A stretch of 55,868 nt of DNA from an uncultured Dokdonia sp. GTDB lineage: Bacteria > Bacteroidota > Bacteroidia > Flavobacteriales > Flavobacteriaceae. Position 1 is the stretch's first letter; every line of letters begins with the position of its first letter. A model generated the notes under the pieces. The model ran no database searches. It saw only the letters and a list, made by a program, of their open reading frames with translations, and had not been told where the DNA came from. The stretch spans positions 1 to 55,868 of the forward strand of contig NZ_CALEMI010000025.1 in NCBI RefSeq assembly GCF_937910895.1, written 5' to 3'. Positions 1-55,868 of the stretch are shown here, one piece after another. The position numbers and the translations under genes are program-made.

Positions 1-350
1 TGCGTCACCTCAGCTTGTAAGGTGGCTCGATCAGATGCTGAGTTTGTCGCGTTGGCTGACTGAACGGCCAATTCACGAATCCTTTGCAGGTTGTTGGTCA
101 CTTCACCCAATGCCCCTTCAGCGGTTTGTGACAGCGAAATCGCGTCATTGGCATTTCGAACACCCTGATCGAGCCCGCGGATTTGCGCTTCAAAGCGAGC
201 AGAAATCGCAAGACCCGCAGCGTCGTCCTTTGCGCTGTTAATTCGAAGGCCTGATGACAAGCGTTCGAGTGATGTTGCGAGATCGCTCTGCGATCCGGTC
301 AAGTTACGTTGCGCCGTCAGAGACGCGATATTTGTATTTACTGTTAAAGC
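1..350 (-). CDS. fliC: Flagellin N-terminal fragment, foreign to the rest of the window
   Basis: Reading 350 to 1 gives an uninterrupted frame beginning [19 protein letters not shown], continuing through [20 protein letters not shown] and [20 protein letters not shown]. This is the conserved flagellin N-terminal helical (D0/D1) domain, closest in style to gammaproteobacterial flagellins, which usually start [11 protein letters not shown]. Here the codon before Ala is TTA, so homology stops exactly after the start codon and no in-frame start lies nearby. The gene runs off the left edge after about 116 codons. Base composition is clearly GC-richer than the neighbouring DNA, and nothing else in the window concerns flagella. 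The identity is secure; its presence here is best explained by a chimeric contig end, with recent transfer a less likely alternative. Confidence 0.85.
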
Positions 351-706
351 TAACCCCCAAGCATATGCGTTTTTTTCATTTTGATAATGAAAGGATTCAG
401 TAGTAACATGATTTATTGTTTTTAAATGAAAGTGCTGATTTACTATTTCATTTTATGGTGCTACTAAGAGCTAAGGGATTTGGTCTTCGCAGTGTAGAAA
501 AAACATTAATAGAGAGACATAAGTAAACGTTTTTGAGGAAGCGTATATGAACTTGTAGTGATTGTAATACTTTTTTGGAAAGAATGAGTACGCTCTTGCC
601 TTCCGGCAGACAGGTTTGCGAATGCTTTAACAGGTAGACATAAATACTATAAAATCCCTCAAATACTACTATATGAGGGATTTTATGGTGAATAGACGTT
701 AATTTT
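351..706. other. Intergenic region next to the flagellin junction
   Basis: No convincing gene lies here. Composition switches to AT-rich at about 351. The stretch at 592-620 resembles a decayed copy of the hairpin repeat seen at 5271-5295 (CTTGCC, then CCGGCAGACAGG). A perfect hairpin lies at 649-686. Confidence 0.5.
649..686 (-). terminator. Hairpin, possible bidirectional terminator
   Basis: A 13-bp perfect stem (649-661 with 674-686, core AAAATCCCTCA/TGAGGGATTTT) encloses a 12-nt loop. It lies just downstream of the small minus-strand ORF at 707-898. The T-run is short on either strand, so terminator strength is uncertain. Confidence 0.5.
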
Positions 707-898
707 CTAGAGGCATTTGTGTTTTACTTTTAATAAATGCTTTTCAGATTCTTCTAGTTTTGCCGCTAGTGCTGCTTTTATATTGACAATAATTTTGTCA
801 TTACTATCATTATTATAACGTATTACTAATTGATTATTAGATATATATGATTTTAAAAGAAAAACCATTGCGGTTCGAGAAGTCAAACTCGAGTGCAA
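707..898 (-). CDS. Small hypothetical ORF (doubtful)
   Basis: This ORF of up to 63 codons has a plausible protein-like second half (IKAALAAKLEESEKHLLKVK, probably helical and basic) and is followed by the hairpin at 649-686. Against it, the first codons lie inside the terminator hairpin of the S41 peptidase gene (862-904), and no promoter or homologous family is recognised. An internal ATG at residue 11 would give about 53 residues. I cannot assign a function and it may not be expressed. Confidence 0.25.
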   Translation of the reverse strand: MHSSLTSRTAMVFLLKSYISNNQLVIRYNNDSNDKIIVNIKAALAAKLEESEKHLLKVKHKCL

Positions 899-904
899 TG
901 GTTT
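862..904 (-). terminator. Rho-independent terminator of the S41 peptidase gene
   Basis: The stem AAACCATTGC (862-871) pairs with GCAATGGTTT (895-904), with additional inner pairing TCGAG/CTCGA. On the minus strand it is followed by a T-rich run (TTTTTCTTTT). It lies 29 nt beyond the stop of the gene ending at 933. Confidence 0.75.
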
Positions 905-932
905 CTACAAAATAGATTCTTTTTTCCAACAA

Positions 933-2213
933 TTACGGAAGTTGACCTTCTATGATTTCTTGTGTCTGCGCTATCCAATCTTTAGAGAAATCTAACGATA
1001 CTTGGGGTTGGATACCTACCATTTCATAGGCTATAAATTTATGGAAATTCATATCTGTCGGGTAGAAGGTAAAGTTACCTGTGGGTGAATCATATCCAGT
1101 CCCATAATTAAGCCCATACGCTATAATCCCATTGGTACGTTGCCCTAGATGAACCGTATTTTTTAGATTTCTAAGTTTTAAGGTAAACTGCTCTCCATTA
1201 CTTCCTGTAAAATAGTTGGTAAGTACATAGATTTTTGCACCAGATTTCTTAAGAATCTTTACAAAAGGATCACTATATTTTGAATTTCCACCTTCGTTAT
1301 TACGAAGATCTACAATGATATTAGGTGCGTTTATTTGATCTTTATACGTAGCATAAAATGTTTTAAAAGCATCTACATTACTTTGTCTATTAGAAAACGA
1401 ACCAAAGTATAAATACTGCGTGTCTTCTGTAAGTTGTTTAAATTCCCAATCCCCATTTTCTGCAGGAGCTTCTACATAGTTAGGACCATCTAATGGTTTT
1501 TGTAATCCCCATAGCTTTCCATTATAAAATAACATTGATTTTTGAAACCATAGTTTACGAGAGTATGGATGGTAACGTAGTACTTGGTATTCATTCCCTT
1601 CTATGTGATTAATATTATAAGCGATTTGCCCTACTCCCCAAAAATCGGATGAGGCGTTTAAAACAACAGCTACGTATTCTCCTTTTATAGCCGTTTCATA
1701 CACTCCAATCTCACCTACATATTTATCTATATAGATTCCTTCTATCGCATCAAAGGGTGCTTGTGCTAATAGGTTTCTTAATGCCGTAAGATCTTTAGAA
1801 ACTGTAGGATGATTTTTAAAAATAGCCGTTTGCTTAAAGTTAGATCGATAGATGGTATCTCGGTATTGTTCATCTGTTATAGGAGCTCCATTGGAAGAGA
1901 TACTTGCGTGTTTATCTTTTACAACACTAAGAAGTGTATTTAATTTAAACATACAATCTACTTTAGTGATAGGTGATTGCATTTCGCTAGACATCTCTGC
2001 GTATACTTTTTGGAATTCAGCGACTTTATCTCCTTTAATTTGTTTTTTGTAAGAGATCATATCCTCCATTTTATTTGCTAAAAAATCGAGATCTTTTTTA
2101 CAATCACATCCTTCAGAGGTTTGTGCCACTTCGACTTGGCTCAGTGCAGGTTTCGCGAAAGCGAATACAGGAATACATAAAACAGTTACAATAGTAGTTA
2201 ATAGCGTTTTCAT
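933..2213 (-). CDS. Secreted S41-family (C-terminal processing-like) peptidase
   Basis: About 426 residues with a signal peptide. The C-terminal half carries S41 signatures: NIIVDLRNNEGGNS near residues 299-312, followed by YVLTNYFTGSNGEQFTLKL, where the Ser of TGSNGE fits the nucleophile position and the downstream Lys could be the general base. Family knowledge: S41 enzymes are Ser/Lys endopeptidases; no PDZ domain is evident. The ORF can be extended to a TTG at 2246, but that codon lies inside the -7 promoter box, so the ATG at 2213 is chosen. The signal-peptide cleavage region (FAFAKPALSQVEVAQ) is encoded by two dispersed repeats lying side by side (2128-2163), so these residues are probably a recent in-frame insertion. 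The gene lies downstream of a LytTR regulator but has its own promoter. Confidence 0.8.
   Translation of the reverse strand: MKTLLTTIVTVLCIPVFAFAKPALSQVEVAQTSEGCDCKKDLDFLANKMEDMISYKKQIKGDKVAEFQKVYAEMSSEMQSPITKVDCMFKLNTLLSVVKDKHASISSNGAPITDEQYRDTIYRSNFKQTAIFKNHPTVSKDLTALRNLLAQAPFDAIEGIYIDKYVGEIGVYETAIKGEYVAVVLNASSDFWGVGQIAYNINHIEGNEYQVLRYHPYSRKLWFQKSMLFYNGKLWGLQKPLDGPNYVEAPAENGDWEFKQLTEDTQYLYFGSFSNRQSNVDAFKTFYATYKDQINAPNIIVDLRNNEGGNSKYSDPFVKILKKSGAKIYVLTNYFTGSNGEQFTLKLRNLKNTVHLGQRTNGIIAYGLNYGTGYDSPTGNFTFYPTDMNFHKFIAYEMVGIQPQVSLDFSKDWIAQTQEIIEGQLP
2128..2163. repeat. Dispersed repeat plus palindrome half, inside a coding region
   Basis: ACTTCGACTTGGCTCAG (2128-2144) resembles segments at about 5240-5258 and 38733-38751. 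It is followed directly by TTTCGCGAAAGCG, most of the 14-bp palindrome. The two together encode the junction between signal peptide and mature S41 protein. Confidence 0.7.
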
Positions 2214-2243
2214 AATTAAGTTTTTTACGTTTGACTTCTGGTT

Positions 2244-2251
2244 CAAAAGTA
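2244..2251 (-). promoter_or_regulatory. -7 box of the S41 peptidase promoter
   Basis: On the minus strand TACTTTTG matches TAnnTTTG. Transcription would start near 2237, giving a leader of roughly 24 nt to the ATG at 2213. This rules out the upstream TTG as a start. Confidence 0.6.
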
Positions 2252-2290
2252 TATATGAAAAGTCGCCTAGACTACTATATATGATGCTTT

Positions 2291-2305
2291 GGGGCGAAAT
2301 GCGCC
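2291..2305. promoter_or_regulatory. GC-rich inverted repeat, candidate operator
   Basis: GGGGCGAAATGCGCC forms an imperfect inverted repeat (GGGGC-N5-GCGCC). Exactly 39 nt (2252-2290) separate it from the -7 box of the S41 gene, the same distance as for the similar site at 47430-47443. The adjacent LytTR gene is an obvious but unproven candidate for the binding protein. Confidence 0.45.
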
Positions 2306-3099
2306 TATTTTGTGGTAGAATTTAACGTCGATTTTACACCTGTGGCGTAGGTCTTTGATATTGGGATGAAAATATCTTGAGATACGACAATACCCAACTT
2401 CCCATTCTCGGTTTTCCAAGATTGAAAATGATAAGGGTTCATTAAAAAAGAACGATGTGTACGGAGCAATTCTGGAAAACTCGTTTCAACGACAGAGAGT
2501 TTATTTCGTATTAATTGTTTTTTAAGCGTGCTATTATCTAAAAAAGAAACCTCCACATAATTATCTGACGATTGCACACAAATTAAATCATTAAATGACA
2601 ATCGCAAACTCTCATAGTTTCCTTCTCCTTGTATTTCGATTTTTGCATCTTCCAGACGTTTGTTTTTATATTTTCCTAACGCCCACCTTCCCGCAAGTAC
2701 GATAGGGAGAATAGTGGCAATAGCGGGGATGAAAATACTAATAGTATAATATCTTAATGTATATGGATTACGATCGCCAGACATAATCACATACAGATAA
2801 AACGAACGTACGACAAGAAATGTAAATAAGATAAAAACAAGTGTAAACAGCATCTCGTTTTTTAGAGACCATTCCTTATTTGACTTTTTATATAAAAATT
2901 GTTGTATAGGGAGCATACATATATAACATAGTGCTCCTAAAACGCCATATCCAGGAAGGTACATGAGCTTTTGGGTATCATTAAACTCGTTTACATCAAG
3001 AGGTTCTGTAAAGTATAGAAATACAAAAATCCAGATAGCTAGCGCAAGTGCAACTAGCAAATGGTGTTTTATCAAAGCATCAAAAGGATAAGTTTTCAA
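2305..3099 (-). CDS. Membrane-anchored LytTR-type transcriptional regulator
   Basis: 264 residues. Four hydrophobic segments (about 13-30, 50-70, 84-106 and 116-137) precede a basic linker and a C-terminal LytTR DNA-binding domain (about 155-255) with the family signatures SSDNYVEV and RTHRSFLMNPYHF. There is no receiver domain, so it is a one-component regulator tethered to the inner membrane rather than a phosphorylated response regulator. The ligand is unknown. It sits directly upstream of the S41 peptidase on the same strand; the 59-nt gap contains the inverted repeat and part of that gene's promoter region. A weaker -7-like TATATTTA lies on the minus strand at 3119-3126 upstream of its start. 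Confidence 0.8.
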   Translation of the reverse strand: MKTYPFDALIKHHLLVALALAIWIFVFLYFTEPLDVNEFNDTQKLMYLPGYGVLGALCYICMLPIQQFLYKKSNKEWSLKNEMLFTLVFILFTFLVVRSFYLYVIMSGDRNPYTLRYYTISIFIPAIATILPIVLAGRWALGKYKNKRLEDAKIEIQGEGNYESLRLSFNDLICVQSSDNYVEVSFLDNSTLKKQLIRNKLSVVETSFPELLRTHRSFLMNPYHFQSWKTENGKLGIVVSQDIFIPISKTYATGVKSTLNSTTK

Positions 3100-3140
3100 A
3101 GATGTTGTTTATAGCATCTAAATATACTATTTCTTATGTA

Positions 3141-3180
3141 GTAGTGAAACTCAATTTTGAGAAGTCTACAGGATTTTCTC
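3141..3180. repeat. Partial copy of the 85-bp intergenic repeat
   Basis: Starts GTAGTGAAAC. The 20 bases at 3147-3166 are identical to 52982-53001 and contain a small inverted repeat (CTCAATTTTGAG). The rest of the repeat seen at 6382-6466 is not recognisable here. Confidence 0.6.
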
Positions 3181-3195
3181 TGAGGATTGAAACCT

Positions 3196-4635
3196 TTATT
3201 TTAATATAAATACGTTACCATAGGTCACATATTTCTCAGCTTGTAAGGCATCCATTAATACTCCATAATCCTCTTGTTTAAGGCAATTGACAAGTATCAC
3301 CGTACTTTGCGTCTGCTGATCGTAAAAACTTGTTAAGAAGGAGGTGTCTAGTTGTATATTTTTAGGAATGTCAGCAAACTGTTTTTGTAATATAGGTAAA
3401 ATAGTACGCTGATCTTTATCTACAACAATGAGTTTTGTTCTATTGCTTTCGCGAAAGCGTATAAAAGATTTTTCACTATCAATGGGACTAGAGAAATAAG
3501 CAGATCGCATTCTAAAACGTTCTCTAACCCCAGCAAAATAGACATCTATTAAAGCTTCATCTTCTGTTTGTGAAAAGATGTTGAGGTTATTCATAAGAAT
3601 ATCAAGATCGGTAATTGCTTTTGGAAATGCTTCTCCAAAAAGAGCAATTGCTTTGTCTATAAACGCCTGATCAATAGTTCGGTTGGAGTCCATATAGGAT
3701 TTTACAAGCGGATATAATTTTTTACCATAGCCATTTACATACTCAAAGCTATACCATTCTCTTGGATCTATTTTTCCATTCAGTTGCTCATACGCCCATC
3801 CATTACCGACCGCAGTTGCCAGTCCTTCGTCAAAAAAGTCGTACGCCACCGCAGCATACGGATTGCTAGAGGTGGTAAACCAAGTATCTATATCTTTTTG
3901 GAGTGCTAAAGGTTGTGCATCAAATAAGATATGATTCATCTCATGGATGGCAATTCCTATAATGTCTTGGGCTTCTTTTTCTCTTTTGGAAAGGTAGGAA
4001 CAGATCAGGTTATTTCCTTTTGGGATTGCGGTAGTCCCACCACTTTCTAAGGGAATAGGATACAACATGATTTTAAAGGGTGTCGTTTTTGACCAGCCGC
4101 TTCCTAAGAATACATCTACTTTATTGAATAATGTTTCTATTTGTGGAGCATAGGGACGTAGTGCTTCTTCCATACGTCTTCTACTTATTTCTGTAGGTTT
4201 CCAAATATGACGAGTATAATAAGGGAGTACACCTCTTAAAATGGCAATAAGTTCGGTATGATCATTAGGCGGTAAAAAACCAATCGTACGTGTGGCAAAG
4301 TCATCTATACTTGTTGCGTTTGCACTGGCAATCCATAATAAATCCATGGTACTTATAAACGGATGTCTTTTTTCAGGAAATTGCTCTCTGTGTAGACTTG
4401 CTTGCACGTCTATTTTTGAAAAACGTTCTGATAGTAATTGAAAAGTCCTATCGTTTCCAACGGCGGAATCAATGAATTGTTTGTAAGAAGGCGCTGTGCC
4501 AGGTTGATTGCTCGCAGCAGCAATAAAACTGAGGGTTCCTAAGATTTCGTTATGCGCTATTTCAATAAAGTCTTTTTGGGCAAAAAGGGATAATTGAAAG
4601 CATAAAAGCATGTATGTAAGGGAAACTGTTTTCAT
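3196..4635 (-). CDS. Exported HExxH zinc metallopeptidase-like protein
   Basis: About 479 residues with a signal peptide (MKTVSLTYMLLCFQLSLFAQ). I chose the ATG at 4635 because the seven upstream codons would put charged residues ahead of the signal sequence. The middle has IAIHEMNHILFDA (HExxH near residues 231-235) and, about 35 residues on, FFDEGLATA, whose Glu fits a third zinc ligand, as in gluzincin-type peptidases. No named family is recognised with certainty. The palindrome at 3445-3458 is encoded as RFRES in the C-terminal third. Substrate unknown. Confidence 0.65.
   Translation of the reverse strand: MKTVSLTYMLLCFQLSLFAQKDFIEIAHNEILGTLSFIAAASNQPGTAPSYKQFIDSAVGNDRTFQLLSERFSKIDVQASLHREQFPEKRHPFISTMDLLWIASANATSIDDFATRTIGFLPPNDHTELIAILRGVLPYYTRHIWKPTEISRRRMEEALRPYAPQIETLFNKVDVFLGSGWSKTTPFKIMLYPIPLESGGTTAIPKGNNLICSYLSKREKEAQDIIGIAIHEMNHILFDAQPLALQKDIDTWFTTSSNPYAAVAYDFFDEGLATAVGNGWAYEQLNGKIDPREWYSFEYVNGYGKKLYPLVKSYMDSNRTIDQAFIDKAIALFGEAFPKAITDLDILMNNLNIFSQTEDEALIDVYFAGVRERFRMRSAYFSSPIDSEKSFIRFRESNRTKLIVVDKDQRTILPILQKQFADIPKNIQLDTSFLTSFYDQQTQSTVILVNCLKQEDYGVLMDALQAEKYVTYGNVFILK
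3445..3458. repeat. Palindrome GCTTTCGCGAAAGC, copy in a metallopeptidase gene
   Basis: Perfect 14-bp copy; encoded as part of RFRES on the minus strand. Confidence 0.9.
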
Positions 4636-4709
4636 TGATTTGATCTTGATTGACATGGCAAAGGACGAAAAAAATAATGGAATGTGACGTGTTTAGAAGT
4701 GTTATCCTA

Positions 4710-5579
4710 TTACCACCAAACAACAAAACACTTCTCAATAGATGCCGCTGGTTTTTTAATCCACATCATAGGTGCTTGTTTTCGGAAGTGTTTCTCCTGT
4801 ATTGCAGGGATTATTTCATCATAAGAAGACCAAGTCACCTTTTCATGTGGTGTATGAATCCACTCATATTTGTAGGTAATATAATATTGGTTTGCTTTGA
4901 ACGCATCGGTTTTAAAATCTTGCATACGGATCCAAAAGCCTAGGATACAATTTGTGTTTAAGGGATGTATGGATGGAATGGATGTATTGTAAGGTGTAAA
5001 TAATTGTCCTATAAATAGTACTTGTTGTTCTAGTTCAGAAGCTTCTATACCTAGTGAAGCAAGCGTTTGTTGTCCTTCTTCTGTGTAAAGTAATGGGAGT
5101 TGCTTCTGTTTTGTTTTCTTTAGTTTGGCAAAAAACGCATCTTTTCGATTAGGACCAATGAGCCGATGGATAGGTTCAGAAATGGTAGGATCTATGATGT
5201 AAAATTTATAGGAAAGTTCTAGGTGAAGAAGTTTTTTGCTACTTCGGCTAGGCTCAGCACAGGTTTCGTACTCCTGCCTAGCCGGCAGGCAGGAGCGCAT
5301 AATAAAGTCTAGTTCTCCTAAGGTATCATTCCCTTTTTTTATCTGAATGTTATGTGCAACTACCTCATAGACATTTGAGTGTGATATCAATTGATGAAAA
5401 ATATATTCTATTTGATGCCCTAATCGTAACTTCTCAGGAATGGGCTGTGGTTCAAAATGCGTAAGATCTAATGGTGGTATTTCAAATTGCTGAAGTCCAA
5501 ACTGTGTTTGTTCCCAAAGGGAAGGAGATGCTAAAAAACCGTGTATATGTTTCACAACCGTAAAGATACTGTTTGTCAA
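4710..5579 (-). CDS. DUF1853 family protein with a repeat-encoded insertion
   Basis: 289 residues. It shows the DUF1853 pattern: RLGHQIEYIF near 52-61, TLGELDFIM at 86-94, LHLELSYKFY at 118-127 and GPNRKD at 142-147. The E/D ... ExxxK spacing is reminiscent of PD-(D/E)XK nuclease folds, but function in this family is unknown. Residues about 95-114 (starting RSCLPARQEYETC) interrupt what should be two adjacent core strands and are encoded by a hairpin-bearing dispersed repeat (5240-5298). The frame survives, but activity could be impaired. The gene follows the LprI-like gene with a 2-nt gap, so the two are probably co-transcribed. Confidence 0.7.
   Translation of the reverse strand: MTNSIFTVVKHIHGFLASPSLWEQTQFGLQQFEIPPLDLTHFEPQPIPEKLRLGHQIEYIFHQLISHSNVYEVVAHNIQIKKGNDTLGELDFIMRSCLPARQEYETCAEPSRSSKKLLHLELSYKFYIIDPTISEPIHRLIGPNRKDAFFAKLKKTKQKQLPLLYTEEGQQTLASLGIEASELEQQVLFIGQLFTPYNTSIPSIHPLNTNCILGFWIRMQDFKTDAFKANQYYITYKYEWIHTPHEKVTWSSYDEIIPAIQEKHFRKQAPMMWIKKPAASIEKCFVVWW
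5240..5298. repeat. Hairpin-bearing dispersed repeat inserted in the DUF1853 gene
   Basis: ACTTCGGCTAGGCTCAGC and CAGGTTTCG match the repeat at 2128-2155. The second half is a strong inverted repeat: CTCCTGCCT (5271-5279), centre AGCCGGC, AGGCAGGAG (5287-5295). The inserted length is a multiple of three and has no stop in the host frame. Confidence 0.75.
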
Positions 5580-5581
5580 TT

Positions 5582-5998
5582 TTAGTCTCCACTTATTTCT
5601 TCGTACAAATCTGTCAAATATAAAACACGCTCTCTTAGGTGTCTCTTTTCATAACTTAGTGCTGCGGCTCTTGCCAGAGAACCACCTTGATAGTGTTTCT
5701 GATAATACGAATAATACAACTGCACTTGTGCATTATGAAAGGCACTCCACGTTGCTTGGCTTGCTTCAAGTAATGCTACATCCAGAAGTTTAGGATTTGA
5801 TTGTAATTTCTGTAAAACAGTTTCCATTTCGGCTTGCCACGCTTCGAGAGCTTGTTTTTCACAATTTATAGATCCTATTGTTGTAGGGGTCGCTTGTTCT
5901 ATGCAACGGTTATTTTCAATATCTATAGAATGTTTTTGATCTTGTCCATAACTAGATATAGTTACTAAGAATACGAGGCTAAGAAATAAGTTTTTCAT
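5582..5998 (-). CDS. Exported LprI-like (DUF1311) domain protein
   Basis: 138 residues with a signal peptide ending near SSYGQ. The mature part has paired cysteines (RCIEQA...INCEKQ) followed by helices with LLEASQATWSAFHNAQ, which fits the lysozyme-inhibitor LprI N-terminal domain (DUF1311), where a Trp lies in the last helix. Family members are periplasmic or lipoproteins; only a few have a demonstrated lysozyme-inhibitor role, so the function here is inferred from fold only. It is first in a probable two-gene unit with the DUF1853 gene. Confidence 0.65.
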   Translation of the reverse strand: MKNLFLSLVFLVTISSYGQDQKHSIDIENNRCIEQATPTTIGSINCEKQALEAWQAEMETVLQKLQSNPKLLDVALLEASQATWSAFHNAQVQLYYSYYQKHYQGGSLARAAALSYEKRHLRERVLYLTDLYEEISGD

Positions 5999-6350
5999 AC
6001 GCGTTGATTTATGCCAGGTAGTATGTACAATCTAAAAATACTATAAATTAATAATATGTATCAGCTAGACTACTATTTTATGGGGAGTTTTTCTTGTGTA
6101 TTTGGCTATTGCTATGTTTTAGGTTTAAAAGTAAAAAGTAGATAGTTAACTGATAACAGATAGCAGTATTCTGTAATTTTACCATTTTGGGTTAATTATT
6201 TATTTAAAAAAGGCAATACGATGTGAAGCCAATAACTAAATTGCTATAATTAACAGCTAATAGGGAATGACTTGAGAGATGCATCTAGCTTCTTTCTTGC
6301 AAGTTTGCGACAATTCTAGATCAGTGAAGCAATACCCTTATTAAAACTAC

Positions 6351-6380
6351 GGAGGTTTTCTATATGAAGCCTCCTTTTTT
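6351..6380 (+). terminator. Orphan terminator-like hairpin
   Basis: GGAGG (6351-6355) pairs with CCTCC (6370-6374), extended by TTTC/GAAG pairing, and is followed by six T on the plus strand. The nearest genes on both sides are on the minus strand, so it may end an unannotated RNA or be a relic. Confidence 0.5.
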
Positions 6381-6381
6381 A

Positions 6382-6466
6382 TTAGTGAAACACTATTTTG
6401 TAAAGTCTTAAAGTCGCATACAAAATTGGTAGTTGAACTAATCCCGCTTTTTTCAGCAGGATCTAT
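6382..6466. repeat. 85-bp intergenic repeat, full copy
   Basis: Begins TTAGTGAAAC and ends with AGTTGAACTAATCCCGCTTT and AGCAGGATCT. The same order of blocks occurs at 25111-25194 and, more diverged, at 52982-53037. Confidence 0.75.
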
Positions 6467-6684
6467 GGTTTAATCTCTGAAGGTTTATTTCTCCGATACC
6501 TACATCATATTTTTCTTTTTTTTAATTTGTGATTTGATACCTCGCGTGCTTGCATCGAGATAGTTCATTACCTCGACTCTTTGGGTCGATTTTTAGGATC
6601 CAGCACTTCACTTGCCTTGGGATTTAATGCCTTCTATTTATTAACCTTTTATGATCTTAAAGATGATTTTATCAGATCCACCTA

Positions 6685-7272
6685 TTATCTATATGGAGGT
6701 CCTGAAACCCAACCTACGATGGACTGACGCACCCCTTTAGTAATTGGCGTCACTCGGTGAATAATAAAAGAAGGAAAAATGATAATTGTTCCTTTTTCTC
6801 GTGGTGCATTCACTACTTTTTGATTGATCATAAACTGTAAATCGCCTCCTTCATACTCATCTGGATCGGATAATTGTATGGTCATACTTAGCTTCCGAGC
6901 TGAAATTCCTCCTGCACCAAAATCTAAATGCCACTCAAAAAAATCTCCTTCTGAATATCTTGTCAATTGCAACTCTTGGTGAAAGCCTAATAAATCAAAC
7001 CAATATCTTTCATTATTACACGTAATAGCGAGACTTGCTAATTTTTTATAAATCCAATCATTTTCTGGGGTATTATCAATAAACATCACAGAACTCTTCC
7101 GGAGCTCATCGTCAGTCACATTTTGATCAGAAACCGTGGCTTCTATGGTTTTATTATCATCCCAAAAGTTAAGGATTCTATCTATTTCGTGAGGAAGAAA
7201 TAATCCCTGATAGTACACGTATTCTGCAAAGTTATGTTTAAGAGGGAGACCAAATGAATAGTTTATGGACAT
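6685..7272 (-). CDS. PKHD-type 2-oxoglutarate/Fe(II) dioxygenase
   Basis: 195 residues. Iron ligands are visible as WHLDFG (His115, Asp117) and HRVTP (His172), and the co-substrate-binding Arg as GVRQSIVGW (Arg182). YEGGDLQFM is also characteristic. This is the prolyl 4-hydroxylase-like (P4Hc/PKHD, YbiX/PiuC-type) fold: it couples 2-oxoglutarate decarboxylation to substrate hydroxylation. It is shorter than PiuC (about 225 residues), and no siderophore gene is adjacent, so the substrate is unknown. No signal peptide; cytoplasmic. Confidence 0.8.
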   Translation of the reverse strand: MSINYSFGLPLKHNFAEYVYYQGLFLPHEIDRILNFWDDNKTIEATVSDQNVTDDELRKSSVMFIDNTPENDWIYKKLASLAITCNNERYWFDLLGFHQELQLTRYSEGDFFEWHLDFGAGGISARKLSMTIQLSDPDEYEGGDLQFMINQKVVNAPREKGTIIIFPSFIIHRVTPITKGVRQSIVGWVSGPPYR

Positions 7273-7442
7273 AGTAAAAGCTGTTTTTATAAAAATTAAA
7301 AATAAGAAACCTGTAAAAGATTTTCTAATGGTTTTGTGTTTCTTTATGCTAGTGTATTAAAAGAAAATCAAGATAGTAAAATATTCAACTTAAAACTGAC
7401 GCTACTATAGTTTTTAAATGACAGTTTAGATGGGGTTATGAC

Positions 7443-7456
7443 GCTTTCGCGAAAGC
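7443..7456. repeat. Palindrome GCTTTCGCGAAAGC, intergenic copy
   Basis: Perfect copy in the 271-bp gap between the dioxygenase gene and the small HExxH gene. Confidence 0.9.
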
Positions 7457-7543
7457 GGTAAAAAGTGTAAAGTGAAAAGTAATAGTGAAAAATGTTAATT
7501 ATAGTCAAACGGATAACGGATAATGAAATAACCCATAAAACAG

Positions 7544-8023
7544 CTATCGAAGCCACTTTCTCATGGTTGGGAACTCATCTGAAGTACATAAAGACATCCA
7601 TTCTAAAAGCGGTAATCCTGTATATCTTTTGTTATTGAATTCTTCAATAAGCCACTCGGAGTCATCTTTATATCCACCAGAATGAAAGACAATGTTTAGA
7701 TCAAGATTTAAATGATGAGCTGCAGCAAAAGACCAAAGAATCGTTGCAATTTCATCTCCATCTGTTGGCCAACTAGAATCCATTTTATCAGTACCTATGA
7801 GTGGTCTTAATTTTTCTTCTGTGACCGCTATATGCCCAGCTTCGTGTAATAAGTCTCCAGGATATTTTAATTGTGATGGATTCATTAAAATGGTAGCGCC
7901 TTCAAGACTAACGCCTGGCAGAAAGGTGTTATTTGGTAATTTTTTCTCAACTACTGGGATGTGAATTGAGTGAAGAAAACAAATGATTTTCTCAAGTATA
8001 TCAGTATCTTTTTCTTCTATCAT
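7544..8023 (-). CDS. Small cytoplasmic HExxH protein of unknown function
   Basis: 159 residues, no signal peptide. GDLLHEAGHIAV (His60, Glu61, His64) is a zincin motif preceded by ILMNPSQLKYPGDL, an arrangement reminiscent of ImmA/IrrE-type or DUF-type metallopeptidase domains, with TDGDEIATILWSFAAAHH downstream offering acidic residues for a third ligand. I cannot name the family. It starts 34 nt after the M1 aminopeptidase stop, so the two could be co-transcribed. Confidence 0.6.
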   Translation of the reverse strand: MIEEKDTDILEKIICFLHSIHIPVVEKKLPNNTFLPGVSLEGATILMNPSQLKYPGDLLHEAGHIAVTEEKLRPLIGTDKMDSSWPTDGDEIATILWSFAAAHHLNLDLNIVFHSGGYKDDSEWLIEEFNNKRYTGLPLLEWMSLCTSDEFPTMRKWLR

Positions 8024-8056
8024 AAATGATCGATAGGTTTGCTGGTCGTTCTTATG

Positions 8057-9682
8057 TTAAGGGTTTATCTTTCTCAATTCTATATAAAAATCATCTGCGA
8101 TTTTCATGTCTTTAATTCGTGCATCTCCTTTAAAGGTTCTCCATTGTGTTGATGGATAGATCCATTCTTTCTTCCCATTGATAATCATTTGTAAAGGCAT
8201 ATCAAAACCAGTAACTACATTGGAGTATCTGAATGTGATTTTATTTTGCAATTTTTGATATTCTAATACAGGAATATCTGTCGTCCGTAAATATTGATCA
8301 AAGAATGCACTTAAGTCTTTACGCAGTTTTTTGCTTAGATAGGTTTCTATTTGTTTTGTAGTCACTGTTTGATGACAGAATTCAGCGTTCAATCCTCTTA
8401 AGGTATTTCGCCATAACTCATCATCCTCTACAAGTGTTCGGAGCGTATGAAGCATATTAGAGCCTTTATAATAGATATCTGATTCACTACCCGTTTCTCG
8501 TACACCATAGGTACCAATAATCGGACGATCATTACGGATGTTTTTGCGGAGACCTATCACATACTCGGCTGACGCTTCTTTTCCAAAATAATAATCCAAA
8601 TAGAGGTTTTCAGAATAGGAAGTAAAGCTTTCGTGAATCCACATATCGGCAACATCCTTATTCGTGATATTATTAGCAAACCATTCATGTCCAGACTCGT
8701 GTATAATAATAAAGTCAAATTTTAAACCCCAACCTGTTTTAGAAAGATCACGACCTAAATAGCCGTTTTTATAGTTATTACCGTAGGTGACAGAACTTTG
8801 GTGTTCCATTCCCAAATACGGGACTTCTACTAGCTTGTAACCATCTTTATAAAAAGGATAGGGGCCAAACCAATGTTCAAAAGCTTTCATCATCATCGGT
8901 GCTTGTTTGAACTGTTCTCTTGCTTTTTCTTCATTGCCTTCAATGACCCAGTAATCCATATCCAAAGGACCTTTCTCTCCTTGATACACTTCTTTAAAAT
9001 GGGTATAATATCCTATATTGAGATTGACTCCGTAACTGTTAATAGGATTCTTAACCGTCCAATGATAGGTTTTGGAGGTCGCTGTCGTGTCTACACTTAC
9101 GAGGCGTCCATTAGAAACATCGACCAAATCCTTTGGAACAGTCACGTGCATATCTAGGCTATCTACTTCGTCATACGGATGGTCTTTGTTAGGCCACCAC
9201 ACACTAGCACCTATGCCTTGATTGGACGTAGCAATAAAATGACGTCCTTTTGCGTCTTTCTTCCAAGAAAATCCTCCGTCCCAAGGAGCGTTTTTTGCTT
9301 TGCGAGGTTTTCCTTCAAAACCCATAGTGAGGGTATGTGTAGTTCCTTTTTTTTGTTTTTCACGAAGTTGTACAAAATGTGCATTGCCTTCGTGACGGAC
9401 TTCTAAAGCGATTCCATCTTGCGAGATCAAATTGAGTTTCATCGGTGCTTGCAAGTCAATTTGCAATTCATCCATTCCTTCTTCAAGGACAGTATATGTC
9501 ATTGTATTTTTCCCTATAATAAATTGGGTATCTGGATTCACATCTACCGAAAGATCGTAATGATTCAAATCCCACCAAGCTCGTTGTGGTGTCACCGAAC
9601 CTTGTAGCGTATCTTGTCTATTATATTTTTGACCAAAGACACTCAGAGAGGTATATAGTAAGACGAAAGGAAGGTATTTCAT
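8057..9682 (-). CDS. Exported M1-family aminopeptidase
   Basis: 541 residues with a signal peptide ending near VFGQ. M1 hallmarks are present: exopeptidase-type motif GMEHQ (291-295), zinc site HESGHEWF (His328, Glu329, His332) and the third ligand Glu351 in WIHESFTSYSE, with the 18-residue spacing typical of M1. The N-terminal beta domain starts near residue 40. It is shorter than classical PepN (about 870) and lacks the C-terminal helical domain, as do many secreted Bacteroidota M1 enzymes. Expected role: removal of N-terminal residues from peptides in the periplasm or outside. Confidence 0.88.
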   Translation of the reverse strand: MKYLPFVLLYTSLSVFGQKYNRQDTLQGSVTPQRAWWDLNHYDLSVDVNPDTQFIIGKNTMTYTVLEEGMDELQIDLQAPMKLNLISQDGIALEVRHEGNAHFVQLREKQKKGTTHTLTMGFEGKPRKAKNAPWDGGFSWKKDAKGRHFIATSNQGIGASVWWPNKDHPYDEVDSLDMHVTVPKDLVDVSNGRLVSVDTTATSKTYHWTVKNPINSYGVNLNIGYYTHFKEVYQGEKGPLDMDYWVIEGNEEKAREQFKQAPMMMKAFEHWFGPYPFYKDGYKLVEVPYLGMEHQSSVTYGNNYKNGYLGRDLSKTGWGLKFDFIIIHESGHEWFANNITNKDVADMWIHESFTSYSENLYLDYYFGKEASAEYVIGLRKNIRNDRPIIGTYGVRETGSESDIYYKGSNMLHTLRTLVEDDELWRNTLRGLNAEFCHQTVTTKQIETYLSKKLRKDLSAFFDQYLRTTDIPVLEYQKLQNKITFRYSNVVTGFDMPLQMIINGKKEWIYPSTQWRTFKGDARIKDMKIADDFYIELRKINP

Positions 9683-9704
9683 TTTGGTTTTCTTTTTTAA
9701 ATAT

Positions 9705-9758
9705 TCAAATCACAAAAAGGCAAATCACAAATCACAAAAAAGATAAATCACAAATTTT
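9705..9758. repeat. Short direct repeats of AAATCACAAA
   Basis: Three to four copies of AAATCACAAA or close variants lie between the M1 gene start and the four-helix bundle gene end. They are simple A-rich repeats, possibly of slippage origin. Confidence 0.5.
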
Positions 9759-9771
9759 ATAACTTCTTATT

Positions 9772-10125
9772 TCATTTTTTTCTTTTCTCAATAATTGCAG
9801 AAAATATTTTCTTTAGTTCTTCAGCTTCATTTGCTAATTCAATGATATTCTTTTTGTGATCGATATTGAAAGGTGTATTTAATAAATGAATCCATAACAC
9901 CGTTTCTTTTACTTCTTTACGATAAATTTTTGCTCTGTAATCAAAATCTTTTCCACTTAAGTGCTCGTTTGCCTCAATATAATTTGCAGCTATAGATCCA
10001 GATGATCTTATCACTTGTTTTCCATCTTCATTATTTGCAATACTATATTGTAATTTATATACCAGATCTCTTACGTTTTTTGCGAATAAAAATGTTCTTT
10101 CTTCTAAATTATAAGGTTTGGACAT
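9772..10125 (-). CDS. Four-helix bundle protein (23S rRNA intervening-sequence type)
   Basis: 117 residues, rich in Lys and Glu, with the family pattern LEERTFLFAKNVRDLVYKL, IRSSGSIAANYIEANEH and FDYRAKIYRKEVKET. Proteins of this S23/IVS family form small homomeric helical bundles. They were first seen encoded in insertions of 23S rRNA but occur widely as free-standing genes of unknown function. Flanking DNA is very repetitive: AAATCACAAA-type repeats at 9705-9755 on one side and GAGATTTG repeats at 10166-10196 on the other, suggesting a mobile-like cassette. Confidence 0.8.
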   Translation of the reverse strand: MSKPYNLEERTFLFAKNVRDLVYKLQYSIANNEDGKQVIRSSGSIAANYIEANEHLSGKDFDYRAKIYRKEVKETVLWIHLLNTPFNIDHKKNIIELANEAEELKKIFSAIIEKRKK

Positions 10126-10203
10126 TTTTTGAGGTTTTCATATATGATTTACAAACTTACATTCTTGAGATTTGTTTTTTTGAGATTTGAGATTTTTTAA
10201 AGA

Positions 10204-11571
10204 CTAGTTTCTAATAATCTTATTCGGAAACGCAACAAGGCTTTCGTGTCCGTCTTTTCCTATGGCTGCGACGCCAAAAAAGAAATTATCTACCACAATA
10301 CCTTCAAGTTCATATTCGGTAACATTTCCTACCAGTCGTGCGTTATCCCAAGTAGGTGAGGTAGTATCTCTCCAATAAATTTTATAGGCGACAGCACCTT
10401 CTACTGCACTCCAGGTAAATTTTGCATTTGGTTGTACGATCCCGCCAATACCCACACTTTCTGGTGCAGGTGGAGCCCATGCAATACTTGCTAAGTTGAT
10501 GGCATTGACAGCTGTTAGTTTTGCAGCATAGTCAAAATTTACGTGTTCAAACGTATCTCCATAGTTGATTCCGTTTTCGGTACGAATATCTTGGTGTTGT
10601 TGGGTATAATTTTCGTGGGCTTCCATAATACGAATTCCTGCGAATCCAGCATCATTAAACGGACGATGATGTCCGCCACGTCCAAAACGATCCAGACGAT
10701 AAATCATCATAGGATTCATTTCTGGCATATAGGTTTTTACCGATTTATGAATATAGCGTGCTAACTGACGTGAGATTCCATCCACTTCACCTCCGTAACG
10801 ACGTCTTGCACTACGCTGGTTTTCTGTTTCGGTAGGAGGGACAGGTTCTGAAAAAATTCGGAAGCTTCGGTTATCGATCACGCCATCTACGCCCGTGATG
10901 TTTCCGATCATATCATTGTTTAAAATCCCGATGATGCCCCATTGGTTTGCTTTCGCGAAAGCGGCCAATCCCTGACCCCCAAAGAGTCCTTGCTCTTCTC
11001 CCGAAAGTCCAACATATATAATACTATTTTCAAATGTATATTTTGAAAGAACACGCGCTGCTTCTATCGTTCCCGCCATCCCACTTGCATTATCATTGGC
11101 TCCTGGTGAATCTGATGTGTAATCGGTAGGATCTGTAACACGGCTATCAATGTCACCACTCATAATAATATATCGGTTTGGATACTTGGTACCACGTTGT
11201 ATGGCAACCACATTGACGACTTCTACATCTTTTACAATCCGACCATTACGCCCTTTTTCTACCAAATCTTTTTGATAAAAAACTTCCAAACAGCCATTAC
11301 AGTTTTTTGAAGTCGCATCAAACTGACCTTTGATCCATCTGCGAGCAGCACCAATGCCACGTGTTTGTGACACGGTATCACTTAGGGTATGGCGTGTGCC
11401 AAATTCGGTAAGTGTTTTTACATCTTTCTTGATTCTATCGGCAGAGACGGCATCTATGATATCATAGATTCGAGTATCGGTTTGTGCTGTGAGGCTGAAC
11501 GTTGCTACAAAGAAACTTATGAATAAAAAAGCGAAAAGGGTTTTTACAATGGAATAGGGTTTGTGTGGCAT
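10204..11571 (-). CDS. Exported M28-family metallopeptidase with C-terminal FnIII-like domain
   Basis: 455 residues with a signal sequence (about 8-30). M28 core: SPGANDNASGMAGTIEAARV (bridging Asp160), GLSGEEQGLFG (Glu192-193), NNDMIGN and a C-terminal HENYTQQHQD. The first zinc ligand, normally His in GaHxDS, is replaced: the sequence reads SGDIDSR. Residues about 365-455 look like a fibronectin type III module (FTWSAVEGAVAYKIYWRDT). The palindrome at 10949-10962 encodes AFAKA in a variable loop. Expected to be an exopeptidase acting outside the cytoplasm; the ligand change may alter the metal site or be a subgroup feature. Confidence 0.82.
   Translation of the reverse strand: MPHKPYSIVKTLFAFLFISFFVATFSLTAQTDTRIYDIIDAVSADRIKKDVKTLTEFGTRHTLSDTVSQTRGIGAARRWIKGQFDATSKNCNGCLEVFYQKDLVEKGRNGRIVKDVEVVNVVAIQRGTKYPNRYIIMSGDIDSRVTDPTDYTSDSPGANDNASGMAGTIEAARVLSKYTFENSIIYVGLSGEEQGLFGGQGLAAFAKANQWGIIGILNNDMIGNITGVDGVIDNRSFRIFSEPVPPTETENQRSARRRYGGEVDGISRQLARYIHKSVKTYMPEMNPMMIYRLDRFGRGGHHRPFNDAGFAGIRIMEAHENYTQQHQDIRTENGINYGDTFEHVNFDYAAKLTAVNAINLASIAWAPPAPESVGIGGIVQPNAKFTWSAVEGAVAYKIYWRDTTSPTWDNARLVGNVTEYELEGIVVDNFFFGVAAIGKDGHESLVAFPNKIIRN
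10949..10962. repeat. Palindrome GCTTTCGCGAAAGC, copy in the M28 gene
   Basis: Perfect copy, encoded as AFAKA. Confidence 0.9.
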
Positions 11572-11603
11572 GATGATCTATTTTGAGATGAGTTTTTTAA
11601 AAA

Positions 11604-12380
11604 TTATTCGTTTGTGTTTTCTGTGAGTTGGATAGTACCAAAAATACCAGCATCAATCCATCCTCTATTTTTATCGTCTCCTTCTACAGGAACTGAGCCT
11701 ATAAAATTCTCACGCTGCGGACTGCTATCATTATCGCAATAGGCGAGGGCGAAGCCTATTTTTTGGTTAGGTGCGAGTATTTTAGTTTCGTTGGCTGTAT
11801 GGTCTATATAGGTGTCTTCATAGATAAAGATTTCACATTCCCACACAGTGGTATTGCCCGTTGTTTTGCGAGCAGAATTAACATGGCTATTGTATAAGGT
11901 AGGGATTTCTCCTGGTGCCATATCGACCACATTCCCATCGAGAGCAACGTGATATGCAAAGGCGTTATGGGTAAACTGATGTCCACCGCCAGAATTATCT
12001 GCATCGATAAATATTTCAAGGCAGTCGTCGTCCCACCATAAAGCAAGCGGATCTTTATTTTGATCATATAAGACATCATCTTGAATCTCTGCCATCAGGT
12101 ATAAGGCTTCTGGGGTCCACGTGAGTTTATAACGTCCTGAGAAGTCTTCTTTGGGATATGCTTCTCCAAGCCATCGCTGGTCTAACGGATTCCAAGAAAT
12201 GTTTTCCCATGCAGGATCATTTGCAATACCATCTATGGTTGGTGTGATAATGGCTTTAGTGACCTGTCTGAGTTGGTGATCTTTTTTTGATAAGAAAACT
12301 TCTGCGACATTTTCTTGTGTGTCTTTTTTACAGCCTATCATCGTTAGGATTACAATTAGAAGTAAGGAAATGTTTTTCAT
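11604..12380 (-). CDS. CBM9-like lipoprotein
   Basis: 258 residues. The signal peptide ends in a lipobox (LTMIGC, Cys17), so the protein is lipid-anchored. The rest matches the carbohydrate-binding family 9-like fold: TPTIDGIANDPAWENI at the start, YLMAEIQDD, DDDCLEIFIDADNSGGGH in the middle, and GWIDAGIFGTIQL at the end. In Bacteroidota such domains often accompany secreted hydrolases; here it is alone, between an M28 peptidase and a beta-propeller gene on the same strand with gaps of 32 and 38 nt, so the three may form one unit. The ligand is unknown. Confidence 0.78.
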   Translation of the reverse strand: MKNISLLLIVILTMIGCKKDTQENVAEVFLSKKDHQLRQVTKAIITPTIDGIANDPAWENISWNPLDQRWLGEAYPKEDFSGRYKLTWTPEALYLMAEIQDDVLYDQNKDPLALWWDDDCLEIFIDADNSGGGHQFTHNAFAYHVALDGNVVDMAPGEIPTLYNSHVNSARKTTGNTTVWECEIFIYEDTYIDHTANETKILAPNQKIGFALAYCDNDSSPQRENFIGSVPVEGDDKNRGWIDAGIFGTIQLTENTNE

Positions 12381-12418
12381 TAGGGAGATGAATTTATAGA
12401 GGTGGCTTTATTATTTGA

Positions 12419-13276
12419 CTATTTTGTATCTGAAACTAAAGCAAGAAGCGTTGAGGTAGTGTTCGTAGCAATTCTAGTGATGTTATATACATTAGGGTCC
12501 TTAAATATAGTTAACACACGCCATGTACTATCCGTTTTCGGGTTGAATGCATAAATAACATTTCCTTTGGGCATTAAGATGGTTCCGTTAATAAGCCAGC
12601 ACATATCCTCAGCTTCAGGGATAGTTTGGATAATGGTTTGTGTTGCGCCCGTAATAGGGTGTAACGATTTTATTTCCCAAAGATCGTTTTCTTTACTGAT
12701 ATAACTGATGAGGTCGGAATTAGGGATTTTATGTAAGGAGCGACCTATCTTTTTTTGCTGTGTGTAATTGGTTCCATCATTCAGATTGGATACAACGAGG
12801 TCTAATCCGCCATCGGCAAGGACAGCCGATACTAAAATATCTCTGGCATACCAAGCATGATAGCCTATGACTAAGTCTTTAACGAGTTCTTTGTTTTTTC
12901 CAGTTTCAAAATCATATTGATATAAACGCTGTAACCCTGTGGTATCTAATCGGATGGCAGAGATGGCTTTTTGACTGGGTATTTTGGTAGGGGAGTATTC
13001 ACTTCCAAAACCCGTATCATTGATCCAATGGACGTTTGCATCTCTTACATTGTAACTTGCAATATCCGTCTGATTATTGCGGGTACTCGCAAAGAGGACT
13101 TGATTATCATTATAAAAAGAGGGCTGATTATCATAGCCATCATTGTTAGAGATATTTCGCTGATTTACGAATTCGAGATTGTTGCCTTCTACCAGAACAT
13201 CAAAGAGATAGACTTCTGTATTGGATTGTGCAAGAACAAAAAACGGACTCACAAGGAGTAGTATTAAAATGCGCAT
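12419..13276 (-). CDS. Exported TolB-like beta-propeller protein
   Basis: 285 residues with a signal peptide (MRILILLLVSPFFVLAQ). PD40-type repeats are visible: NDGYDNQPSFYNDNQVLFAS, followed by FGSEYSPTKIP and YQYDFETGK. This WD40-like fold acts as a protein- or glycan-binding scaffold. No catalytic domain is attached. It precedes the CBM9 and M28 genes on the same strand, making joint export and function plausible but unproven. Confidence 0.7.
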   Translation of the reverse strand: MRILILLLVSPFFVLAQSNTEVYLFDVLVEGNNLEFVNQRNISNNDGYDNQPSFYNDNQVLFASTRNNQTDIASYNVRDANVHWINDTGFGSEYSPTKIPSQKAISAIRLDTTGLQRLYQYDFETGKNKELVKDLVIGYHAWYARDILVSAVLADGGLDLVVSNLNDGTNYTQQKKIGRSLHKIPNSDLISYISKENDLWEIKSLHPITGATQTIIQTIPEAEDMCWLINGTILMPKGNVIYAFNPKTDSTWRVLTIFKDPNVYNITRIATNTTSTLLALVSDTK

Positions 13277-13311
13277 ACATTTGATTTTGATCTAAAGATA
13301 AGGCATCATAC

Positions 13312-13325
13312 GCTTTCGCGAAAGC
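13312..13325. repeat. Palindrome GCTTTCGCGAAAGC, intergenic copy
   Basis: Perfect copy with the extended flanks ATAC...GTAC, between the propeller gene and the phosphatidyltransferase gene. Confidence 0.9.
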
Positions 13326-13392
13326 GTACCAACCATATTTACCGTGTGAAATTATAAACACAAAAGCAGATTCAAAAAAATACTTTGTAGGC

Positions 13393-14154
13393 TTAAAGCA
13401 TTCTTCTGATCCCTATAAAAACAAAAACCATGACGGTATATCCCATAAAAAAGGGAATGATATATTCTTTTAAGCCCGTAATGAGCATTCCACTTATAAT
13501 TAATAACTGAAAGCCTAATCCGAAGGTAGAAATAGCGGTCATCAGCCATTTAGGGCATAAGGCACCTTTGTAGGCATTCTTATCTAATGCATAGATAGTT
13601 TTATCAAATGTACCGTATAGGAGTTTATACATTTTAAAAAGAACATCTACGTGACGTTGTTTTTCTCCCTTTAATGCTACAGGGGTTTTGTCTTCAAAAA
13701 CACGGCTTGTCGTATCTCCTTGAAGTGAATTGCGAAGAATCACATAATAGTAATTGTAGAGTGTTCCTTGTAATTGTACTCCAAAAAAAGCTAAGAATGT
13801 ATATAGCATATTGCTATCTGTAATCACGTGAATCGCCAAGAAAATAAGCATATTTAATATAATATCTGACACTGAGTCTAGATATCTTCCAGTGTATGAA
13901 GGTGTATTTTTTATTCTTGCCAACTCACCATCGGCAGCGTCAAGAATGGATTTTAAAATAAGAAAAAAACCAGCCCACCAATACAGCCCTTTGAGGATGA
14001 AGACAATTCCTATAACCCCTGAAATAATAAAGGCTATAGTCACGTGAATGGGTGTGAAACTTGTATTTTTTAAAGAAGAAGCTATGAATTTGGCTATAGG
14101 TCTTCCATAATCAGAAAGATCTAAAAAAGCATAGCGTTCAGGTAGTTTTGACAT
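13393..14154 (-). CDS. CDP-alcohol phosphatidyltransferase family membrane enzyme
   Basis: 253 residues. The catalytic signature D-x2-DG-x2-AR-x8-G-x3-D-x3-D is complete: Asp72, Asp75-Gly76, Ala79-Arg80, Gly89, Asp93, Asp97. Several membrane helices (about 40-68, 98-125, and two near 195-250) surround it. The family transfers a phosphoalcohol from a CDP-linked donor in phospholipid synthesis. The acceptor alcohol cannot be read from sequence, so a pgsA- or pssA-type symbol is not assigned. An inserted hydrophilic stretch (about 140-185) separates the catalytic helices from the last helices. Confidence 0.82.
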   Translation of the reverse strand: MSKLPERYAFLDLSDYGRPIAKFIASSLKNTSFTPIHVTIAFIISGVIGIVFILKGLYWWAGFFLILKSILDAADGELARIKNTPSYTGRYLDSVSDIILNMLIFLAIHVITDSNMLYTFLAFFGVQLQGTLYNYYYVILRNSLQGDTTSRVFEDKTPVALKGEKQRHVDVLFKMYKLLYGTFDKTIYALDKNAYKGALCPKWLMTAISTFGLGFQLLIISGMLITGLKEYIIPFFMGYTVMVFVFIGIRRML

Positions 14155-14760
14155 GTATTTTCAATTAGCGTATATACCCGAAGCTCCTTTAAATCAATAA
14201 TGTCTTTTGGAAATGAATGAAAAGCAATTAAGATCTTTTTAATTTTTCACTTCAGTCTGAAAGTCAGCATCAAAAAATTTATCAACGTGTCCTCTAGCAA
14301 TGAAGGTGTTATTGATAAAATTACTCAACAAGTACAATTTTTATTTTTCTTGTAAATTTACTGCTTTTAAAAGTCAAAAGGCGACTTCTATACCGTTTTA
14401 TTCTGTTTGCTCACTGCATATTTCTATAGTGATTGGTAGCTTCTTATGATGCAGTTCTCTATACACTCCTTTATGTTTTTAATCTTTAATAAATAGCTCT
14501 AACACATTCTAAATGGGGAGCGTCTTAGAGTGATAAATAATTATGGGGATTATATATATTATTTGATACAAAAAACAGTCTTTCTTTATGAGAGTATCAT
14601 AGACATAGCAGTCATTTGTTGATAATAAATCAATGGTTGCTAAGTGTTAGTTTTTCTTATGTATAGTACACCAAATTATCCAAAATAGGGTGTTGTTTAT
14701 TTTATTGCTAAAGTGCATACGCTATCTTTTGAACTTATTAACCTCAAAATATTTTATACC
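14155..14760. other. Long upstream region without a gene
   Basis: AT-rich; no ORF is supportable. It separates the divergently oriented phosphatidyltransferase and GG-peptide genes. I see no clear TAnnTTTG box placed correctly for either gene; a near match (TATCTTTTG) lies at about 14720-14728, ahead of the peptide gene. Confidence 0.5.
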
Positions 14761-14937
14761 ATGTTAAAAAACATAACAAGTTTAGGCACAACGCTAAACA
14801 AAACAGAACAAAAAAGTATTCATGGAGGCCTCAATAATGGGAGGTGTTTTAGAAACTCTGACTGCTATTGTCCAGAACAATATATTGGACCTGGAGATAC
14901 CTATTGTGGAAGTAATGGATATTGCCAATTCTGGTAG
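14761..14937 (+). CDS. GG-leader cysteine-rich peptide precursor 1
   Basis: 58 residues from the ATG at 14761, chosen because MLKNI at the start matches the leader of the second peptide at 19885-20112; an upstream ATG at 14713 would add 16 unrelated residues. The leader MLKNITSLGTTLNKTEQKSI ends in HGG (Gly22-Gly23), the double-glycine motif of Bacteroidota natural-product or bacteriocin-type precursors, which are usually cut by a peptidase-containing ABC transporter. The core of about 35 residues has five Cys (C-x6-C-x-C-x11-C-x5-C) and ends QFW. No transporter or modification enzyme is nearby, so processing would depend on genes elsewhere. Confidence 0.65.
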   Translation: MLKNITSLGTTLNKTEQKSIHGGLNNGRCFRNSDCYCPEQYIGPGDTYCGSNGYCQFW

Positions 14938-14960
14938 TCTTTCATCAATCAAGTGAATAG

Positions 14961-14995
14961 AAAAATAGGGGAATTTTTAAAGTTCGCCTATTTTT
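14961..14995. terminator. Bidirectional terminator between convergent genes
   Basis: AAAAATAGG (14961-14969) pairs with CCTATTTTT (14987-14995), with T-runs on both strands. It sits between the peptide gene and the gene ending at 15000. Confidence 0.65.
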
Positions 14996-14999
14996 TTAG

Positions 15000-15737
15000 C
15001 TACATATCTCTATAACGCTTCGTAGAATCATAAGGAGCATCGGTGTCTACATATTTTTTTCTATTGTTTGGAACATAGGTTTGTAAGTTTGTCGCATCCC
15101 AATAGGGAACACCTAAGAATTCTGAGATCACAGTAGCATCTTCTTTAATAGCTTTATAGTTGGCATGATCAATCAAATTGTACCGTTGACCGTCTTCAAA
15201 AACAAAATTGAGTTCATAACTCGTATAACTACTATTTTTCGATCTTACATATTCAGGAATGATTTGCAATGCAGCAATCGTATCTAATTTGATATGCTTT
15301 TTAGTTGTTAAGCGCTGAAGACTATTGACGGGTTTTTTAAAGCTTTTATAGAAATAGCCAGATCGCTTATCTAGTACAACCGGTCGTATGTGTAGGTAAA
15401 GTAAATAGAAACCTATAAACGGGAAAATAAAAACAAATAAAAAGGCATATTTAAAATCTCCTTCTGTACTGAAGAAACCACTACTAAAAAAAATGACAAT
15501 AAAAATTATAGGAAATACTGTAAAAACGAGTGCAAATAGCAATCCTGCTGTAGATCCTTTATAGTGTAATTCTGAAGAAGATACTTTTTTTAGTGTACGT
15601 GTTTTAAAGTTTGCACCACCTCTAGCTTGTGGATGCCAAGCTGTTTTGTCTGCCAAAGGATCATTAAATACAGAGGCGTCAAAAAGTTCAGGTTGTAAGC
15701 GTTCCTTTATTTTTTCTATAAAACCTTGCAAACCCAT
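15000..15737 (-). CDS. Membrane protein of unknown function, downstream of uvrA
   Basis: 245 residues with two close membrane helices (about 62-84 and 95-116) between a hydrophilic N-terminus (DPLADKTAWHPQARGGANFK) and a soluble C-terminal domain of about 125 residues. I recognise no family. The gene starts 6 nt after the uvrA stop, so it is very likely co-transcribed with it, though nothing links it to DNA repair. Confidence 0.7.
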   Translation of the reverse strand: MGLQGFIEKIKERLQPELFDASVFNDPLADKTAWHPQARGGANFKTRTLKKVSSSELHYKGSTAGLLFALVFTVFPIIFIVIFFSSGFFSTEGDFKYAFLFVFIFPFIGFYLLYLHIRPVVLDKRSGYFYKSFKKPVNSLQRLTTKKHIKLDTIAALQIIPEYVRSKNSSYTSYELNFVFEDGQRYNLIDHANYKAIKEDATVISEFLGVPYWDATNLQTYVPNNRKKYVDTDAPYDSTKRYRDM

Positions 15738-15743
15738 AGTGCT

Positions 15744-18536
15744 TTATACTTTTTCTTTTAAATAATGTCCTGTGTAGGATTTTTTATTTTTAGCCACTTC
15801 TTCAGGAGTCCCTTGTGCCATGATATTCCCTCCATTTTTACCTCCTGTTAACCCGAGATCAATCACATAATCTGCACATTTTACCAAATCCATATTGTGC
15901 TCTACGACAATAATACTATGTCCTTTTTGAATCAGCGCTTCAAAAGAAGCAATAAGTTTCTTAATATCATGAAAATGTAACCCTGTAGTAGGCTCATCAA
16001 ATATAAACAGAGCTTTGTCTTTGGTTGTCCCTTTGACAAGGAAAGAAGCAAGCTTGATACGCTGTGCTTCTCCACCTGATAGGGTAGAAGAGCTTTGACC
16101 TAAGGTAACATACCCTAAACCTACATCTTGAAGTGGTTTTAACTTACGAGTAATTTTTACTTCGTTATGTTCAGAAAAGAAGGCAACAGCATCATCTATG
16201 GTCATTGTCAGGATATCATCAATATTCTTATCATTAAAGGTGACTTCGAGGACTTCTTTTTTGAACCGTTTTCCTTTACAATTTTCACATTCCAAATGCA
16301 CATCTGCCATAAATTGCATTTCAATAGTCACTTCGCCTTCTCCTTTACAGGTCTCACAACGCCCTCCGTCTACATTAAAAGAAAAATGCTTCGATTTGTA
16401 ACTCCGTATTTTACTCAGCTTCTGATTTTCATATAGTTTACGAATATCATCATAAGCTTTAATATAGGTCACAGGATTGGAACGCGAGGATCTTCCTATT
16501 GGGTTTTGATCTACAAACTCTACGGTTTTTACAGTATCAAAGTTTCCTTTGATCTCCGTAAATTGTCCTGCTTTTTGTCCATAACCGCCTATCTCTTTCA
16601 ATAGAGCAGGATATAAAAGTTTACGCACTAGTGTACTCTTTCCACTACCAGAAACTCCAGTAACCGCAGTAAATACACCCAGAGGAAACCGAACATCAAT
16701 ATTTTTTAAGTTATTTTCTCTGGCGCCTATAATGTCTACATAAAAACCGGTTGTTCTCCTTGTTGTTGGGACAGCAATTTTTTTCGTTCCATTGAGGTAT
16801 TGCGCGGTTAGAGAATCACTAGCAAGAATATCTTGATAACTCCCTGTAGCAACTACGTGACCACCAAAGGTTCCTGCTTCGGGACCTATATCAATAATTT
16901 CATCAGATGCTTTCATAATGTCTTCATCGTGTTCAACAACAATGACGGTATTTCCAAGATCACGAAGTGATTTAAGAACATCTATTAATTTTTCAGTATC
17001 TTTTGGGTGGAGCCCTATGCTTGGCTCGTCCAAAATATACATAGATCCCACAAGACTACTTCCCAAGGATGTCGCCAGATTAATACGTTGTGACTCTCCT
17101 CCCGAAAGGGTATTTGATTTACGATTGAGCGTTAAGTAATCTAAGCCAACTTTGGATAAGAATTCAAGTCGACTATTGATTTCTTGTAAAAGACGTTTGG
17201 CAATCGTCGTATCATATTCATTTAACTGCAACTCTTTAAAATAGTCGGCGACTTCATTGAGAGGCAACGTGACCAAATCAATGATGTTTTTATCTCCTAC
17301 TTTTACGTATGTCGCTTCTGGTCTTAGGCGTTTTCCTTTGCAAGTGTTACATTTTGTTTTTCCGCGATAGCGAGAAAGCATCACTCGATTTTGAATTTTA
17401 TAGGCTTTGGATTCCAGAAATTGAAAAAATTGATTGATTCCTTCAAAATGCTCATTGCCTTCCCATAATAGTTGTTTCTGCTCTTCTGTAAGTTCAAAAT
17501 AGGGCTTGTGGATAGGGAAATCAAATTTATAGGCACTATTGACGAGTTGGTCTCTGTAATAACTCATGCTTTCTCCTCTCCATGGGAAAACACCGTTTTC
17601 AAACACAGACAGCCCTGTATTTGGAATCACAAGATCTTCATCTATGCCAATCACATCCCCGTACCCTTCACACGTAGGACAAGCACCATACGGGTTGTTG
17701 AAGCTAAATAAGTGTACATTAGGTTCTAAGAATGTCATCCCGTCTAGCTCAAATTTATTAGAGAAATGTCTCCGACTTTGATCGCTTAAGGATTCTATAA
17801 ATAATTCTCCTTTTCCTTCAAAAAAAGCAGTTTGTACGGCATCTGCCAATCGGTTATTAAAATCTTCGTCATCAGGATTTGTGACAATCCGGTCTACGAC
17901 CAGAAGCACATCAGCGGCTTTTATTTTTTTTACATCATCTATAGCATCAATCCGTTTTACATCGTCTTTAACTTTTATTCGCGCGTATCCTTGTTGTTGA
18001 AGGGCTTTGAGTTTGTCCTGTAATTTCCGTCCTTTTTCCAGATGAATAGGGGCGAGGAGTAGGAGTTTTTCCGCTTTCGCGAAAGCGTTAACAAACTTCA
18101 CCACGTCTGTAACCGTGTCTTTTTTGACTTGATTACCAGAAATAGGCGAAATAGTTTTCCCAATGCGTGCATATAATAATTTGAGGTAATCATAAATCTC
18201 TGTCGAAGTTCCTACCGTAGATCTTGGATTCGTAGAGTTTACTTTTTGCTCTATGGCAATAGCAGGAGCAATCCCTTTGATGTAATCTACTTTTGGTTTG
18301 TCCAGCCGTCCTAAAAACTGTCTAGCATAGGACGAAAGACTTTCTACATAACGTCGCTGTCCCTCTGCATACAAGGTATCAAAGGCTAAACTGGATTTTC
18401 CAGAACCAGAAAGTCCCGTAATCACAACTAATTTATTACGCGGAATAATGACATCAATATTCTTAAGATTATGAAGTTTTGCTCCTTTGATAATAATATT
18501 TTCCTTCGGATTTACAAGCGAAATGTCTTCTAACAT
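15744..18536 (-). CDS. uvrA: Excinuclease ABC subunit A
   Basis: About 930 residues, usual UvrA length. Two ABC ATPase halves are visible: Walker [10 protein letters not shown] (N-terminal) and GVSGSGKST (C-terminal), each with a signature LSGGE and a Walker B ([24 protein letters not shown]), plus zinc modules CPTC...CNTC and CETCKGEG...CENCKGKR. UvrA dimers find bulky DNA lesions and load UvrB in nucleotide excision repair. I take the ATG at 18536 (MLEDISLV) rather than 18551, because a -7 promoter box at 18559-18566 puts the transcript start close to 18552. The palindrome at 18073-18086 encodes AFAKAEK in a variable loop of the N-terminal half. Confidence 0.95.
18073..18086. repeat. Palindrome GCTTTCGCGAAAGC, copy inside uvrA
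   Basis: Perfect copy, encoded as AFAKA at a position variable among UvrA proteins. Confidence 0.9.
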
Positions 18537-18558
18537 AGTATTTTTTTGCATCTGGAAA

Positions 18559-18566
18559 CAAAGATA
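18559..18566 (-). promoter_or_regulatory. -7 box of the uvrA promoter
   Basis: TATCTTTG on the minus strand matches TAnnTTTG. No clear -33 box is seen. It favours 18536 as the start codon. Confidence 0.55.
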
Positions 18567-18775
18567 CTACTTCTGTTTCATACCGAAAACACTAGTGTTT
18601 CTGTATTTTTTTTAAATAAATAATGACATTTTTTTGCAATTGTTGAAATAATACTATTATATTTACCACTGTTAACACAATAAAATACATTTCTGCCTAT
18701 AGCATATTATTACTTTTAAAAATGATGATTGAAAGGAGACCCTCCTTTTTAAGTTATAACCTACAAAAGTGTAAT

Positions 18776-19360
18776 ATGAAAACAGTGTTAACAGACGATG
18801 CCCTACTCGTTAGTAATTATATCCAAGGCGATGAAAATTCATTATCGATATTAATCACGAGGCACAAACAGCGTATTTATAGTTTTATTTATTCTAAAGT
18901 ATATGATAGAGATATCTCTGAAGATATTTTTCAGGATACCTTTATTAAAGTAATTAATACTCTTAAACGAGGGCGTTATAATGAAGAAGGTAAATTTCTC
19001 CCTTGGGTAATGCGTATTGCTCATAATCTTGTTATTGATCATTTTAGACGTAACAATCGTATGCCTAAGTTTGATAACGATGGAGAGTTCAGTATATTTT
19101 CTGTATTGAGTGATAATTGTCTCAATGCTGAAAAACAATTAATCAAAGATCAGGTGGAGTGTGACGTAAGACGCTTGATAGAAGAGCTTCCAGATGATCA
19201 AAAAGAAGTGCTTTATATGCGCGTATATCAAGAAATGAGTTTTAAAGATATTTCTGAAAAAACAGGTGTAAGTATCAACACTGCACTAGGAAGAATGCGA
19301 TATGCACTTATCAATTTACGTAAGGTAATTGACAAGCATAATATTATTTTGACAAATTAA
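18776..19360 (+). CDS. ECF-type RNA polymerase sigma factor
   Basis: 194 residues from the ATG at 18776; an upstream ATG at 18722 would add 18 residues not typical of the family. Region 2: DEDISEDIFQDTF-like segment (DISEDIFQDTFIKVINTL) and WVMRIAHNLVIDHFRR. Region 4: LPDDQKEVLYMRVYQEMSFKDI with a helix-turn-helix (ISEKTGVSINTALGRMRYAL). ECF sigma factors of this type direct RNA polymerase to specific promoters. No anti-sigma factor is adjacent; instead a 49-residue ORF follows after 58 nt and the unit ends in a strong terminator. Confidence 0.85.
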   Translation: MKTVLTDDALLVSNYIQGDENSLSILITRHKQRIYSFIYSKVYDRDISEDIFQDTFIKVINTLKRGRYNEEGKFLPWVMRIAHNLVIDHFRRNNRMPKFDNDGEFSIFSVLSDNCLNAEKQLIKDQVECDVRRLIEELPDDQKEVLYMRVYQEMSFKDISEKTGVSINTALGRMRYALINLRKVIDKHNIILTN

Positions 19361-19418
19361 TATAATAAGCGAGTAGATTTTGCGTTATTGACATAACTTA
19401 TAAACCAAAATTACGTAT

Positions 19419-19568
19419 ATGTCAAAAATTTACTCAGAACCATCGCCGGGTAAACAGGCTGAAAATTTGGAACCAAAAGTAGAAACCATTTCGTTTTTAC
19501 TTAATTATTCGAAGGCTTTAAGTGTTATAAACTATAAATCGATGAATTTTGAAGCAATCATCAACTAA
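19419..19568 (+). CDS. 49-residue ORF following the sigma factor
   Basis: Starts MSKIYSEPSPGKQ and ends MNFEAIIN, with a central VETISFLLNYSKALSVINYK. The position just after an ECF sigma factor, the independent terminator 7 nt after the stop, and the Bacteroidota-like composition argue that it is real. I recall similar short proteins beside such sigma factors in Flavobacteriia, but cannot verify this here. No known domain. It could be a small regulator of the sigma factor; that is inference. Confidence 0.6.
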   Translation: MSKIYSEPSPGKQAENLEPKVETISFLLNYSKALSVINYKSMNFEAIIN

Positions 19569-19575
19569 ACTTTGT

Positions 19576-19605
19576 AAAAAGCCCAATCTTGCGATTGGGC
19601 TTTTT
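19576..19605 (+). terminator. Strong rho-independent terminator
   Basis: A perfect 13-bp stem AAAAAGCCCAATC/GATTGGGCTTTTT with loop TTGC and a T-run. It ends the sigma factor / 49-residue ORF unit. Confidence 0.9.
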
Positions 19606-19884
19606 CTATTTTAATGCGCTAAGTATTTATAGATTTTTTAATTTAATAGTATGTTTATCTATTAAAGACATTCAGAACGATGTCATTTCTTCTAAAAACT
19701 ATGAACAGATATAAAACAAAAAATTGGTAATGTATTTTTTAAGTTTTTAAGACTATAAAAAATAATTACCAATTTTCTTATTCAATACAGTATTTGACTT
19801 TCCTTCAAATTCGAATATTTAAAAATTATATTCTATAAAATTATTTTTGAAGTAATTGTCTTAAAGATTGTTGAATTAAAAGGT

Positions 19885-20112
19885 CTAGAAGCATGGTCTA
19901 GTTACAGTACCTCCATTTTGGCAATATCCAACTTGACATCCAGGCTCACAACCAGGTGCCCAAAATGGTTCAAGACCATCTGAACATGATGTATTTGCTC
20001 CACATGTAGGACCTCCTGCTTCAGGCTCCTCTTCTTCACCTCCAAAGATATACTTTTGTTGTTTTGTAGTTAACTTTTGAACTCCTTCTACGTTTAAAAT
20101 AGTTTTTAACAT
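19885..20112 (-). CDS. GG-leader cysteine-rich peptide precursor 2
   Basis: 75 residues. The leader MLKTILNVEGVQKLTTKQQK ends in YIFGG (Gly24-Gly25) and resembles that of the peptide at 14761 (MLKxI, Q-K before the GG). The core of 50 residues begins with an acidic run (EEEEPEAGG) and has six Cys, including PGCEPGCQVGYC, and ends RPCF. Family knowledge: such double-glycine leaders direct export and cleavage by peptidase-containing ABC transporters; Cys-rich cores often become disulfide- or thioether-bridged. No such genes are in this window. The cores of the two peptides do not align well, so they are probably different products sharing one export route. Confidence 0.65.
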   Translation of the reverse strand: MLKTILNVEGVQKLTTKQQKYIFGGEEEEPEAGGPTCGANTSCSDGLEPFWAPGCEPGCQVGYCQNGGTVTRPCF

Positions 20113-20700
20113 GACTTTTTGGTTTTAATGATTAAATTATAATTTGGGTTATAAATTTTATGACTTAATGATAAATTAATAAATAGCTGTAAACAAGACA
20201 ATTAACAAAATTTTAATTTTTCATTTTTCATTTTGAGTTAACTAATTATAAGATTTTTCGCTTAATTCGTTTTTTGTTTTGTGGGTGAGAATACTTATAA
20301 TAATCGAAGTATCTTTCTACTTTAACTCCTTACAAAGATGCAACCTAAGCTTTCCTGTGGTGTTACATAATTTTTGTTTTATGTTTCAAAATTATAATTA
20401 GAAGATACAGAGTAGTTTACGTAAAATAAAACTTTGAACGAATGATAAATACAGTAAGCAAAGTACGCAAAAGAGGAGGTTATAAAGAAAGATGTTTAAA
20501 ATCAAGGAAGTAACAAAAAATAGTAAGTGATATATAAGTCATTGCTAAAATTGTTTTGATACTCTGTACCTTTTGGTTAAGGTTTTTCATTTTCAGATGG
20601 TTGCCTTATTTTTTTGAAATTTGAATTTTCCCTTTTAAAATTTGTACCTTATATACATACATCGAGATAGTTCCTTTAGTTGGTAAGATGTAAAAATAGA
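20113..20700. other. AT-rich gene-free region
   Basis: No ORF is supportable. It holds the upstream region of GG peptide 2, AT-rich DNA without a clear consensus promoter, and the 14-mer CATCGAGATAGTTC (20660-20673) shared with 6553-6566, each near the 3' end of a minus-strand gene. Confidence 0.5.
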
Positions 20701-21375
20701 TTACTTTTTTTTAGCTCGCTTTTCTAAAGCTTTATAATAGTCATTAATCACCGTTTTTCTTCCTATAGTTTTAGTAATTATATCTTTTTCAAGATCCCAT
20801 CCACGAGCAGGCGAGTATTGACGTCCATACCAAATAATTTGTAAATGCAAATCATTCCATACGTGTTCTGGAAACAGTCGTTTGGCATCTTTTTCTGTTT
20901 GCACGACATTTTTACCGTTGGTAAATCCCCAACGATACATCAATCTATGAATATGAGTATCTACTGGAAATGCAGGTGTTCCAAACGCTTGTGAGACAAC
21001 AACACTTGCTGTTTTATGTCCTACAGCAGGAAATTCTTCCAGCAATTCAATATCATTGGGAACGATACCATCATATTTATCAATTAACATGTGAGAGAGT
21101 CCGTGAATACCTTTGGATTTCATAGGGGAAAGTCCGACAGGTTTGATGATTTCTCGAATTTCTTCTACCGTTAATTTGACCATATCATAGGGATTGTCGG
21201 CTATTTCAAATAGCAATGGTGTAATCTGATTTACCCGCACATCGGTGCTTTGCGCACTTAGTAATACAGCAATCAATAAGGTGTACGGATCTTTATGATC
21301 TAATGGAACTGGAATCTGAGGATATAATTCTTTTAACGTATCTATAACGAAATCAACTTTTTCTTGCTTGGTCAT
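20701..21375 (-). CDS. nth: Endonuclease III-like DNA glycosylase lacking the Fe-S cluster cysteines
   Basis: 224 residues from the ATG at 21375. Helix-hairpin-helix LEEFPAVGHKTASVV contains the catalytic Lys (GHKTA) and VDTHIHRL contains the catalytic Asp, as in bifunctional glycosylase/AP lyases that remove oxidised pyrimidines. In E. coli Nth the C-terminus carries four Cys that bind a 4Fe-4S cluster. Here the matching region reads YGRQYSPARGWDLEKDIITK and the protein has no Cys at all from this start, so the cluster cannot form. The bases are otherwise well conserved. The gene is divergent from bcp with a 98-bp gap. Confidence 0.87.
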   Translation of the reverse strand: MTKQEKVDFVIDTLKELYPQIPVPLDHKDPYTLLIAVLLSAQSTDVRVNQITPLLFEIADNPYDMVKLTVEEIREIIKPVGLSPMKSKGIHGLSHMLIDKYDGIVPNDIELLEEFPAVGHKTASVVVSQAFGTPAFPVDTHIHRLMYRWGFTNGKNVVQTEKDAKRLFPEHVWNDLHLQIIWYGRQYSPARGWDLEKDIITKTIGRKTVINDYYKALEKRAKKK

Positions 21376-21473
21376 TTTGTTTATCTTAGCAATGTGTTTA
21401 ATTAAACAAAACACTTTTTGTGTTTTTTATGATGAACTCTATAAAATGTCAAACCATATTTAAAACGAAGATA

Positions 21474-21923
21474 ATGAATACACTTAAAGTAGGCGATAAA
21501 GTACCTGATTTTACCACCACAGATCAAGATGGAAATACCGTTTCTCTTTCTGATTTTGCAGGAAAAAAATTAATTGTTTTCTTTTATCCAAAAGCATCTA
21601 CACCCGGTTGTACTGCAGAGGCTTGTAACTTAAGAGATAACTATCAAGCACTACAAGACCAAGGCTACACACTGTTAGGCGTAAGTGCTGACTCAGAAAA
21701 ACGTCAGAAAAACTTTGCGACTAAATACGAATTCCCCTTCCAATTGCTCGCCGATGAAGATCATAGCGTGATCAATGCCTTTGGCGTTTGGGGACCGAAA
21801 AAATTTATGGGTAAAGAATATGATGGAATCCACCGTAAAACGTTTAAGGTTGATGAAAAAGGTATCGTTACCGAAGTGATTGATAAAGTAAAAACAAAAG
21901 ATCACGCAGCACAATTGCTGTAG
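21474..21923 (+). CDS. bcp: Thioredoxin-dependent peroxiredoxin (BCP/PrxQ)
   Basis: 149 residues from the ATG at 21474 (MNTLKVGDKVPDF); earlier ATGs add an unrelated N-terminus. PKASTPGCTAEACNLRDNY carries the peroxidatic Cys46 and a resolving Cys51 five residues later, the PrxQ arrangement, and GVSADSEKRQKNFATKY follows. It reduces hydrogen peroxide and organic peroxides in the cytoplasm using thioredoxin. Divergent from nth, a pairing compatible with oxidative-damage defence. Confidence 0.93.
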   Translation: MNTLKVGDKVPDFTTTDQDGNTVSLSDFAGKKLIVFFYPKASTPGCTAEACNLRDNYQALQDQGYTLLGVSADSEKRQKNFATKYEFPFQLLADEDHSVINAFGVWGPKKFMGKEYDGIHRKTFKVDEKGIVTEVIDKVKTKDHAAQLL

Positions 21924-21938
21924 CTAAAATTAGCACAT

Positions 21939-21965
21939 AAAAAAGCTCCCATCGGGAGCTTTTTT
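21939..21965 (+). terminator. Terminator after bcp
   Basis: AAAAAAGCTCCC pairs with GGGAGCTTTTTT across a 3-nt loop, 16 nt beyond the stop. Confidence 0.9.
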
Positions 21966-22058
21966 TGTATAGTAATTTGTGTCAAAAAATATCTAATAGA
22001 AGTAAATCATATATACAACATAATTTAAATACATTTTGTAACGCCCAAATTTGTACGT

Positions 22059-23513
22059 TTATTTTTGTTGGTCATAAGCAATACCTTCATATCCAAATTG
22101 CTCACGAGACTTAATCATTTCCGCAATTCCTTCAGGAAGTAAATCTTCCCAACCTTCTTCACCATCGTGAATCATACGTAATACCTCTCTTGAGAAAATA
22201 CCAGAAATTGTTGGATCGTAATTTTCGATATCGACTACTTTACCATTGTATTTAAAGAACTTATACAATTCTTTCATACGTGGATGTACTTTTAAGTTTT
22301 TACTTGTGGTCAATTCTCCTGTCTTAGGATCTTTCATTGGGTATAGATATACCTTAAGATCTTTAAAGAAAAGCTTTCCAAAAGCTTCTAGAATACCTCC
22401 ACTTAAATGACGGTAATATCCAGCATCAAAGACATCAATAAGATTATTAACTCCCATGACGAGTCCCATACGTTCTTTGGTAAAGTTGGAGAAGTACTCT
22501 ACTACTTTATAATATTCTTTAAAGTTAGAGATCATCACCGTTTGTCCTAAAGAACAAAGCAATCGTGCTCTAGCCATAAAATCTTCTTCATCTATTTCTC
22601 CTTCTGCACGTAAGTTGGAGAGGGTAATTTCAAAAATAACTTCTGTTTTCTTTTCATTTACGCGATTTGCTTCTAAGAACATGGCGAGTGACTTCTCATA
22701 CATATCCATATTTACCTTAGTAACAGGTCTAAAACTACCACGTAACGCGAGTACATTCTTTTTATAGAGAATAGCAGCAGGTAAGATATTATTACCACTC
22801 GGATCAAACATCACGGCTTCTGTCATTCCGTTTTTAACAAGCTGTAAACTCATTAAACGATTATCAACTCCTTCAAATTGAGGTCCAGAAAAGTTAATGG
22901 TATCTATTTCTATTTGATCTTTATCAATATGATCATATAGATATTTCAACAAATGTTTAGGATTATCATGCTTATAAAAAGCACCGTAAATCAAGTTAAC
23001 ACCCAATGTTCCTAAGGTTAGTTGTTGGAGTCTAGCATCATTTTCGTGAAAACGAACGTGCAATATAATTTCATTAAACTCACCTTCTGGCGTGATCTGA
23101 AATTTAATTCCTACCCAACCGTGTCCTTTAAATTTCTTAGCAAAATCTATGGTAGCCACCGTATTTGCGTAGGTAAAGAAGATTTTGTTAGGATGTTTAT
23201 ACCGAGAGATACGATCTTCAATAAGTCTCATCTCGTGTGAAAGCATTTTTTTAAGACGTTTTTCAGTGACATAACGTCCATCATCTTCTACACCGTAAAT
23301 GGCGTCACTAAAATCCTTATCATAAGCACTCATTGCTTTTGCAATCGTACCGCTTGCGCCACCAGCCCTAAAGAAGTGACGTACTGTTTCTTGTCCAGCA
23401 CCTATCTCTGCGAAGGTTCCGTAAATATTTTCGTTAAGATTTACTCTTAATACTTTGTTCTTTATGGAGGGTACTTTTTCAAATTCCTTATCTCCAAGAA
23501 TTGTAATAGCCAT
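22059..23513 (-). CDS. Large conserved Bacteroidota protein of unknown function
   Basis: 484 residues, no signal peptide or membrane segment. The N-terminus (ILGDKEFEKVPSIKNKVLR, NENIYGTFAEIGAGQETVRHFFRAGG) is one I recognise from Flavobacteria, where it is annotated inconsistently and without experimental support. No Rossmann, Walker or hydrolase motif is obvious. The product is cytoplasmic by composition. It has its own well-formed promoter (23544-23573) and is divergent from the MBL hydrolase gene. Confidence 0.75.
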   Translation of the reverse strand: MAITILGDKEFEKVPSIKNKVLRVNLNENIYGTFAEIGAGQETVRHFFRAGGASGTIAKAMSAYDKDFSDAIYGVEDDGRYVTEKRLKKMLSHEMRLIEDRISRYKHPNKIFFTYANTVATIDFAKKFKGHGWVGIKFQITPEGEFNEIILHVRFHENDARLQQLTLGTLGVNLIYGAFYKHDNPKHLLKYLYDHIDKDQIEIDTINFSGPQFEGVDNRLMSLQLVKNGMTEAVMFDPSGNNILPAAILYKKNVLALRGSFRPVTKVNMDMYEKSLAMFLEANRVNEKKTEVIFEITLSNLRAEGEIDEEDFMARARLLCSLGQTVMISNFKEYYKVVEYFSNFTKERMGLVMGVNNLIDVFDAGYYRHLSGGILEAFGKLFFKDLKVYLYPMKDPKTGELTTSKNLKVHPRMKELYKFFKYNGKVVDIENYDPTISGIFSREVLRMIHDGEEGWEDLLPEGIAEMIKSREQFGYEGIAYDQQK

Positions 23514-23543
23514 AGTCTATTTTTGCCTTTTAGTAGGGTTGTT

Positions 23544-23573
23544 CAAATATACTAAATAGCTAGGGTACCCAAA
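23544..23573 (-). promoter_or_regulatory. Well-formed Bacteroidota promoter
   Basis: On the minus strand TTTG (23573-23570), 18 nt, then TATATTTG (23551-23544), matching the TTTG / TAnnTTTG consensus with slightly short spacing. It drives the gene starting at 23513. Confidence 0.65.
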
Positions 23574-23584
23574 AAAATTAACTG

Positions 23585-23592
23585 TATTTTTG
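23585..23592 (+). promoter_or_regulatory. -7 box upstream of the MBL hydrolase gene
   Basis: TATTTTTG matches TAnnTTTG; a leader of about 36 nt to the TTG start at 23636 would follow. No -33 match is visible. Confidence 0.4.
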
Positions 23593-23635
23593 CATCATAA
23601 TTTTATACATAGATTACTTGTAATAATTTACGCAA

Positions 23636-24439
23636 TTGACAATTACATTTTTAGGTACTGGAACATCTCAAGGAATTCCCGTTATAGGAAGCAATCATCC
23701 TGTCTGTTTAAGCGACGATCCTAGAGATACGCGCCTACGGGTTTCTGTGCTCATTGAGTGGGAAGACTATCATTACGTGATAGATTGCGGTCCTGATTTT
23801 AGGATGCAGATGCTGAGTACGCTTTCGCGAAAGCGCACCCCTTCTGGAGACCTCGTTCCTTTGCATGGGATTTTATTTACCCATGAACACGCAGATCACG
23901 TGGCGGGATTGGACGATATCCGTCCATTTGTATTTGGACAAGGCGATGTTCCTATTTATGCACATACACGTGTATTGAATATTCTTAAAGAGCGATTTGA
24001 CTATATTTTTGCTACCAAAAATAGATATCCTGGCGCACCAAAAGTAAGTGCCTTTGAGGTAATCAATGGGCAATCCATTTCATTAGGAGGTATTGATGTG
24101 GTCCCGATTGAAGGATATCACGGCAATTTGCAGGTTTTTGGCTATCGTTTTGATCGTATTGCATACCTGACTGATATTAAAACAATCGCTCCTGAAGAAA
24201 TAGAGAAATTACAAGGGCTCGATATCCTTGTGATTAATGCGTTACGTTTTGAAGAACATCAAACGCATCTTAATGTAAGCGAAGCATTAGCACTCATTGA
24301 AAAAATTAAACCAAAACGAACCTATTTTACACATATAAGTCATCGTATGGGATTTCACGCCGAAGTAGAAGCACAGCTTCCAGACACGGTACATCTTGCC
24401 TATGATGGATTAACTTTAACGACGACCGATGAAACGTAA
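23636..24439 (+). CDS. Metallo-beta-lactamase-fold hydrolase, PhnP-like
   Basis: 267 residues. The start is TTG at 23636: homology to ITFLGTGTSQGIPVIG begins at once and no ATG is available upstream. Zinc site THEHADHVAGLDD (His83, His85, Asp87, His88), followed by EGYHG and THISHRMG, and Asp at YDG near the end. Family members hydrolyse phosphodiesters such as cyclic ribose phosphates; the actual substrate is unknown. The palindrome at 23821-23834 encodes LSRKR between the first strands and the metal site. The gene overlaps the next by 11 nt. Confidence 0.85.
   Translation: MTITFLGTGTSQGIPVIGSNHPVCLSDDPRDTRLRVSVLIEWEDYHYVIDCGPDFRMQMLSTLSRKRTPSGDLVPLHGILFTHEHADHVAGLDDIRPFVFGQGDVPIYAHTRVLNILKERFDYIFATKNRYPGAPKVSAFEVINGQSISLGGIDVVPIEGYHGNLQVFGYRFDRIAYLTDIKTIAPEEIEKLQGLDILVINALRFEEHQTHLNVSEALALIEKIKPKRTYFTHISHRMGFHAEVEAQLPDTVHLAYDGLTLTTTDET
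23821..23834. repeat. Palindrome GCTTTCGCGAAAGC, copy in the MBL gene
   Basis: Perfect copy, encoded as LSRKR. Confidence 0.9.
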
Positions 24440-24920
24440 TATTTTTTTATACCTCTTTTTATTTGCTGCTTTGTGGATTGTATATCAATATGTACACAAT
24501 AAAAAGTTCTATGAAAATCAGCAGCAACGAATGACAAAACTAGAAACCAAATATCAAAAAGCGGTAGATAGTATAGATGTGCTCCAACAACGTCTCGGAG
24601 AAACCGAGTATTTTGGATTGCGGAGTAATGCCAATGCGTATGAGTACTACGAGGATAGTCCTTTAGGAATTCCGTCGATTATACAACTAGTAACAGATGG
24701 TATCATTGAAAAAAATACGTTAGAAGGCAATGTGTTTATTCCGTATCAGGGGGATGAACGTGCGTATCAAATCAATCAAATACATCTTTTAAATCACCGA
24801 TGGCTCATCGCCGACTTCTCCGACGGCAACACATGGGGTGAGCTTCTTATAGAATATTTTGTTAATGAGGATAATAGCATTGACTATCGTGTGATTGATA
24901 GTTTGTTGTATCCTTTGTAG
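24429..24920 (+). CDS. Small membrane-anchored protein of unknown function
   Basis: 163 residues: one N-terminal membrane helix (about 4-22), a coiled-coil stretch (QQRMTKLETKYQKAVDSIDVLQQRL), then a soluble domain of about 110 residues (GIPSIIQLVTDGII, HRWLIADFSDGNTWGELLIEY). No family is recognised; the hydrolase-coupled position (11-nt overlap with the MBL gene) suggests translational coupling. Its last about 20 codons were duplicated downstream (25013 onward). Confidence 0.7.
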   Translation: MKRNIFLYLFLFAALWIVYQYVHNKKFYENQQQRMTKLETKYQKAVDSIDVLQQRLGETEYFGLRSNANAYEYYEDSPLGIPSIIQLVTDGIIEKNTLEGNVFIPYQGDERAYQINQIHLLNHRWLIADFSDGNTWGELLIEYFVNEDNSIDYRVIDSLLYPL

Positions 24921-25110
24921 CCCGATGTGAAAGGGGTGGTTGTTTCACTTTTTTGTAATTTTTGGATTCACAAAAAAATGAAACTTTCCGTTTCTTGGTT
25001 TGTTCATAATACTTTGTTAATGAGGATAATAGCATTGACTATCGTGTGATTGATAGTTTGTTGTATCCTTTATAGCCTTGTGTAAGGGGTGGTTGTTTCA
25101 TTTTTTTTGT
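24858..25110 (+). repeat. Local duplication of the 3' end of the preceding gene
   Basis: 24858-24957 and 25013-25112 are near-identical with a 155-nt period, covering the last about 60 bases of the gene, its stop codon and the following GGGGTGGTTGTTTCA block. The downstream copy is not part of an ORF. The 85-bp repeat (25111-25194) begins right at the end of the second copy. Confidence 0.85.
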
Positions 25111-25194
25111 TAGTGAAACGCCGTTTTAAAAAGTTGCGAAGTAAGAAATTTAAAATGGCTAGTTGAACTAATCCCGCTTTTCAGCGGGATCTAC
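25111..25194. repeat. 85-bp intergenic repeat with perfect hairpin
   Basis: TAGTGAAACGCCGTTTT at one end, AGTTGAACTAATCCCGCT near the other. ATCCCGCT/AGCGGGAT (25171-25178, 25183-25190) form a perfect stem with a TTTC loop. Confidence 0.8.
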
Positions 25195-25344
25195 TAGGTT
25201 TAATAGCTATTGTTTAACTACAAAATCTTCTACCCTTAGACAACCCAGGATAAACTCTTAGAAGAAATCCCACACGATTTGCTCTGGGTGATGCGATTCC
25301 TCATTGTGCCTCGTTCGGAATGACGTATTCAATCAGATGCATAG

Positions 25345-25386
25345 AAACAAAAACGCCCAGGTACATCACTTGAGCGTTGTTTTTGT
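25345..25386 (-). terminator. Terminator of the TlpA-like gene
   Basis: An imperfect stem with CGCCCAGGT against ACTTGAGCG and flanking A/T runs; on the minus strand it ends GGGCGTTTTTG. It lies about 25 nt past the stop at 25408. Confidence 0.55.
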
Positions 25387-25407
25387 ATTTGTCTATGAAT
25401 GCAATGT

Positions 25408-26544
25408 CTAACTATCTCCCAACAACTCAGCAATCTTATTTTCTAAAGCTTGCCCTCTTAAGTCTTTGGCGATGATGGTGCCTGTTTCATCTAATAAAAA
25501 CGTCGCAGGTATCGCTCGTACACCATACGATCTAGGGATCGGGTCGTTCCAGAATTGAAGATTGGAGACGTGATACCAATCCATTTGGTCTTTTTCAATG
25601 GCACCAAGCCAACGTTGTTTTTGTCCTGGTTGATCCAGAGATACACTGATGATATTTAATCCTTTGTCATGATATTTGTTATACACACGTACCACATTTG
25701 GGTTTTCCATACGACAGGGTTTACACCAAGATGCCCAAAAATCAATAATGGTATATTTTCCTAGCGTTTCTGATAGGGCTAGTTCTTTTCCATCGGGTGT
25801 TGGTGCACTAAACTCAGGGGCTTTATTACCTACGCTCGCAACGTTTGAAGCAGCGCGTTGTGATTTTTGTTGTGCGATATAGTTTTTGATGCTATTCCCA
25901 ACAGTAGATTTCTGTATATCTGGAGCTAAGTCGTTATAATAGGCTTCCGTTTCTTCTATATCCAATACTTTAGCATTGATCAAATCAGATAGTGCCATAA
26001 TAGAAACCATAGTGTTAGTATTCTCGGTCAATACTTGCTTTTTAGATTCGATGTATTGCTCATCTAATGCCTGAATTTGAGCCGTGTATTCTGTAACCAT
26101 AATGCCATCAGTCTCTCTTCTTGCTTGGTTAAGATTCTTTGTGAGTTCGGCTTTTTTCTTATTGAGTTGGCGACTCTTTGTGGTGTAGGTATTAAAAAGT
26201 TCGTTCTCCTTACTTCCTGTGACTAGGGATGAAGGAATGCTATCTTTATATAAGGTAATGGTAAGTGGTGCTTGATCTTTTACAATCAAAAGTTGCTGTC
26301 TGCCTAGAGACGTAGAGAGTATTTGTAATCCTTTACCTTCTTCACGAGGTTTAGTGAATACAAAGGCTTCCGCTGTCACCACAGCCGTGTCTAAAGCAAT
26401 ACGTTTATTATTTTCTCCTAACTCTTCAATATAGATTTCTGTACCATCAGGAATGCCTGTTGCCGTTCCTTTTATACTATAATTTTCTTTTTTCGCGCAA
26501 GCAAAAACTAAAAATGCAAGCGCTACTATAAAAATTCTTCTCAT
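25408..26544 (-). CDS. TlpA-like thiol-disulfide oxidoreductase lipoprotein
   Basis: About 378 residues from the ATG at 26544 (MRRIFIVALAFLVFACAKK, lipobox Cys). The upstream in-frame start at 26568 lies in the promoter -7 box, so it is excluded. N-terminal part: DUF4369-like (YSIKGTATGIPDGTEIYI). Middle: coiled-coil region. C-terminal part: AhpC/TSA-thioredoxin fold with FWASWCKPCRMENP (redox CxxC). Such periplasmic lipoproteins reduce or shuffle disulfides in exported proteins; the partner is unknown. Confidence 0.87.
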   Translation of the reverse strand: MRRIFIVALAFLVFACAKKENYSIKGTATGIPDGTEIYIEELGENNKRIALDTAVVTAEAFVFTKPREEGKGLQILSTSLGRQQLLIVKDQAPLTITLYKDSIPSSLVTGSKENELFNTYTTKSRQLNKKKAELTKNLNQARRETDGIMVTEYTAQIQALDEQYIESKKQVLTENTNTMVSIMALSDLINAKVLDIEETEAYYNDLAPDIQKSTVGNSIKNYIAQQKSQRAASNVASVGNKAPEFSAPTPDGKELALSETLGKYTIIDFWASWCKPCRMENPNVVRVYNKYHDKGLNIISVSLDQPGQKQRWLGAIEKDQMDWYHVSNLQFWNDPIPRSYGVRAIPATFLLDETGTIIAKDLRGQALENKIAELLGDS

Positions 26545-26565
26545 AAAATGCGTAAATTTGAGTAA

Positions 26566-26573
26566 CAAAAGTA
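26566..26573 (-). promoter_or_regulatory. -7 box of the TlpA-like gene
   Basis: TACTTTTG on the minus strand matches TAnnTTTG; the expected transcript start near 26559 requires the start codon at 26544. Confidence 0.55.
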
Positions 26574-26654
26574 CTTATTATCCGTCTAATATACTATTTG
26601 AGTACTTGTTTTAAGTATTCAATAATTGTTAGCAAATCATAATATCCAACACTC

Positions 26655-29036
26655 ATGGCTTTTTTAGAAGAAGATTTCCCGATGCAGATTCACGTTAGCT
26701 TTGAGAAGTTAATAGACTCTTATAAATCATACCTTACAGAAGGCGGTGACGCCTTGCTTAAAGAGCGCGCTGAACGTGTTCTAAAAATTGCTGAAGATTA
26801 TCCAGCACTTGTAGAAGGTCTTACTAATATTAAAGGTGTAGAAGCATATCAACCACAAATTGATGCAATACTTGCTGATTTATTCTCTGATATTTTACAA
26901 CAAAACGAAATTAAAATTGCCTGTCTTCCTTTTAATGAACTGATTATTAAGTCATCAAAACGCTATAAAAAGATCGTAAACGAAGCGGGAGAGGAGTATC
27001 ATCTTGAGCTTCGTAATTTTGATAGGAATACCAGCTATATCATGGGATGTAGCATGATTCTTATACAGTATTACGGATATAATATAGACTTTAGAAGACC
27101 TTTCTTTTACGATATTCCTGATAAAAATGGGGTAACCAGACATTACCGTATGTTGTACAATGGCGATTATGTCAATATTGAAAAAGGATCGGATGCACCA
27201 GAAATTACAGATAAAGATGTCGAAGATCTTTTAGACAACTTTGATAATATTGCTATATGGAAAGAAAAATTTCCACCACGGAGTTGGCATTTTAAGGGGT
27301 TTATACTAGCAAATCTATATGATGCAACATCAGATGTGTCTTTGTCTGATTTTAAAACAAGTCTGCTACGATATGATAAAAGTGACACTGGTTTTATAGA
27401 AGGATTCCATAGTATTTTTCAATCTATATTTAATCTTCCAGAAATTAAAGTTGGTTTTTCAAATTATAATGATGAAGAAAAAACATTGGAACGTGTTCCT
27501 TATAATACAGTAGAGAGTTTTGTTTTGAATGCAGAGCAAAAAAGAGCGTGCCGAAGTGCCTTATGTAGTGGTTCTTTTTACACCATATTTACAAAGAAGC
27601 AATTTTTTGCGGTATCTGATGTAGCCCGTTATTTGAGTAAAGATCCAACAGAACATTTTTATAAAAATTTATTAGATCAAGATATAAAGAGTGCCATTTT
27701 TGCTCCTATTGCAGATGGAGACAACTTTTTGGGACTTTTAGAAATTGTATCTCCTAATAAACAAGATCTTAATAGTATCAATGCGAATAAGTTACTTGAT
27801 GTGATGCCCTATCTTCTAGATTCTGTAAAGCGTTCTAGAGAAGAAATGGAAAATGAACTAGAGATTATCATACAAAATGAATGTACCTCTATACATTCTA
27901 GTGTATATTGGAAGTTTAGAAAAGAGGCAAAACGTGTCTTAACCGCTCAAATAGATACAGGAACGTCTGTTGCTTATAGAGATGTGGTATTCAAAGATGT
28001 GTATCCGTTATTTGGACAGGTAGATATTAAAGGCTCTTCTGAAGCTCGAAATACGGCGGTAGAGAAAGATTTGCTTTTACAGTTGAGAGAAGTTAAAAAG
28101 ATTCTAAATCTGGCTAATACATCTCAGAAATTACCTGTGTATGAAGAATTTTTATTTAGAGTAGACACTTTTGTACAAGGAATTAAAAATGGTTTACAAG
28201 TGGATAGTGAACAGAGTATTCTTGATTTTTTAAATCAAGATATACATCCTTTATTTAAACATTTAAAAGACCAAGAAGAAAAACTAGCTTCTCATATAGA
28301 AAAATATAATGACTTGTTAGAAGATGATATGGGACTTCTTTATAAGTTTAGAAAATCCTATGATGAATCTGTTATGCTTATTAATAAACGTTTGGCTTCT
28401 GTTTTAGATAAAAAACAGGATGAGGCGCAACGTATGTACCCTCACTTCTTTGAACGCTTTAAAACAGATGGCGTAGAACATAATATGTATATAGGCGAGT
28501 CTATTACAAGAGAGAATAGTTTTAACAAAATATATCTTTATAATCTTCGGTTATGGCAATTACAAGTGATGTGTGAGATGGAAAACGCACATTATAAATT
28601 ATCAAAAAAATTACCACACCCACTCCATGTTGCTTCTATGATCTTAGTGTTTAATAACTGTCTCTCCGTACGTTTTAGAATGGACGAAAAACGATTTGAT
28701 GTAGATGGCACGTATAATGCACGCTACGAGGTTGTTAAAAAGCGTGTTGATAAAGCGTACATAAAAGGAACGGAAGAGCGTGTGACACAACCTGGTAAAA
28801 TTACAATTGTATATAGTCAGAAAGAGGATGAACGTGAATATATGCGTTATATCAATTTTTTGCAGGAAAAGCAGTATATAGGTGAGACTGTAGAAATTGT
28901 AGAACTTCAGGATTTACAAGCTGTGACAGGTCTTAAAGCCATCCGAGTCGAAGTCTTATATAAATTACCTACGAGTAAAAAGGAAAATAAAGAATATTAT
29001 ACCTATGATGATCTTATGGAAGAGATTAGGTCATAA
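26655..29036 (+). CDS. Large GAF-domain-like cytoplasmic protein
   Basis: 793 residues, no signal peptide or membrane helix. Residues about 295-405 look like a GAF-type sensor fold (SDVARYLSKD, IKSAIFAPIADGDNFLGLLEIVSP). The flanks are mostly helical; the C-terminal half includes long coiled-coil-like helices (HIEKYNDLLEDDMGLLYKFR). No kinase, cyclase, EAL or GGDEF motif is visible. I know of similar GAF-annotated proteins in Flavobacteria but no function. It faces the HD/Pycsar-effector-like gene, separated by a bidirectional terminator. Confidence 0.7.
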   Translation: MAFLEEDFPMQIHVSFEKLIDSYKSYLTEGGDALLKERAERVLKIAEDYPALVEGLTNIKGVEAYQPQIDAILADLFSDILQQNEIKIACLPFNELIIKSSKRYKKIVNEAGEEYHLELRNFDRNTSYIMGCSMILIQYYGYNIDFRRPFFYDIPDKNGVTRHYRMLYNGDYVNIEKGSDAPEITDKDVEDLLDNFDNIAIWKEKFPPRSWHFKGFILANLYDATSDVSLSDFKTSLLRYDKSDTGFIEGFHSIFQSIFNLPEIKVGFSNYNDEEKTLERVPYNTVESFVLNAEQKRACRSALCSGSFYTIFTKKQFFAVSDVARYLSKDPTEHFYKNLLDQDIKSAIFAPIADGDNFLGLLEIVSPNKQDLNSINANKLLDVMPYLLDSVKRSREEMENELEIIIQNECTSIHSSVYWKFRKEAKRVLTAQIDTGTSVAYRDVVFKDVYPLFGQVDIKGSSEARNTAVEKDLLLQLREVKKILNLANTSQKLPVYEEFLFRVDTFVQGIKNGLQVDSEQSILDFLNQDIHPLFKHLKDQEEKLASHIEKYNDLLEDDMGLLYKFRKSYDESVMLINKRLASVLDKKQDEAQRMYPHFFERFKTDGVEHNMYIGESITRENSFNKIYLYNLRLWQLQVMCEMENAHYKLSKKLPHPLHVASMILVFNNCLSVRFRMDEKRFDVDGTYNARYEVVKKRVDKAYIKGTEERVTQPGKITIVYSQKEDEREYMRYINFLQEKQYIGETVEIVELQDLQAVTGLKAIRVEVLYKLPTSKKENKEYYTYDDLMEEIRS

Positions 29037-29043
29037 TACAAAA

Positions 29044-29068
29044 AAAGCCTAGTGTGATACTAGGCTTT
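29044..29068. terminator. Bidirectional terminator between convergent genes
   Basis: AAAGCCTAGT (29044-29053) and ACTAGGCTTT (29059-29068) form a perfect 10-bp stem with loop GTGAT. Confidence 0.85.
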
Positions 29069-29084
29069 CTTATATATATAATAC

Positions 29085-30278
29085 TTATGAAAGTACTGCT
29101 GGAGGATCTTGCACTTTGAAGTAAATGGCAAAAGCGATGGCAGTGACAATAATTCCTAGCATAAAAACCGTATAAGTTATTCTAAGAATCCGATATTTAC
29201 GATCCAATACAATTCCTAAGAAATATAAGTCTTTAGTAAGTGCAGAATAGATATAATTTTTGTCTTGCATCATTTCATTGATGGCCCATTCAAAATCGGT
29301 AAGACTCATTTTATGAAAATTCCCAAAAAACAAAAGATTTACTTTTTTTTGCTCTACATCTTCTCTTGTAAATTTACCCATAGTTACATTAGGACGTGTT
29401 GCTAACACAGATAATATCATAGATGCAATACTAAATACAACAAAGATAACTGTAGGGACTATAAGATATGAATTGGATGGATTATCTAATTTAGGAATCA
29501 AATTTGACAGTGCTAGAGATACAATAATCGCATTTACAGATAATAAAATATTTGCCTTTGTATCAGCAATATCACTTAACTTAATATGATTACGAAGTGT
29601 AATACGAAACATTGATTGCACTCCTTTTTCAGGACTTTCATCTTTAAGTTTAATTTTTAATTTTTCTTTCTTTTTTGCCTTTTTAAGTTTCTTTTGTTCC
29701 TTAATCATTTTTAAAAGATTGGAATCTTTTTTAGGTTTCCAATTATCAATGGCATACTCGGTATAATAACGATGTGATGTTGTAAACATATCTATATTGC
29801 ACTTACGCCATTCTTCCTGAGAATGCTCTGCAATGCCTTGAATACGTAGTTCTTGTCGTAAATATTCACTTGCTTCTTCAAAATAGCTTTTGGCAAAGTG
29901 AGAAGCATCAGCATCTCTTAAGATTTTATCTAACTCACTTTCTGGGTTGTTTTCCATTTTGGTTCCCATAATAGCTTGCTTAATGATATCAATACGCTCC
30001 TGTGGATGTCCTTCTTTAGATAAGAAATCTTGTGCAATTTCTGCAGATTTCTCTTCGTGACCTTCTCGAGTATCTATATACCCTGTATCGTGTAAAAAAG
30101 CAGCAATTAAAATATCTTCTTTTTCTTCTTTGGTAAGATTGCTTTTTTCTATAATTTCTTTAGTACTTTTATACACGCGTTTTGCGTGTATATAATTATG
30201 ATAAATACATGTTTTTGGAAGTTCTTTATCTAAAAGATCAGCAACATAAGCATCTGTTTTTTCAAGCAAAGTAGTCAT
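29085..30278 (-). CDS. HD phosphohydrolase fused to a Pycsar-effector-like membrane domain
   Basis: 397 residues. N-terminal HD domain (about 20-170): YHNYIHAKRV (His27, His31), FLHDTGYID (His63-Asp64) and DADASHF (Asp122/124) are metal ligands typical of nucleotide or cyclic-nucleotide phosphohydrolases. A highly basic linker (about 190-212) follows. Residues about 220-397 resemble the DUF5706/Pycsar effector domain: DIADTKANILLSVNAIIVSL, a hairpin of membrane helices (about 243-261 and 271-293), a soluble part with FFGNFHKMS, and a last helix (about 367-387). In Pycsar anti-phage systems a pyrimidine cyclase makes cCMP or cUMP that activates a membrane effector. No cyclase is visible here, so this stand-alone fusion may sense or degrade a nucleotide. 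Confidence 0.8.
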   Translation of the reverse strand: MTTLLEKTDAYVADLLDKELPKTCIYHNYIHAKRVYKSTKEIIEKSNLTKEEKEDILIAAFLHDTGYIDTREGHEEKSAEIAQDFLSKEGHPQERIDIIKQAIMGTKMENNPESELDKILRDADASHFAKSYFEEASEYLRQELRIQGIAEHSQEEWRKCNIDMFTTSHRYYTEYAIDNWKPKKDSNLLKMIKEQKKLKKAKKKEKLKIKLKDESPEKGVQSMFRITLRNHIKLSDIADTKANILLSVNAIIVSLALSNLIPKLDNPSNSYLIVPTVIFVVFSIASMILSVLATRPNVTMGKFTREDVEQKKVNLLFFGNFHKMSLTDFEWAINEMMQDKNYIYSALTKDLYFLGIVLDRKYRILRITYTVFMLGIIVTAIAFAIYFKVQDPPAVLS

Positions 30279-30327
30279 ACGCAGAATTTTGTTTTTCTTT
30301 GAGCTAAAATTACATGAAAAATTACAT

Positions 30328-33300
30328 ATGAAGATAAAATATACACTTGTTTATAGTTTATTTCTGTTTTTCCTATTCGGTTGTGCTACGTACGCACCTC
30401 AATATGCAGAGGTAGAAGGGCAAAGTACGCTTTCGCGAAAGCGTATACCAGCAACTTCTTTTTACTTAATAGGGGATGCCGGTGGTGCCAAAGCCAACGG
30501 GAGTACAGATGCCTTAATAGCCCTTAAAAAAGTAATAGATACGGCAAAAACTCAGAATGACTACACTATTTTTCTGGGAGATAATATTTACCCTGAAGGT
30601 TTGCCTGTAGAAGGTGGGAAAGGAAGAGAAGCTGCAGAACACAAATTACAGGCGCAAGTAGATGCCGTTTCTGGCTTTAAAGGAGAGGTCGTTTTTATAC
30701 CTGGAAATCATGATTGGTACAGTCAAGGACTTAATGGGTTAAAGCGTCAAGAAAAATTTATAGAAGATGCCTTAAATGACAAGGAAGCTTTCCAACCTGA
30801 AAATGGCTGTCCTATAGAATCTATCTCTATTTCTGATGAGATTGAACTTATTATCATAGATACACAATGGTATTTAGAAAATTGGGATAGAAATCCAACT
30901 ATGAATGATGAGTGTGAGATTCGTACACGAACAGACTTTTTTCTGGAGATAGAAAGTGAATTCAAAAAGAACAATGAGAAAACCATTCTTGTGGCGATGC
31001 ACCATCCTATGTATACCAATGGGATTCATGGAGGAGCTTTTGCGATAGAGAAACATTTATTTCCTTTTCAATCAAATATTCCATTACCAGGTCTTGCTTC
31101 CTTAGTAACACAAGTACGTGGTCAAGGTGGGGTTTCTATACAGGATAAAGTGAATAAGCGATATACGGCACTTATGGACAGGCTCGCCACACTTTCTTAT
31201 GATACCAATAAAGTGATTTTTGTTTCTGGACATGAGCATAGCCTCCAGTATATAGAGCATGATGGTATCAAACAGATTGTAAGTGGTGCGGGTGCAAAAA
31301 AGTCGGCGGCACGTTTACGTAATGATGGGTTATTTGCCTATGGCGGACAAGGATTTGCTATACTTGATATATATGAAGATGGCGCTTCAGAAGTTCGCTA
31401 TTACTCTGCTGTGAACGGTGAGCCTGCTTTGCTCTTTGAAAAAAAGGTATTTGATAAAGATATTGAATATGATGTAAGCGGTCTTCCTTCACAATTTGAA
31501 CCGTATACAGAAGCTTCTATTTATTCAAAAGAAGAAGTAGATAAAAGTGATGGATTTAAAAAACTTTGGGGAAATCATTACAGATCGGTATATGGGACAA
31601 AAGTAAAAGTACCTGTATTGACTCTAGATACGCTCAAAGGTGGTATTACCATTGATAGAAAAGGAGGAGGACATCAAACACGTTCATTACGTCTGGTAGA
31701 TCCCGACGGAAGAAATTTTGCCTTACGTGCAGTTAAGAAAAGTGCGGTTCAGTTCTTACAGTCCGTCGTGTTTAAAGACAATTTTATACAAGAAGAGTTT
31801 AGAGACACCTTTACAGAAGACGTGATTCTAGACTTTTATACTTCCAGTCATCCGTATGCAACCCTAGCTGTAGGTACACTAGCCGATGCTATTGATGTAT
31901 ATCATACCAATCCAGAATTGGTGTGGATGCCAAAACATCCCGCACTAGGAAAGTATAACGAAGACTATGGAGATGAACTCTATGTGATAGAAGAGCGTCC
32001 AGATGATGGATTTATAGACGTACCTTCTTTTGGAACCCCTGACAAGATTGAAAGTACATCAGATTTACTAGAAAACCTTCGCGATGATGAAGAATATAAG
32101 TTAGATGAGTCTTCCTATATACGAGCACGTTTGTTTGATATGCTTATCGGAGATTGGGATCGACACGCAGATCAGTGGCGCTGGGCACGTTTTGATACTA
32201 AAGATCGTAAAGTTTACAAACCTATCCCAAGAGATAGAGATCAGGTATTTTCAAATTATGATGGCACTTTACTTTCGATTGCAAAAGCTTTAATACCGCC
32301 TGCAAGACAATTCCAAACGTATGGGCCTGACTTAAAAAATATCGAATGGATGAATATAGCAGGGAGCAAACTCGACATTGCCTTGCTTCCAAATGCGACT
32401 CGCAAAGATTGGCTAGCACAAGCAGCCTTTATTCGAGAAAACCTAAGTGATGCAGCCATTGATGAGGCTTTTTTAAAATTTCCTAAAGAGGTACAGGATG
32501 AGAAGCTTGAGGATGTAAAACAATCGCTTAAACTACGTCGAGAGAATCTTCTTGATATCGCATCAGAATACTTTGACCAACTTTCAAAACTTGTAGTCAT
32601 TAAAGGAACTGATAAAGACGATCATTTTGAAATCACGAGAGAAGCAAACGGCACACGTATTCAAGTTTCTCGTATTAAAGGTGGAAAAGTAATGAAGCCT
32701 TTTATAGACCGATTAGTAGATTCTAAAGAAACCAAAGAAATATGGGTGTATGGTTTAGACGACGATGACACCTTTCACGTAAGTGGAAAAGGAAAGAAAC
32801 CTATTTTTATGAGAATTATAGGAGGTCAAAACAACGATGTTTATACCATAGATGACGGTCGTCGTCTTAAAGTATACGATCATAAAACAAAACCGAATAC
32901 TGTTGTAAAAAAAGGTGGTGCAAATTTTAAAAGATCTAATATTTATACAAATAATACTTACGACTTTAATAAAACGATTACCAATGTGAATAGTATTCTC
33001 CCATCTATAGGTTTTAATCCTGATGATGGGATTAGTATCGGACTTCTGGACACCTATACCATAAAGGGGTTTAAAAATGATCCTTACCATAGAAAGCACG
33101 TATTTAAAGCAGGTTATTTTTTCGCTACAAGTGGATTTGATCTTAGTTATGACGGTGAGTTTGCTAACTCATTAGGGCTGTGGAATCTTAAAATAGGGGC
33201 ACGCTTTACAAGTGAAAATTTCGCACTTAACTTCTTCGGTTTTGGTAATGAAAGTGTCAATATGGATGATGAGCTAGATTTTGATTTTAATCGTGTTAGA

Positions 33301-34026
33301 ACGGGTATAAACGAAGTACATTTTGGTATTGTAAAAGACAATGATTACGGAAGTAGATTAGGACTTATTACCAAAGTAGAACGTATTGAAATAGAAAATA
33401 ATGACGGACGTTTTATCACACAAGCATTTGATGATGACTCTACAATTTTTAGCTCACAGTTTTTTGCTGGAGTTGAGGGATCGTACGAATTTTTAAGTGC
33501 AAACAACCCTGCAAACCCATCCAAAGGAATGGAGTTTTTACTTAAAGTTGGATCTAAAGTAAATCTAGAAGATACAGATCGTATTTATGGCTACGTATCG
33601 CCTACGCTTGGTTTTTATAATGCGCTTTCGCGAAATAAAAAACTGGTACTCAAAACAAAGGTTCAAGGGCAGTTTAATATAGGAGATTCGTTTGAATTTT
33701 ATCAAGGAGCAACCTTAGGTGCTCGTAATGGATTGCGCGGATTCAGAAATGAGCGTTTTACGGGAGAGTCAGCCATTGCAGGGAGTGCAGATCTTAGATA
33801 TAGTTTTAATCGTTTTAAGACAGGATTGTTGCCTATTCAAATAGGCATTTTTGGAGGAGCCGATGTGGGTCGTGTATGGCTTGATGGAGAAGATAGTGAT
33901 ATCTGGCACAATTCCTTAGGAGGTGGCTTCTGGATCAATGCAGTCGATATACTTTCTGGGCAATTTGGCGCTTTTAACTCTGATGACGGACTGCGGATCA
34001 ATTTTGGTTTTGGTGTACGCTTATAG
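30328..34026 (+). CDS. Metallophosphoesterase fused to an outer-membrane beta-barrel
   Basis: About 1232 residues from the ATG at 30328. Signal peptide with lipobox (LFGCATY). Calcineurin-type phosphoesterase domain (about 35-340): GDAGG, LGDNIYPEG, PGNHDWYS, MHHPMYTNG and SGHEHSLQ are the metal-binding motifs. A middle region (about 400-800) has GDWDRHADQWRWA and RDRDQVF, reminiscent of a kinase-like or dimetal site but not assigned. The C-terminal about 300 residues are beta-rich and end GAFNSDDGLRINFGFGVRL, like D15/BamA surface-antigen barrels, with LGARNGLRGFRNERFTGE just before. The palindrome at 30429-30442 encodes LSRKR shortly after the lipobox Cys; a partial one lies at 33624-33635. 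Location: outer membrane. Substrate unknown. Confidence 0.82.
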   Translation: MKIKYTLVYSLFLFFLFGCATYAPQYAEVEGQSTLSRKRIPATSFYLIGDAGGAKANGSTDALIALKKVIDTAKTQNDYTIFLGDNIYPEGLPVEGGKGREAAEHKLQAQVDAVSGFKGEVVFIPGNHDWYSQGLNGLKRQEKFIEDALNDKEAFQPENGCPIESISISDEIELIIIDTQWYLENWDRNPTMNDECEIRTRTDFFLEIESEFKKNNEKTILVAMHHPMYTNGIHGGAFAIEKHLFPFQSNIPLPGLASLVTQVRGQGGVSIQDKVNKRYTALMDRLATLSYDTNKVIFVSGHEHSLQYIEHDGIKQIVSGAGAKKSAARLRNDGLFAYGGQGFAILDIYEDGASEVRYYSAVNGEPALLFEKKVFDKDIEYDVSGLPSQFEPYTEASIYSKEEVDKSDGFKKLWGNHYRSVYGTKVKVPVLTLDTLKGGITIDRKGGGHQTRSLRLVDPDGRNFALRAVKKSAVQFLQSVVFKDNFIQEEFRDTFTEDVILDFYTSSHPYATLAVGTLADAIDVYHTNPELVWMPKHPALGKYNEDYGDELYVIEERPDDGFIDVPSFGTPDKIESTSDLLENLRDDEEYKLDESSYIRARLFDMLIGDWDRHADQWRWARFDTKDRKVYKPIPRDRDQVFSNYDGTLLSIAKALIPPARQFQTYGPDLKNIEWMNIAGSKLDIALLPNATRKDWLAQAAFIRENLSDAAIDEAFLKFPKEVQDEKLEDVKQSLKLRRENLLDIASEYFDQLSKLVVIKGTDKDDHFEITREANGTRIQVSRIKGGKVMKPFIDRLVDSKETKEIWVYGLDDDDTFHVSGKGKKPIFMRIIGGQNNDVYTIDDGRRLKVYDHKTKPNTVVKKGGANFKRSNIYTNNTYDFNKTITNVNSILPSIGFNPDDGISIGLLDTYTIKGFKNDPYHRKHVFKAGYFFATSGFDLSYDGEFANSLGLWNLKIGARFTSENFALNFFGFGNESVNMDDELDFDFNRVRTGINEVHFGIVKDNDYGSRLGLITKVERIEIENNDGRFITQAFDDDSTIFSSQFFAGVEGSYEFLSANNPANPSKGMEFLLKVGSKVNLEDTDRIYGYVSPTLGFYNALSRNKKLVLKTKVQGQFNIGDSFEFYQGATLGARNGLRGFRNERFTGESAIAGSADLRYSFNRFKTGLLPIQIGIFGGADVGRVWLDGEDSDIWHNSLGGGFWINAVDILSGQFGAFNSDDGLRINFGFGVRL
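30429..30442. repeat. Palindrome GCTTTCGCGAAAGC, copy after a lipobox
   Basis: Perfect copy with extended flanks GTAC...GTATAC; encodes LSRKR in the region just after the lipid-anchor Cys. Confidence 0.9.
33624..33635. repeat. Partial palindrome GCTTTCGCGAAA
   Basis: 12 of the 14 bases of the palindrome, encoding LSR in the barrel region. Confidence 0.7.
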
Positions 34027-34558
34027 TATAATTTTTACTCTCAAAAAGAGTTATAAGCTCTTTTTGAAAAGCAATTAATGGCTCAAGAACTTGTGTCCAG
34101 TTATCAAATTGTAAATGATATTCAATCTTAAGTTCATATTCATTTGTAGAATTTCTCCCACATATATAAGACTCAAAAGCGGTATCCTTAGCAATGGTGT
34201 TCAATGCTTTTAAAGAAGTGCTTCTTTCAAGAAAAGTTTGTAATTTCCTATGATGTGTTACTATTTTGAATCGATCCTTTTTGTCTGTAGAAAACAGGGT
34301 AGATAGATGACTTTTTGTATTAATAGTAAAGTCAGGAGCTTTTAATGAAAGCGGTAGTACACAAGAATAGATGCCAACATACGAAGTTCCCATTTTATTA
34401 ATGATAGATATTTGATGATGCTTATATGGGATTTTCAAATGAAATACTACATTCGGGCTATATAGTCCGCCACCAATATCAAGATCACTGTCTGAAAAAT
34501 AAAAAGCTCCCTGTTCTTTAGATGCGATGTTTTTAAATATGTTGACATAGAAATCCAT
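33998..34558 (-). CDS. Hypothetical protein convergent with the phosphoesterase gene
   Basis: 186 residues, no signal peptide or membrane segment; beta-rich N-terminal part (LDIGGGLYSPNVVFHLKIPYK, GTSYVGIYSCVLPL). No family recognised. Its 3' end overlaps the phosphoesterase gene end by 29 nt on the opposite strand, and the hairpin at 34041-34067 falls within its coding sequence. Confidence 0.55.
   Translation of the reverse strand: MDFYVNIFKNIASKEQGAFYFSDSDLDIGGGLYSPNVVFHLKIPYKHHQISIINKMGTSYVGIYSCVLPLSLKAPDFTINTKSHLSTLFSTDKKDRFKIVTHHRKLQTFLERSTSLKALNTIAKDTAFESYICGRNSTNEYELKIEYHLQFDNWTQVLEPLIAFQKELITLFESKNYTISVHQNQN
34041..34067. terminator. Terminator-like hairpin inside the opposite-strand gene
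   Basis: TCAAAAAGAG (34041-34050) pairs with CTCTTTTTGA (34058-34067), 15 nt past the phosphoesterase stop and within the C-terminal codons of the convergent ORF. Confidence 0.65.
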
Positions 34559-34665
34559 ATAATTATATGTGTGACAAAATGAAAATTAGTTACATATTTT
34601 ACAGTTGATATACTTTTTGGACAATTATATGTCTTTCATAATATTGATAACTTACTTAGTACATT

Positions 34666-35208
34666 TTAATAGGGCGCCACACCAGAGATCAGAATTCCTT
34701 CCTGCTTAGTGCCAACATACCCATATCCTTTTTTGTAGTAGAATTTATATACCAACGTGCCTGCTTCCAATTTGATAACGATGAGATCCTCATAATTACA
34801 AAAGGGAGTTTTAAGAGTTTCTTCAAACGTCAGTAGGGTATACCTAGCTTTTTGATCTGCGGTTTTCCAAGTGTGGCCTTTTGTAAAGGATGGATCAAAT
34901 CGTATGGTTTCGGTATCACAACATTCTTCAAATTGATAAATCACACCATTTTCTTCTCTCAGATACATAAAACTTACAGTTCCCTCTTCCCAAGTCTGGG
35001 CATATTCTACATATTCTTTGCCTTCTCTTGTTTTCTTTCCAATAATTTCCTCCATATAATAAGTGTCCTTCCATAAAATTTTCTTTGTTTTTATGGTGAT
35101 AGGAAAGTAGCTGTCTTCTTCATATACCTCACAAAAAGTTTGTCCCTCTTTTTGTGAAAACATATAAGTAGTTATTAAAAACATGCTAAATAGAGTAAAG
35201 GCTTTCAT
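34666..35208 (-). CDS. Small exported protein of unknown function
   Basis: 180 residues with a signal peptide (MKAFTLFSMFLITTYMFSQ). The mature part is beta-rich with several aromatic residues and Cys pairs (FEECCDTET, PFCNYEDL), and ends GYGYVGTKQEGILISGVAPY. No family recognised. Confidence 0.6.
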   Translation of the reverse strand: MKAFTLFSMFLITTYMFSQKEGQTFCEVYEEDSYFPITIKTKKILWKDTYYMEEIIGKKTREGKEYVEYAQTWEEGTVSFMYLREENGVIYQFEECCDTETIRFDPSFTKGHTWKTADQKARYTLLTFEETLKTPFCNYEDLIVIKLEAGTLVYKFYYKKGYGYVGTKQEGILISGVAPY

Positions 35209-35373
35209 TGGTATATAGGTTTGTTGACAAGCTAAAATACATGAAATGGTATAAATATTTTTATAGACACTTTTTTTACTTCTATTTTTCGAGAATTATA
35301 AACAGGGGTTTATACCTGCTTTTATAGATGATAGAGTCTTTAGATTGATTTTTAATCTTTAACATCCTTTATC

Positions 35374-36244
35374 ATGAAAAATCTATTACCCTTTTTAGTT
35401 ATTATATTTTTATATTCTATTAATAGCCAAGTCTATGGGCAGATTGTAACAAACACCACTCTACCTAGTGAAAGAATAGTATTGCCTAATGATTTACATG
35501 AGTTAGAAGAAGATCGCTTAGAACTTATCTCCAATATGTATGGGATGATGTATGAAATTAGTGGTCTTTTTACAGAATTAGAACGTTCAGCAAGTTTGGA
35601 AAAGCTTTTAAAAAATTATGAAGAAATACATGCATCTGGAGAAACAACAAGTTCAATTACTGCAAATTATGAAAGACAACAAAGACGTCTACAAGAAATT
35701 AAAACACAAATTATTCTTCCAGAACTTAGAAAAACAGAAAATATTGACTCCTCAGATTTAGAATCTATGAGTGTTTCAGAGGGGTTTAGACGTATTATAG
35801 AAAATAAAGTACAAAATGTTCTAAAAAAAAACAGATCAATTATCTAGTGTTGGTGCCAAAGTAACAGAACTTAATAACACTTCGTATGTAGGTCAAAACT
35901 TTAAAAAACAAATTAGTTGGTCGTTTGCCTTCTTAGTAGGTATTGTGATTGTTGGTTTCTTTATTGTTGCAAACAGAGATGATCAGATACGTAAATCTAT
36001 TTTTACTGGAGATTCAGGATTACAATTTATTACAATATTTTCTATTATTATAGCTATTATTTTATTTGGAATAACGGAGGTGCTTGGAGGTAAAGAGATT
36101 TCTGCTCTTCTTGGAGGAATCTCGGGATATATTTTAGGGCGTAGCAGTCTTTCAAATCCATTTAAACCAAAAGAAGAACTAAAAACATTAGAAGTTTCAA
36201 TTCCAACACCAGCTCCAAAATCAAAAGATTCTACAACTGTATAA
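35374..36244 (+). pseudogene. Membrane protein gene interrupted by a frameshift at an A9 tract
   Basis: Two adjacent frames read as one protein of about 289 residues. The first (35374-35847) has a signal peptide (about 1-23) and coiled-coil helices, and stops after VQNVLKKNRSII. Moving one base forward at the nine-A tract (35823-35831) continues ...VLKKTDQLSSVGAKVTEL, then two membrane helices (SWSFAFLVGIVIVGFF; FITIFSIIIAIILFG) and a Pro/Lys-rich tail. The second frame has no start before 35945, which would cut into the first helix. Deletion of one A (an A8 tract) restores the frame. This may be a sequencing error, a true mutation, or polymerase slippage. A terminator follows at 36270-36302. 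Confidence 0.75.
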
Positions 36245-36269
36245 ACTCAAAAAGAAAGATGTATTGCTT

Positions 36270-36302
36270 AAGCATCTGCTATCTATAGATAACAGATGCT
36301 TT
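36270..36302 (+). terminator. Terminator after the frameshifted gene
   Basis: AAGCATCTG and CAGATGCTT form the main stem with inner TATC/GATA pairing and loop TATA. Confidence 0.6.
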
Positions 36303-36328
36303 GAGTTATTAGAGTACATAGTGTTATA

Positions 36329-36958
36329 TCACTTCTGAACGATCAATATCGTATGTAGTTCGATTATCTTGTCTGAACGTTTGTAGGGTACTTCGAGCTG
36401 TTCTATGATTTGAAATCCTAGTTTGGTAAGTTCTTTTTGAAGAATAGCGACATTGTGATAATAAAAATAAGTACGTTCTCCTGTAGCACTCGCTATAAAA
36501 CCAGAATCTCTATCATTTCCTGATACAAAGCTGAGGTATAAAACACCCTCTGGATAGAGTAGTGTATAAGCGTTTTTTACAAGTCGTATCGTATCCATCG
36601 CAGAGAGATAGGGGAGTATAAAGCCACACAGGATTCCGTGAAATTTTTCTGAGATCGTATTCAGATATCTACCATCTAATTGTTGGAACCTTGCTTTTGG
36701 AACATTCTTTTGGGCTAATACAATCATATTAGGAGCCACGTCGGTTGCTAAGATTTGATACCGTGGTTTTTGGTCTAAGAGGTATTTGGTCATATTTCCT
36801 GGACCACAGCCAATTTCAAGAATAGACGCTTTATCATTTGCAATCAATTCGCAGAAACGATCATAGGATGCATTATAGATTTCTAAATCCATAAAGGCTT
36901 CTTCATAGCGTTTTGCGACGCTATTCCACGTGTTATGTGTTTCTTGATACTGATCCAC
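36329..36958 (-). CDS. Class I SAM-dependent methyltransferase
   Basis: 209 residues. Motif I ILEIGCGPGNMTKYLL, motif II ILATDVAPNMI and motif III-like GILCGFILPYLSAMD define the fold; substrate cannot be read from sequence. The start is GTG at 36958, one base overlapping the TAG of the upstream GH9 gene (TAGTG), implying translational coupling. No ATG fits better. Confidence 0.8.
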   Translation of the reverse strand: MDQYQETHNTWNSVAKRYEEAFMDLEIYNASYDRFCELIANDKASILEIGCGPGNMTKYLLDQKPRYQILATDVAPNMIVLAQKNVPKARFQQLDGRYLNTISEKFHGILCGFILPYLSAMDTIRLVKNAYTLLYPEGVLYLSFVSGNDRDSGFIASATGERTYFYYHNVAILQKELTKLGFQIIEQLEVPYKRSDKIIELHTILIVQK

Positions 36959-38658
36959 TAGTTACTTTCTTGCTCTAAAAAACCTAAGACATAGATAGCA
37001 GCCGAGTTCCAGTTTAAACAAATCTCGTTACTGGCATAACTTGGTGTTTGATCTACCCAAGAATTCATAGGCGATGTGTTTTCTGGATACGTCACATCAT
37101 TCTGATCTTGTTTTGCATAATTTGGACCACCTGAAATAAAACCAGGTACAGGCATTTCGATAGTATCTCCTGCACTTTGTCTATGATGAATAAACATAGG
37201 CGTTTGATCTCCATATCCCGTAATAAAACTATACCCTATGGCATTTTTACCAAAAACATAATCTGTGATTTCTTGTACAGCTCTTAGATATGCTGGTTTT
37301 TTAGTGATCCGATATGCCTGCGCAATGATCATAGCGGCATTCAACACATCGCTATTAGAACCCCAATTAAATACGGTAATAGGTTGAAAATAATCATTGG
37401 TATTGGTTAATGCGACTAATTGATCTGCGGCTTGAATGATATTGTTTTTTGACGAATTGACAAGGGTAGCATCTTCAGATTGATCAATGAGTGCAAAAGC
37501 AGCAATATATTTCATATAGGTATTCCAGCTTCCACCTTTATACGTGCTAAGATTAATGGGGTTTTCTTTAAGATAGCTTTCGTATTCTTGACTTCCTGTA
37601 CTTAGATATAATTCGGCAGCAGCCCAATACCATTCTTGAGAAAAGTTTCCATCGCCATATTCTCCCGTGACGATATCTTCTGGATTTGAAAAGGCAATAT
37701 CAGGATTCGCTTTTGACCATTCCCAAGCTTTTTTCGCGGAAGCGAGACAACGATCTGCATACGCAGGATTGATTGCTTTAAAAAGTCGATATCCTTTTGC
37801 TGTGACTGCGGCAAAATCCAAACTTGACGCTGTCCCTTTTCCTATGATAAAACGTTCTGCCTGTCCTTTTTCAGGAAGTGTCATGCCTGTAAAGCTTTTG
37901 GTGGTTAATTTAAAAAATACTCCGCCATTATCATCTTGCATGGTGAGTAACCAATCGAGTTCATATTTGAATTCGTCGAGAATATCAGGAATGGTATTTC
38001 CACTTTCTGGAATGTTCAGGCTTTGATCAGGAAGCACTGACGGATATTGCTCATAAAGCGTCATCATTTGTCCTAATGGAAAAGCACCATTGATCACATA
38101 TTTCCCAAAATCTCCTGCATCATACCAACCACCTGGCGAAGCGATCGTACCTATACGTCCTGAAGACGGATGAAAGGTCACAGTCGTATCTGGATGTCCG
38201 GCATTACGAGCCCAAACGCCTGCGTATTTTTGCTCTAATGGCATACTTGCCCGTTGATAATACAATGATTTTACACTCGCTGTAAAGGCGTCAGCTAACA
38301 CAGCAGTTTTAATTTCAAAAGGGTAGGAGTATCCTAAATTATCTATATAGAGATTATAATTTCCTGTGGTTGTAAATTCAGAAAAATCTGCTACGCGAAC
38401 GGTTTCGCCAGCAAGATTCCACGTGAGACTATCGGAAAGGTTTCCTTCAAATACCTTTTCTTTTGTCTGTTGATCAATGAGATAGAAAGTTGTTGTGGAT
38501 ACAGGCTCTGTAATAATGGCTTTTTTAGATGCATTGGGATAGTATCCTATTTGATTCAATCGAATCGCATCTGCTTGTGTGGTGTTGTATTCTGGTAATG
38601 ATTCTTTACAAGAAGATATAATAACACAAACGGCTAGTAGTAAAAGGAGGTGTCGCAT
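36958..38658 (-). CDS. Family 9 glycoside hydrolase lipoprotein
   Basis: About 566 residues from the ATG at 38658 (MRHLLLLLAVCVIISSCKE, lipobox Cys). N-terminal Ig-like domain (about 30-115: IRLNQIGYYPNASKKAIITE). The GH9 alpha6/alpha6 barrel has GGWYDAGDFGKY (nucleophilic-water Asp pair) and near the C-terminus SYASNEICLNWNSAAIYVLG with the acid Glu. These enzymes hydrolyse beta-1,4-glucans or related chains; here outer-membrane-anchored. No susCD pair or other glycosidase is adjacent, so it is not an ordinary polysaccharide utilisation locus. A degenerate palindrome (TTCGCGGAAGCG) lies at about 37733. Confidence 0.88.
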   Translation of the reverse strand: MRHLLLLLAVCVIISSCKESLPEYNTTQADAIRLNQIGYYPNASKKAIITEPVSTTTFYLIDQQTKEKVFEGNLSDSLTWNLAGETVRVADFSEFTTTGNYNLYIDNLGYSYPFEIKTAVLADAFTASVKSLYYQRASMPLEQKYAGVWARNAGHPDTTVTFHPSSGRIGTIASPGGWYDAGDFGKYVINGAFPLGQMMTLYEQYPSVLPDQSLNIPESGNTIPDILDEFKYELDWLLTMQDDNGGVFFKLTTKSFTGMTLPEKGQAERFIIGKGTASSLDFAAVTAKGYRLFKAINPAYADRCLASAKKAWEWSKANPDIAFSNPEDIVTGEYGDGNFSQEWYWAAAELYLSTGSQEYESYLKENPINLSTYKGGSWNTYMKYIAAFALIDQSEDATLVNSSKNNIIQAADQLVALTNTNDYFQPITVFNWGSNSDVLNAAMIIAQAYRITKKPAYLRAVQEITDYVFGKNAIGYSFITGYGDQTPMFIHHRQSAGDTIEMPVPGFISGGPNYAKQDQNDVTYPENTSPMNSWVDQTPSYASNEICLNWNSAAIYVLGFLEQESN

Positions 38659-38732
38659 CCCATAAAGATACATAATGATCCGTTTTAAAAAGTACTTGAT
38701 ACAATTTTAACCCCTATCGTTTACACTTTCGT

Positions 38733-38751
38733 ACTTCGACTGGGCTCAGCA
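38733..38751. repeat. Short copy of the dispersed CTTCGACT repeat
   Basis: ACTTCGACTGGGCTCAGCA matches the repeat cores at 2128 and 5240, here in an intergenic region, preceded by CTTTCGT. Confidence 0.6.
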
Positions 38752-38801
38752 TAAACTTCTGCGTCGATACTTTCTCCTTGAAATCGTACTAAACATCCAT
38801 A

Positions 38802-40775
38802 CTACTTCACAAGGAGTCGTAATGTCTGAGTACCTTCTCTAGTTTTAATCTGTGCGAGATACATTCCTGAGCTAAGTGCTAATGGAATTTGTGTGATTCC
38901 ATTAAAAGCTGTTGTTGCCACTTCCTGTCCTAGAATCGTATAGATGGTTAAGGTTCCTGATTGATTAGGCGCTTGGATGGTTACTTGATCTTGTGCAGGG
39001 TTTGGATATAAACGAATATTTTGAGCGGCAAATGTATCTGTGCTTAATGGAAGATTATAGACTTCGCCCACGAGATCTCCCCAAATATATTCGGCAAGAT
39101 CAGGAAGGTCTATAAACGGATTCCTATTAAATTGCCAGGTATGAACGATGTTATTTCTGTTGAGTTCGTAATCATCTGCTGGGTCATTGCGATACCAATC
39201 TAGTAAAATATCAAGATCGCCTAAGGCACCCACAGTATCATTGGATGGGTTTCCAGAAACAACTTCAAGACCATTGTAGCGAATGGTTAAAAAGAAAATT
39301 CCTCTTGCCACATCGCCTTGCCAGCTTCCTTGATTGTTTTCAGGACCGCTATATTCTCCATAATCTTGATTCCCTCGTGCACTATTTTCTGGACCATCAG
39401 TAGCACGTAATCCGTGAGCGTCACTATTGGCGTGACGTAAGGAATCTGCTTTTGTCTCAAAGAAAATGTCAATACCATCGGCTATTTCGTCTAAATCAAT
39501 ATCATTAAATCCACCACGAGATCTTGGGTAAGTGTGCTCTCTATTCCAAAGTCCAGCATTACTTCCGCCAGAGGTTTGAAAATCTAATTTAGGGCGTTGT
39601 TGCTCTGTATATAAAAGCCAGACTTGGTTGCTATTTAACGGACTTTGATCTGCCTCTTTTAAAATATCAATCACATCTGCATACGTTTGTGCTCTGACCA
39701 CATCTGGATTTGCAATAATATTTTGTATGGCTTGGACAAGGGCTTCACCCGCAAGACCATCTATGGAATCATAGTATCCTTCAGGTTGTGTACTTTCCAC
39801 TTGACCAAATGTTGGTTCAAGCGGAGTTCCCCATGCCGCCATGGTAAAATCATTATCAATCACACGGATTTGGTTATTATCATTCAGTCTTGAAAAGGTA
39901 TCTGGAAGTTCGCCAAAGGTAATTTGTAAGACTTCGTCTCCTTCATCATCGGTATCATCTATGAGTTGAATAGTTGTCGTTGCTGTATTGGATCCATTAG
40001 GAATGGTGATCATCGTAGCTCCAGAAAAATCTGCCGTGTTAAATGTACCATTCGAAAGAGAAATCGTAAAACTCAGGTCTTCTGTAAGATCTTCTTGTGT
40101 TGTAAATGTAATGTCAAAAGAGTCACCTTCATTGTATTGATCACTAGGTGTTGTAAAGCCAATTCCGTTGATAAAAACACCAGAACCATCATTAAGAACG
40201 CCTGGTGTAGGTGTTGCTACAAAATAGGATCCATCATTATCACGCTGTATGGATTCTGTAGTCTGGTTGCCGTTTTCGCCTTCGTTGGTTTGTACAATAC
40301 CACCTAATAACTCTAATAATAAAGTATCATCTGCATCATTGGTGTCGTGAGCGAGTGCATCAATAAGATTGGTTGTTGTTGCTAATGTACCATCTGGAAA
40401 ATCGGATGCATTTCCTAGATAAATAGCCGCTGCATCTGCTCCGTTTTGAATGGTACTATCAAATATGATAAAATCTCCAATGGGGGACACATCGTTATTA
40501 GATATTAAGAATATTCCGTTAATATCTGTTGTAAAGCCATCGAGGTCTAAAGCAAAATAACTAGAGTCATTTCCGCTAGTGGAGCCATTGAAAAGAACCA
40601 AGACAAAGCCGTCTAAAGACATTTGAGGGGTGTCTGACTTTAATTCTATAAACTCCATGGTATCAGTACTAGGAGTGTCAGAATCTAATTCATTAATAAC
40701 AATTTGAGCCTGAATAGTATATGTAAATAATACTAAACAAGCGCTTAGGATAAGTTGATAAGTGCGCATACGCAA
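38802..40775 (-). CDS. T9SS-exported endonuclease I with LTD- and Calx-beta-like domains
   Basis: 657 residues. Signal peptide (ends IQAQ, residue 24). Residues 25-190 resemble a lamin-tail-like domain (IVINELDSDTPSTDTMEFIEL). Residues about 200-310 look Calx-beta-like (YNEGDSFDITFTT, DEGDEVLQITFG). Residues about 315-575 are an endonuclease I domain with GLWNREHTYPRSRGGF (His414) and SDAHGLRAT. The last about 75 residues are a type IX secretion sorting domain (IRLYPNPAQDQV). Expected role: extracellular DNase for nutrient acquisition. The start may be residue 3 (40769), because TACCTTTG at 40773-40780 looks like a -7 box overlapping the first codons. Confidence 0.87.
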   Translation of the reverse strand: MRMRTYQLILSACLVLFTYTIQAQIVINELDSDTPSTDTMEFIELKSDTPQMSLDGFVLVLFNGSTSGNDSSYFALDLDGFTTDINGIFLISNNDVSPIGDFIIFDSTIQNGADAAAIYLGNASDFPDGTLATTTNLIDALAHDTNDADDTLLLELLGGIVQTNEGENGNQTTESIQRDNDGSYFVATPTPGVLNDGSGVFINGIGFTTPSDQYNEGDSFDITFTTQEDLTEDLSFTISLSNGTFNTADFSGATMITIPNGSNTATTTIQLIDDTDDEGDEVLQITFGELPDTFSRLNDNNQIRVIDNDFTMAAWGTPLEPTFGQVESTQPEGYYDSIDGLAGEALVQAIQNIIANPDVVRAQTYADVIDILKEADQSPLNSNQVWLLYTEQQRPKLDFQTSGGSNAGLWNREHTYPRSRGGFNDIDLDEIADGIDIFFETKADSLRHANSDAHGLRATDGPENSARGNQDYGEYSGPENNQGSWQGDVARGIFFLTIRYNGLEVVSGNPSNDTVGALGDLDILLDWYRNDPADDYELNRNNIVHTWQFNRNPFIDLPDLAEYIWGDLVGEVYNLPLSTDTFAAQNIRLYPNPAQDQVTIQAPNQSGTLTIYTILGQEVATTAFNGITQIPLALSSGMYLAQIKTREGTQTLRLLVK

Positions 40776-40838
40776 AGGTACGTGGAATCCTGTATTTCTA
40801 TATGAACAAACTGTTACGTTTTTTCAACAAACAGCGCT

Positions 40839-41903
40839 TTAGACAAAACTAATTTTGATGATATGTTCAAAACATTTTTGAGCGCTTTGCACCGCACCTT
40901 CCATATACCCGCCAAACTGTGAAGCAGTTTCTGAACCCGCTACATAAAATCGATCATTGTAGAAAAGTTCTTGATAAATAGCCTGTCCGTTATTTTGATG
41001 AGGAAACACAAAGTTTTCGTAAGGAGTAAAGGTAAAAGCTTCTTCTTTCCAAACGGTTTCTTTGTATGAAAGGTAATTTAGGGCTTCTTCTCCAAAAGTA
41101 CGTTGAAGCTGTGCGAACACGTTTTCTTTCCGAATTTCTCTTGTTACTGTCGATAATTCGTTGTTTAAGAAACCTTTTAAGGCGTACTTACCATTTTCTA
41201 GTGTTGTGTGATCATACATTTCTGTAATTGGAAATACGTTGCTGTATAGGGTTCCTGACCAATTACGTTTTTTCCAAAAAGGAGTAGGGTAGGAAATCCC
41301 AAACTTAATAGATTCTCCCATCCAAGTATGTGTTTTCTTGGCAATACTAGTAAGCGTATCAGGTAGCTCAGGTGAAAATTGTATATCAGTTACCAATAGA
41401 TTAGGAGGTAAGGTTGATACCACTTTTGAAGCCGTGTAGGTTTGATCTTTAGTAATTACCTCTATAACATTATCGTGTGCTTTTATATGTGTGACACTAG
41501 TATTGAGATATAATTCGTCTTTTTCTAAAGCTTGCGCTAGTTGTTCAATCAATGCACTGCTACCACCTTGTATTCTATAACTTGGACTCCCGTTGGAAGG
41601 CAACATCACTTCTTGTGGTGCTTGATTAGCCATCGGTTCATACCAAGCGGTACCTTCTGTATATTGTGGATATATGGGAATTTGGAGTTCTTGAAGTAGT
41701 TCAATTAAAGCGGTATGCTGTTGTCCTAACCAAGTAGCCCCCATTTCTATAGGCGTTTCTCGATCTGAAAGATGCGTATGGATACGGCCTCCTATCCGAT
41801 CTCTAGCTTCTAAAACCGTCACAGGAATACCTTGTTTCTTGAGTCGATAGGCGAGTAAAAGCCCTGTTAATCCAGCACCAATAATAAGAATATTCTTCTT
41901 CAT
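40839..41903 (-). CDS. Flavin-dependent amine oxidase-like protein
   Basis: 354 residues. N-terminal FAD-binding Rossmann motif ILIIGAGLTGLLLAYRL followed by VLEARDRIGGRIHT, and a C-terminal GSETASQFGGYMEGAVQSA typical of the monoamine oxidase family FAD site. It probably oxidises a small amine; the substrate is unknown. It is the last gene of a ybjQ-GNAT-amine oxidase unit, with a 9-nt gap after the GNAT gene. Confidence 0.83.
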   Translation of the reverse strand: MKKNILIIGAGLTGLLLAYRLKKQGIPVTVLEARDRIGGRIHTHLSDRETPIEMGATWLGQQHTALIELLQELQIPIYPQYTEGTAWYEPMANQAPQEVMLPSNGSPSYRIQGGSSALIEQLAQALEKDELYLNTSVTHIKAHDNVIEVITKDQTYTASKVVSTLPPNLLVTDIQFSPELPDTLTSIAKKTHTWMGESIKFGISYPTPFWKKRNWSGTLYSNVFPITEMYDHTTLENGKYALKGFLNNELSTVTREIRKENVFAQLQRTFGEEALNYLSYKETVWKEEAFTFTPYENFVFPHQNNGQAIYQELFYNDRFYVAGSETASQFGGYMEGAVQSAQKCFEHIIKISFV

Positions 41904-41912
41904 GCCTCAAAG

Positions 41913-42359
41913 CTATAAAAGCTTTTCAAAACACACGCTGTTTTCTACGCCTATATATTGCCCATAATTAGGAATACGTGCATACCCATTCTTTTCATAT
42001 AAAGCAATGGCTTCAGGTTGTCGTACGCCAGTTTCCAATACACATCTTGTATAGCCTAATTCTTTTGCCCAAGATTCTAAATTTGTCAACACCTGTGTAG
42101 CTAGCCCTTTTCCTCTTTGAGAGTCTATGATATATATTCTTTTGACTTCTACCGTAGTTGGGTTGTATGTTTTGATAGCTCCACAACCTACAGCATTTGA
42201 TTCTTGATACAAGACAACACAATGTTTTAAGGAGTCAATAGTATTAAACTGATGATAAAACGCATGTTCATCACCATCTCGTCGAGCAAGGTCATTATCT
42301 AATAGCTGTACCAACATTTTAAAATCGGTATGCGCAGCTGTCGTTCTTATAAAAGTCAT
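41913..42359 (-). CDS. GNAT family N-acetyltransferase
   Basis: 148 residues. Acetyl-CoA motif VEVKRIYIIDSQRGKGLATQVL (R/Q-x-x-G-x-G/A) and YEKNGYARIPNYG are GNAT hallmarks. Substrate unknown. Starts 8 nt after the YbjQ-like gene stop. Confidence 0.85.
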   Translation of the reverse strand: MTFIRTTAAHTDFKMLVQLLDNDLARRDGDEHAFYHQFNTIDSLKHCVVLYQESNAVGCGAIKTYNPTTVEVKRIYIIDSQRGKGLATQVLTNLESWAKELGYTRCVLETGVRQPEAIALYEKNGYARIPNYGQYIGVENSVCFEKLL

Positions 42360-42367
42360 GTGTCGGC

Positions 42368-42685
42368 TTATTGTACTCTTACGGCTGTACCAACAACAGA
42401 AATCATCGTTACTCCCGTGGTACTCATCATTTCAATATCTATAGAAACCCCTATAATGGCATTGGCTTGTTTTTCTTGTGCCTGTGCTCTTAGTTTTTCA
42501 AAAGCGTCTTCTTTTGCTTGTTCTAGTGATTTCTCATAGTTTTCATAATACTTCTTGGAATTGAACATATCTTTAAAAGAAAATCCTTTACTCGTAAAAT
42601 TTGAACTATAGGTGGTGCCGACGATAATTCCTAGATAGTTAGTCACTACTTTTCCGTCTATACTGTTGGTGGTTGTTAAAATCAT
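42368..42685 (-). CDS. ybjQ: YbjQ/UPF0145 family protein
   Basis: 105 residues, full length for the family. Ends ANAIIGVSIDIEMMSTTGVTMISVVGTAVRV, with the N-terminal ILTTTNSIDGK and a GIIVGTTY strand, as in UPF0145 pentameric proteins. Function unknown; often described as putative heavy-metal-binding without proof. Confidence 0.85.
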   Translation of the reverse strand: MILTTTNSIDGKVVTNYLGIIVGTTYSSNFTSKGFSFKDMFNSKKYYENYEKSLEQAKEDAFEKLRAQAQEKQANAIIGVSIDIEMMSTTGVTMISVVGTAVRVQ

Positions 42686-43142
42686 ATTGCGTGTTTAGGC
42701 TATTAGTATCGATATTATCATGTTGTTACAGGGATTGCTTCTTTTTACGCTTTCGCGAAAGCGTATATAACCCTCATAAAAGTTTTAAATATACACTTAT
42801 CTATTAAACGGATATTCTTGTATCCAATGATAGCCACGATCCATTAATGGAATAATAAGTAGCGTAGAAAGCATGTGATAAAGCGAAATAGAAAATGATT
42901 TTTAATAGACATAGGATAATTGATGGATGCTTAGTTAGCACTTAAAATACTTATTTTTAGGATGAGCTATTAAAAATTATTTTTTTTGTAATCTTTTATA
43001 CAGCTATACATAGACGTTTTTGAGTCATACTTTAGAGGAGATTTTTACCTTATAAAAATAGGAATCATTTTTTTAGTATTAAAAAATAACAGTTCCTTGT
43101 AACAAAAGATATGAGTACTCGTCTCCCTAATAACTAACCGAA
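42686..43142. other. Intergenic region with a palindrome
   Basis: No ORF. The palindrome is at 42749-42762 (extended flanks TTTAC...GTATAT). The rest is AT-rich upstream DNA of the sigma-factor operon; no unambiguous TAnnTTTG box is seen. Confidence 0.5.
42749..42762. repeat. Palindrome GCTTTCGCGAAAGC, intergenic copy
   Basis: Perfect copy between the divergent ybjQ and sigma-factor genes. Confidence 0.9.
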
Positions 43143-43661
43143 ATGAATACAATGGATCAAAAAGCGTTCATCACTCTTGTTAACCCGTTTAAAGATAAGA
43201 TCTATCGTGTGGCCAAACGATTATTGATTTCTGAAGACGAAGCACAAGATGCAACTCAAGAAGTGTTGTTGCGTTTGTGGACACGTAGATCTAAAATGAA
43301 GCAATACCGAAGTGTCGAAGCGTTTGCAATGACAATGACAAAAAATTACTGTTATGACTCATTAAAGGCCAAAAGGAATAATAACCTTAGAATAGTTCAT
43401 AGCAATTATGAAGATCATTCTCGCAATACTGGTAGACAAATAGATGCTTCCAACGAAGTAGAATGGGTATATAAATTAATGAAAGACCTACCCGAACAAC
43501 AGCAGTTAATACTGCAATTACGAGACATAGAACAATTTGACAATTCAGAAATTGCCGCTATGCTAGAAATGAATGAAACAGCAGTTCGTGTTGCATTATC
43601 ACGGGCTAGAAAAACCATAAGAGAAGCATTAATTAAAAAACAAAACTATGGAATCCAATAA
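43143..43661 (+). CDS. ECF-type sigma factor of a four-gene operon
   Basis: 172 residues (possible start also at 43152). Region 2: DEAQDATQEVLLRLWTRR and AMTMTKNYCYDSLKAKR. Region 4: LPEQQQLILQLRDIEQFDNSEIAAMLEMNETAVRVALSRARK. It overlaps the following anti-sigma-like gene by 14 nt and heads a cistron with two DUF4252 genes, so it probably transcribes its own operon under release from the anti-sigma protein. Confidence 0.88.
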   Translation: MNTMDQKAFITLVNPFKDKIYRVAKRLLISEDEAQDATQEVLLRLWTRRSKMKQYRSVEAFAMTMTKNYCYDSLKAKRNNNLRIVHSNYEDHSRNTGRQIDASNEVEWVYKLMKDLPEQQQLILQLRDIEQFDNSEIAAMLEMNETAVRVALSRARKTIREALIKKQNYGIQ

Positions 43662-44085
43662 AGTTGAGCAGTTACTGGAAATCTATTTTGAGGGAGCGAC
43701 GACACTCGCACAAGAAAAACAGTTACGTACGTATTTTACAAGTGATCACGTAGCACCTCATTTAGAGAGTTATGTAGTTATGTTTACTGCATTTACTCAG
43801 GCATCTCAAGAAGTATATACTACACCAATACAGTTACCAAAGCAAAAGAAACCAATGTATGGTTGGATTTCTGGAGTCGCCGCAGTAGCAGTTGTTCTTA
43901 TAGGACTTGCCACTCAAATAAATTCTTCAAGTGATGTTTATCAAGGAAATGTTTCTCAAGAAGAAGGGATACTTAAAACCAAACAAGCGCTAGGGTTAAT
44001 GAGCAAAATGTTTAACGAAAGCACTGCACAGCTGGGGGCAGTCAATGAATTTAATACAACAACCAGCAATTTTTTTAAACAATAA
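43648..44085 (+). CDS. Single-pass membrane protein, probable anti-sigma factor
   Basis: 145 residues. A cytoplasmic N-terminus (MESNKVEQLLEIYFEGATTL, a length and pattern like zinc-less anti-sigma N-terminal helices), one membrane helix (about 72-89) and a short periplasmic part of about 55 residues (EEGILKTKQALGLMSKMFNES). The overlap with the sigma gene supports an anti-sigma role; no zinc-binding HxxxCxxC is present. Inference from context. Confidence 0.65.
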   Translation: MESNKVEQLLEIYFEGATTLAQEKQLRTYFTSDHVAPHLESYVVMFTAFTQASQEVYTTPIQLPKQKKPMYGWISGVAAVAVVLIGLATQINSSSDVYQGNVSQEEGILKTKQALGLMSKMFNESTAQLGAVNEFNTTTSNFFKQ

Positions 44086-44096
44086 AAAATCTAAAA

Positions 44097-44633
44097 ATGA
44101 AAAAAATAATTATTGTAGCGTTATTATTAGTATCATCTATAACGATGGTCGCGCAAAATCAGTTTGACAAGTTTGAATCTGTAAAAGGAGTTTCGTCTAT
44201 GGTGATGAATCAAAAAATGTTCAAACTATTAAGTAAAGTAGATCTCAACTCTTCAGATCCAGAAATGCAATCCTATATAAAATTAGTAAACAATCTGGAG
44301 AATGTAAAAATGTTTACAACCACAAAAGAAGATGTAGCCTCACAAATGAACACGACCATGAAGAGTTATGTTTCTTCTTCTAGTCTTGAGGAATTATTAA
44401 GAGCTACAGACGATGGTAAAAATGTAAAGTTTTATTATAAGCCAGGTAGTAGTGACGATTATGTAAAAGAGTTTGTGATGTTTCTTAATGGAGAGATTGA
44501 AGGTGAAAATCGTACCGTATTCTTTCAAGTAACAGGAAACATTGATTTGAAACAAATTTCAAAATTAGCTCAAGAGTTAAACTTTAAAGGAAGTGAAGCT
44601 CTTAAGGATGTAGATAAAGCAAAAAAAGGATAA
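44097..44633 (+). CDS. DUF4252 family exported protein
   Basis: 178 residues with a signal peptide (ends VAQ). FDKFESVKGVSSMVMNQKMFKLL and the following beta-rich part with VKMFTTTKEDVASQMN fit DUF4252, a Bacteroidota family of unknown function that regularly accompanies ECF sigma operons. 11 nt after the anti-sigma-like gene; same transcript. Confidence 0.8.
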   Translation: MKKIIIVALLLVSSITMVAQNQFDKFESVKGVSSMVMNQKMFKLLSKVDLNSSDPEMQSYIKLVNNLENVKMFTTTKEDVASQMNTTMKSYVSSSSLEELLRATDDGKNVKFYYKPGSSDDYVKEFVMFLNGEIEGENRTVFFQVTGNIDLKQISKLAQELNFKGSEALKDVDKAKKG

Positions 44634-44637
44634 AATC

Positions 44638-45180
44638 ATGAAAGGAATAATAAAGAGTATAGCAATCGTCTTACTTGCTACCACAAGCCTTATAAGCTGT
44701 AAAAATGGTGAGACACTACAAGAGTATTATGTAGCTAATCAAGAAAACTCAGACTTCATTTTAGTAGATGTACCTACAAGTTTAATAAGTAAGGATTCAA
44801 AAGTATTAGACGAAAAACAAAAAGAAGTTCTTAAAACGGTACGTAAGATTAATATCATGGCGTATCCTTTAAAGGATGGGACAACAGCTACATTTGAAGC
44901 AGAAATAGCTAAAGTGACTGCGATCTTAGCCAGCGATGACTATGAAGAATTAATGAAAATTACTTCAGATCAAGGAAATATGAAACTCTATTTTAGAGGA
45001 GAAGAAGATGCTATAGACGAGGTGGTTGTATTTGCATCACAAGATTCTAAAGGTTTTGTCATAGCTCGTTTATTAGGAAACGATATGAATATTGCAGATA
45101 TGTCAAGCCTTGCCAAAACAATTCAAGCTGGAGATATTGATATCTCTCAATTTGATGGCGTTATGGACGTTTTTAATTAG
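44638..45180 (+). CDS. DUF4252 family lipoprotein
   Basis: 180 residues with lipobox LISC (Cys21). Shares with the preceding gene the DUF4252 pattern (VRKINIMAYPLKDGT, DYEELMKITSDQGNMKLYFRG, LLGNDMNIADMSSLA). Probably an envelope partner of the upstream paralogue. Function unknown. Confidence 0.8.
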   Translation: MKGIIKSIAIVLLATTSLISCKNGETLQEYYVANQENSDFILVDVPTSLISKDSKVLDEKQKEVLKTVRKINIMAYPLKDGTTATFEAEIAKVTAILASDDYEELMKITSDQGNMKLYFRGEEDAIDEVVVFASQDSKGFVIARLLGNDMNIADMSSLAKTIQAGDIDISQFDGVMDVFN

Positions 45181-45240
45181 CAATAAAGAGTACAACAAGA
45201 TATTATCAATATCAACTTACATTTAAAATGTTTAAACACT

Positions 45241-45268
45241 AAAAACCTCGTTTGGCGACGAGGTTTTT
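45241..45268 (+). terminator. Terminator of the sigma/DUF4252 operon
   Basis: AAAAACCTCG and CGAGGTTTTT form a 10-bp stem followed by more T; 61 nt past the last stop. Confidence 0.88.
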
Positions 45269-45502
45269 TTTATGTTATATCGTGAAACCATACGCATTTT
45301 AGATTTTGATATCAACGAAATGTATACAGTTGATTTTTTTGGTTTGACTACGGTACTAATAAGTAGTAAAAAAACATCAACACTCTTTTAGATTTAGGAT
45401 ACTACCAATAAAATGACTTAAAATATATTTTTATGAATCTTATATGCTTTTTACTCCTAATAAACAATAGGCTGATGTTCTTATACAATCATTATTAAAT
45501 CC

Positions 45503-45516
45503 GCTTTCGCGAAAGC
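45503..45516. repeat. Palindrome GCTTTCGCGAAAGC, intergenic copy
   Basis: Perfect copy between two convergent transcription units. Confidence 0.9.
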
Positions 45517-45581
45517 GATTAAAAAACCAATGAAAACTTTTTCTATAATGTTTAAAAGAGAAGGTGTAGTAATAAAAATAA

Positions 45582-45606
45582 TAAACCCTGCCAATGGCAG
45601 GGTTTA
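45582..45606 (-). terminator. Terminator of the T9SS repeat protein gene
   Basis: TAAACCCTGCC pairs with GGCAGGGTTTA around an AAT loop, 44 nt past the stop at 45650. Confidence 0.75.
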
Positions 45607-45649
45607 AATTGTATAATTATAAGTGTATTACAAACGAGATCAAGCTTAT

Positions 45650-47350
45650 TTATTTCTTGATAAATTTGATCACACTACTCGCATTAGCACTTTCTAAACG
45701 TAAGAAGTAAATACCAGTAGTAAGGTTTGAAATATTTATAGTTCTGTTTGTAGCATCACTTGCATCAATGGTAGTAATGATTCTACCTACCATATCAATA
45801 ATTTGAGTTCTTTCTATAGAAACACCAGATGTGTTAGAAATGTTCAACTCATTTTGAGCAGGATTAGGAAATACAGAGATATCTATACCTAATTGATTAT
45901 CGTCAACATTAAGTACGACACCATTGATCGCCCATAATAATGCATTTCTTATAATTTGAGCTCCATCAGAAGTTGTGTCCCAGAAATCATCACGCGCATC
46001 GATAGATGGTGGATAGAAGTTAAGGAAAACACGTCTTGTGTTAGCAGGACCTACATTACTAGCTCTAATAAGTAATGGAGAACCATCAGTATATTCAGCA
46101 ATTACAGTTGCTCCAGCAGCAATCGTTCCTCCAGTGTTATGGAAAGACGCAGTACCGCCATCAAAAGTAGTTACATCAGTAAGGATTGGGTCACCTGGCT
46201 CTAGAATAGTACCTATTCCTAAGTTTGCACCATTAGATTGTCCTGACATAGAATATAACTCATACTGAGTAAAACCTCCTGTAATAGATACATTAGGAGT
46301 AAAAGTAGCATCTACGACTGGTTTTCCAGAGTCAATATATTGCTCTAAAACATTACCTAAAGCAACAGGATCTGCAGCACCAGCATCTGTAAATAAAAAT
46401 ACAGCATCATACGCCATAAGTGTAGCAATTGATGGAGTTCCTCCACTGCTTAAGAATGTATCTGCACTAAGCGTACCTGTTTCTTCTATTTTTGCTTCAA
46501 CATCTAAAATCCAATCTGGATTTCCAGGAGCACCAACAACAAGTACCGTTTGTCCATCACTAAAGTTAGCTGTCCAACGTAATGCATTTGCCATAATTAA
46601 GGCACCATCAGAAGTGGTATCCCAAAAATCATCACGCGCATCAATAGATGGAGGATAGAAGTTAAGAAATGTACGTCTTGTATTTGCAGGACCTACATTA
46701 TCATCAACAATAATAAAAGGAGAACCATCAGTGTATTCAGCAACTACAGTCGCTCCACCAGCAATAGTTCCTCCAGTATTATGGAAAGAAGCTGTACCAC
46801 CGTCAAAACTTGTTACACCATCTAGAGTAGGGTGACCTGGCTCTAAAATAGTACCTATCCCTAAGTTAGCTCCGTTAGACTGTCCTGACATAGAGTATAA
46901 CTCATAGGCAGTAAATCCTCCAGTAATAGAAACATTAGGCGTAAATGTTGCATCTACAACAGCTCCACCTCCGTCAATGTATTGTCCTAAATTATTTCCA
47001 AAAGACACAGGATCTGCAGCACCAGCATCTGTAAATATCAAAACAGCATCATAAGATTGAAGTTCTGCTAATGTTGGAGTACCACCACTTGTAAGGAAAG
47101 TATCAGCCGCAACAAGACCTGTTCCGTCTAATTTTGCCTCTACATCAAGAAGCCAATCTGGATTCCCAGGAGAACCAGCAACAAGTACAGAAGGGACTGA
47201 TGCTCCTCGTGTGTCTTCAACACCATAGTTGTTTTGGATACCTGTTGGAAAATCGGTTGAAGTGTTTGTAGTTCCTGTTCCTTGACCGAAACCTACAAAC
47301 CCAGTTAAAAGTGCGGAGAAAACCACACTCTTGAGAGTAATTTTTTTCAT
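45650..47350 (-). CDS. T9SS-exported protein with a duplicated domain of about 205 residues
   Basis: 566 residues: signal peptide (1 to about 22), repeat 1 (about 55-259), repeat 2 (about 269-474), and a C-terminal type IX sorting domain (VFPNPAQNELNIS to IKFIKK). The repeats keep the same order, with identical or near-identical runs such as DATFTPNVSITGGF, LYSMSGQSNGANLGIGTILE and NFYPPSIDARDDFWDTTSDG, so the duplication is recent or under strong constraint. Each repeat begins VLVxGxPGNPDW and resembles a flavodoxin/ThuA-like alpha/beta unit (SYDAVLIFTDAGAAD); this is only a guess at fold. Probably a surface or released protein. Promoter with an upstream inverted repeat at 47383-47443. Confidence 0.8.
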   Translation of the reverse strand: MKKITLKSVVFSALLTGFVGFGQGTGTTNTSTDFPTGIQNNYGVEDTRGASVPSVLVAGSPGNPDWLLDVEAKLDGTGLVAADTFLTSGGTPTLAELQSYDAVLIFTDAGAADPVSFGNNLGQYIDGGGAVVDATFTPNVSITGGFTAYELYSMSGQSNGANLGIGTILEPGHPTLDGVTSFDGGTASFHNTGGTIAGGATVVAEYTDGSPFIIVDDNVGPANTRRTFLNFYPPSIDARDDFWDTTSDGALIMANALRWTANFSDGQTVLVVGAPGNPDWILDVEAKIEETGTLSADTFLSSGGTPSIATLMAYDAVFLFTDAGAADPVALGNVLEQYIDSGKPVVDATFTPNVSITGGFTQYELYSMSGQSNGANLGIGTILEPGDPILTDVTTFDGGTASFHNTGGTIAAGATVIAEYTDGSPLLIRASNVGPANTRRVFLNFYPPSIDARDDFWDTTSDGAQIIRNALLWAINGVVLNVDDNQLGIDISVFPNPAQNELNISNTSGVSIERTQIIDMVGRIITTIDASDATNRTINISNLTTGIYFLRLESANASSVIKFIKK

Positions 47351-47382
47351 TATGTTAATTGTTTTAGTGAGATAATTATATA

Positions 47383-47414
47383 CAAATCTACATAAAAAAA
47401 TCTATCACTTGCAA
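47383..47414 (-). promoter_or_regulatory. Promoter of the T9SS repeat protein gene
   Basis: TTGC (47414-47411), 20 nt, TAGATTTG (47390-47383) on the minus strand, a good match to the Bacteroidota consensus. The leader contains TATCTCACTAAAACA, shared with the leader of the small gene at 53205. Confidence 0.65.
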
Positions 47415-47429
47415 TTTTGATATGAAATA

Positions 47430-47443
47430 GGGGCATTTGCCCC
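47430..47443. promoter_or_regulatory. Inverted repeat GGGGCATTTGCCCC, candidate operator
   Basis: A perfect inverted repeat with a 4-nt centre, 39 nt from the -7 box, the same distance as for the S41 gene site at 2291-2305. Confidence 0.5.
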
Positions 47444-47736
47444 TATTTATAATACGTGTATGTGTAGGGTTTTATAAGGTGTTTTTGCGTGTTCAAAAAT
47501 ATTTTGTAGGATTTTACACTTGTCAATTTTTCTATGTCTAGTTAAAATGAGAGTTCAGGAGGACAAAATTAGAATTTTTATGAGTGAATCTTTCAGCAAT
47601 CTAATTGTTAGAATTATATACTATTTTATTTTTTCTTAGTAAGAAAAATCCTTTTTTAAAATATGGCAAATACGTACTATCAATAAAAAGTTATTCATTT
47701 TTTAATCCTGAAAAACTAAGATATGATAGCATATAA

Positions 47737-47773
47737 AAAAGCCTCAAATAAGCATAACTTATTTGAGGCTTTT
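47737..47773 (-). terminator. Terminator of the SulP gene
   Basis: A 16-bp stem AAAAGCCTCAAATAAG/CTTATTTGAGGCTTTT with loop CATAA, 20 nt past the stop at 47794. Confidence 0.9.
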
Positions 47774-47793
47774 ACAATTATTTTTTATCAGAA

Positions 47794-49443
47794 TTATACT
47801 TCTGTATCCAAAAGATCTGTGACCACATGATATCTAGGATCGTCTACAGCACTTTCTATAACCTGTTCAAAATTTGGATTCGCTTTTAAAAGTAACGCTT
47901 TACATTCTGGACTCAAGTGCGTTAATTTTATTTGCTTTCCTGCATCTAGGTATTTATTTGCAATAGTATATAATGCTTCTATGCCAGAGTGATCATTTAT
48001 ACGAGACTCTATAAAATCAATTTCTATTCTATCAGGATCATTTTTTACATCAAACTTGGCATTAAAGTTTTGAATAGATCCAAAAAATAAGGGTCCCCAG
48101 ATTTCATATACTTTGGTACCATCTTCCTTGATACTCTTACGCGCACGAATCATCGTTGCATTTCTCCAAGCAAATACCAATGCACTCATAATAACCCCAG
48201 CAATTACAGCAATCGCTAGATCTTTCCAAACTGTAATCGCAGACACGGCAATCAATACAATCGCATCTGCCAGGGGAATTTTATGAAGGATTCTAAAACT
48301 AGACCAAGCAAAAGTTCCGATCACGACCATAAACATCACACCCACAAGCGCAGCAATAGGGATTTGCTCAATAAGCGGAGCCCCAAACAGGACAAAGCAT
48401 AATAAGGCTACAGCAGCTACGGCTCCAGAAAGACGTCCGCGTCCACCAGAATTTACGTTAATAATAGACTGTCCAATCATAGCACAACCTCCCATACCAC
48501 CAAATAAACCATTTAGGATATTAGCACTTCCTTGCGCCACACACTCACGATTCCCGCTTCCACGTGTCTCGGTCATATCATCAATAAGATTTAATGTCAT
48601 TAGCGATTCTATAAGACCCACAGCAGCTAGTATAAAAGCGGTCGAAACAATCAACCCCCAATGTCCTTCTAAGGTTTCTAATAATCCAAAAATCTGAAAC
48701 TGAAATGTAGGCAATCCACCTTCTAATCCAGTACCACCACTATCTATAATAAACGATCCAACCGTACTCATATTTAGTTTTCCAAAAATCACAATTGAAG
48801 CAACCACCACAATGGCAACAAGAGCCGCAGGTACTTTTTTAGTGATTTTAGGCAAGAAATACATAATTCCCATGGTAAGTAAGATAAATCCGATCATAAT
48901 CCATAACGCACTATTGGAAAAGACCGCAGTCAACCAATCTCCTGTATTATCTAAGAAAGAAATCCCCTCTGTTCCCAAACTTGGAAATAATTTTAATTGA
49001 GATAAAAAGATGACAATCGCCAGTCCATTTACAAATCCCATCATGACAGGATGTGGAATCAAACGTACAAACTTTCCTAGTTTAAATATTCCAGCTGTAA
49101 TCTGTATCGCCCCCACAAAGAGTAATGTAATAAACAACCATTGTAGTCCTAGATTTTCTATAGGAGTTGCCAGCGCATTACCTACTTCATTTCCTTGTTG
49201 GATCATATACACCATGACCACTGCCATCGCACCCGTAGCTCCAGAAATCATTCCTGGGCGACCTCCAAAAAGCGCTGTGACAATCCCCATCATAAAAGCG
49301 CCATATAGACCTACTAACGGAGGAATCCCCGCCACAAAAGCAAAAGCAACCGCTTCCGGCACTAAAGCCAATGCTACGGTAAGCCCAGAGAGGATATCAT
49401 CTTTAGGGTTAAAGGTAAAGTTTTTAAATAGGCGTTGTATCAT
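47794..49443 (-). CDS. SulP-family anion transporter with STAS domain
   Basis: 549 residues, usual SulP length. The N-terminal signature GLTVALALVPEAVAFAFVAGIPPLVGLYGAF and a multi-helix transmembrane domain (about 20-400) precede a C-terminal STAS domain (about 435-540, DFIESRINDHSGIEALYTI). Family members carry sulfate, bicarbonate or related anions across the inner membrane. No carbonic anhydrase or sulfur-assimilation gene is next to it, so the substrate is open. Its promoter box TACCTTTG lies at 49462-49469. Confidence 0.9.
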   Translation of the reverse strand: MIQRLFKNFTFNPKDDILSGLTVALALVPEAVAFAFVAGIPPLVGLYGAFMMGIVTALFGGRPGMISGATGAMAVVMVYMIQQGNEVGNALATPIENLGLQWLFITLLFVGAIQITAGIFKLGKFVRLIPHPVMMGFVNGLAIVIFLSQLKLFPSLGTEGISFLDNTGDWLTAVFSNSALWIMIGFILLTMGIMYFLPKITKKVPAALVAIVVVASIVIFGKLNMSTVGSFIIDSGGTGLEGGLPTFQFQIFGLLETLEGHWGLIVSTAFILAAVGLIESLMTLNLIDDMTETRGSGNRECVAQGSANILNGLFGGMGGCAMIGQSIINVNSGGRGRLSGAVAAVALLCFVLFGAPLIEQIPIAALVGVMFMVVIGTFAWSSFRILHKIPLADAIVLIAVSAITVWKDLAIAVIAGVIMSALVFAWRNATMIRARKSIKEDGTKVYEIWGPLFFGSIQNFNAKFDVKNDPDRIEIDFIESRINDHSGIEALYTIANKYLDAGKQIKLTHLSPECKALLLKANPNFEQVIESAVDDPRYHVVTDLLDTEV

Positions 49444-49461
49444 GTGTAAATTTTAAGCTTG

Positions 49462-49469
49462 CAAAGGTA
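49462..49469 (-). promoter_or_regulatory. -7 box of the SulP gene
   Basis: TACCTTTG on the minus strand matches TAnnTTTG, leaving a leader of about 13 nt. Confidence 0.5.
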
Positions 49470-49552
49470 TGTTATTCTATCATGAAGCCCTAAAAGAACC
49501 TTTTGTTTTTACGATAGCGTTTTCGAGAGATTTATGTTTGTATGAAAAGTCC

Positions 49553-49566
49553 GCTTTCGCGAAAGC
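49553..49566. repeat. Palindrome GCTTTCGCGAAAGC, intergenic copy
   Basis: Perfect copy 12 bases from a degenerate one-arm relative (GCGTTTTCGAGA at about 49517). Confidence 0.9.
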
Positions 49567-49604
49567 ATATACCAGATGAATTAAAAAGTGTTTAGAATAT
49601 AAGC

Positions 49605-49860
49605 TTTCAAAAAGACCGCTTTGCTGATAGAATATAGAGAATAGAACATAGAGTTTCTTAAATATGGGGATTTTTAGCTTCTCGCATCCAGCATCCAGCA
49701 TTAAACAAATACCAAACCACAAAAAATCAAATTTTCAAAAAGATCGCTTTGCTGATAGAATAAAGAGAATAGAGTATAGATTTTCTTAAATATGGGGATT
49801 TTTAGCTTCCCGCACCCAGCATCCAGCATCAAACAAATGCCAAACCACAAAAAGTCAAAT
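49605..49860. repeat. 128-bp tandem duplication
   Basis: 49605-49732 and 49733-49860 align along their whole length with few differences; each unit begins TTTCAAAAAGA and contains ATATGGGGATTTTTAGCTTC and a CATCCAGCATC motif. Confidence 0.85.
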
Positions 49861-49941
49861 ACAAAAACTTGCTACTTATAAATTCCATCTTCCTTTCTAA
49901 CTAACAATTCAGTCGTTAAAAATGACAGTTGGGTTTCTTTT

Positions 49942-49955
49942 GCTTTCGCGAAAGC
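49942..49955. repeat. Palindrome GCTTTCGCGAAAGC, upstream of the TPR-like gene
   Basis: Perfect copy within 55 nt of the ATG at 49997. Confidence 0.9.
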
Positions 49956-49996
49956 GTGTAAAACCTCACTTTTACAGCATCAAAAAACAATCAATT

Positions 49997-50629
49997 ATGA
50001 AAACAATGATCACTTTAGCACTTTTATGCATAGCTACTTTAGGAAATTCGCAAAGCGCTTATGAGAAAGGAATGGGCAAAGCATTTGAACTTTGGAACGA
50101 AAATAAACTAGATGAAGCAGCCAACCTTTTTGAGCGTATTGCCGCTGCCGAAGAGGAACAATGGCTTCCTGATTATTATACAGCGCAAATCTATGTGTTG
50201 AAGTGCTGGAATACCTGGGAAGATCAAACGGAAGCTACTTTAAAACCGAATCTTGACAAAGCACAAGAACATATTAATAATATGCTCACTATAGACAAGG
50301 ATAATCCGTATGCAAAGCAGATGCAAGCACAGTTATACACTGTTTGGGTAGCCTATGATGGTGCTAAATATGGTATGAAATATTCTGGTAAAGTATCTGA
50401 GTTGTATGCAAAAGCACAAGCCGCCGAACGTGAGAATCCTATATTCATTTTGAATAAAGCCGAGTGGGATATGGGGGCTGCACGTTATTTTGGAAGCGAC
50501 ACCACACCGTATTGTAAAGAAATAAAACGTGCCATAGATCTTTTTGCTACCTTTAAACCTGAGACAGAATTCCATCCTAGTTATGGATTAGATCGTGCGC
50601 AAGAAGCGTATGCTGAATGTAATAAATAG
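49997..50629 (+). CDS. Exported TPR-like protein of unknown function
   Basis: 210 residues from the ATG at 49997 (MKTMITLALLCIATLGNSQ, signal peptide); the longer ORF from 49922 has no signal sequence and runs across the palindrome. Helical TPR-like repeats (AYEKGMGKAFELWNENKLDEAANLF, ADYYTAQIYVLK-type pairs) fit an alpha-solenoid. It overlaps nothing; the histidine-kinase gene starts 14 nt after its stop, suggesting one transcript. Confidence 0.7.
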   Translation: MKTMITLALLCIATLGNSQSAYEKGMGKAFELWNENKLDEAANLFERIAAAEEEQWLPDYYTAQIYVLKCWNTWEDQTEATLKPNLDKAQEHINNMLTIDKDNPYAKQMQAQLYTVWVAYDGAKYGMKYSGKVSELYAKAQAAERENPIFILNKAEWDMGAARYFGSDTTPYCKEIKRAIDLFATFKPETEFHPSYGLDRAQEAYAECNK

Positions 50630-50642
50630 ATTAGCATTTCAC

Positions 50643-51971
50643 ATGAAAAATATACTAAGAGAGTTTGGTAAAGCATTTGTGCTAGGATTGGTTATTTTCC
50701 TTGTACATGGGCTTATCATGTACTTATTAGGAAACCCTTGGTATGGAAGTAATGTTGTTGATTTCTTCTTTCAGAATCAGCTGTTTTCTGTAGCACTTTA
50801 CCTGGTAAACATGTATGTGTTTAGAGCGTTTTTAGATCGCTATGGCGCTGAATTTTGGAAAACCCGTAACATTGTTATTGGACTTTTAAGCGGTGTAATG
50901 GCAACATTTATTACCGTGTTTCTAATCCGTGTTTTCTTACAGGTAGTTCTCACAGAAGTCCCATTAGAAACGTTTTTGGAGAATGAACGACTACGAGACT
51001 ATTATCTCTCGTCTATTATTGCATTGGTTTCTACAGGACTCTTTTATGCTTTTTATTATTGGAAAAATACACAGGATCGTAAAGTCAAGCAGTCTAAGAT
51101 TATTGCTAAAACCGCTTCCGCGAAATTTGATGCACTTAAAAATCAACTGGACCCTCACTTTTTGTTTAATAGTCTGAATGTCCTTGCAAGCCTTATTGAA
51201 GAAAATCCAAAACAAGCGCAGAAATTTACAACATCATTATCCAAAGTATATCGCTATGTGTTAGAGCAAAAAAACAAAGAACTGGTTCCTGTAGATGAAG
51301 AACTTACGTTTGCGCGAACGTATATGAATTTAATCAAAATGCGTTTTGAGGATAGTATTATTGTAGATATTCCTGATCATACGTCCAATCCAGAATTGAA
51401 AGTGGTGCCGTTATCACTGCAATTATTATTAGAGAATGCCGTCAAGCACAATATGGTAACTCCTACTAAAAAACTTCATATTGAGATTTATGAAGATGGG
51501 AATCGACTGGTTGTCAAGAATAATATTCAAGCGAAGCAAGTGATTAAGAAGAGTAGTGGGGTAGGGTTATACAATATTAAACAGCGGTATCAATTACTGA
51601 CAGATGCAGACGTACGGATTCAAAATGATGGAAAAATCTTTGAAATAGCCATTCCGATGCTTATTGAGCAAAAAGCGTTTGTACCAAAGCAAAAAGAATA
51701 CTTAGAAGATAAACGGTATAAACGAGCTAAAGAGAAGGTAGAGAAGCTTAAAGGGTTTTATATCCATCTGACCATTTATTTGATTATGGTACCTGTGTTT
51801 ATTTTTCTAAATGCACGCTCTGGGTCTTTTCCTTGGGCCATATTTCCTATAGGTGGATGGGGATGGGGAGTGATAGGTCATGCGGCTGAAACCTTTGGTT
51901 GGAACCCCATATTCAATAAATCTTGGGAAAACAGAAAGATTGATGAATTAATGAACGACGATGATTTTTAA
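50643..51971 (+). CDS. LytS-type histidine kinase with a C-terminal 2TM domain
   Basis: About 442 residues from the ATG at 50643 (MKNILREFGK). Four N-terminal membrane helices, then the His_kinase motif LKNQLDPHFLFNSLNVLASL (phospho-acceptor His in PHFLFN), the N-box LQLLLENAVKHNM and SSGVGLYNIKQRY of the ATPase domain. The last about 90 residues form a 2TM domain (KRAKEKVEKLKGFYIHLTIYL, then a second helix, ending in a DDDF acidic tail), the same as the next two small proteins. Usually such kinases pair with a LytTR response regulator; none is encoded here. Confidence 0.83.
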   Translation: MKNILREFGKAFVLGLVIFLVHGLIMYLLGNPWYGSNVVDFFFQNQLFSVALYLVNMYVFRAFLDRYGAEFWKTRNIVIGLLSGVMATFITVFLIRVFLQVVLTEVPLETFLENERLRDYYLSSIIALVSTGLFYAFYYWKNTQDRKVKQSKIIAKTASAKFDALKNQLDPHFLFNSLNVLASLIEENPKQAQKFTTSLSKVYRYVLEQKNKELVPVDEELTFARTYMNLIKMRFEDSIIVDIPDHTSNPELKVVPLSLQLLLENAVKHNMVTPTKKLHIEIYEDGNRLVVKNNIQAKQVIKKSSGVGLYNIKQRYQLLTDADVRIQNDGKIFEIAIPMLIEQKAFVPKQKEYLEDKRYKRAKEKVEKLKGFYIHLTIYLIMVPVFIFLNARSGSFPWAIFPIGGWGWGVIGHAAETFGWNPIFNKSWENRKIDELMNDDDF

Positions 51972-51995
51972 GCAATCATATAAAATAATTGAACG

Positions 51996-52286
51996 ATGAC
52001 ACCAGAAGAAAAACGTGATAAATACGAACGTGCAAAGCAACGGGTAGCAGATCTAAAGAAGTTTTATGGCGAACTGATGAGTTACTTTCTGTTTATGGCT
52101 ATACTAGCTGGTATTAATTTCTATTTTAATAATTGGTCGTATATGTGGTTTTTATGGCCTGCCTTAGGCTGGGGGATAGGGCTCACTTTTAAAGGATATA
52201 AAGTATTCACTAAAACCGCTTTTTTTGGTAGGGATTGGGAAGATCGTAAAATCAAAGAATTTATAGATAAAGAAGAAAATAATTAA
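51996..52286 (+). CDS. Stand-alone 2TM-domain protein 1
   Basis: 96 residues. N-terminal amphipathic KYERAKQRVADLKKFYGELMSYF followed by two membrane helices with GWGIGLTFKGYKVF and ending WEDRKIKEFIDKEEN, the same architecture as the kinase C-terminus (RAKEKVEKLKGFYIHL ... WENRKIDELMN). Located 24 nt after the kinase stop. Confidence 0.78.
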   Translation: MTPEEKRDKYERAKQRVADLKKFYGELMSYFLFMAILAGINFYFNNWSYMWFLWPALGWGIGLTFKGYKVFTKTAFFGRDWEDRKIKEFIDKEENN

Positions 52287-52291
52287 CCATC

Positions 52292-52594
52292 ATGGAAAAA
52301 GAAAACGATCTGAAATACTTGCGAGCAAAAGATGCCGTAAAACGTATACAAGGTTTTTATTGGCATTTAGCTACGTATCTTATGGTGATTCTTCTGTCTA
52401 TAGTCGGACCTTTTTTTAATTTTACATTTTGCTTCTTTTGCTTTTCTGATAATCATTGGATGAATCTTCTTGGGTTTATTCCTTGGGGTATTGGACTCTT
52501 ACTTCACGGGCTTGTCGCTTTTAGAAGTTTTAGGCCTTTCCATAGATGGGAAGCGCGTAAACTTAGAGAGTTTATGGATGAAGATCGTTTCTAG
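52292..52594 (+). CDS. Stand-alone 2TM-domain protein 2
   Basis: 100 residues, same build: LRAKDAVKRIQGFYWHLATYLM, two membrane helices, ending HRWEARKLREFMDEDRF. 5 nt after the preceding gene, so co-transcribed. Probably binds membrane or the kinase; function unknown. Confidence 0.78.
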   Translation: MEKENDLKYLRAKDAVKRIQGFYWHLATYLMVILLSIVGPFFNFTFCFFCFSDNHWMNLLGFIPWGIGLLLHGLVAFRSFRPFHRWEARKLREFMDEDRF

Positions 52595-52658
52595 TTTTCC
52601 CTCATTAAATAGCTTTAAATCCATTTTAAAAATGGTGAAGTTCCCTCAATTTATATTG

Positions 52659-52666
52659 TACCTTTG
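52659..52666 (+). promoter_or_regulatory. -7 box of the rnpB promoter
   Basis: TACCTTTG matches TAnnTTTG and stands 3-5 nt before the 5' end of the P1 stem, which supports the placement of the transcript start. Confidence 0.65.
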
Positions 52667-52667
52667 C

Positions 52668-52976
52668 CTAAGCAGGTCGCCTTATCGCTTTTTTATAAGA
52701 GGAAAGTCCGGACACCATAGAGTAGCATAGCGGCTAACGGCCGTCACACTGAACTTGTTTCAGTGTAGGACAAGTGCAACAGAAAGAATGTACAGGTCAT
52801 GCTGTAGTGAAACCAGGTAAACTCTATGCGGTGCAATGTCAAGTATACCCGCAGTTAAGTGCTACTCGCGCGTTGTGGGAGGGTAGGCAGATGGAGGTGT
52901 TTAGTAATAAGCATCCTAGATAAATGATAAGGGTTACATTCGTGTAATACAGAATCCGGCTTATAGACCTGCTTTT
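52668..52976 (+). ncRNA. rnpB: RNase P RNA
   Basis: P1 is formed by AAGCAGGTC (52670-52678) and GACCTGCTT (52966-52974). The conserved core is present: GAGGAAAGTCCGGAC ahead of CACCATAGAG near the 5' end, GTGCAACAGAAAG in the middle, and AGAATCCGGCTTATAGACC at the 3' end, the type A consensus. This is the catalytic RNA that matures tRNA 5' ends. Ends are accurate within a few bases. Confidence 0.93.
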
Positions 52977-52981
52977 TAATA

Positions 52982-53037
52982 AAACTCAATTTTGAGAAGT
53001 CCGAAAGACACACTCAACATTGTAAGTTGAATTCATT
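52982..53037. repeat. Diverged copy of the 85-bp intergenic repeat
   Basis: Starts AAACTCAATTTTGAGAAGTC (identical to 3147-3166) and continues with AAGTTGAATTCATTCCGCTTT, aligning in order with the copies at 6382 and 25111. Lies immediately after rnpB. Confidence 0.65.
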
Positions 53038-53108
53038 CCGCTTTTTTAACTAGTTTCAAAGTTTCTAATTTTTTTTACATCATTTTCAGGTATTAAACTT
53101 CCTAAAAA

Positions 53109-53122
53109 GGGACATTTACCCC
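53109..53122. promoter_or_regulatory. GGGACATTTACCCC, candidate operator
   Basis: Resembles GGGGCATTTGCCCC at 47430 with matching layout (GGGRCATTTRCCCC). 23 nt lie between it and the -7 box at 53146, unlike the 39 nt seen for the other two sites. Confidence 0.4.
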
Positions 53123-53145
53123 ATAAAAAAGTTGTAGCCTCATCG

Positions 53146-53153
53146 TAGTTTTG
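53146..53153 (+). promoter_or_regulatory. -7 box of the small gene at 53205
   Basis: TAGTTTTG matches TAnnTTTG. The leader carries TATCTCACTAAAACA as in the T9SS gene at 47350. Confidence 0.5.
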
Positions 53154-53204
53154 CATCAGAATTGTTGGTAAGACAATTTTATCTCACTAAAACACTTATA
53201 AATT

Positions 53205-53459
53205 ATGCCAAATTACGCACAAGGAACAACAACTTGGACACAACTGACAAGCTATCAAGCGCTTTGGGATCCAAAAATCGATTTAGGAAAGTTTTACTTT
53301 ACTACATTTCAAGGCAATAGAGAGGAAACGCCATATATGAATGCAGAGAATTTTGCAAGAGTCATCGATATTTTAAGAAACGAAAAGCCAGTGTATGGTA
53401 ATTCAAGTACAGGATCTGTAACAACACAAACAGAAGCTGTAGGCGAAGAAGAAAGTTAG
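53205..53459 (+). CDS. Small soluble protein of unknown function
   Basis: 84 residues, no signal peptide or membrane helix. Begins MPNYAQGTTTWTQL, contains DLGKFYFTTFQGNREETPYMN, and has an acidic tail (VGEEES). The gene is well equipped: promoter box, leader motif shared with another gene, and a strong terminator, so it is likely expressed. No family recognised. Confidence 0.65.
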   Translation: MPNYAQGTTTWTQLTSYQALWDPKIDLGKFYFTTFQGNREETPYMNAENFARVIDILRNEKPVYGNSSTGSVTTQTEAVGEEES

Positions 53460-53485
53460 GCATTTATAATTACACTAAACTTGAT

Positions 53486-53519
53486 AAAAGGATGCTGTTT
53501 TTGATAACAGCATCCTTTT
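53486..53519 (+). terminator. Terminator of the small gene at 53205
   Basis: AAAAGGATGCTGTT pairs with AACAGCATCCTTTT; loop TTTGAT. Confidence 0.9.
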
Positions 53520-53631
53520 TAATTTTATAATAGTTCGTATGTTATGACTATATGAACTTTCTTTTTCTGTAATAACTTTATATAGTTTCGCTTTAAGCGA
53601 AAAAAGAATTCAACAGAAATCTTCTAATTTT

Positions 53632-54195
53632 TTACTCTTCCTCATCACTTTCTGGCCATACAAAAAAGCTAAAAGCATTGCCACCATAATGCCGGGTTTC
53701 GACATAATGGGTTACATGATCCATTTTAGTCTGTTTGCTGTGTTCTATAATAAGGGTCCCGTCAGGATCTAATAATTGATTCTCAAAAATAAGCTTCGCT
53801 ATTTTTTCAAATTCTTCCAAAGGAATATCATACGGTGGATCTGCAAAAATGATATCATAGGTTCCAGATGCACGTTCTAAATATTTAAAGACATCGCTTT
53901 TGATTGTTTGGATGGTCTCAAAATCAAATTCTTCTGCTGTTTTATTGATAAATTGTACACAGTGGTAATTTGAATCTACAGCGACAATTTTCTGTGATCC
54001 TCTAGAAGCAAACTCATAACTTATGTTTCCTGTACCTGCAAAGAGGTCTAAGACGTTTAATGAACTGATATGGTATTGACTACGTATGATATTGAACAAG
54101 GCTTCTTTTGCCATATCTGTCGTAGGACGTGTAGGTAGCTTTTTAGGTGCTTTTACACGACGTCCTTTATGCTTTCCAGAAATAATTCGTGTCAT
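53632..54195 (-). CDS. rsmD: 16S rRNA guanine-N2 methyltransferase RsmD
   Basis: 187 residues, full length. MTRIISGKHKGRRV, RPTTDMAKEALFNI, motif I VLDLFAGTGNISYE and catalytic motif DIIFADPPYDIP are all RsmD. It methylates G966 (E. coli numbering) of 16S rRNA using SAM. It overlaps the preceding DUF3822 gene by 4 nt (ATGA). Confidence 0.93.
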   Translation of the reverse strand: MTRIISGKHKGRRVKAPKKLPTRPTTDMAKEALFNIIRSQYHISSLNVLDLFAGTGNISYEFASRGSQKIVAVDSNYHCVQFINKTAEEFDFETIQTIKSDVFKYLERASGTYDIIFADPPYDIPLEEFEKIAKLIFENQLLDPDGTLIIEHSKQTKMDHVTHYVETRHYGGNAFSFFVWPESDEEE

Positions 54196-54992
54196 ATACG
54201 TGTGCTTAAAATATAATCGCTAACAGGAATTATACTTGTTAGGTTTTCTTTGATTTTCAGATGACGTATGTATTTATAAGCTATTCCATACATAGGATCA
54301 TCTTTTTGTATATGCCCTGTAAGTATAACCGCTACGGTGTCTGGATTTAATTCTAATTGCTCTAGCGTAAATAGAGTATAGTACATAAAGTCTTCTTTTG
54401 AATGGAAGTCGTACGCATTGGCAAGCAGTAGTTTCTTTTTATGAGTCACTATGAGATCAAAACTATTTTTATGTACATGAATATGGACTCGAGGCGATAC
54501 ATCCTGTACTTCTTTTTCTAACGTATGTTTGATAAAGAGTGAGATCCCGTGGTAATAATCAAAAGCGCCAAAGGTATCAAAAAAGAAATTATTGATATTG
54601 GCATAGGGAATGTATACCGTAATGATCTCTTGTGTATCCAAACGATCATAGGCAATAAAATCTGTTGGCAGAATTTTGGTGTTAAATTTTAAATAATCCG
54701 TTAACTTTTCAGGATCAAACACAGCCTCAGGAACCAGCGTAAATAAGTGATTGATATAAATTACTTCTACTTTTTTATACGATTCCTGTAATTCAGGATA
54801 GGTAGTAAAAATGGAAGTAACTTCTCCTAATAATGTCGCAGGGTTTACTTTTTGCTCAAACGTGATGGTTTTATAGGTAATGACCTCTTTTGTAGCAACA
54901 TTTTGGGTGCAAAAAGAAAGTCCATCTAAGCATACTTGGATGGACAATTTCTTTGATATGGTATGTAATTGACTATTATTCGTCATTTGCAC
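54192..54992 (-). CDS. DUF3822 family protein
   Basis: 266 residues, soluble; a possible start is also the third codon (54986). LSIQVCLDGLSFCTQN and LILANAYDFHSKEDFMYYTLFTLEQLELN-like segments fit DUF3822, a Bacteroidota family of unknown function with an actin/ASKHA-like composition that commonly neighbours rsmD. The first codons overlap the upstream gene by 17 nt. Confidence 0.75.
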   Translation of the reverse strand: MQMTNNSQLHTISKKLSIQVCLDGLSFCTQNVATKEVITYKTITFEQKVNPATLLGEVTSIFTTYPELQESYKKVEVIYINHLFTLVPEAVFDPEKLTDYLKFNTKILPTDFIAYDRLDTQEIITVYIPYANINNFFFDTFGAFDYYHGISLFIKHTLEKEVQDVSPRVHIHVHKNSFDLIVTHKKKLLLANAYDFHSKEDFMYYTLFTLEQLELNPDTVAVILTGHIQKDDPMYGIAYKYIRHLKIKENLTSIIPVSDYILSTRI

Positions 54993-55629
54993 CGTAACTC
55001 TTCGGCCAGTTTCCGTTAGTAGTTATTTTATCTAGAGATCCTACGGTAAGGGCATCTCCATTTACACCATCTACAGAAATTACTTGCTTTTCTTTAGTGA
55101 CATAATCTCTAGGCTGATCATAAAGAAGTACATCTTTAAGTACTTTTATTTCAAATACAGGGAAGTCAATATTACTTTTATTGATAGTACCTGTTTTAAT
55201 TTCAAATTTAGCATTTGCTCCTTCAATAGGAACATTGATCATTGTTTTATAACGATCTGAATCTCCAAATAAAGAATCCTTTACAGATCTGAAACCTAAA
55301 GTATCTATGATCGTAATCTCTTTATAAGTATCAACTTTAAAAGCTTTTGTTTGCTCTTCATCTAGTACAGTTGAATCTCTACGTTGTGTTAATGTAAACT
55401 TGGCAGTATCTATAAAACGAACTAATTTATCAAAATCTGCTTGGTAGGTACCAGTTACTTTTTTGTAAGCCATTTCAGAAACACGCAGGTCGCGTAAGTT
55501 CTCGATAGCCATTTTGTACCTTTTTTCTTTAATCTCATTAAATTTTACTTCTCCATAGATGGCATTAAAAAGTAAATATGATAATACACCTATGATTACC
55601 CAAAGTACAAGTTGCAGAACAATTTTCAT
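54976..55629 (-). CDS. Membrane-anchored protein of unknown function, rsmD operon
   Basis: 217 residues: one N-terminal membrane helix (about 4-23), helical linker (EIKEKRYKMAIENLRDLR), then a soluble domain with a repeated DTYKEITIIDTLG and VEGANAKFEIKTGTI pattern. No family recognised. First gene of the operon with DUF3822 and rsmD; its promoter box is at 55666-55673. Confidence 0.75.
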   Translation of the reverse strand: MKIVLQLVLWVIIGVLSYLLFNAIYGEVKFNEIKEKRYKMAIENLRDLRVSEMAYKKVTGTYQADFDKLVRFIDTAKFTLTQRRDSTVLDEEQTKAFKVDTYKEITIIDTLGFRSVKDSLFGDSDRYKTMINVPIEGANAKFEIKTGTINKSNIDFPVFEIKVLKDVLLYDQPRDYVTKEKQVISVDGVNGDALTVGSLDKITTNGNWPKSYGANDE

Positions 55630-55665
55630 TCGTAGAGGTTTTTAATATTAGTTTACGTATACTCG

Positions 55666-55673
55666 CAAATCTA
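55666..55673 (-). promoter_or_regulatory. -7 box of the rsmD operon
   Basis: TAGATTTG on the minus strand, matching TAnnTTTG, about 37-44 nt from the first start codon. Confidence 0.5.
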
Positions 55674-55746
55674 CAATTTTTTTTTATTCGTAAAAACATA
55701 TTAAGATATTTTCCTTCGTTATATTTAACCCACCTAATATCTACTT

Positions 55747-55868
55747 ATGTCTACAGACCCTTCTTCGTTTTATAAACTCATGTGTACAGACTTCCCGTAT
55801 ACGCCTACTATAAAGCAAGATATCCTTTTACAAAAGCTTTCAAATTTCCTTTTAGACAGTAATTATGA
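55747..55868 (+). CDS. Helicase-like ATPase, N-terminal fragment (runs off the window)
   Basis: About 40 codons from the ATG at 55747: MSTDPSSFYKLMCTDFPY, then PTIKQDILLQKLSNFLLDS. The PT-x-x-QD-x-x-L pattern close to the start is typical of the region just ahead of the Walker A motif in Flavobacterial RecD-like/AAA helicases that neighbour rsmD. The Walker motif itself is beyond the edge, so the call is tentative. Divergent from the rsmD operon. Confidence 0.55.
   Translation, partial: MSTDPSSFYKLMCTDFPYTPTIKQDILLQKLSNFLLDSNY

What the first reader, a model, noticed from the sequence alone, without database searches (positions are those of the whole stretch)
3445..49955. A 14-bp palindrome, GCTTTCGCGAAAGC, recurs eleven times in coding and intergenic DNA
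Perfect copies begin at 3445, 7443, 10949, 13312, 18073, 23821, 30429, 42749, 45503, 49553 and 49942; shortened or degenerate ones at 2151, 33624, about 37733 and 51112. By chance a given 14-mer in AT-rich DNA of this length is expected far less than once. Several copies extend to TACGCTTTCGCGAAAGCGTA. In genes it occurs in three reading frames (AFAKA, LSRKR, RFRES), in loops or just after signal peptides, so it is retained as DNA, not as peptide. It could be a chromosome-organisation, replication-segregation or uptake-like site.
Basis: partly seen in the sequence, partly recalled or inferred. Interest (0 to 1): 0.75.

Follow-up and report, generated by a model that had tools for sequence, protein, structure and literature searches.

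The report
Genome-wide 14-bp palindrome in marine flavobacteria
A marine bacterium carries about 900 exact copies of one 14-letter palindrome, evenly spaced and often kept letter for letter between species, which points to an unrecognised DNA-level signal, perhaps one that marks a cell's own DNA for uptake.

Summary
The 14-mer occurs 878 times in the window's genome (reversed control 0) and 369-905 times in all 18 genomes of its genus, probably Dokdonia. A sister genus (g210) and, separately, Nonlabens are also rich; every other genus in the family sample has 0-19 copies. It is kept as DNA: between two species 76% identical, 21 of 24 aligned sites are unchanged against 6% of ordinary 14-mers (10 of 13 in genes, against 13.6% where the protein is identical); between the genus's deeper branches retention is lower. 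Half of a 129-site sample is intergenic although 9% of bases are. Sites avoid each other (3 of 200 gaps under 1 kb, 42 expected), show no ori/ter trend, and have symmetric flank preferences to about 26 bp without covariation, as for a duplex site bound by a dimer. Nonlabens sites lie elsewhere (0 of 7 shared with g1), so the same word seems to have spread twice. I favour a transfer-biased self-DNA tag (0.4); chromosome architecture is the main rival. Pilus ATPase, two methyltransferase families, extra ParB and a Riemerella-type DUF5689 protein do not track the motif. The reader protein is not identified.

The parts
2149..2162 (.). degenerate copy, 1 mismatch (GGTTTCGCGAAAGC), in ORF 933-2246(-)
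3445..3458 (.). perfect 14-bp palindrome, in ORF 3196-4656(-)
7443..7456 (.). perfect 14-bp palindrome, intergenic by ORF calls
10949..10962 (.). perfect 14-bp palindrome, in M28 peptidase gene 10204-11571(-); same place occupied in genus-mate L001
13312..13325 (.). perfect 14-bp palindrome in the 20-bp form TAC...GTA, intergenic by ORF calls
18073..18086 (.). perfect 14-bp palindrome in the UvrA-like gene 15744-18551(-); present at the same place in 6 of the 16 genus genomes that cover it and in sister-genus genome G230
23821..23834 (.). perfect 14-bp palindrome, in ORF 23636-24439(+)
30429..30442 (.). perfect 14-bp palindrome in the 20-bp form, near the 5' end of metallophosphoesterase ORF 30289-34026(+)
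33624..33637 (.). degenerate copy, 2 mismatches at one end, in the same ORF
42749..42762 (.). perfect 14-bp palindrome in the 20-bp form, intergenic by ORF calls
45503..45516 (.). perfect 14-bp palindrome, intergenic by ORF calls
49553..49566 (.). perfect 14-bp palindrome, intergenic by ORF calls
49942..49955 (.). perfect 14-bp palindrome, at the start of ORF 49922-50629(+); 389 bp from the previous copy, the closest pair among the 200 gaps measured

Best explanation
The palindrome is a sequence-specific duplex-DNA site: a 14-bp core plus weaker symmetric preferences out to about 26 bp on each side, read by a dimeric protein. Shown: genome-wide abundance, exactness, maintenance beyond what protein sequence explains, even spacing, and rich genomes in two separate lineages with sites at different places. 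Inferred: the dimeric reader, and that the site works as a self-DNA tag. DNA carrying a site would be preferentially acquired, most likely by the type-IV-pilus-independent transformation machinery of Flavobacteriaceae, and recombined. Recombination then restores lost sites and spreads new ones until one site serves each stretch of a few kb, after which a second nearby site brings no further gain. The reader protein moved between the Dokdonia/g210 and Nonlabens lineages, and the sites then built up anew in the recipient.
For: Genome-wide: 878 copies in G000, 0 for the reversed control; 18 of 18 genus genomes have 369-905. Sharp: 129 perfect, 6 one-mismatch and 18 two-mismatch copies in 400 kb of G016; none of 209 permuted palindromes of the same composition has a perfect copy. 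Maintained: 21 of 24 aligned G006 sites identical in G016 at 76% identity, control 6.0%; coding 10 of 13 against 13.6% where 5 aa are identical, intergenic 11 of 11 against 7.9%, with 18 of 42 sites unaligned. Changes are mostly substitutions. Spacing: 3 of 200 gaps under 1 kb, 42 expected. Flanks: C-poor 5' side, G-poor 3' side to about 26 bp, without covariation. Spread twice: G230 shares 4 of 4 aligned sites with the pooled g1 set, Nonlabens 0 of 7; the UvrA tree needs two changes. Even spacing, AT-rich flank consensus and many copies inside ORFs are described for uptake sequences (passages of PMC1939737). Pilus-free transformation in Riemerella and own-DNA preference in R. columbina are published (passages and sections of PMC8459023 and PMC7965970).
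Against: Retention is weaker between deep branches of the genus: window against G016 1 of 3 and against G006 1 of 3, L001 against G016 0 of 2, though L001 against the window is 2 of 2. Known uptake sequences are not palindromes (PMC1939737 passage). I saw no report of competence in these genera. The pilus ATPase family PF00437 is over cut-off in only 3 of 8 rich genomes, so uptake in the others would have to be pilus-free. The longest site-free gap in the G006 region (22.7 kb) holds thiamine-synthesis-like genes rather than an evident mobile island (gene roles judged by eye). Some temperate-phage-like contigs carry sites. One Nonlabens site, in HisRS, is shared with G230. No uptake assay exists.
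Confidence: 0.4

Rival explanations
1. Chromosome-architecture site. A dedicated dimeric nucleoid protein binds about 900 evenly spaced sites and organises or coats the whole chromosome in loops or domains of a few kb, like a uniform, much denser counterpart of MatP, SlmA or Noc sites.
For: Palindrome with a long symmetric footprint; near-uniform density (index 0.30, P 0.001 against Poisson) and exclusion under 1 kb; strong per-site conservation.
Against: No ori or ter trend in 20 sampled stretches, though a uniform architecture factor need not show one. No extra ParB-family gene tracks the motif: one per genome in 7 of 8 rich genomes, two in G000, and 3 of 16 poor genomes also have two. A core architecture factor should not be missing from nearly all related genera nor appear twice with the same word.
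Confidence: 0.27
2. HIP-like by-product of methylation and mismatch repair. An orphan methyltransferase marks the site and methyl-directed repair creates and keeps copies until every base lies within repair range of one, as Elhai proposed for HIP1.
For: Iterated palindrome, spacing that saturates at a kb scale, point-mutation dynamics; model read in section 3.4 part 1 of PMC4390886.
Against: N6/N4 methyltransferase PF01555 is over cut-off in 2 of 7 rich genomes and C5 methylase PF00145 in 5 of 10; G004 and G281 have neither. The core alone is not enriched: of 167 TCGCGA in 400 kb, 141 lie in the 10-mer TTTCGCGAAA (sums). A 14-bp exact unit with long flanks goes beyond usual methyltransferase recognition (recalled). 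Other methyltransferase families were not tested.
Confidence: 0.1
3. Chi-like end-processing site: palindromic so that a RecBCD/AddAB-type enzyme meets it from either side, sparing self DNA from degradation.
For: Mean gap 4.2 kb, close to E. coli Chi density (recalled); 5' flank G/T-rich.
Against: Known Chi sites are short and directional (recalled); a 14-bp exact core with flanks on both sides fits duplex recognition better. Neighbouring genera lack it. The helicase-nucleases were not compared.
Confidence: 0.08
4. Packaging or other transfer bias other than transformation: for example a gene-transfer agent whose packaging enzyme starts at the motif, so that moved fragments carry it.
For: Spacing of about 4 kb with exclusion of close pairs; drive-like maintenance; sites in some phage-like contigs.
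Against: No gene-transfer-agent cluster was looked for; lytic Nonlabens phage P12024S has no copy.
Confidence: 0.07
5. RNA-level element (hairpin, terminator or processing site).
For: A transcript of the 20-bp form could fold; intergenic enrichment, highest per bp between convergent genes.
Against: No covariation across flank positions 1-30; symmetric two-change variants are 0 of 18 in G016 and 1 of 4 in Nonlabens G281, little power but no sign of compensation; 65 of 129 copies lie inside genes; by eye no T-run regularly follows the site in the flanks printed.
Confidence: 0.03

Closest known systems
DNA uptake sequences (Neisseria DUS, Haemophilus USS)
   Same: Many exact copies in and between genes, even spacing, core plus weaker AT-rich flanks (passages and section 5 of PMC1939737); here also separate flank 'dialects' in Nonlabens and g1.
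   Different: Palindromic, 14 bp, and near-misses are rare (6 against 129 in G016). The pilus ATPase is missing from 5 of 8 rich genomes tested. Uptake bias not shown.
HIP1, highly iterated palindrome GCGATCGC of cyanobacteria
   Same: Genome-wide palindrome that changes by point mutation (abstract and section 3.4 part 1 of PMC4390886).
   Different: 14 bp not 8; long flank footprint; no shared methyltransferase of the two families tested; inner core not enriched by itself.
Site-specific nucleoid proteins: MatP/matS, SlmA/SBS, Noc/NBS (recalled)
   Same: Dispersed palindromes of similar length, each bound by a dimer.
   Different: Tens of sites with ori/ter bias in those systems; here about 900 without bias. 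No extra ParB-family gene tracks it.
Chi of E. coli (recalled)
   Same: Comparable density.
   Different: Chi is an 8-mer read from one side.

Membership tests
DNA uptake sequence (DUS/USS) | Genome-wide over-representation in coding and intergenic DNA | tested here: met
DNA uptake sequence (DUS/USS) | Significant even spacing | tested here: met
   by CV alone significant in both G016 regions, not in G006, G008 or G009, where close pairs are still missing
DNA uptake sequence (DUS/USS) | Core extended by weaker flank preferences | tested here: met
DNA uptake sequence (DUS/USS) | Non-palindromic word (as described in PMC1939737) | tested here: not met
   the 14-mer is its own reverse complement (equal counts on both strands)
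DNA uptake sequence (DUS/USS) | Type IV pilus uptake machinery in the host | tested here: not met
   PF00437 over cut-off in 3 of 8 rich genomes
DNA uptake sequence (DUS/USS) | Preferential uptake of DNA carrying the word | not testable with these tools
   needs an uptake assay
Flavobacterial (Riemerella-type) transformation machinery | DUF5689 protein beside an outer-membrane barrel | tested here: met
   DUF5689 in 29 of 29 panel genomes, each with an upstream open frame whose end looks barrel-like by eye (no family search of it); not specific to rich genomes
HIP1-type iterated palindrome | Resident methyltransferase for the palindrome's core | tested here: not met
   neither PF01555 nor PF00145 in G004 and G281; other methyltransferase families not tested
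HIP1-type iterated palindrome | One-off variants concentrated at the outer positions | tested here: inconclusive
   only 6 one-off variants in 400 kb, at half-site positions 1, 2, 5 and 6
MatP/SlmA/Noc-type nucleoid site | Site density biased to ori or ter | tested here: not met
   flat over 20 stretches of G016
MatP/SlmA/Noc-type nucleoid site | Bound in the cell by a dedicated protein | not testable with these tools
   no ChIP data
Noc/ParB-type site | Extra ParB-family protein in motif-rich genomes | tested here: not met
Transposed repeat (REP/BIME/MITE) | Copies arrive as insertions with shared flanks | tested here: not met
   differences at aligned sites are mostly substitutions, although a G016 site faces a 14-column gap in G006 and G008 and a few others fall in gapped columns; flanks share only base preferences
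Chi | Directional (asymmetric) short word | tested here: not met
   palindrome

The most novel reading that the evidence does not exclude
The first DNA-identity tag known in Bacteroidota: a palindromic 14-bp word read as duplex by an unknown dimeric receptor of a pilus-independent DNA-import route. The receptor jumped between Dokdonia-type and Nonlabens lineages and each time rebuilt hundreds of evenly spaced sites by drive, so that these genera share a common currency of exchangeable DNA.
Probability: 0.3. Interest if true: 0.9.

Novelty: new variant of a known kind. Interest (0 to 1): 0.72.

Why it matters
To my knowledge few bacterial words of this length are repeated about 900 times and kept this exactly. 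The case adds an independent example, in another phylum, to the long-open question of how uptake sequences and HIP1 arise and what they do, and it comes with a natural experiment: the same word rich in two separate lineages and nearly absent from close relatives. It also gives a practical watermark of DNA donated by these genera. Whether the reader protein works outside or inside the cell is directly testable in cultivable marine bacteria.

Tried and rejected
Rejected or weakened: chance or codon usage; confinement to the window; ori/ter site; RNA hairpin; mobile insertion; extra ParB/Noc; pilus-based uptake as a general explanation; shared N6/N4 or C5 methyltransferase; DUF5689 protein as the sequence-specific reader. 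Other repeated palindromes were sought in the 80 named loci: the only 14-mer palindrome (of more than two letters) found twice or more was this one, in L001 and L068; these loci are at most 22.9 kb each.

Led nowhere: phage and plasmid collections searched with a 30-base flanked word gave no flavobacterial record (BLAST with such a short query is weak, and these collections may hold few records from the hosts). The idea that site-free stretches are mobile islands was not supported for the one gap examined. I could not compare whole gene contents to find the reader protein.

Literature: no paper in the held library has the 14-mer; the 10-mer core is in 10 papers, unrelated by title; 'highly iterated palindrom' with 'Flavobacteri' gave 0; 'Dokdonia' with 'palindrom' gave 5, judged unrelated from the listing; 'overrepresented palindrom' with 'genome-wide' and 'spacing' gave 0; the listed rows (20 of 29; 15 of 60; 12 of 61) show no report of this motif. 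Subscription papers are mostly not held.
Full report
WHAT IS THERE. The window has 11 perfect copies of GCTTTCGCGAAAGC and 2 more with 1-2 mismatches, against 0.16 expected. Of 14 TCGCGA hexamers in the window, 13 lie inside TTTCGCGAAA. The window's genome G000 (4.81 Mb, 169 contigs) holds 878 copies, and the same pattern read backwards 0: one per 5.5 kb.

WHO HAS IT. All 18 genomes of the genus (G000 and 17 others) have 369-905 copies. In a family sample of 397 genomes, 80 have at least one copy, but only genera g1, g11 (578, 664, 609) and g210 (408, one genome) exceed 19. In a class sample of 395 genomes, 24 have a copy and none but G000 exceeds 4. Names: g11 is Nonlabens, since G433 matches named record L068 at 100% over 2,799 bases. 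g1 is probably Dokdonia: G000's rhodopsin matches the sodium-pump rhodopsin of PDB 3x3b with 558 bits over 275 residues, and I recall its source as Dokdonia eikasta. In a UvrA tree (FastTree, 100 rows, 16 rich) g210 is sister to g1, Leeuwenhoekiella (poor) next, and Nonlabens elsewhere; the label needs two changes, and starred branches force two.

THE SITE. In 400 kb of the complete genome G016 there are 129 perfect copies, 6 with one and 18 with two mismatches; 209 permuted palindromes of the same composition average 0, 0.03 and 0.74. Beyond the core, position -1 is C (88%), -2 mostly A, -3 mostly T. The 5' flank is poor in C and the 3' flank poor in G out to about 26 bp. Nonlabens (G281, 400 kb: 68 perfect, 12 one-mismatch, 4 two-mismatch) has the same core with another flank dialect: -2 is C or T more often than A, and -10 is T in 79%. 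G230 (samples of 42-48% GC) has 35 perfect, 11 one-mismatch and 10 two-mismatch copies in 240 kb, with weaker flanks. Flank positions 1-30 (181 sites) show no left-right covariation beyond their own base preferences. This fits a duplex site contacted by a dimer rather than an RNA or cruciform stem.

WHERE IT SITS. Of 129 copies in G016, 64 are intergenic although about 9% of bases are, and 65 are coding in all three frames (35, 14, 16) (genes are predicted open frames). Shuffling synonymous codons among genes of the sample leaves 0-2 copies against 62. Counts per 20-kb stretch round the G016 chromosome are more even than Poisson (index 0.30, P 0.001) with no ori/ter trend. In 200 gaps (two G016 regions, G011, G006, the window; near-duplicates G008 and G009 and the short G230 list left out), 3 are under 1 kb against 42 expected; the hazard rises to a plateau from about 3-4 kb. 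G008 and G009 have 0 of 42 and 1 of 50 gaps under 1 kb, and G281 0 of 66 against 10.8 expected. The overall CV of gaps is significantly low only in the two G016 regions (0.62, 0.48); in G006, G008 and G009 it is 0.85-0.92 because of single gaps of 22-24 kb.

CONSERVATION. G006 and G016 align over 118.5 kb at 76% identity. Of 24 aligned G006 sites 21 are unchanged; of 26 G016 sites 21 are. Ordinary 14-mers are unchanged in 6.0%. Other pairs: G008-G016 27 of 29 each way (control 18.4%), G006-G009 29 of 31 and 29 of 34 (42.5%), G006-G008 20 of 22 and 20 of 24 (30.0%), G009-G008 38 of 40 and 38 of 39 (23.8%). By class for G006-G016: coding 10 of 13 (control 7.7%; 13.6% where five residues are identical), intergenic 11 of 11 (control 7.9%); 18 of 42 G006 sites could not be aligned. 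Aligned sites may be favoured because they help anchor the alignment. Between deep branches of the genus the few aligned sites do worse: window to G016 1 of 3, window to G006 1 of 3, L001 to G016 0 of 2 (and 0 of 1 back), but L001 to window 2 of 2, with ordinary 14-mers at 1.7-2.8%. Changed sites in the close pairs differ by single bases, mostly C/T. The UvrA site at 18073 is intact in 6 of 16 genus genomes covering it; the other ten differ at the same columns by substitutions only, one in G012 and G004, more in the rest. It is also intact in G230 at about 70% identity. So sites turn over by point mutation within the genus, slowly for their length.

TWO SPREADS. Against the pooled g1 set (window, G016), all 4 aligned G230 sites are shared (4 of 6 in the other direction) at 68% identity, ordinary 14-mers 0.9%; against G016 alone it is 3 of 4 and against G006 alone 0 of 1. 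None of 7 aligned sites is shared between Nonlabens G281 and g1, nor any of 3 against G006; smaller comparisons also gave none. The one exception is a HisRS site shared by G281 and G230. Numbers are small, but they suggest that some sites predate the g1-g210 split and that those of Nonlabens arose separately.

CANDIDATE READERS. ParB family: one per genome in 7 of 8 rich genomes, no extra copy that tracks the motif. Pilus ATPase PF00437: over cut-off in 3 of 8 rich and 3 of 16 poor genomes. PF01555: 2 of 7 rich. PF00145: 5 of 10 rich. DUF5689 (PF18942): 29 of 29. That family is of interest because transposon mutants showed a DUF5689 protein (RA0C_RS04920) and its neighbour (RA0C_RS04915, predicted outer-membrane) to be needed for transformation in Riemerella anatipestifer, by a machinery unlike the known ones (abstract, section 19 and passages of PMC8459023; insertion in RA0C_RS04915 also silenced the next gene). 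R. columbina DNA competes better than foreign DNA in its own transformation, but only A/T-rich k-mers were listed there as possible uptake words (section 16 of PMC7965970). The DUF5689 open frame varies greatly within g1, and in its tree the rich label needs 5 changes, fewer than shuffled labels (mean 8.5) but not one group; the three Nonlabens rows fall in two places.

MOBILE DNA. Lytic Nonlabens phage P12024S has no copy in 35.7 kb. Copies in otherwise poor genomes cluster: in G254 two lie 933 bp apart in what looks by eye like a TolC-type gene among metal-efflux-like genes (no family search). The same 933-bp spacing recurs in G200, G127, G118 and G141 (positions; genes there not examined), which suggests DNA received from a rich genus.

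JUDGEMENT. The pattern (exact, evenly spaced, kept site by site, rich in two lineages with dialect flanks) is what a transfer-biased drive predicts, and the family has transformation by an unusual, apparently pilus-free route. A dense architecture protein predicts the same spacing and conservation but explains the patchy distribution less well. I give the uptake or identity tag 0.4 and architecture 0.27. That the motif is a maintained duplex-DNA signal I hold at about 0.95.

Noticed in passing
L296:6266 and 7199 (G254:C1); same 933-bp spacing in G200, G127, G118, G141: A metal-efflux-like region (by eye) in a motif-poor genome carries the motif twice, 933 bp apart, in a TolC-like gene (AFAKAQ at the signal peptide and ESAFAKAQ further in): a likely watermark of transfer from a motif-rich genus.
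   Followed up: partly
L391-L419: The DUF5689 protein linked to Riemerella transformation is in 29 of 29 genomes but very variable, even within one genus (open frames of 466-670 aa among the rich genomes), while the end of its upstream neighbour looks conserved by eye.
   Followed up: partly
L304-L315 (G230): The sister genus has a higher share of one-mismatch copies (11 against 35 perfect) and weaker flanks than g1, possibly a system in decline or early build-up.
   Followed up: no
G006:C1 about 2977226-2999967: A 22.7-kb site-free gap that holds what look like thiamine-synthesis genes (by eye) rather than a mobile island.
   Followed up: partly
L242, L221, L245 (viral contigs): Phage-like contigs with 2-3 sites; L242 encodes a tape-measure protein. 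Worth testing whether phages of these hosts gain sites.
   Followed up: partly
window 29085-30278 (-): HD-domain protein with a PycTM (Pycsar effector) domain, a possible defence effector, directly beside the site at 30429.
   Followed up: no
window 38802-40775 (-): Endonuclease I domain with a type IX secretion sorting tail, probably a secreted DNase.
   Followed up: no
L315:11409 and G281:C2 near 243 kb: The only site found shared by Nonlabens and another rich genus lies at the same place in what reads as the histidyl-tRNA synthetase gene.
   Followed up: partly
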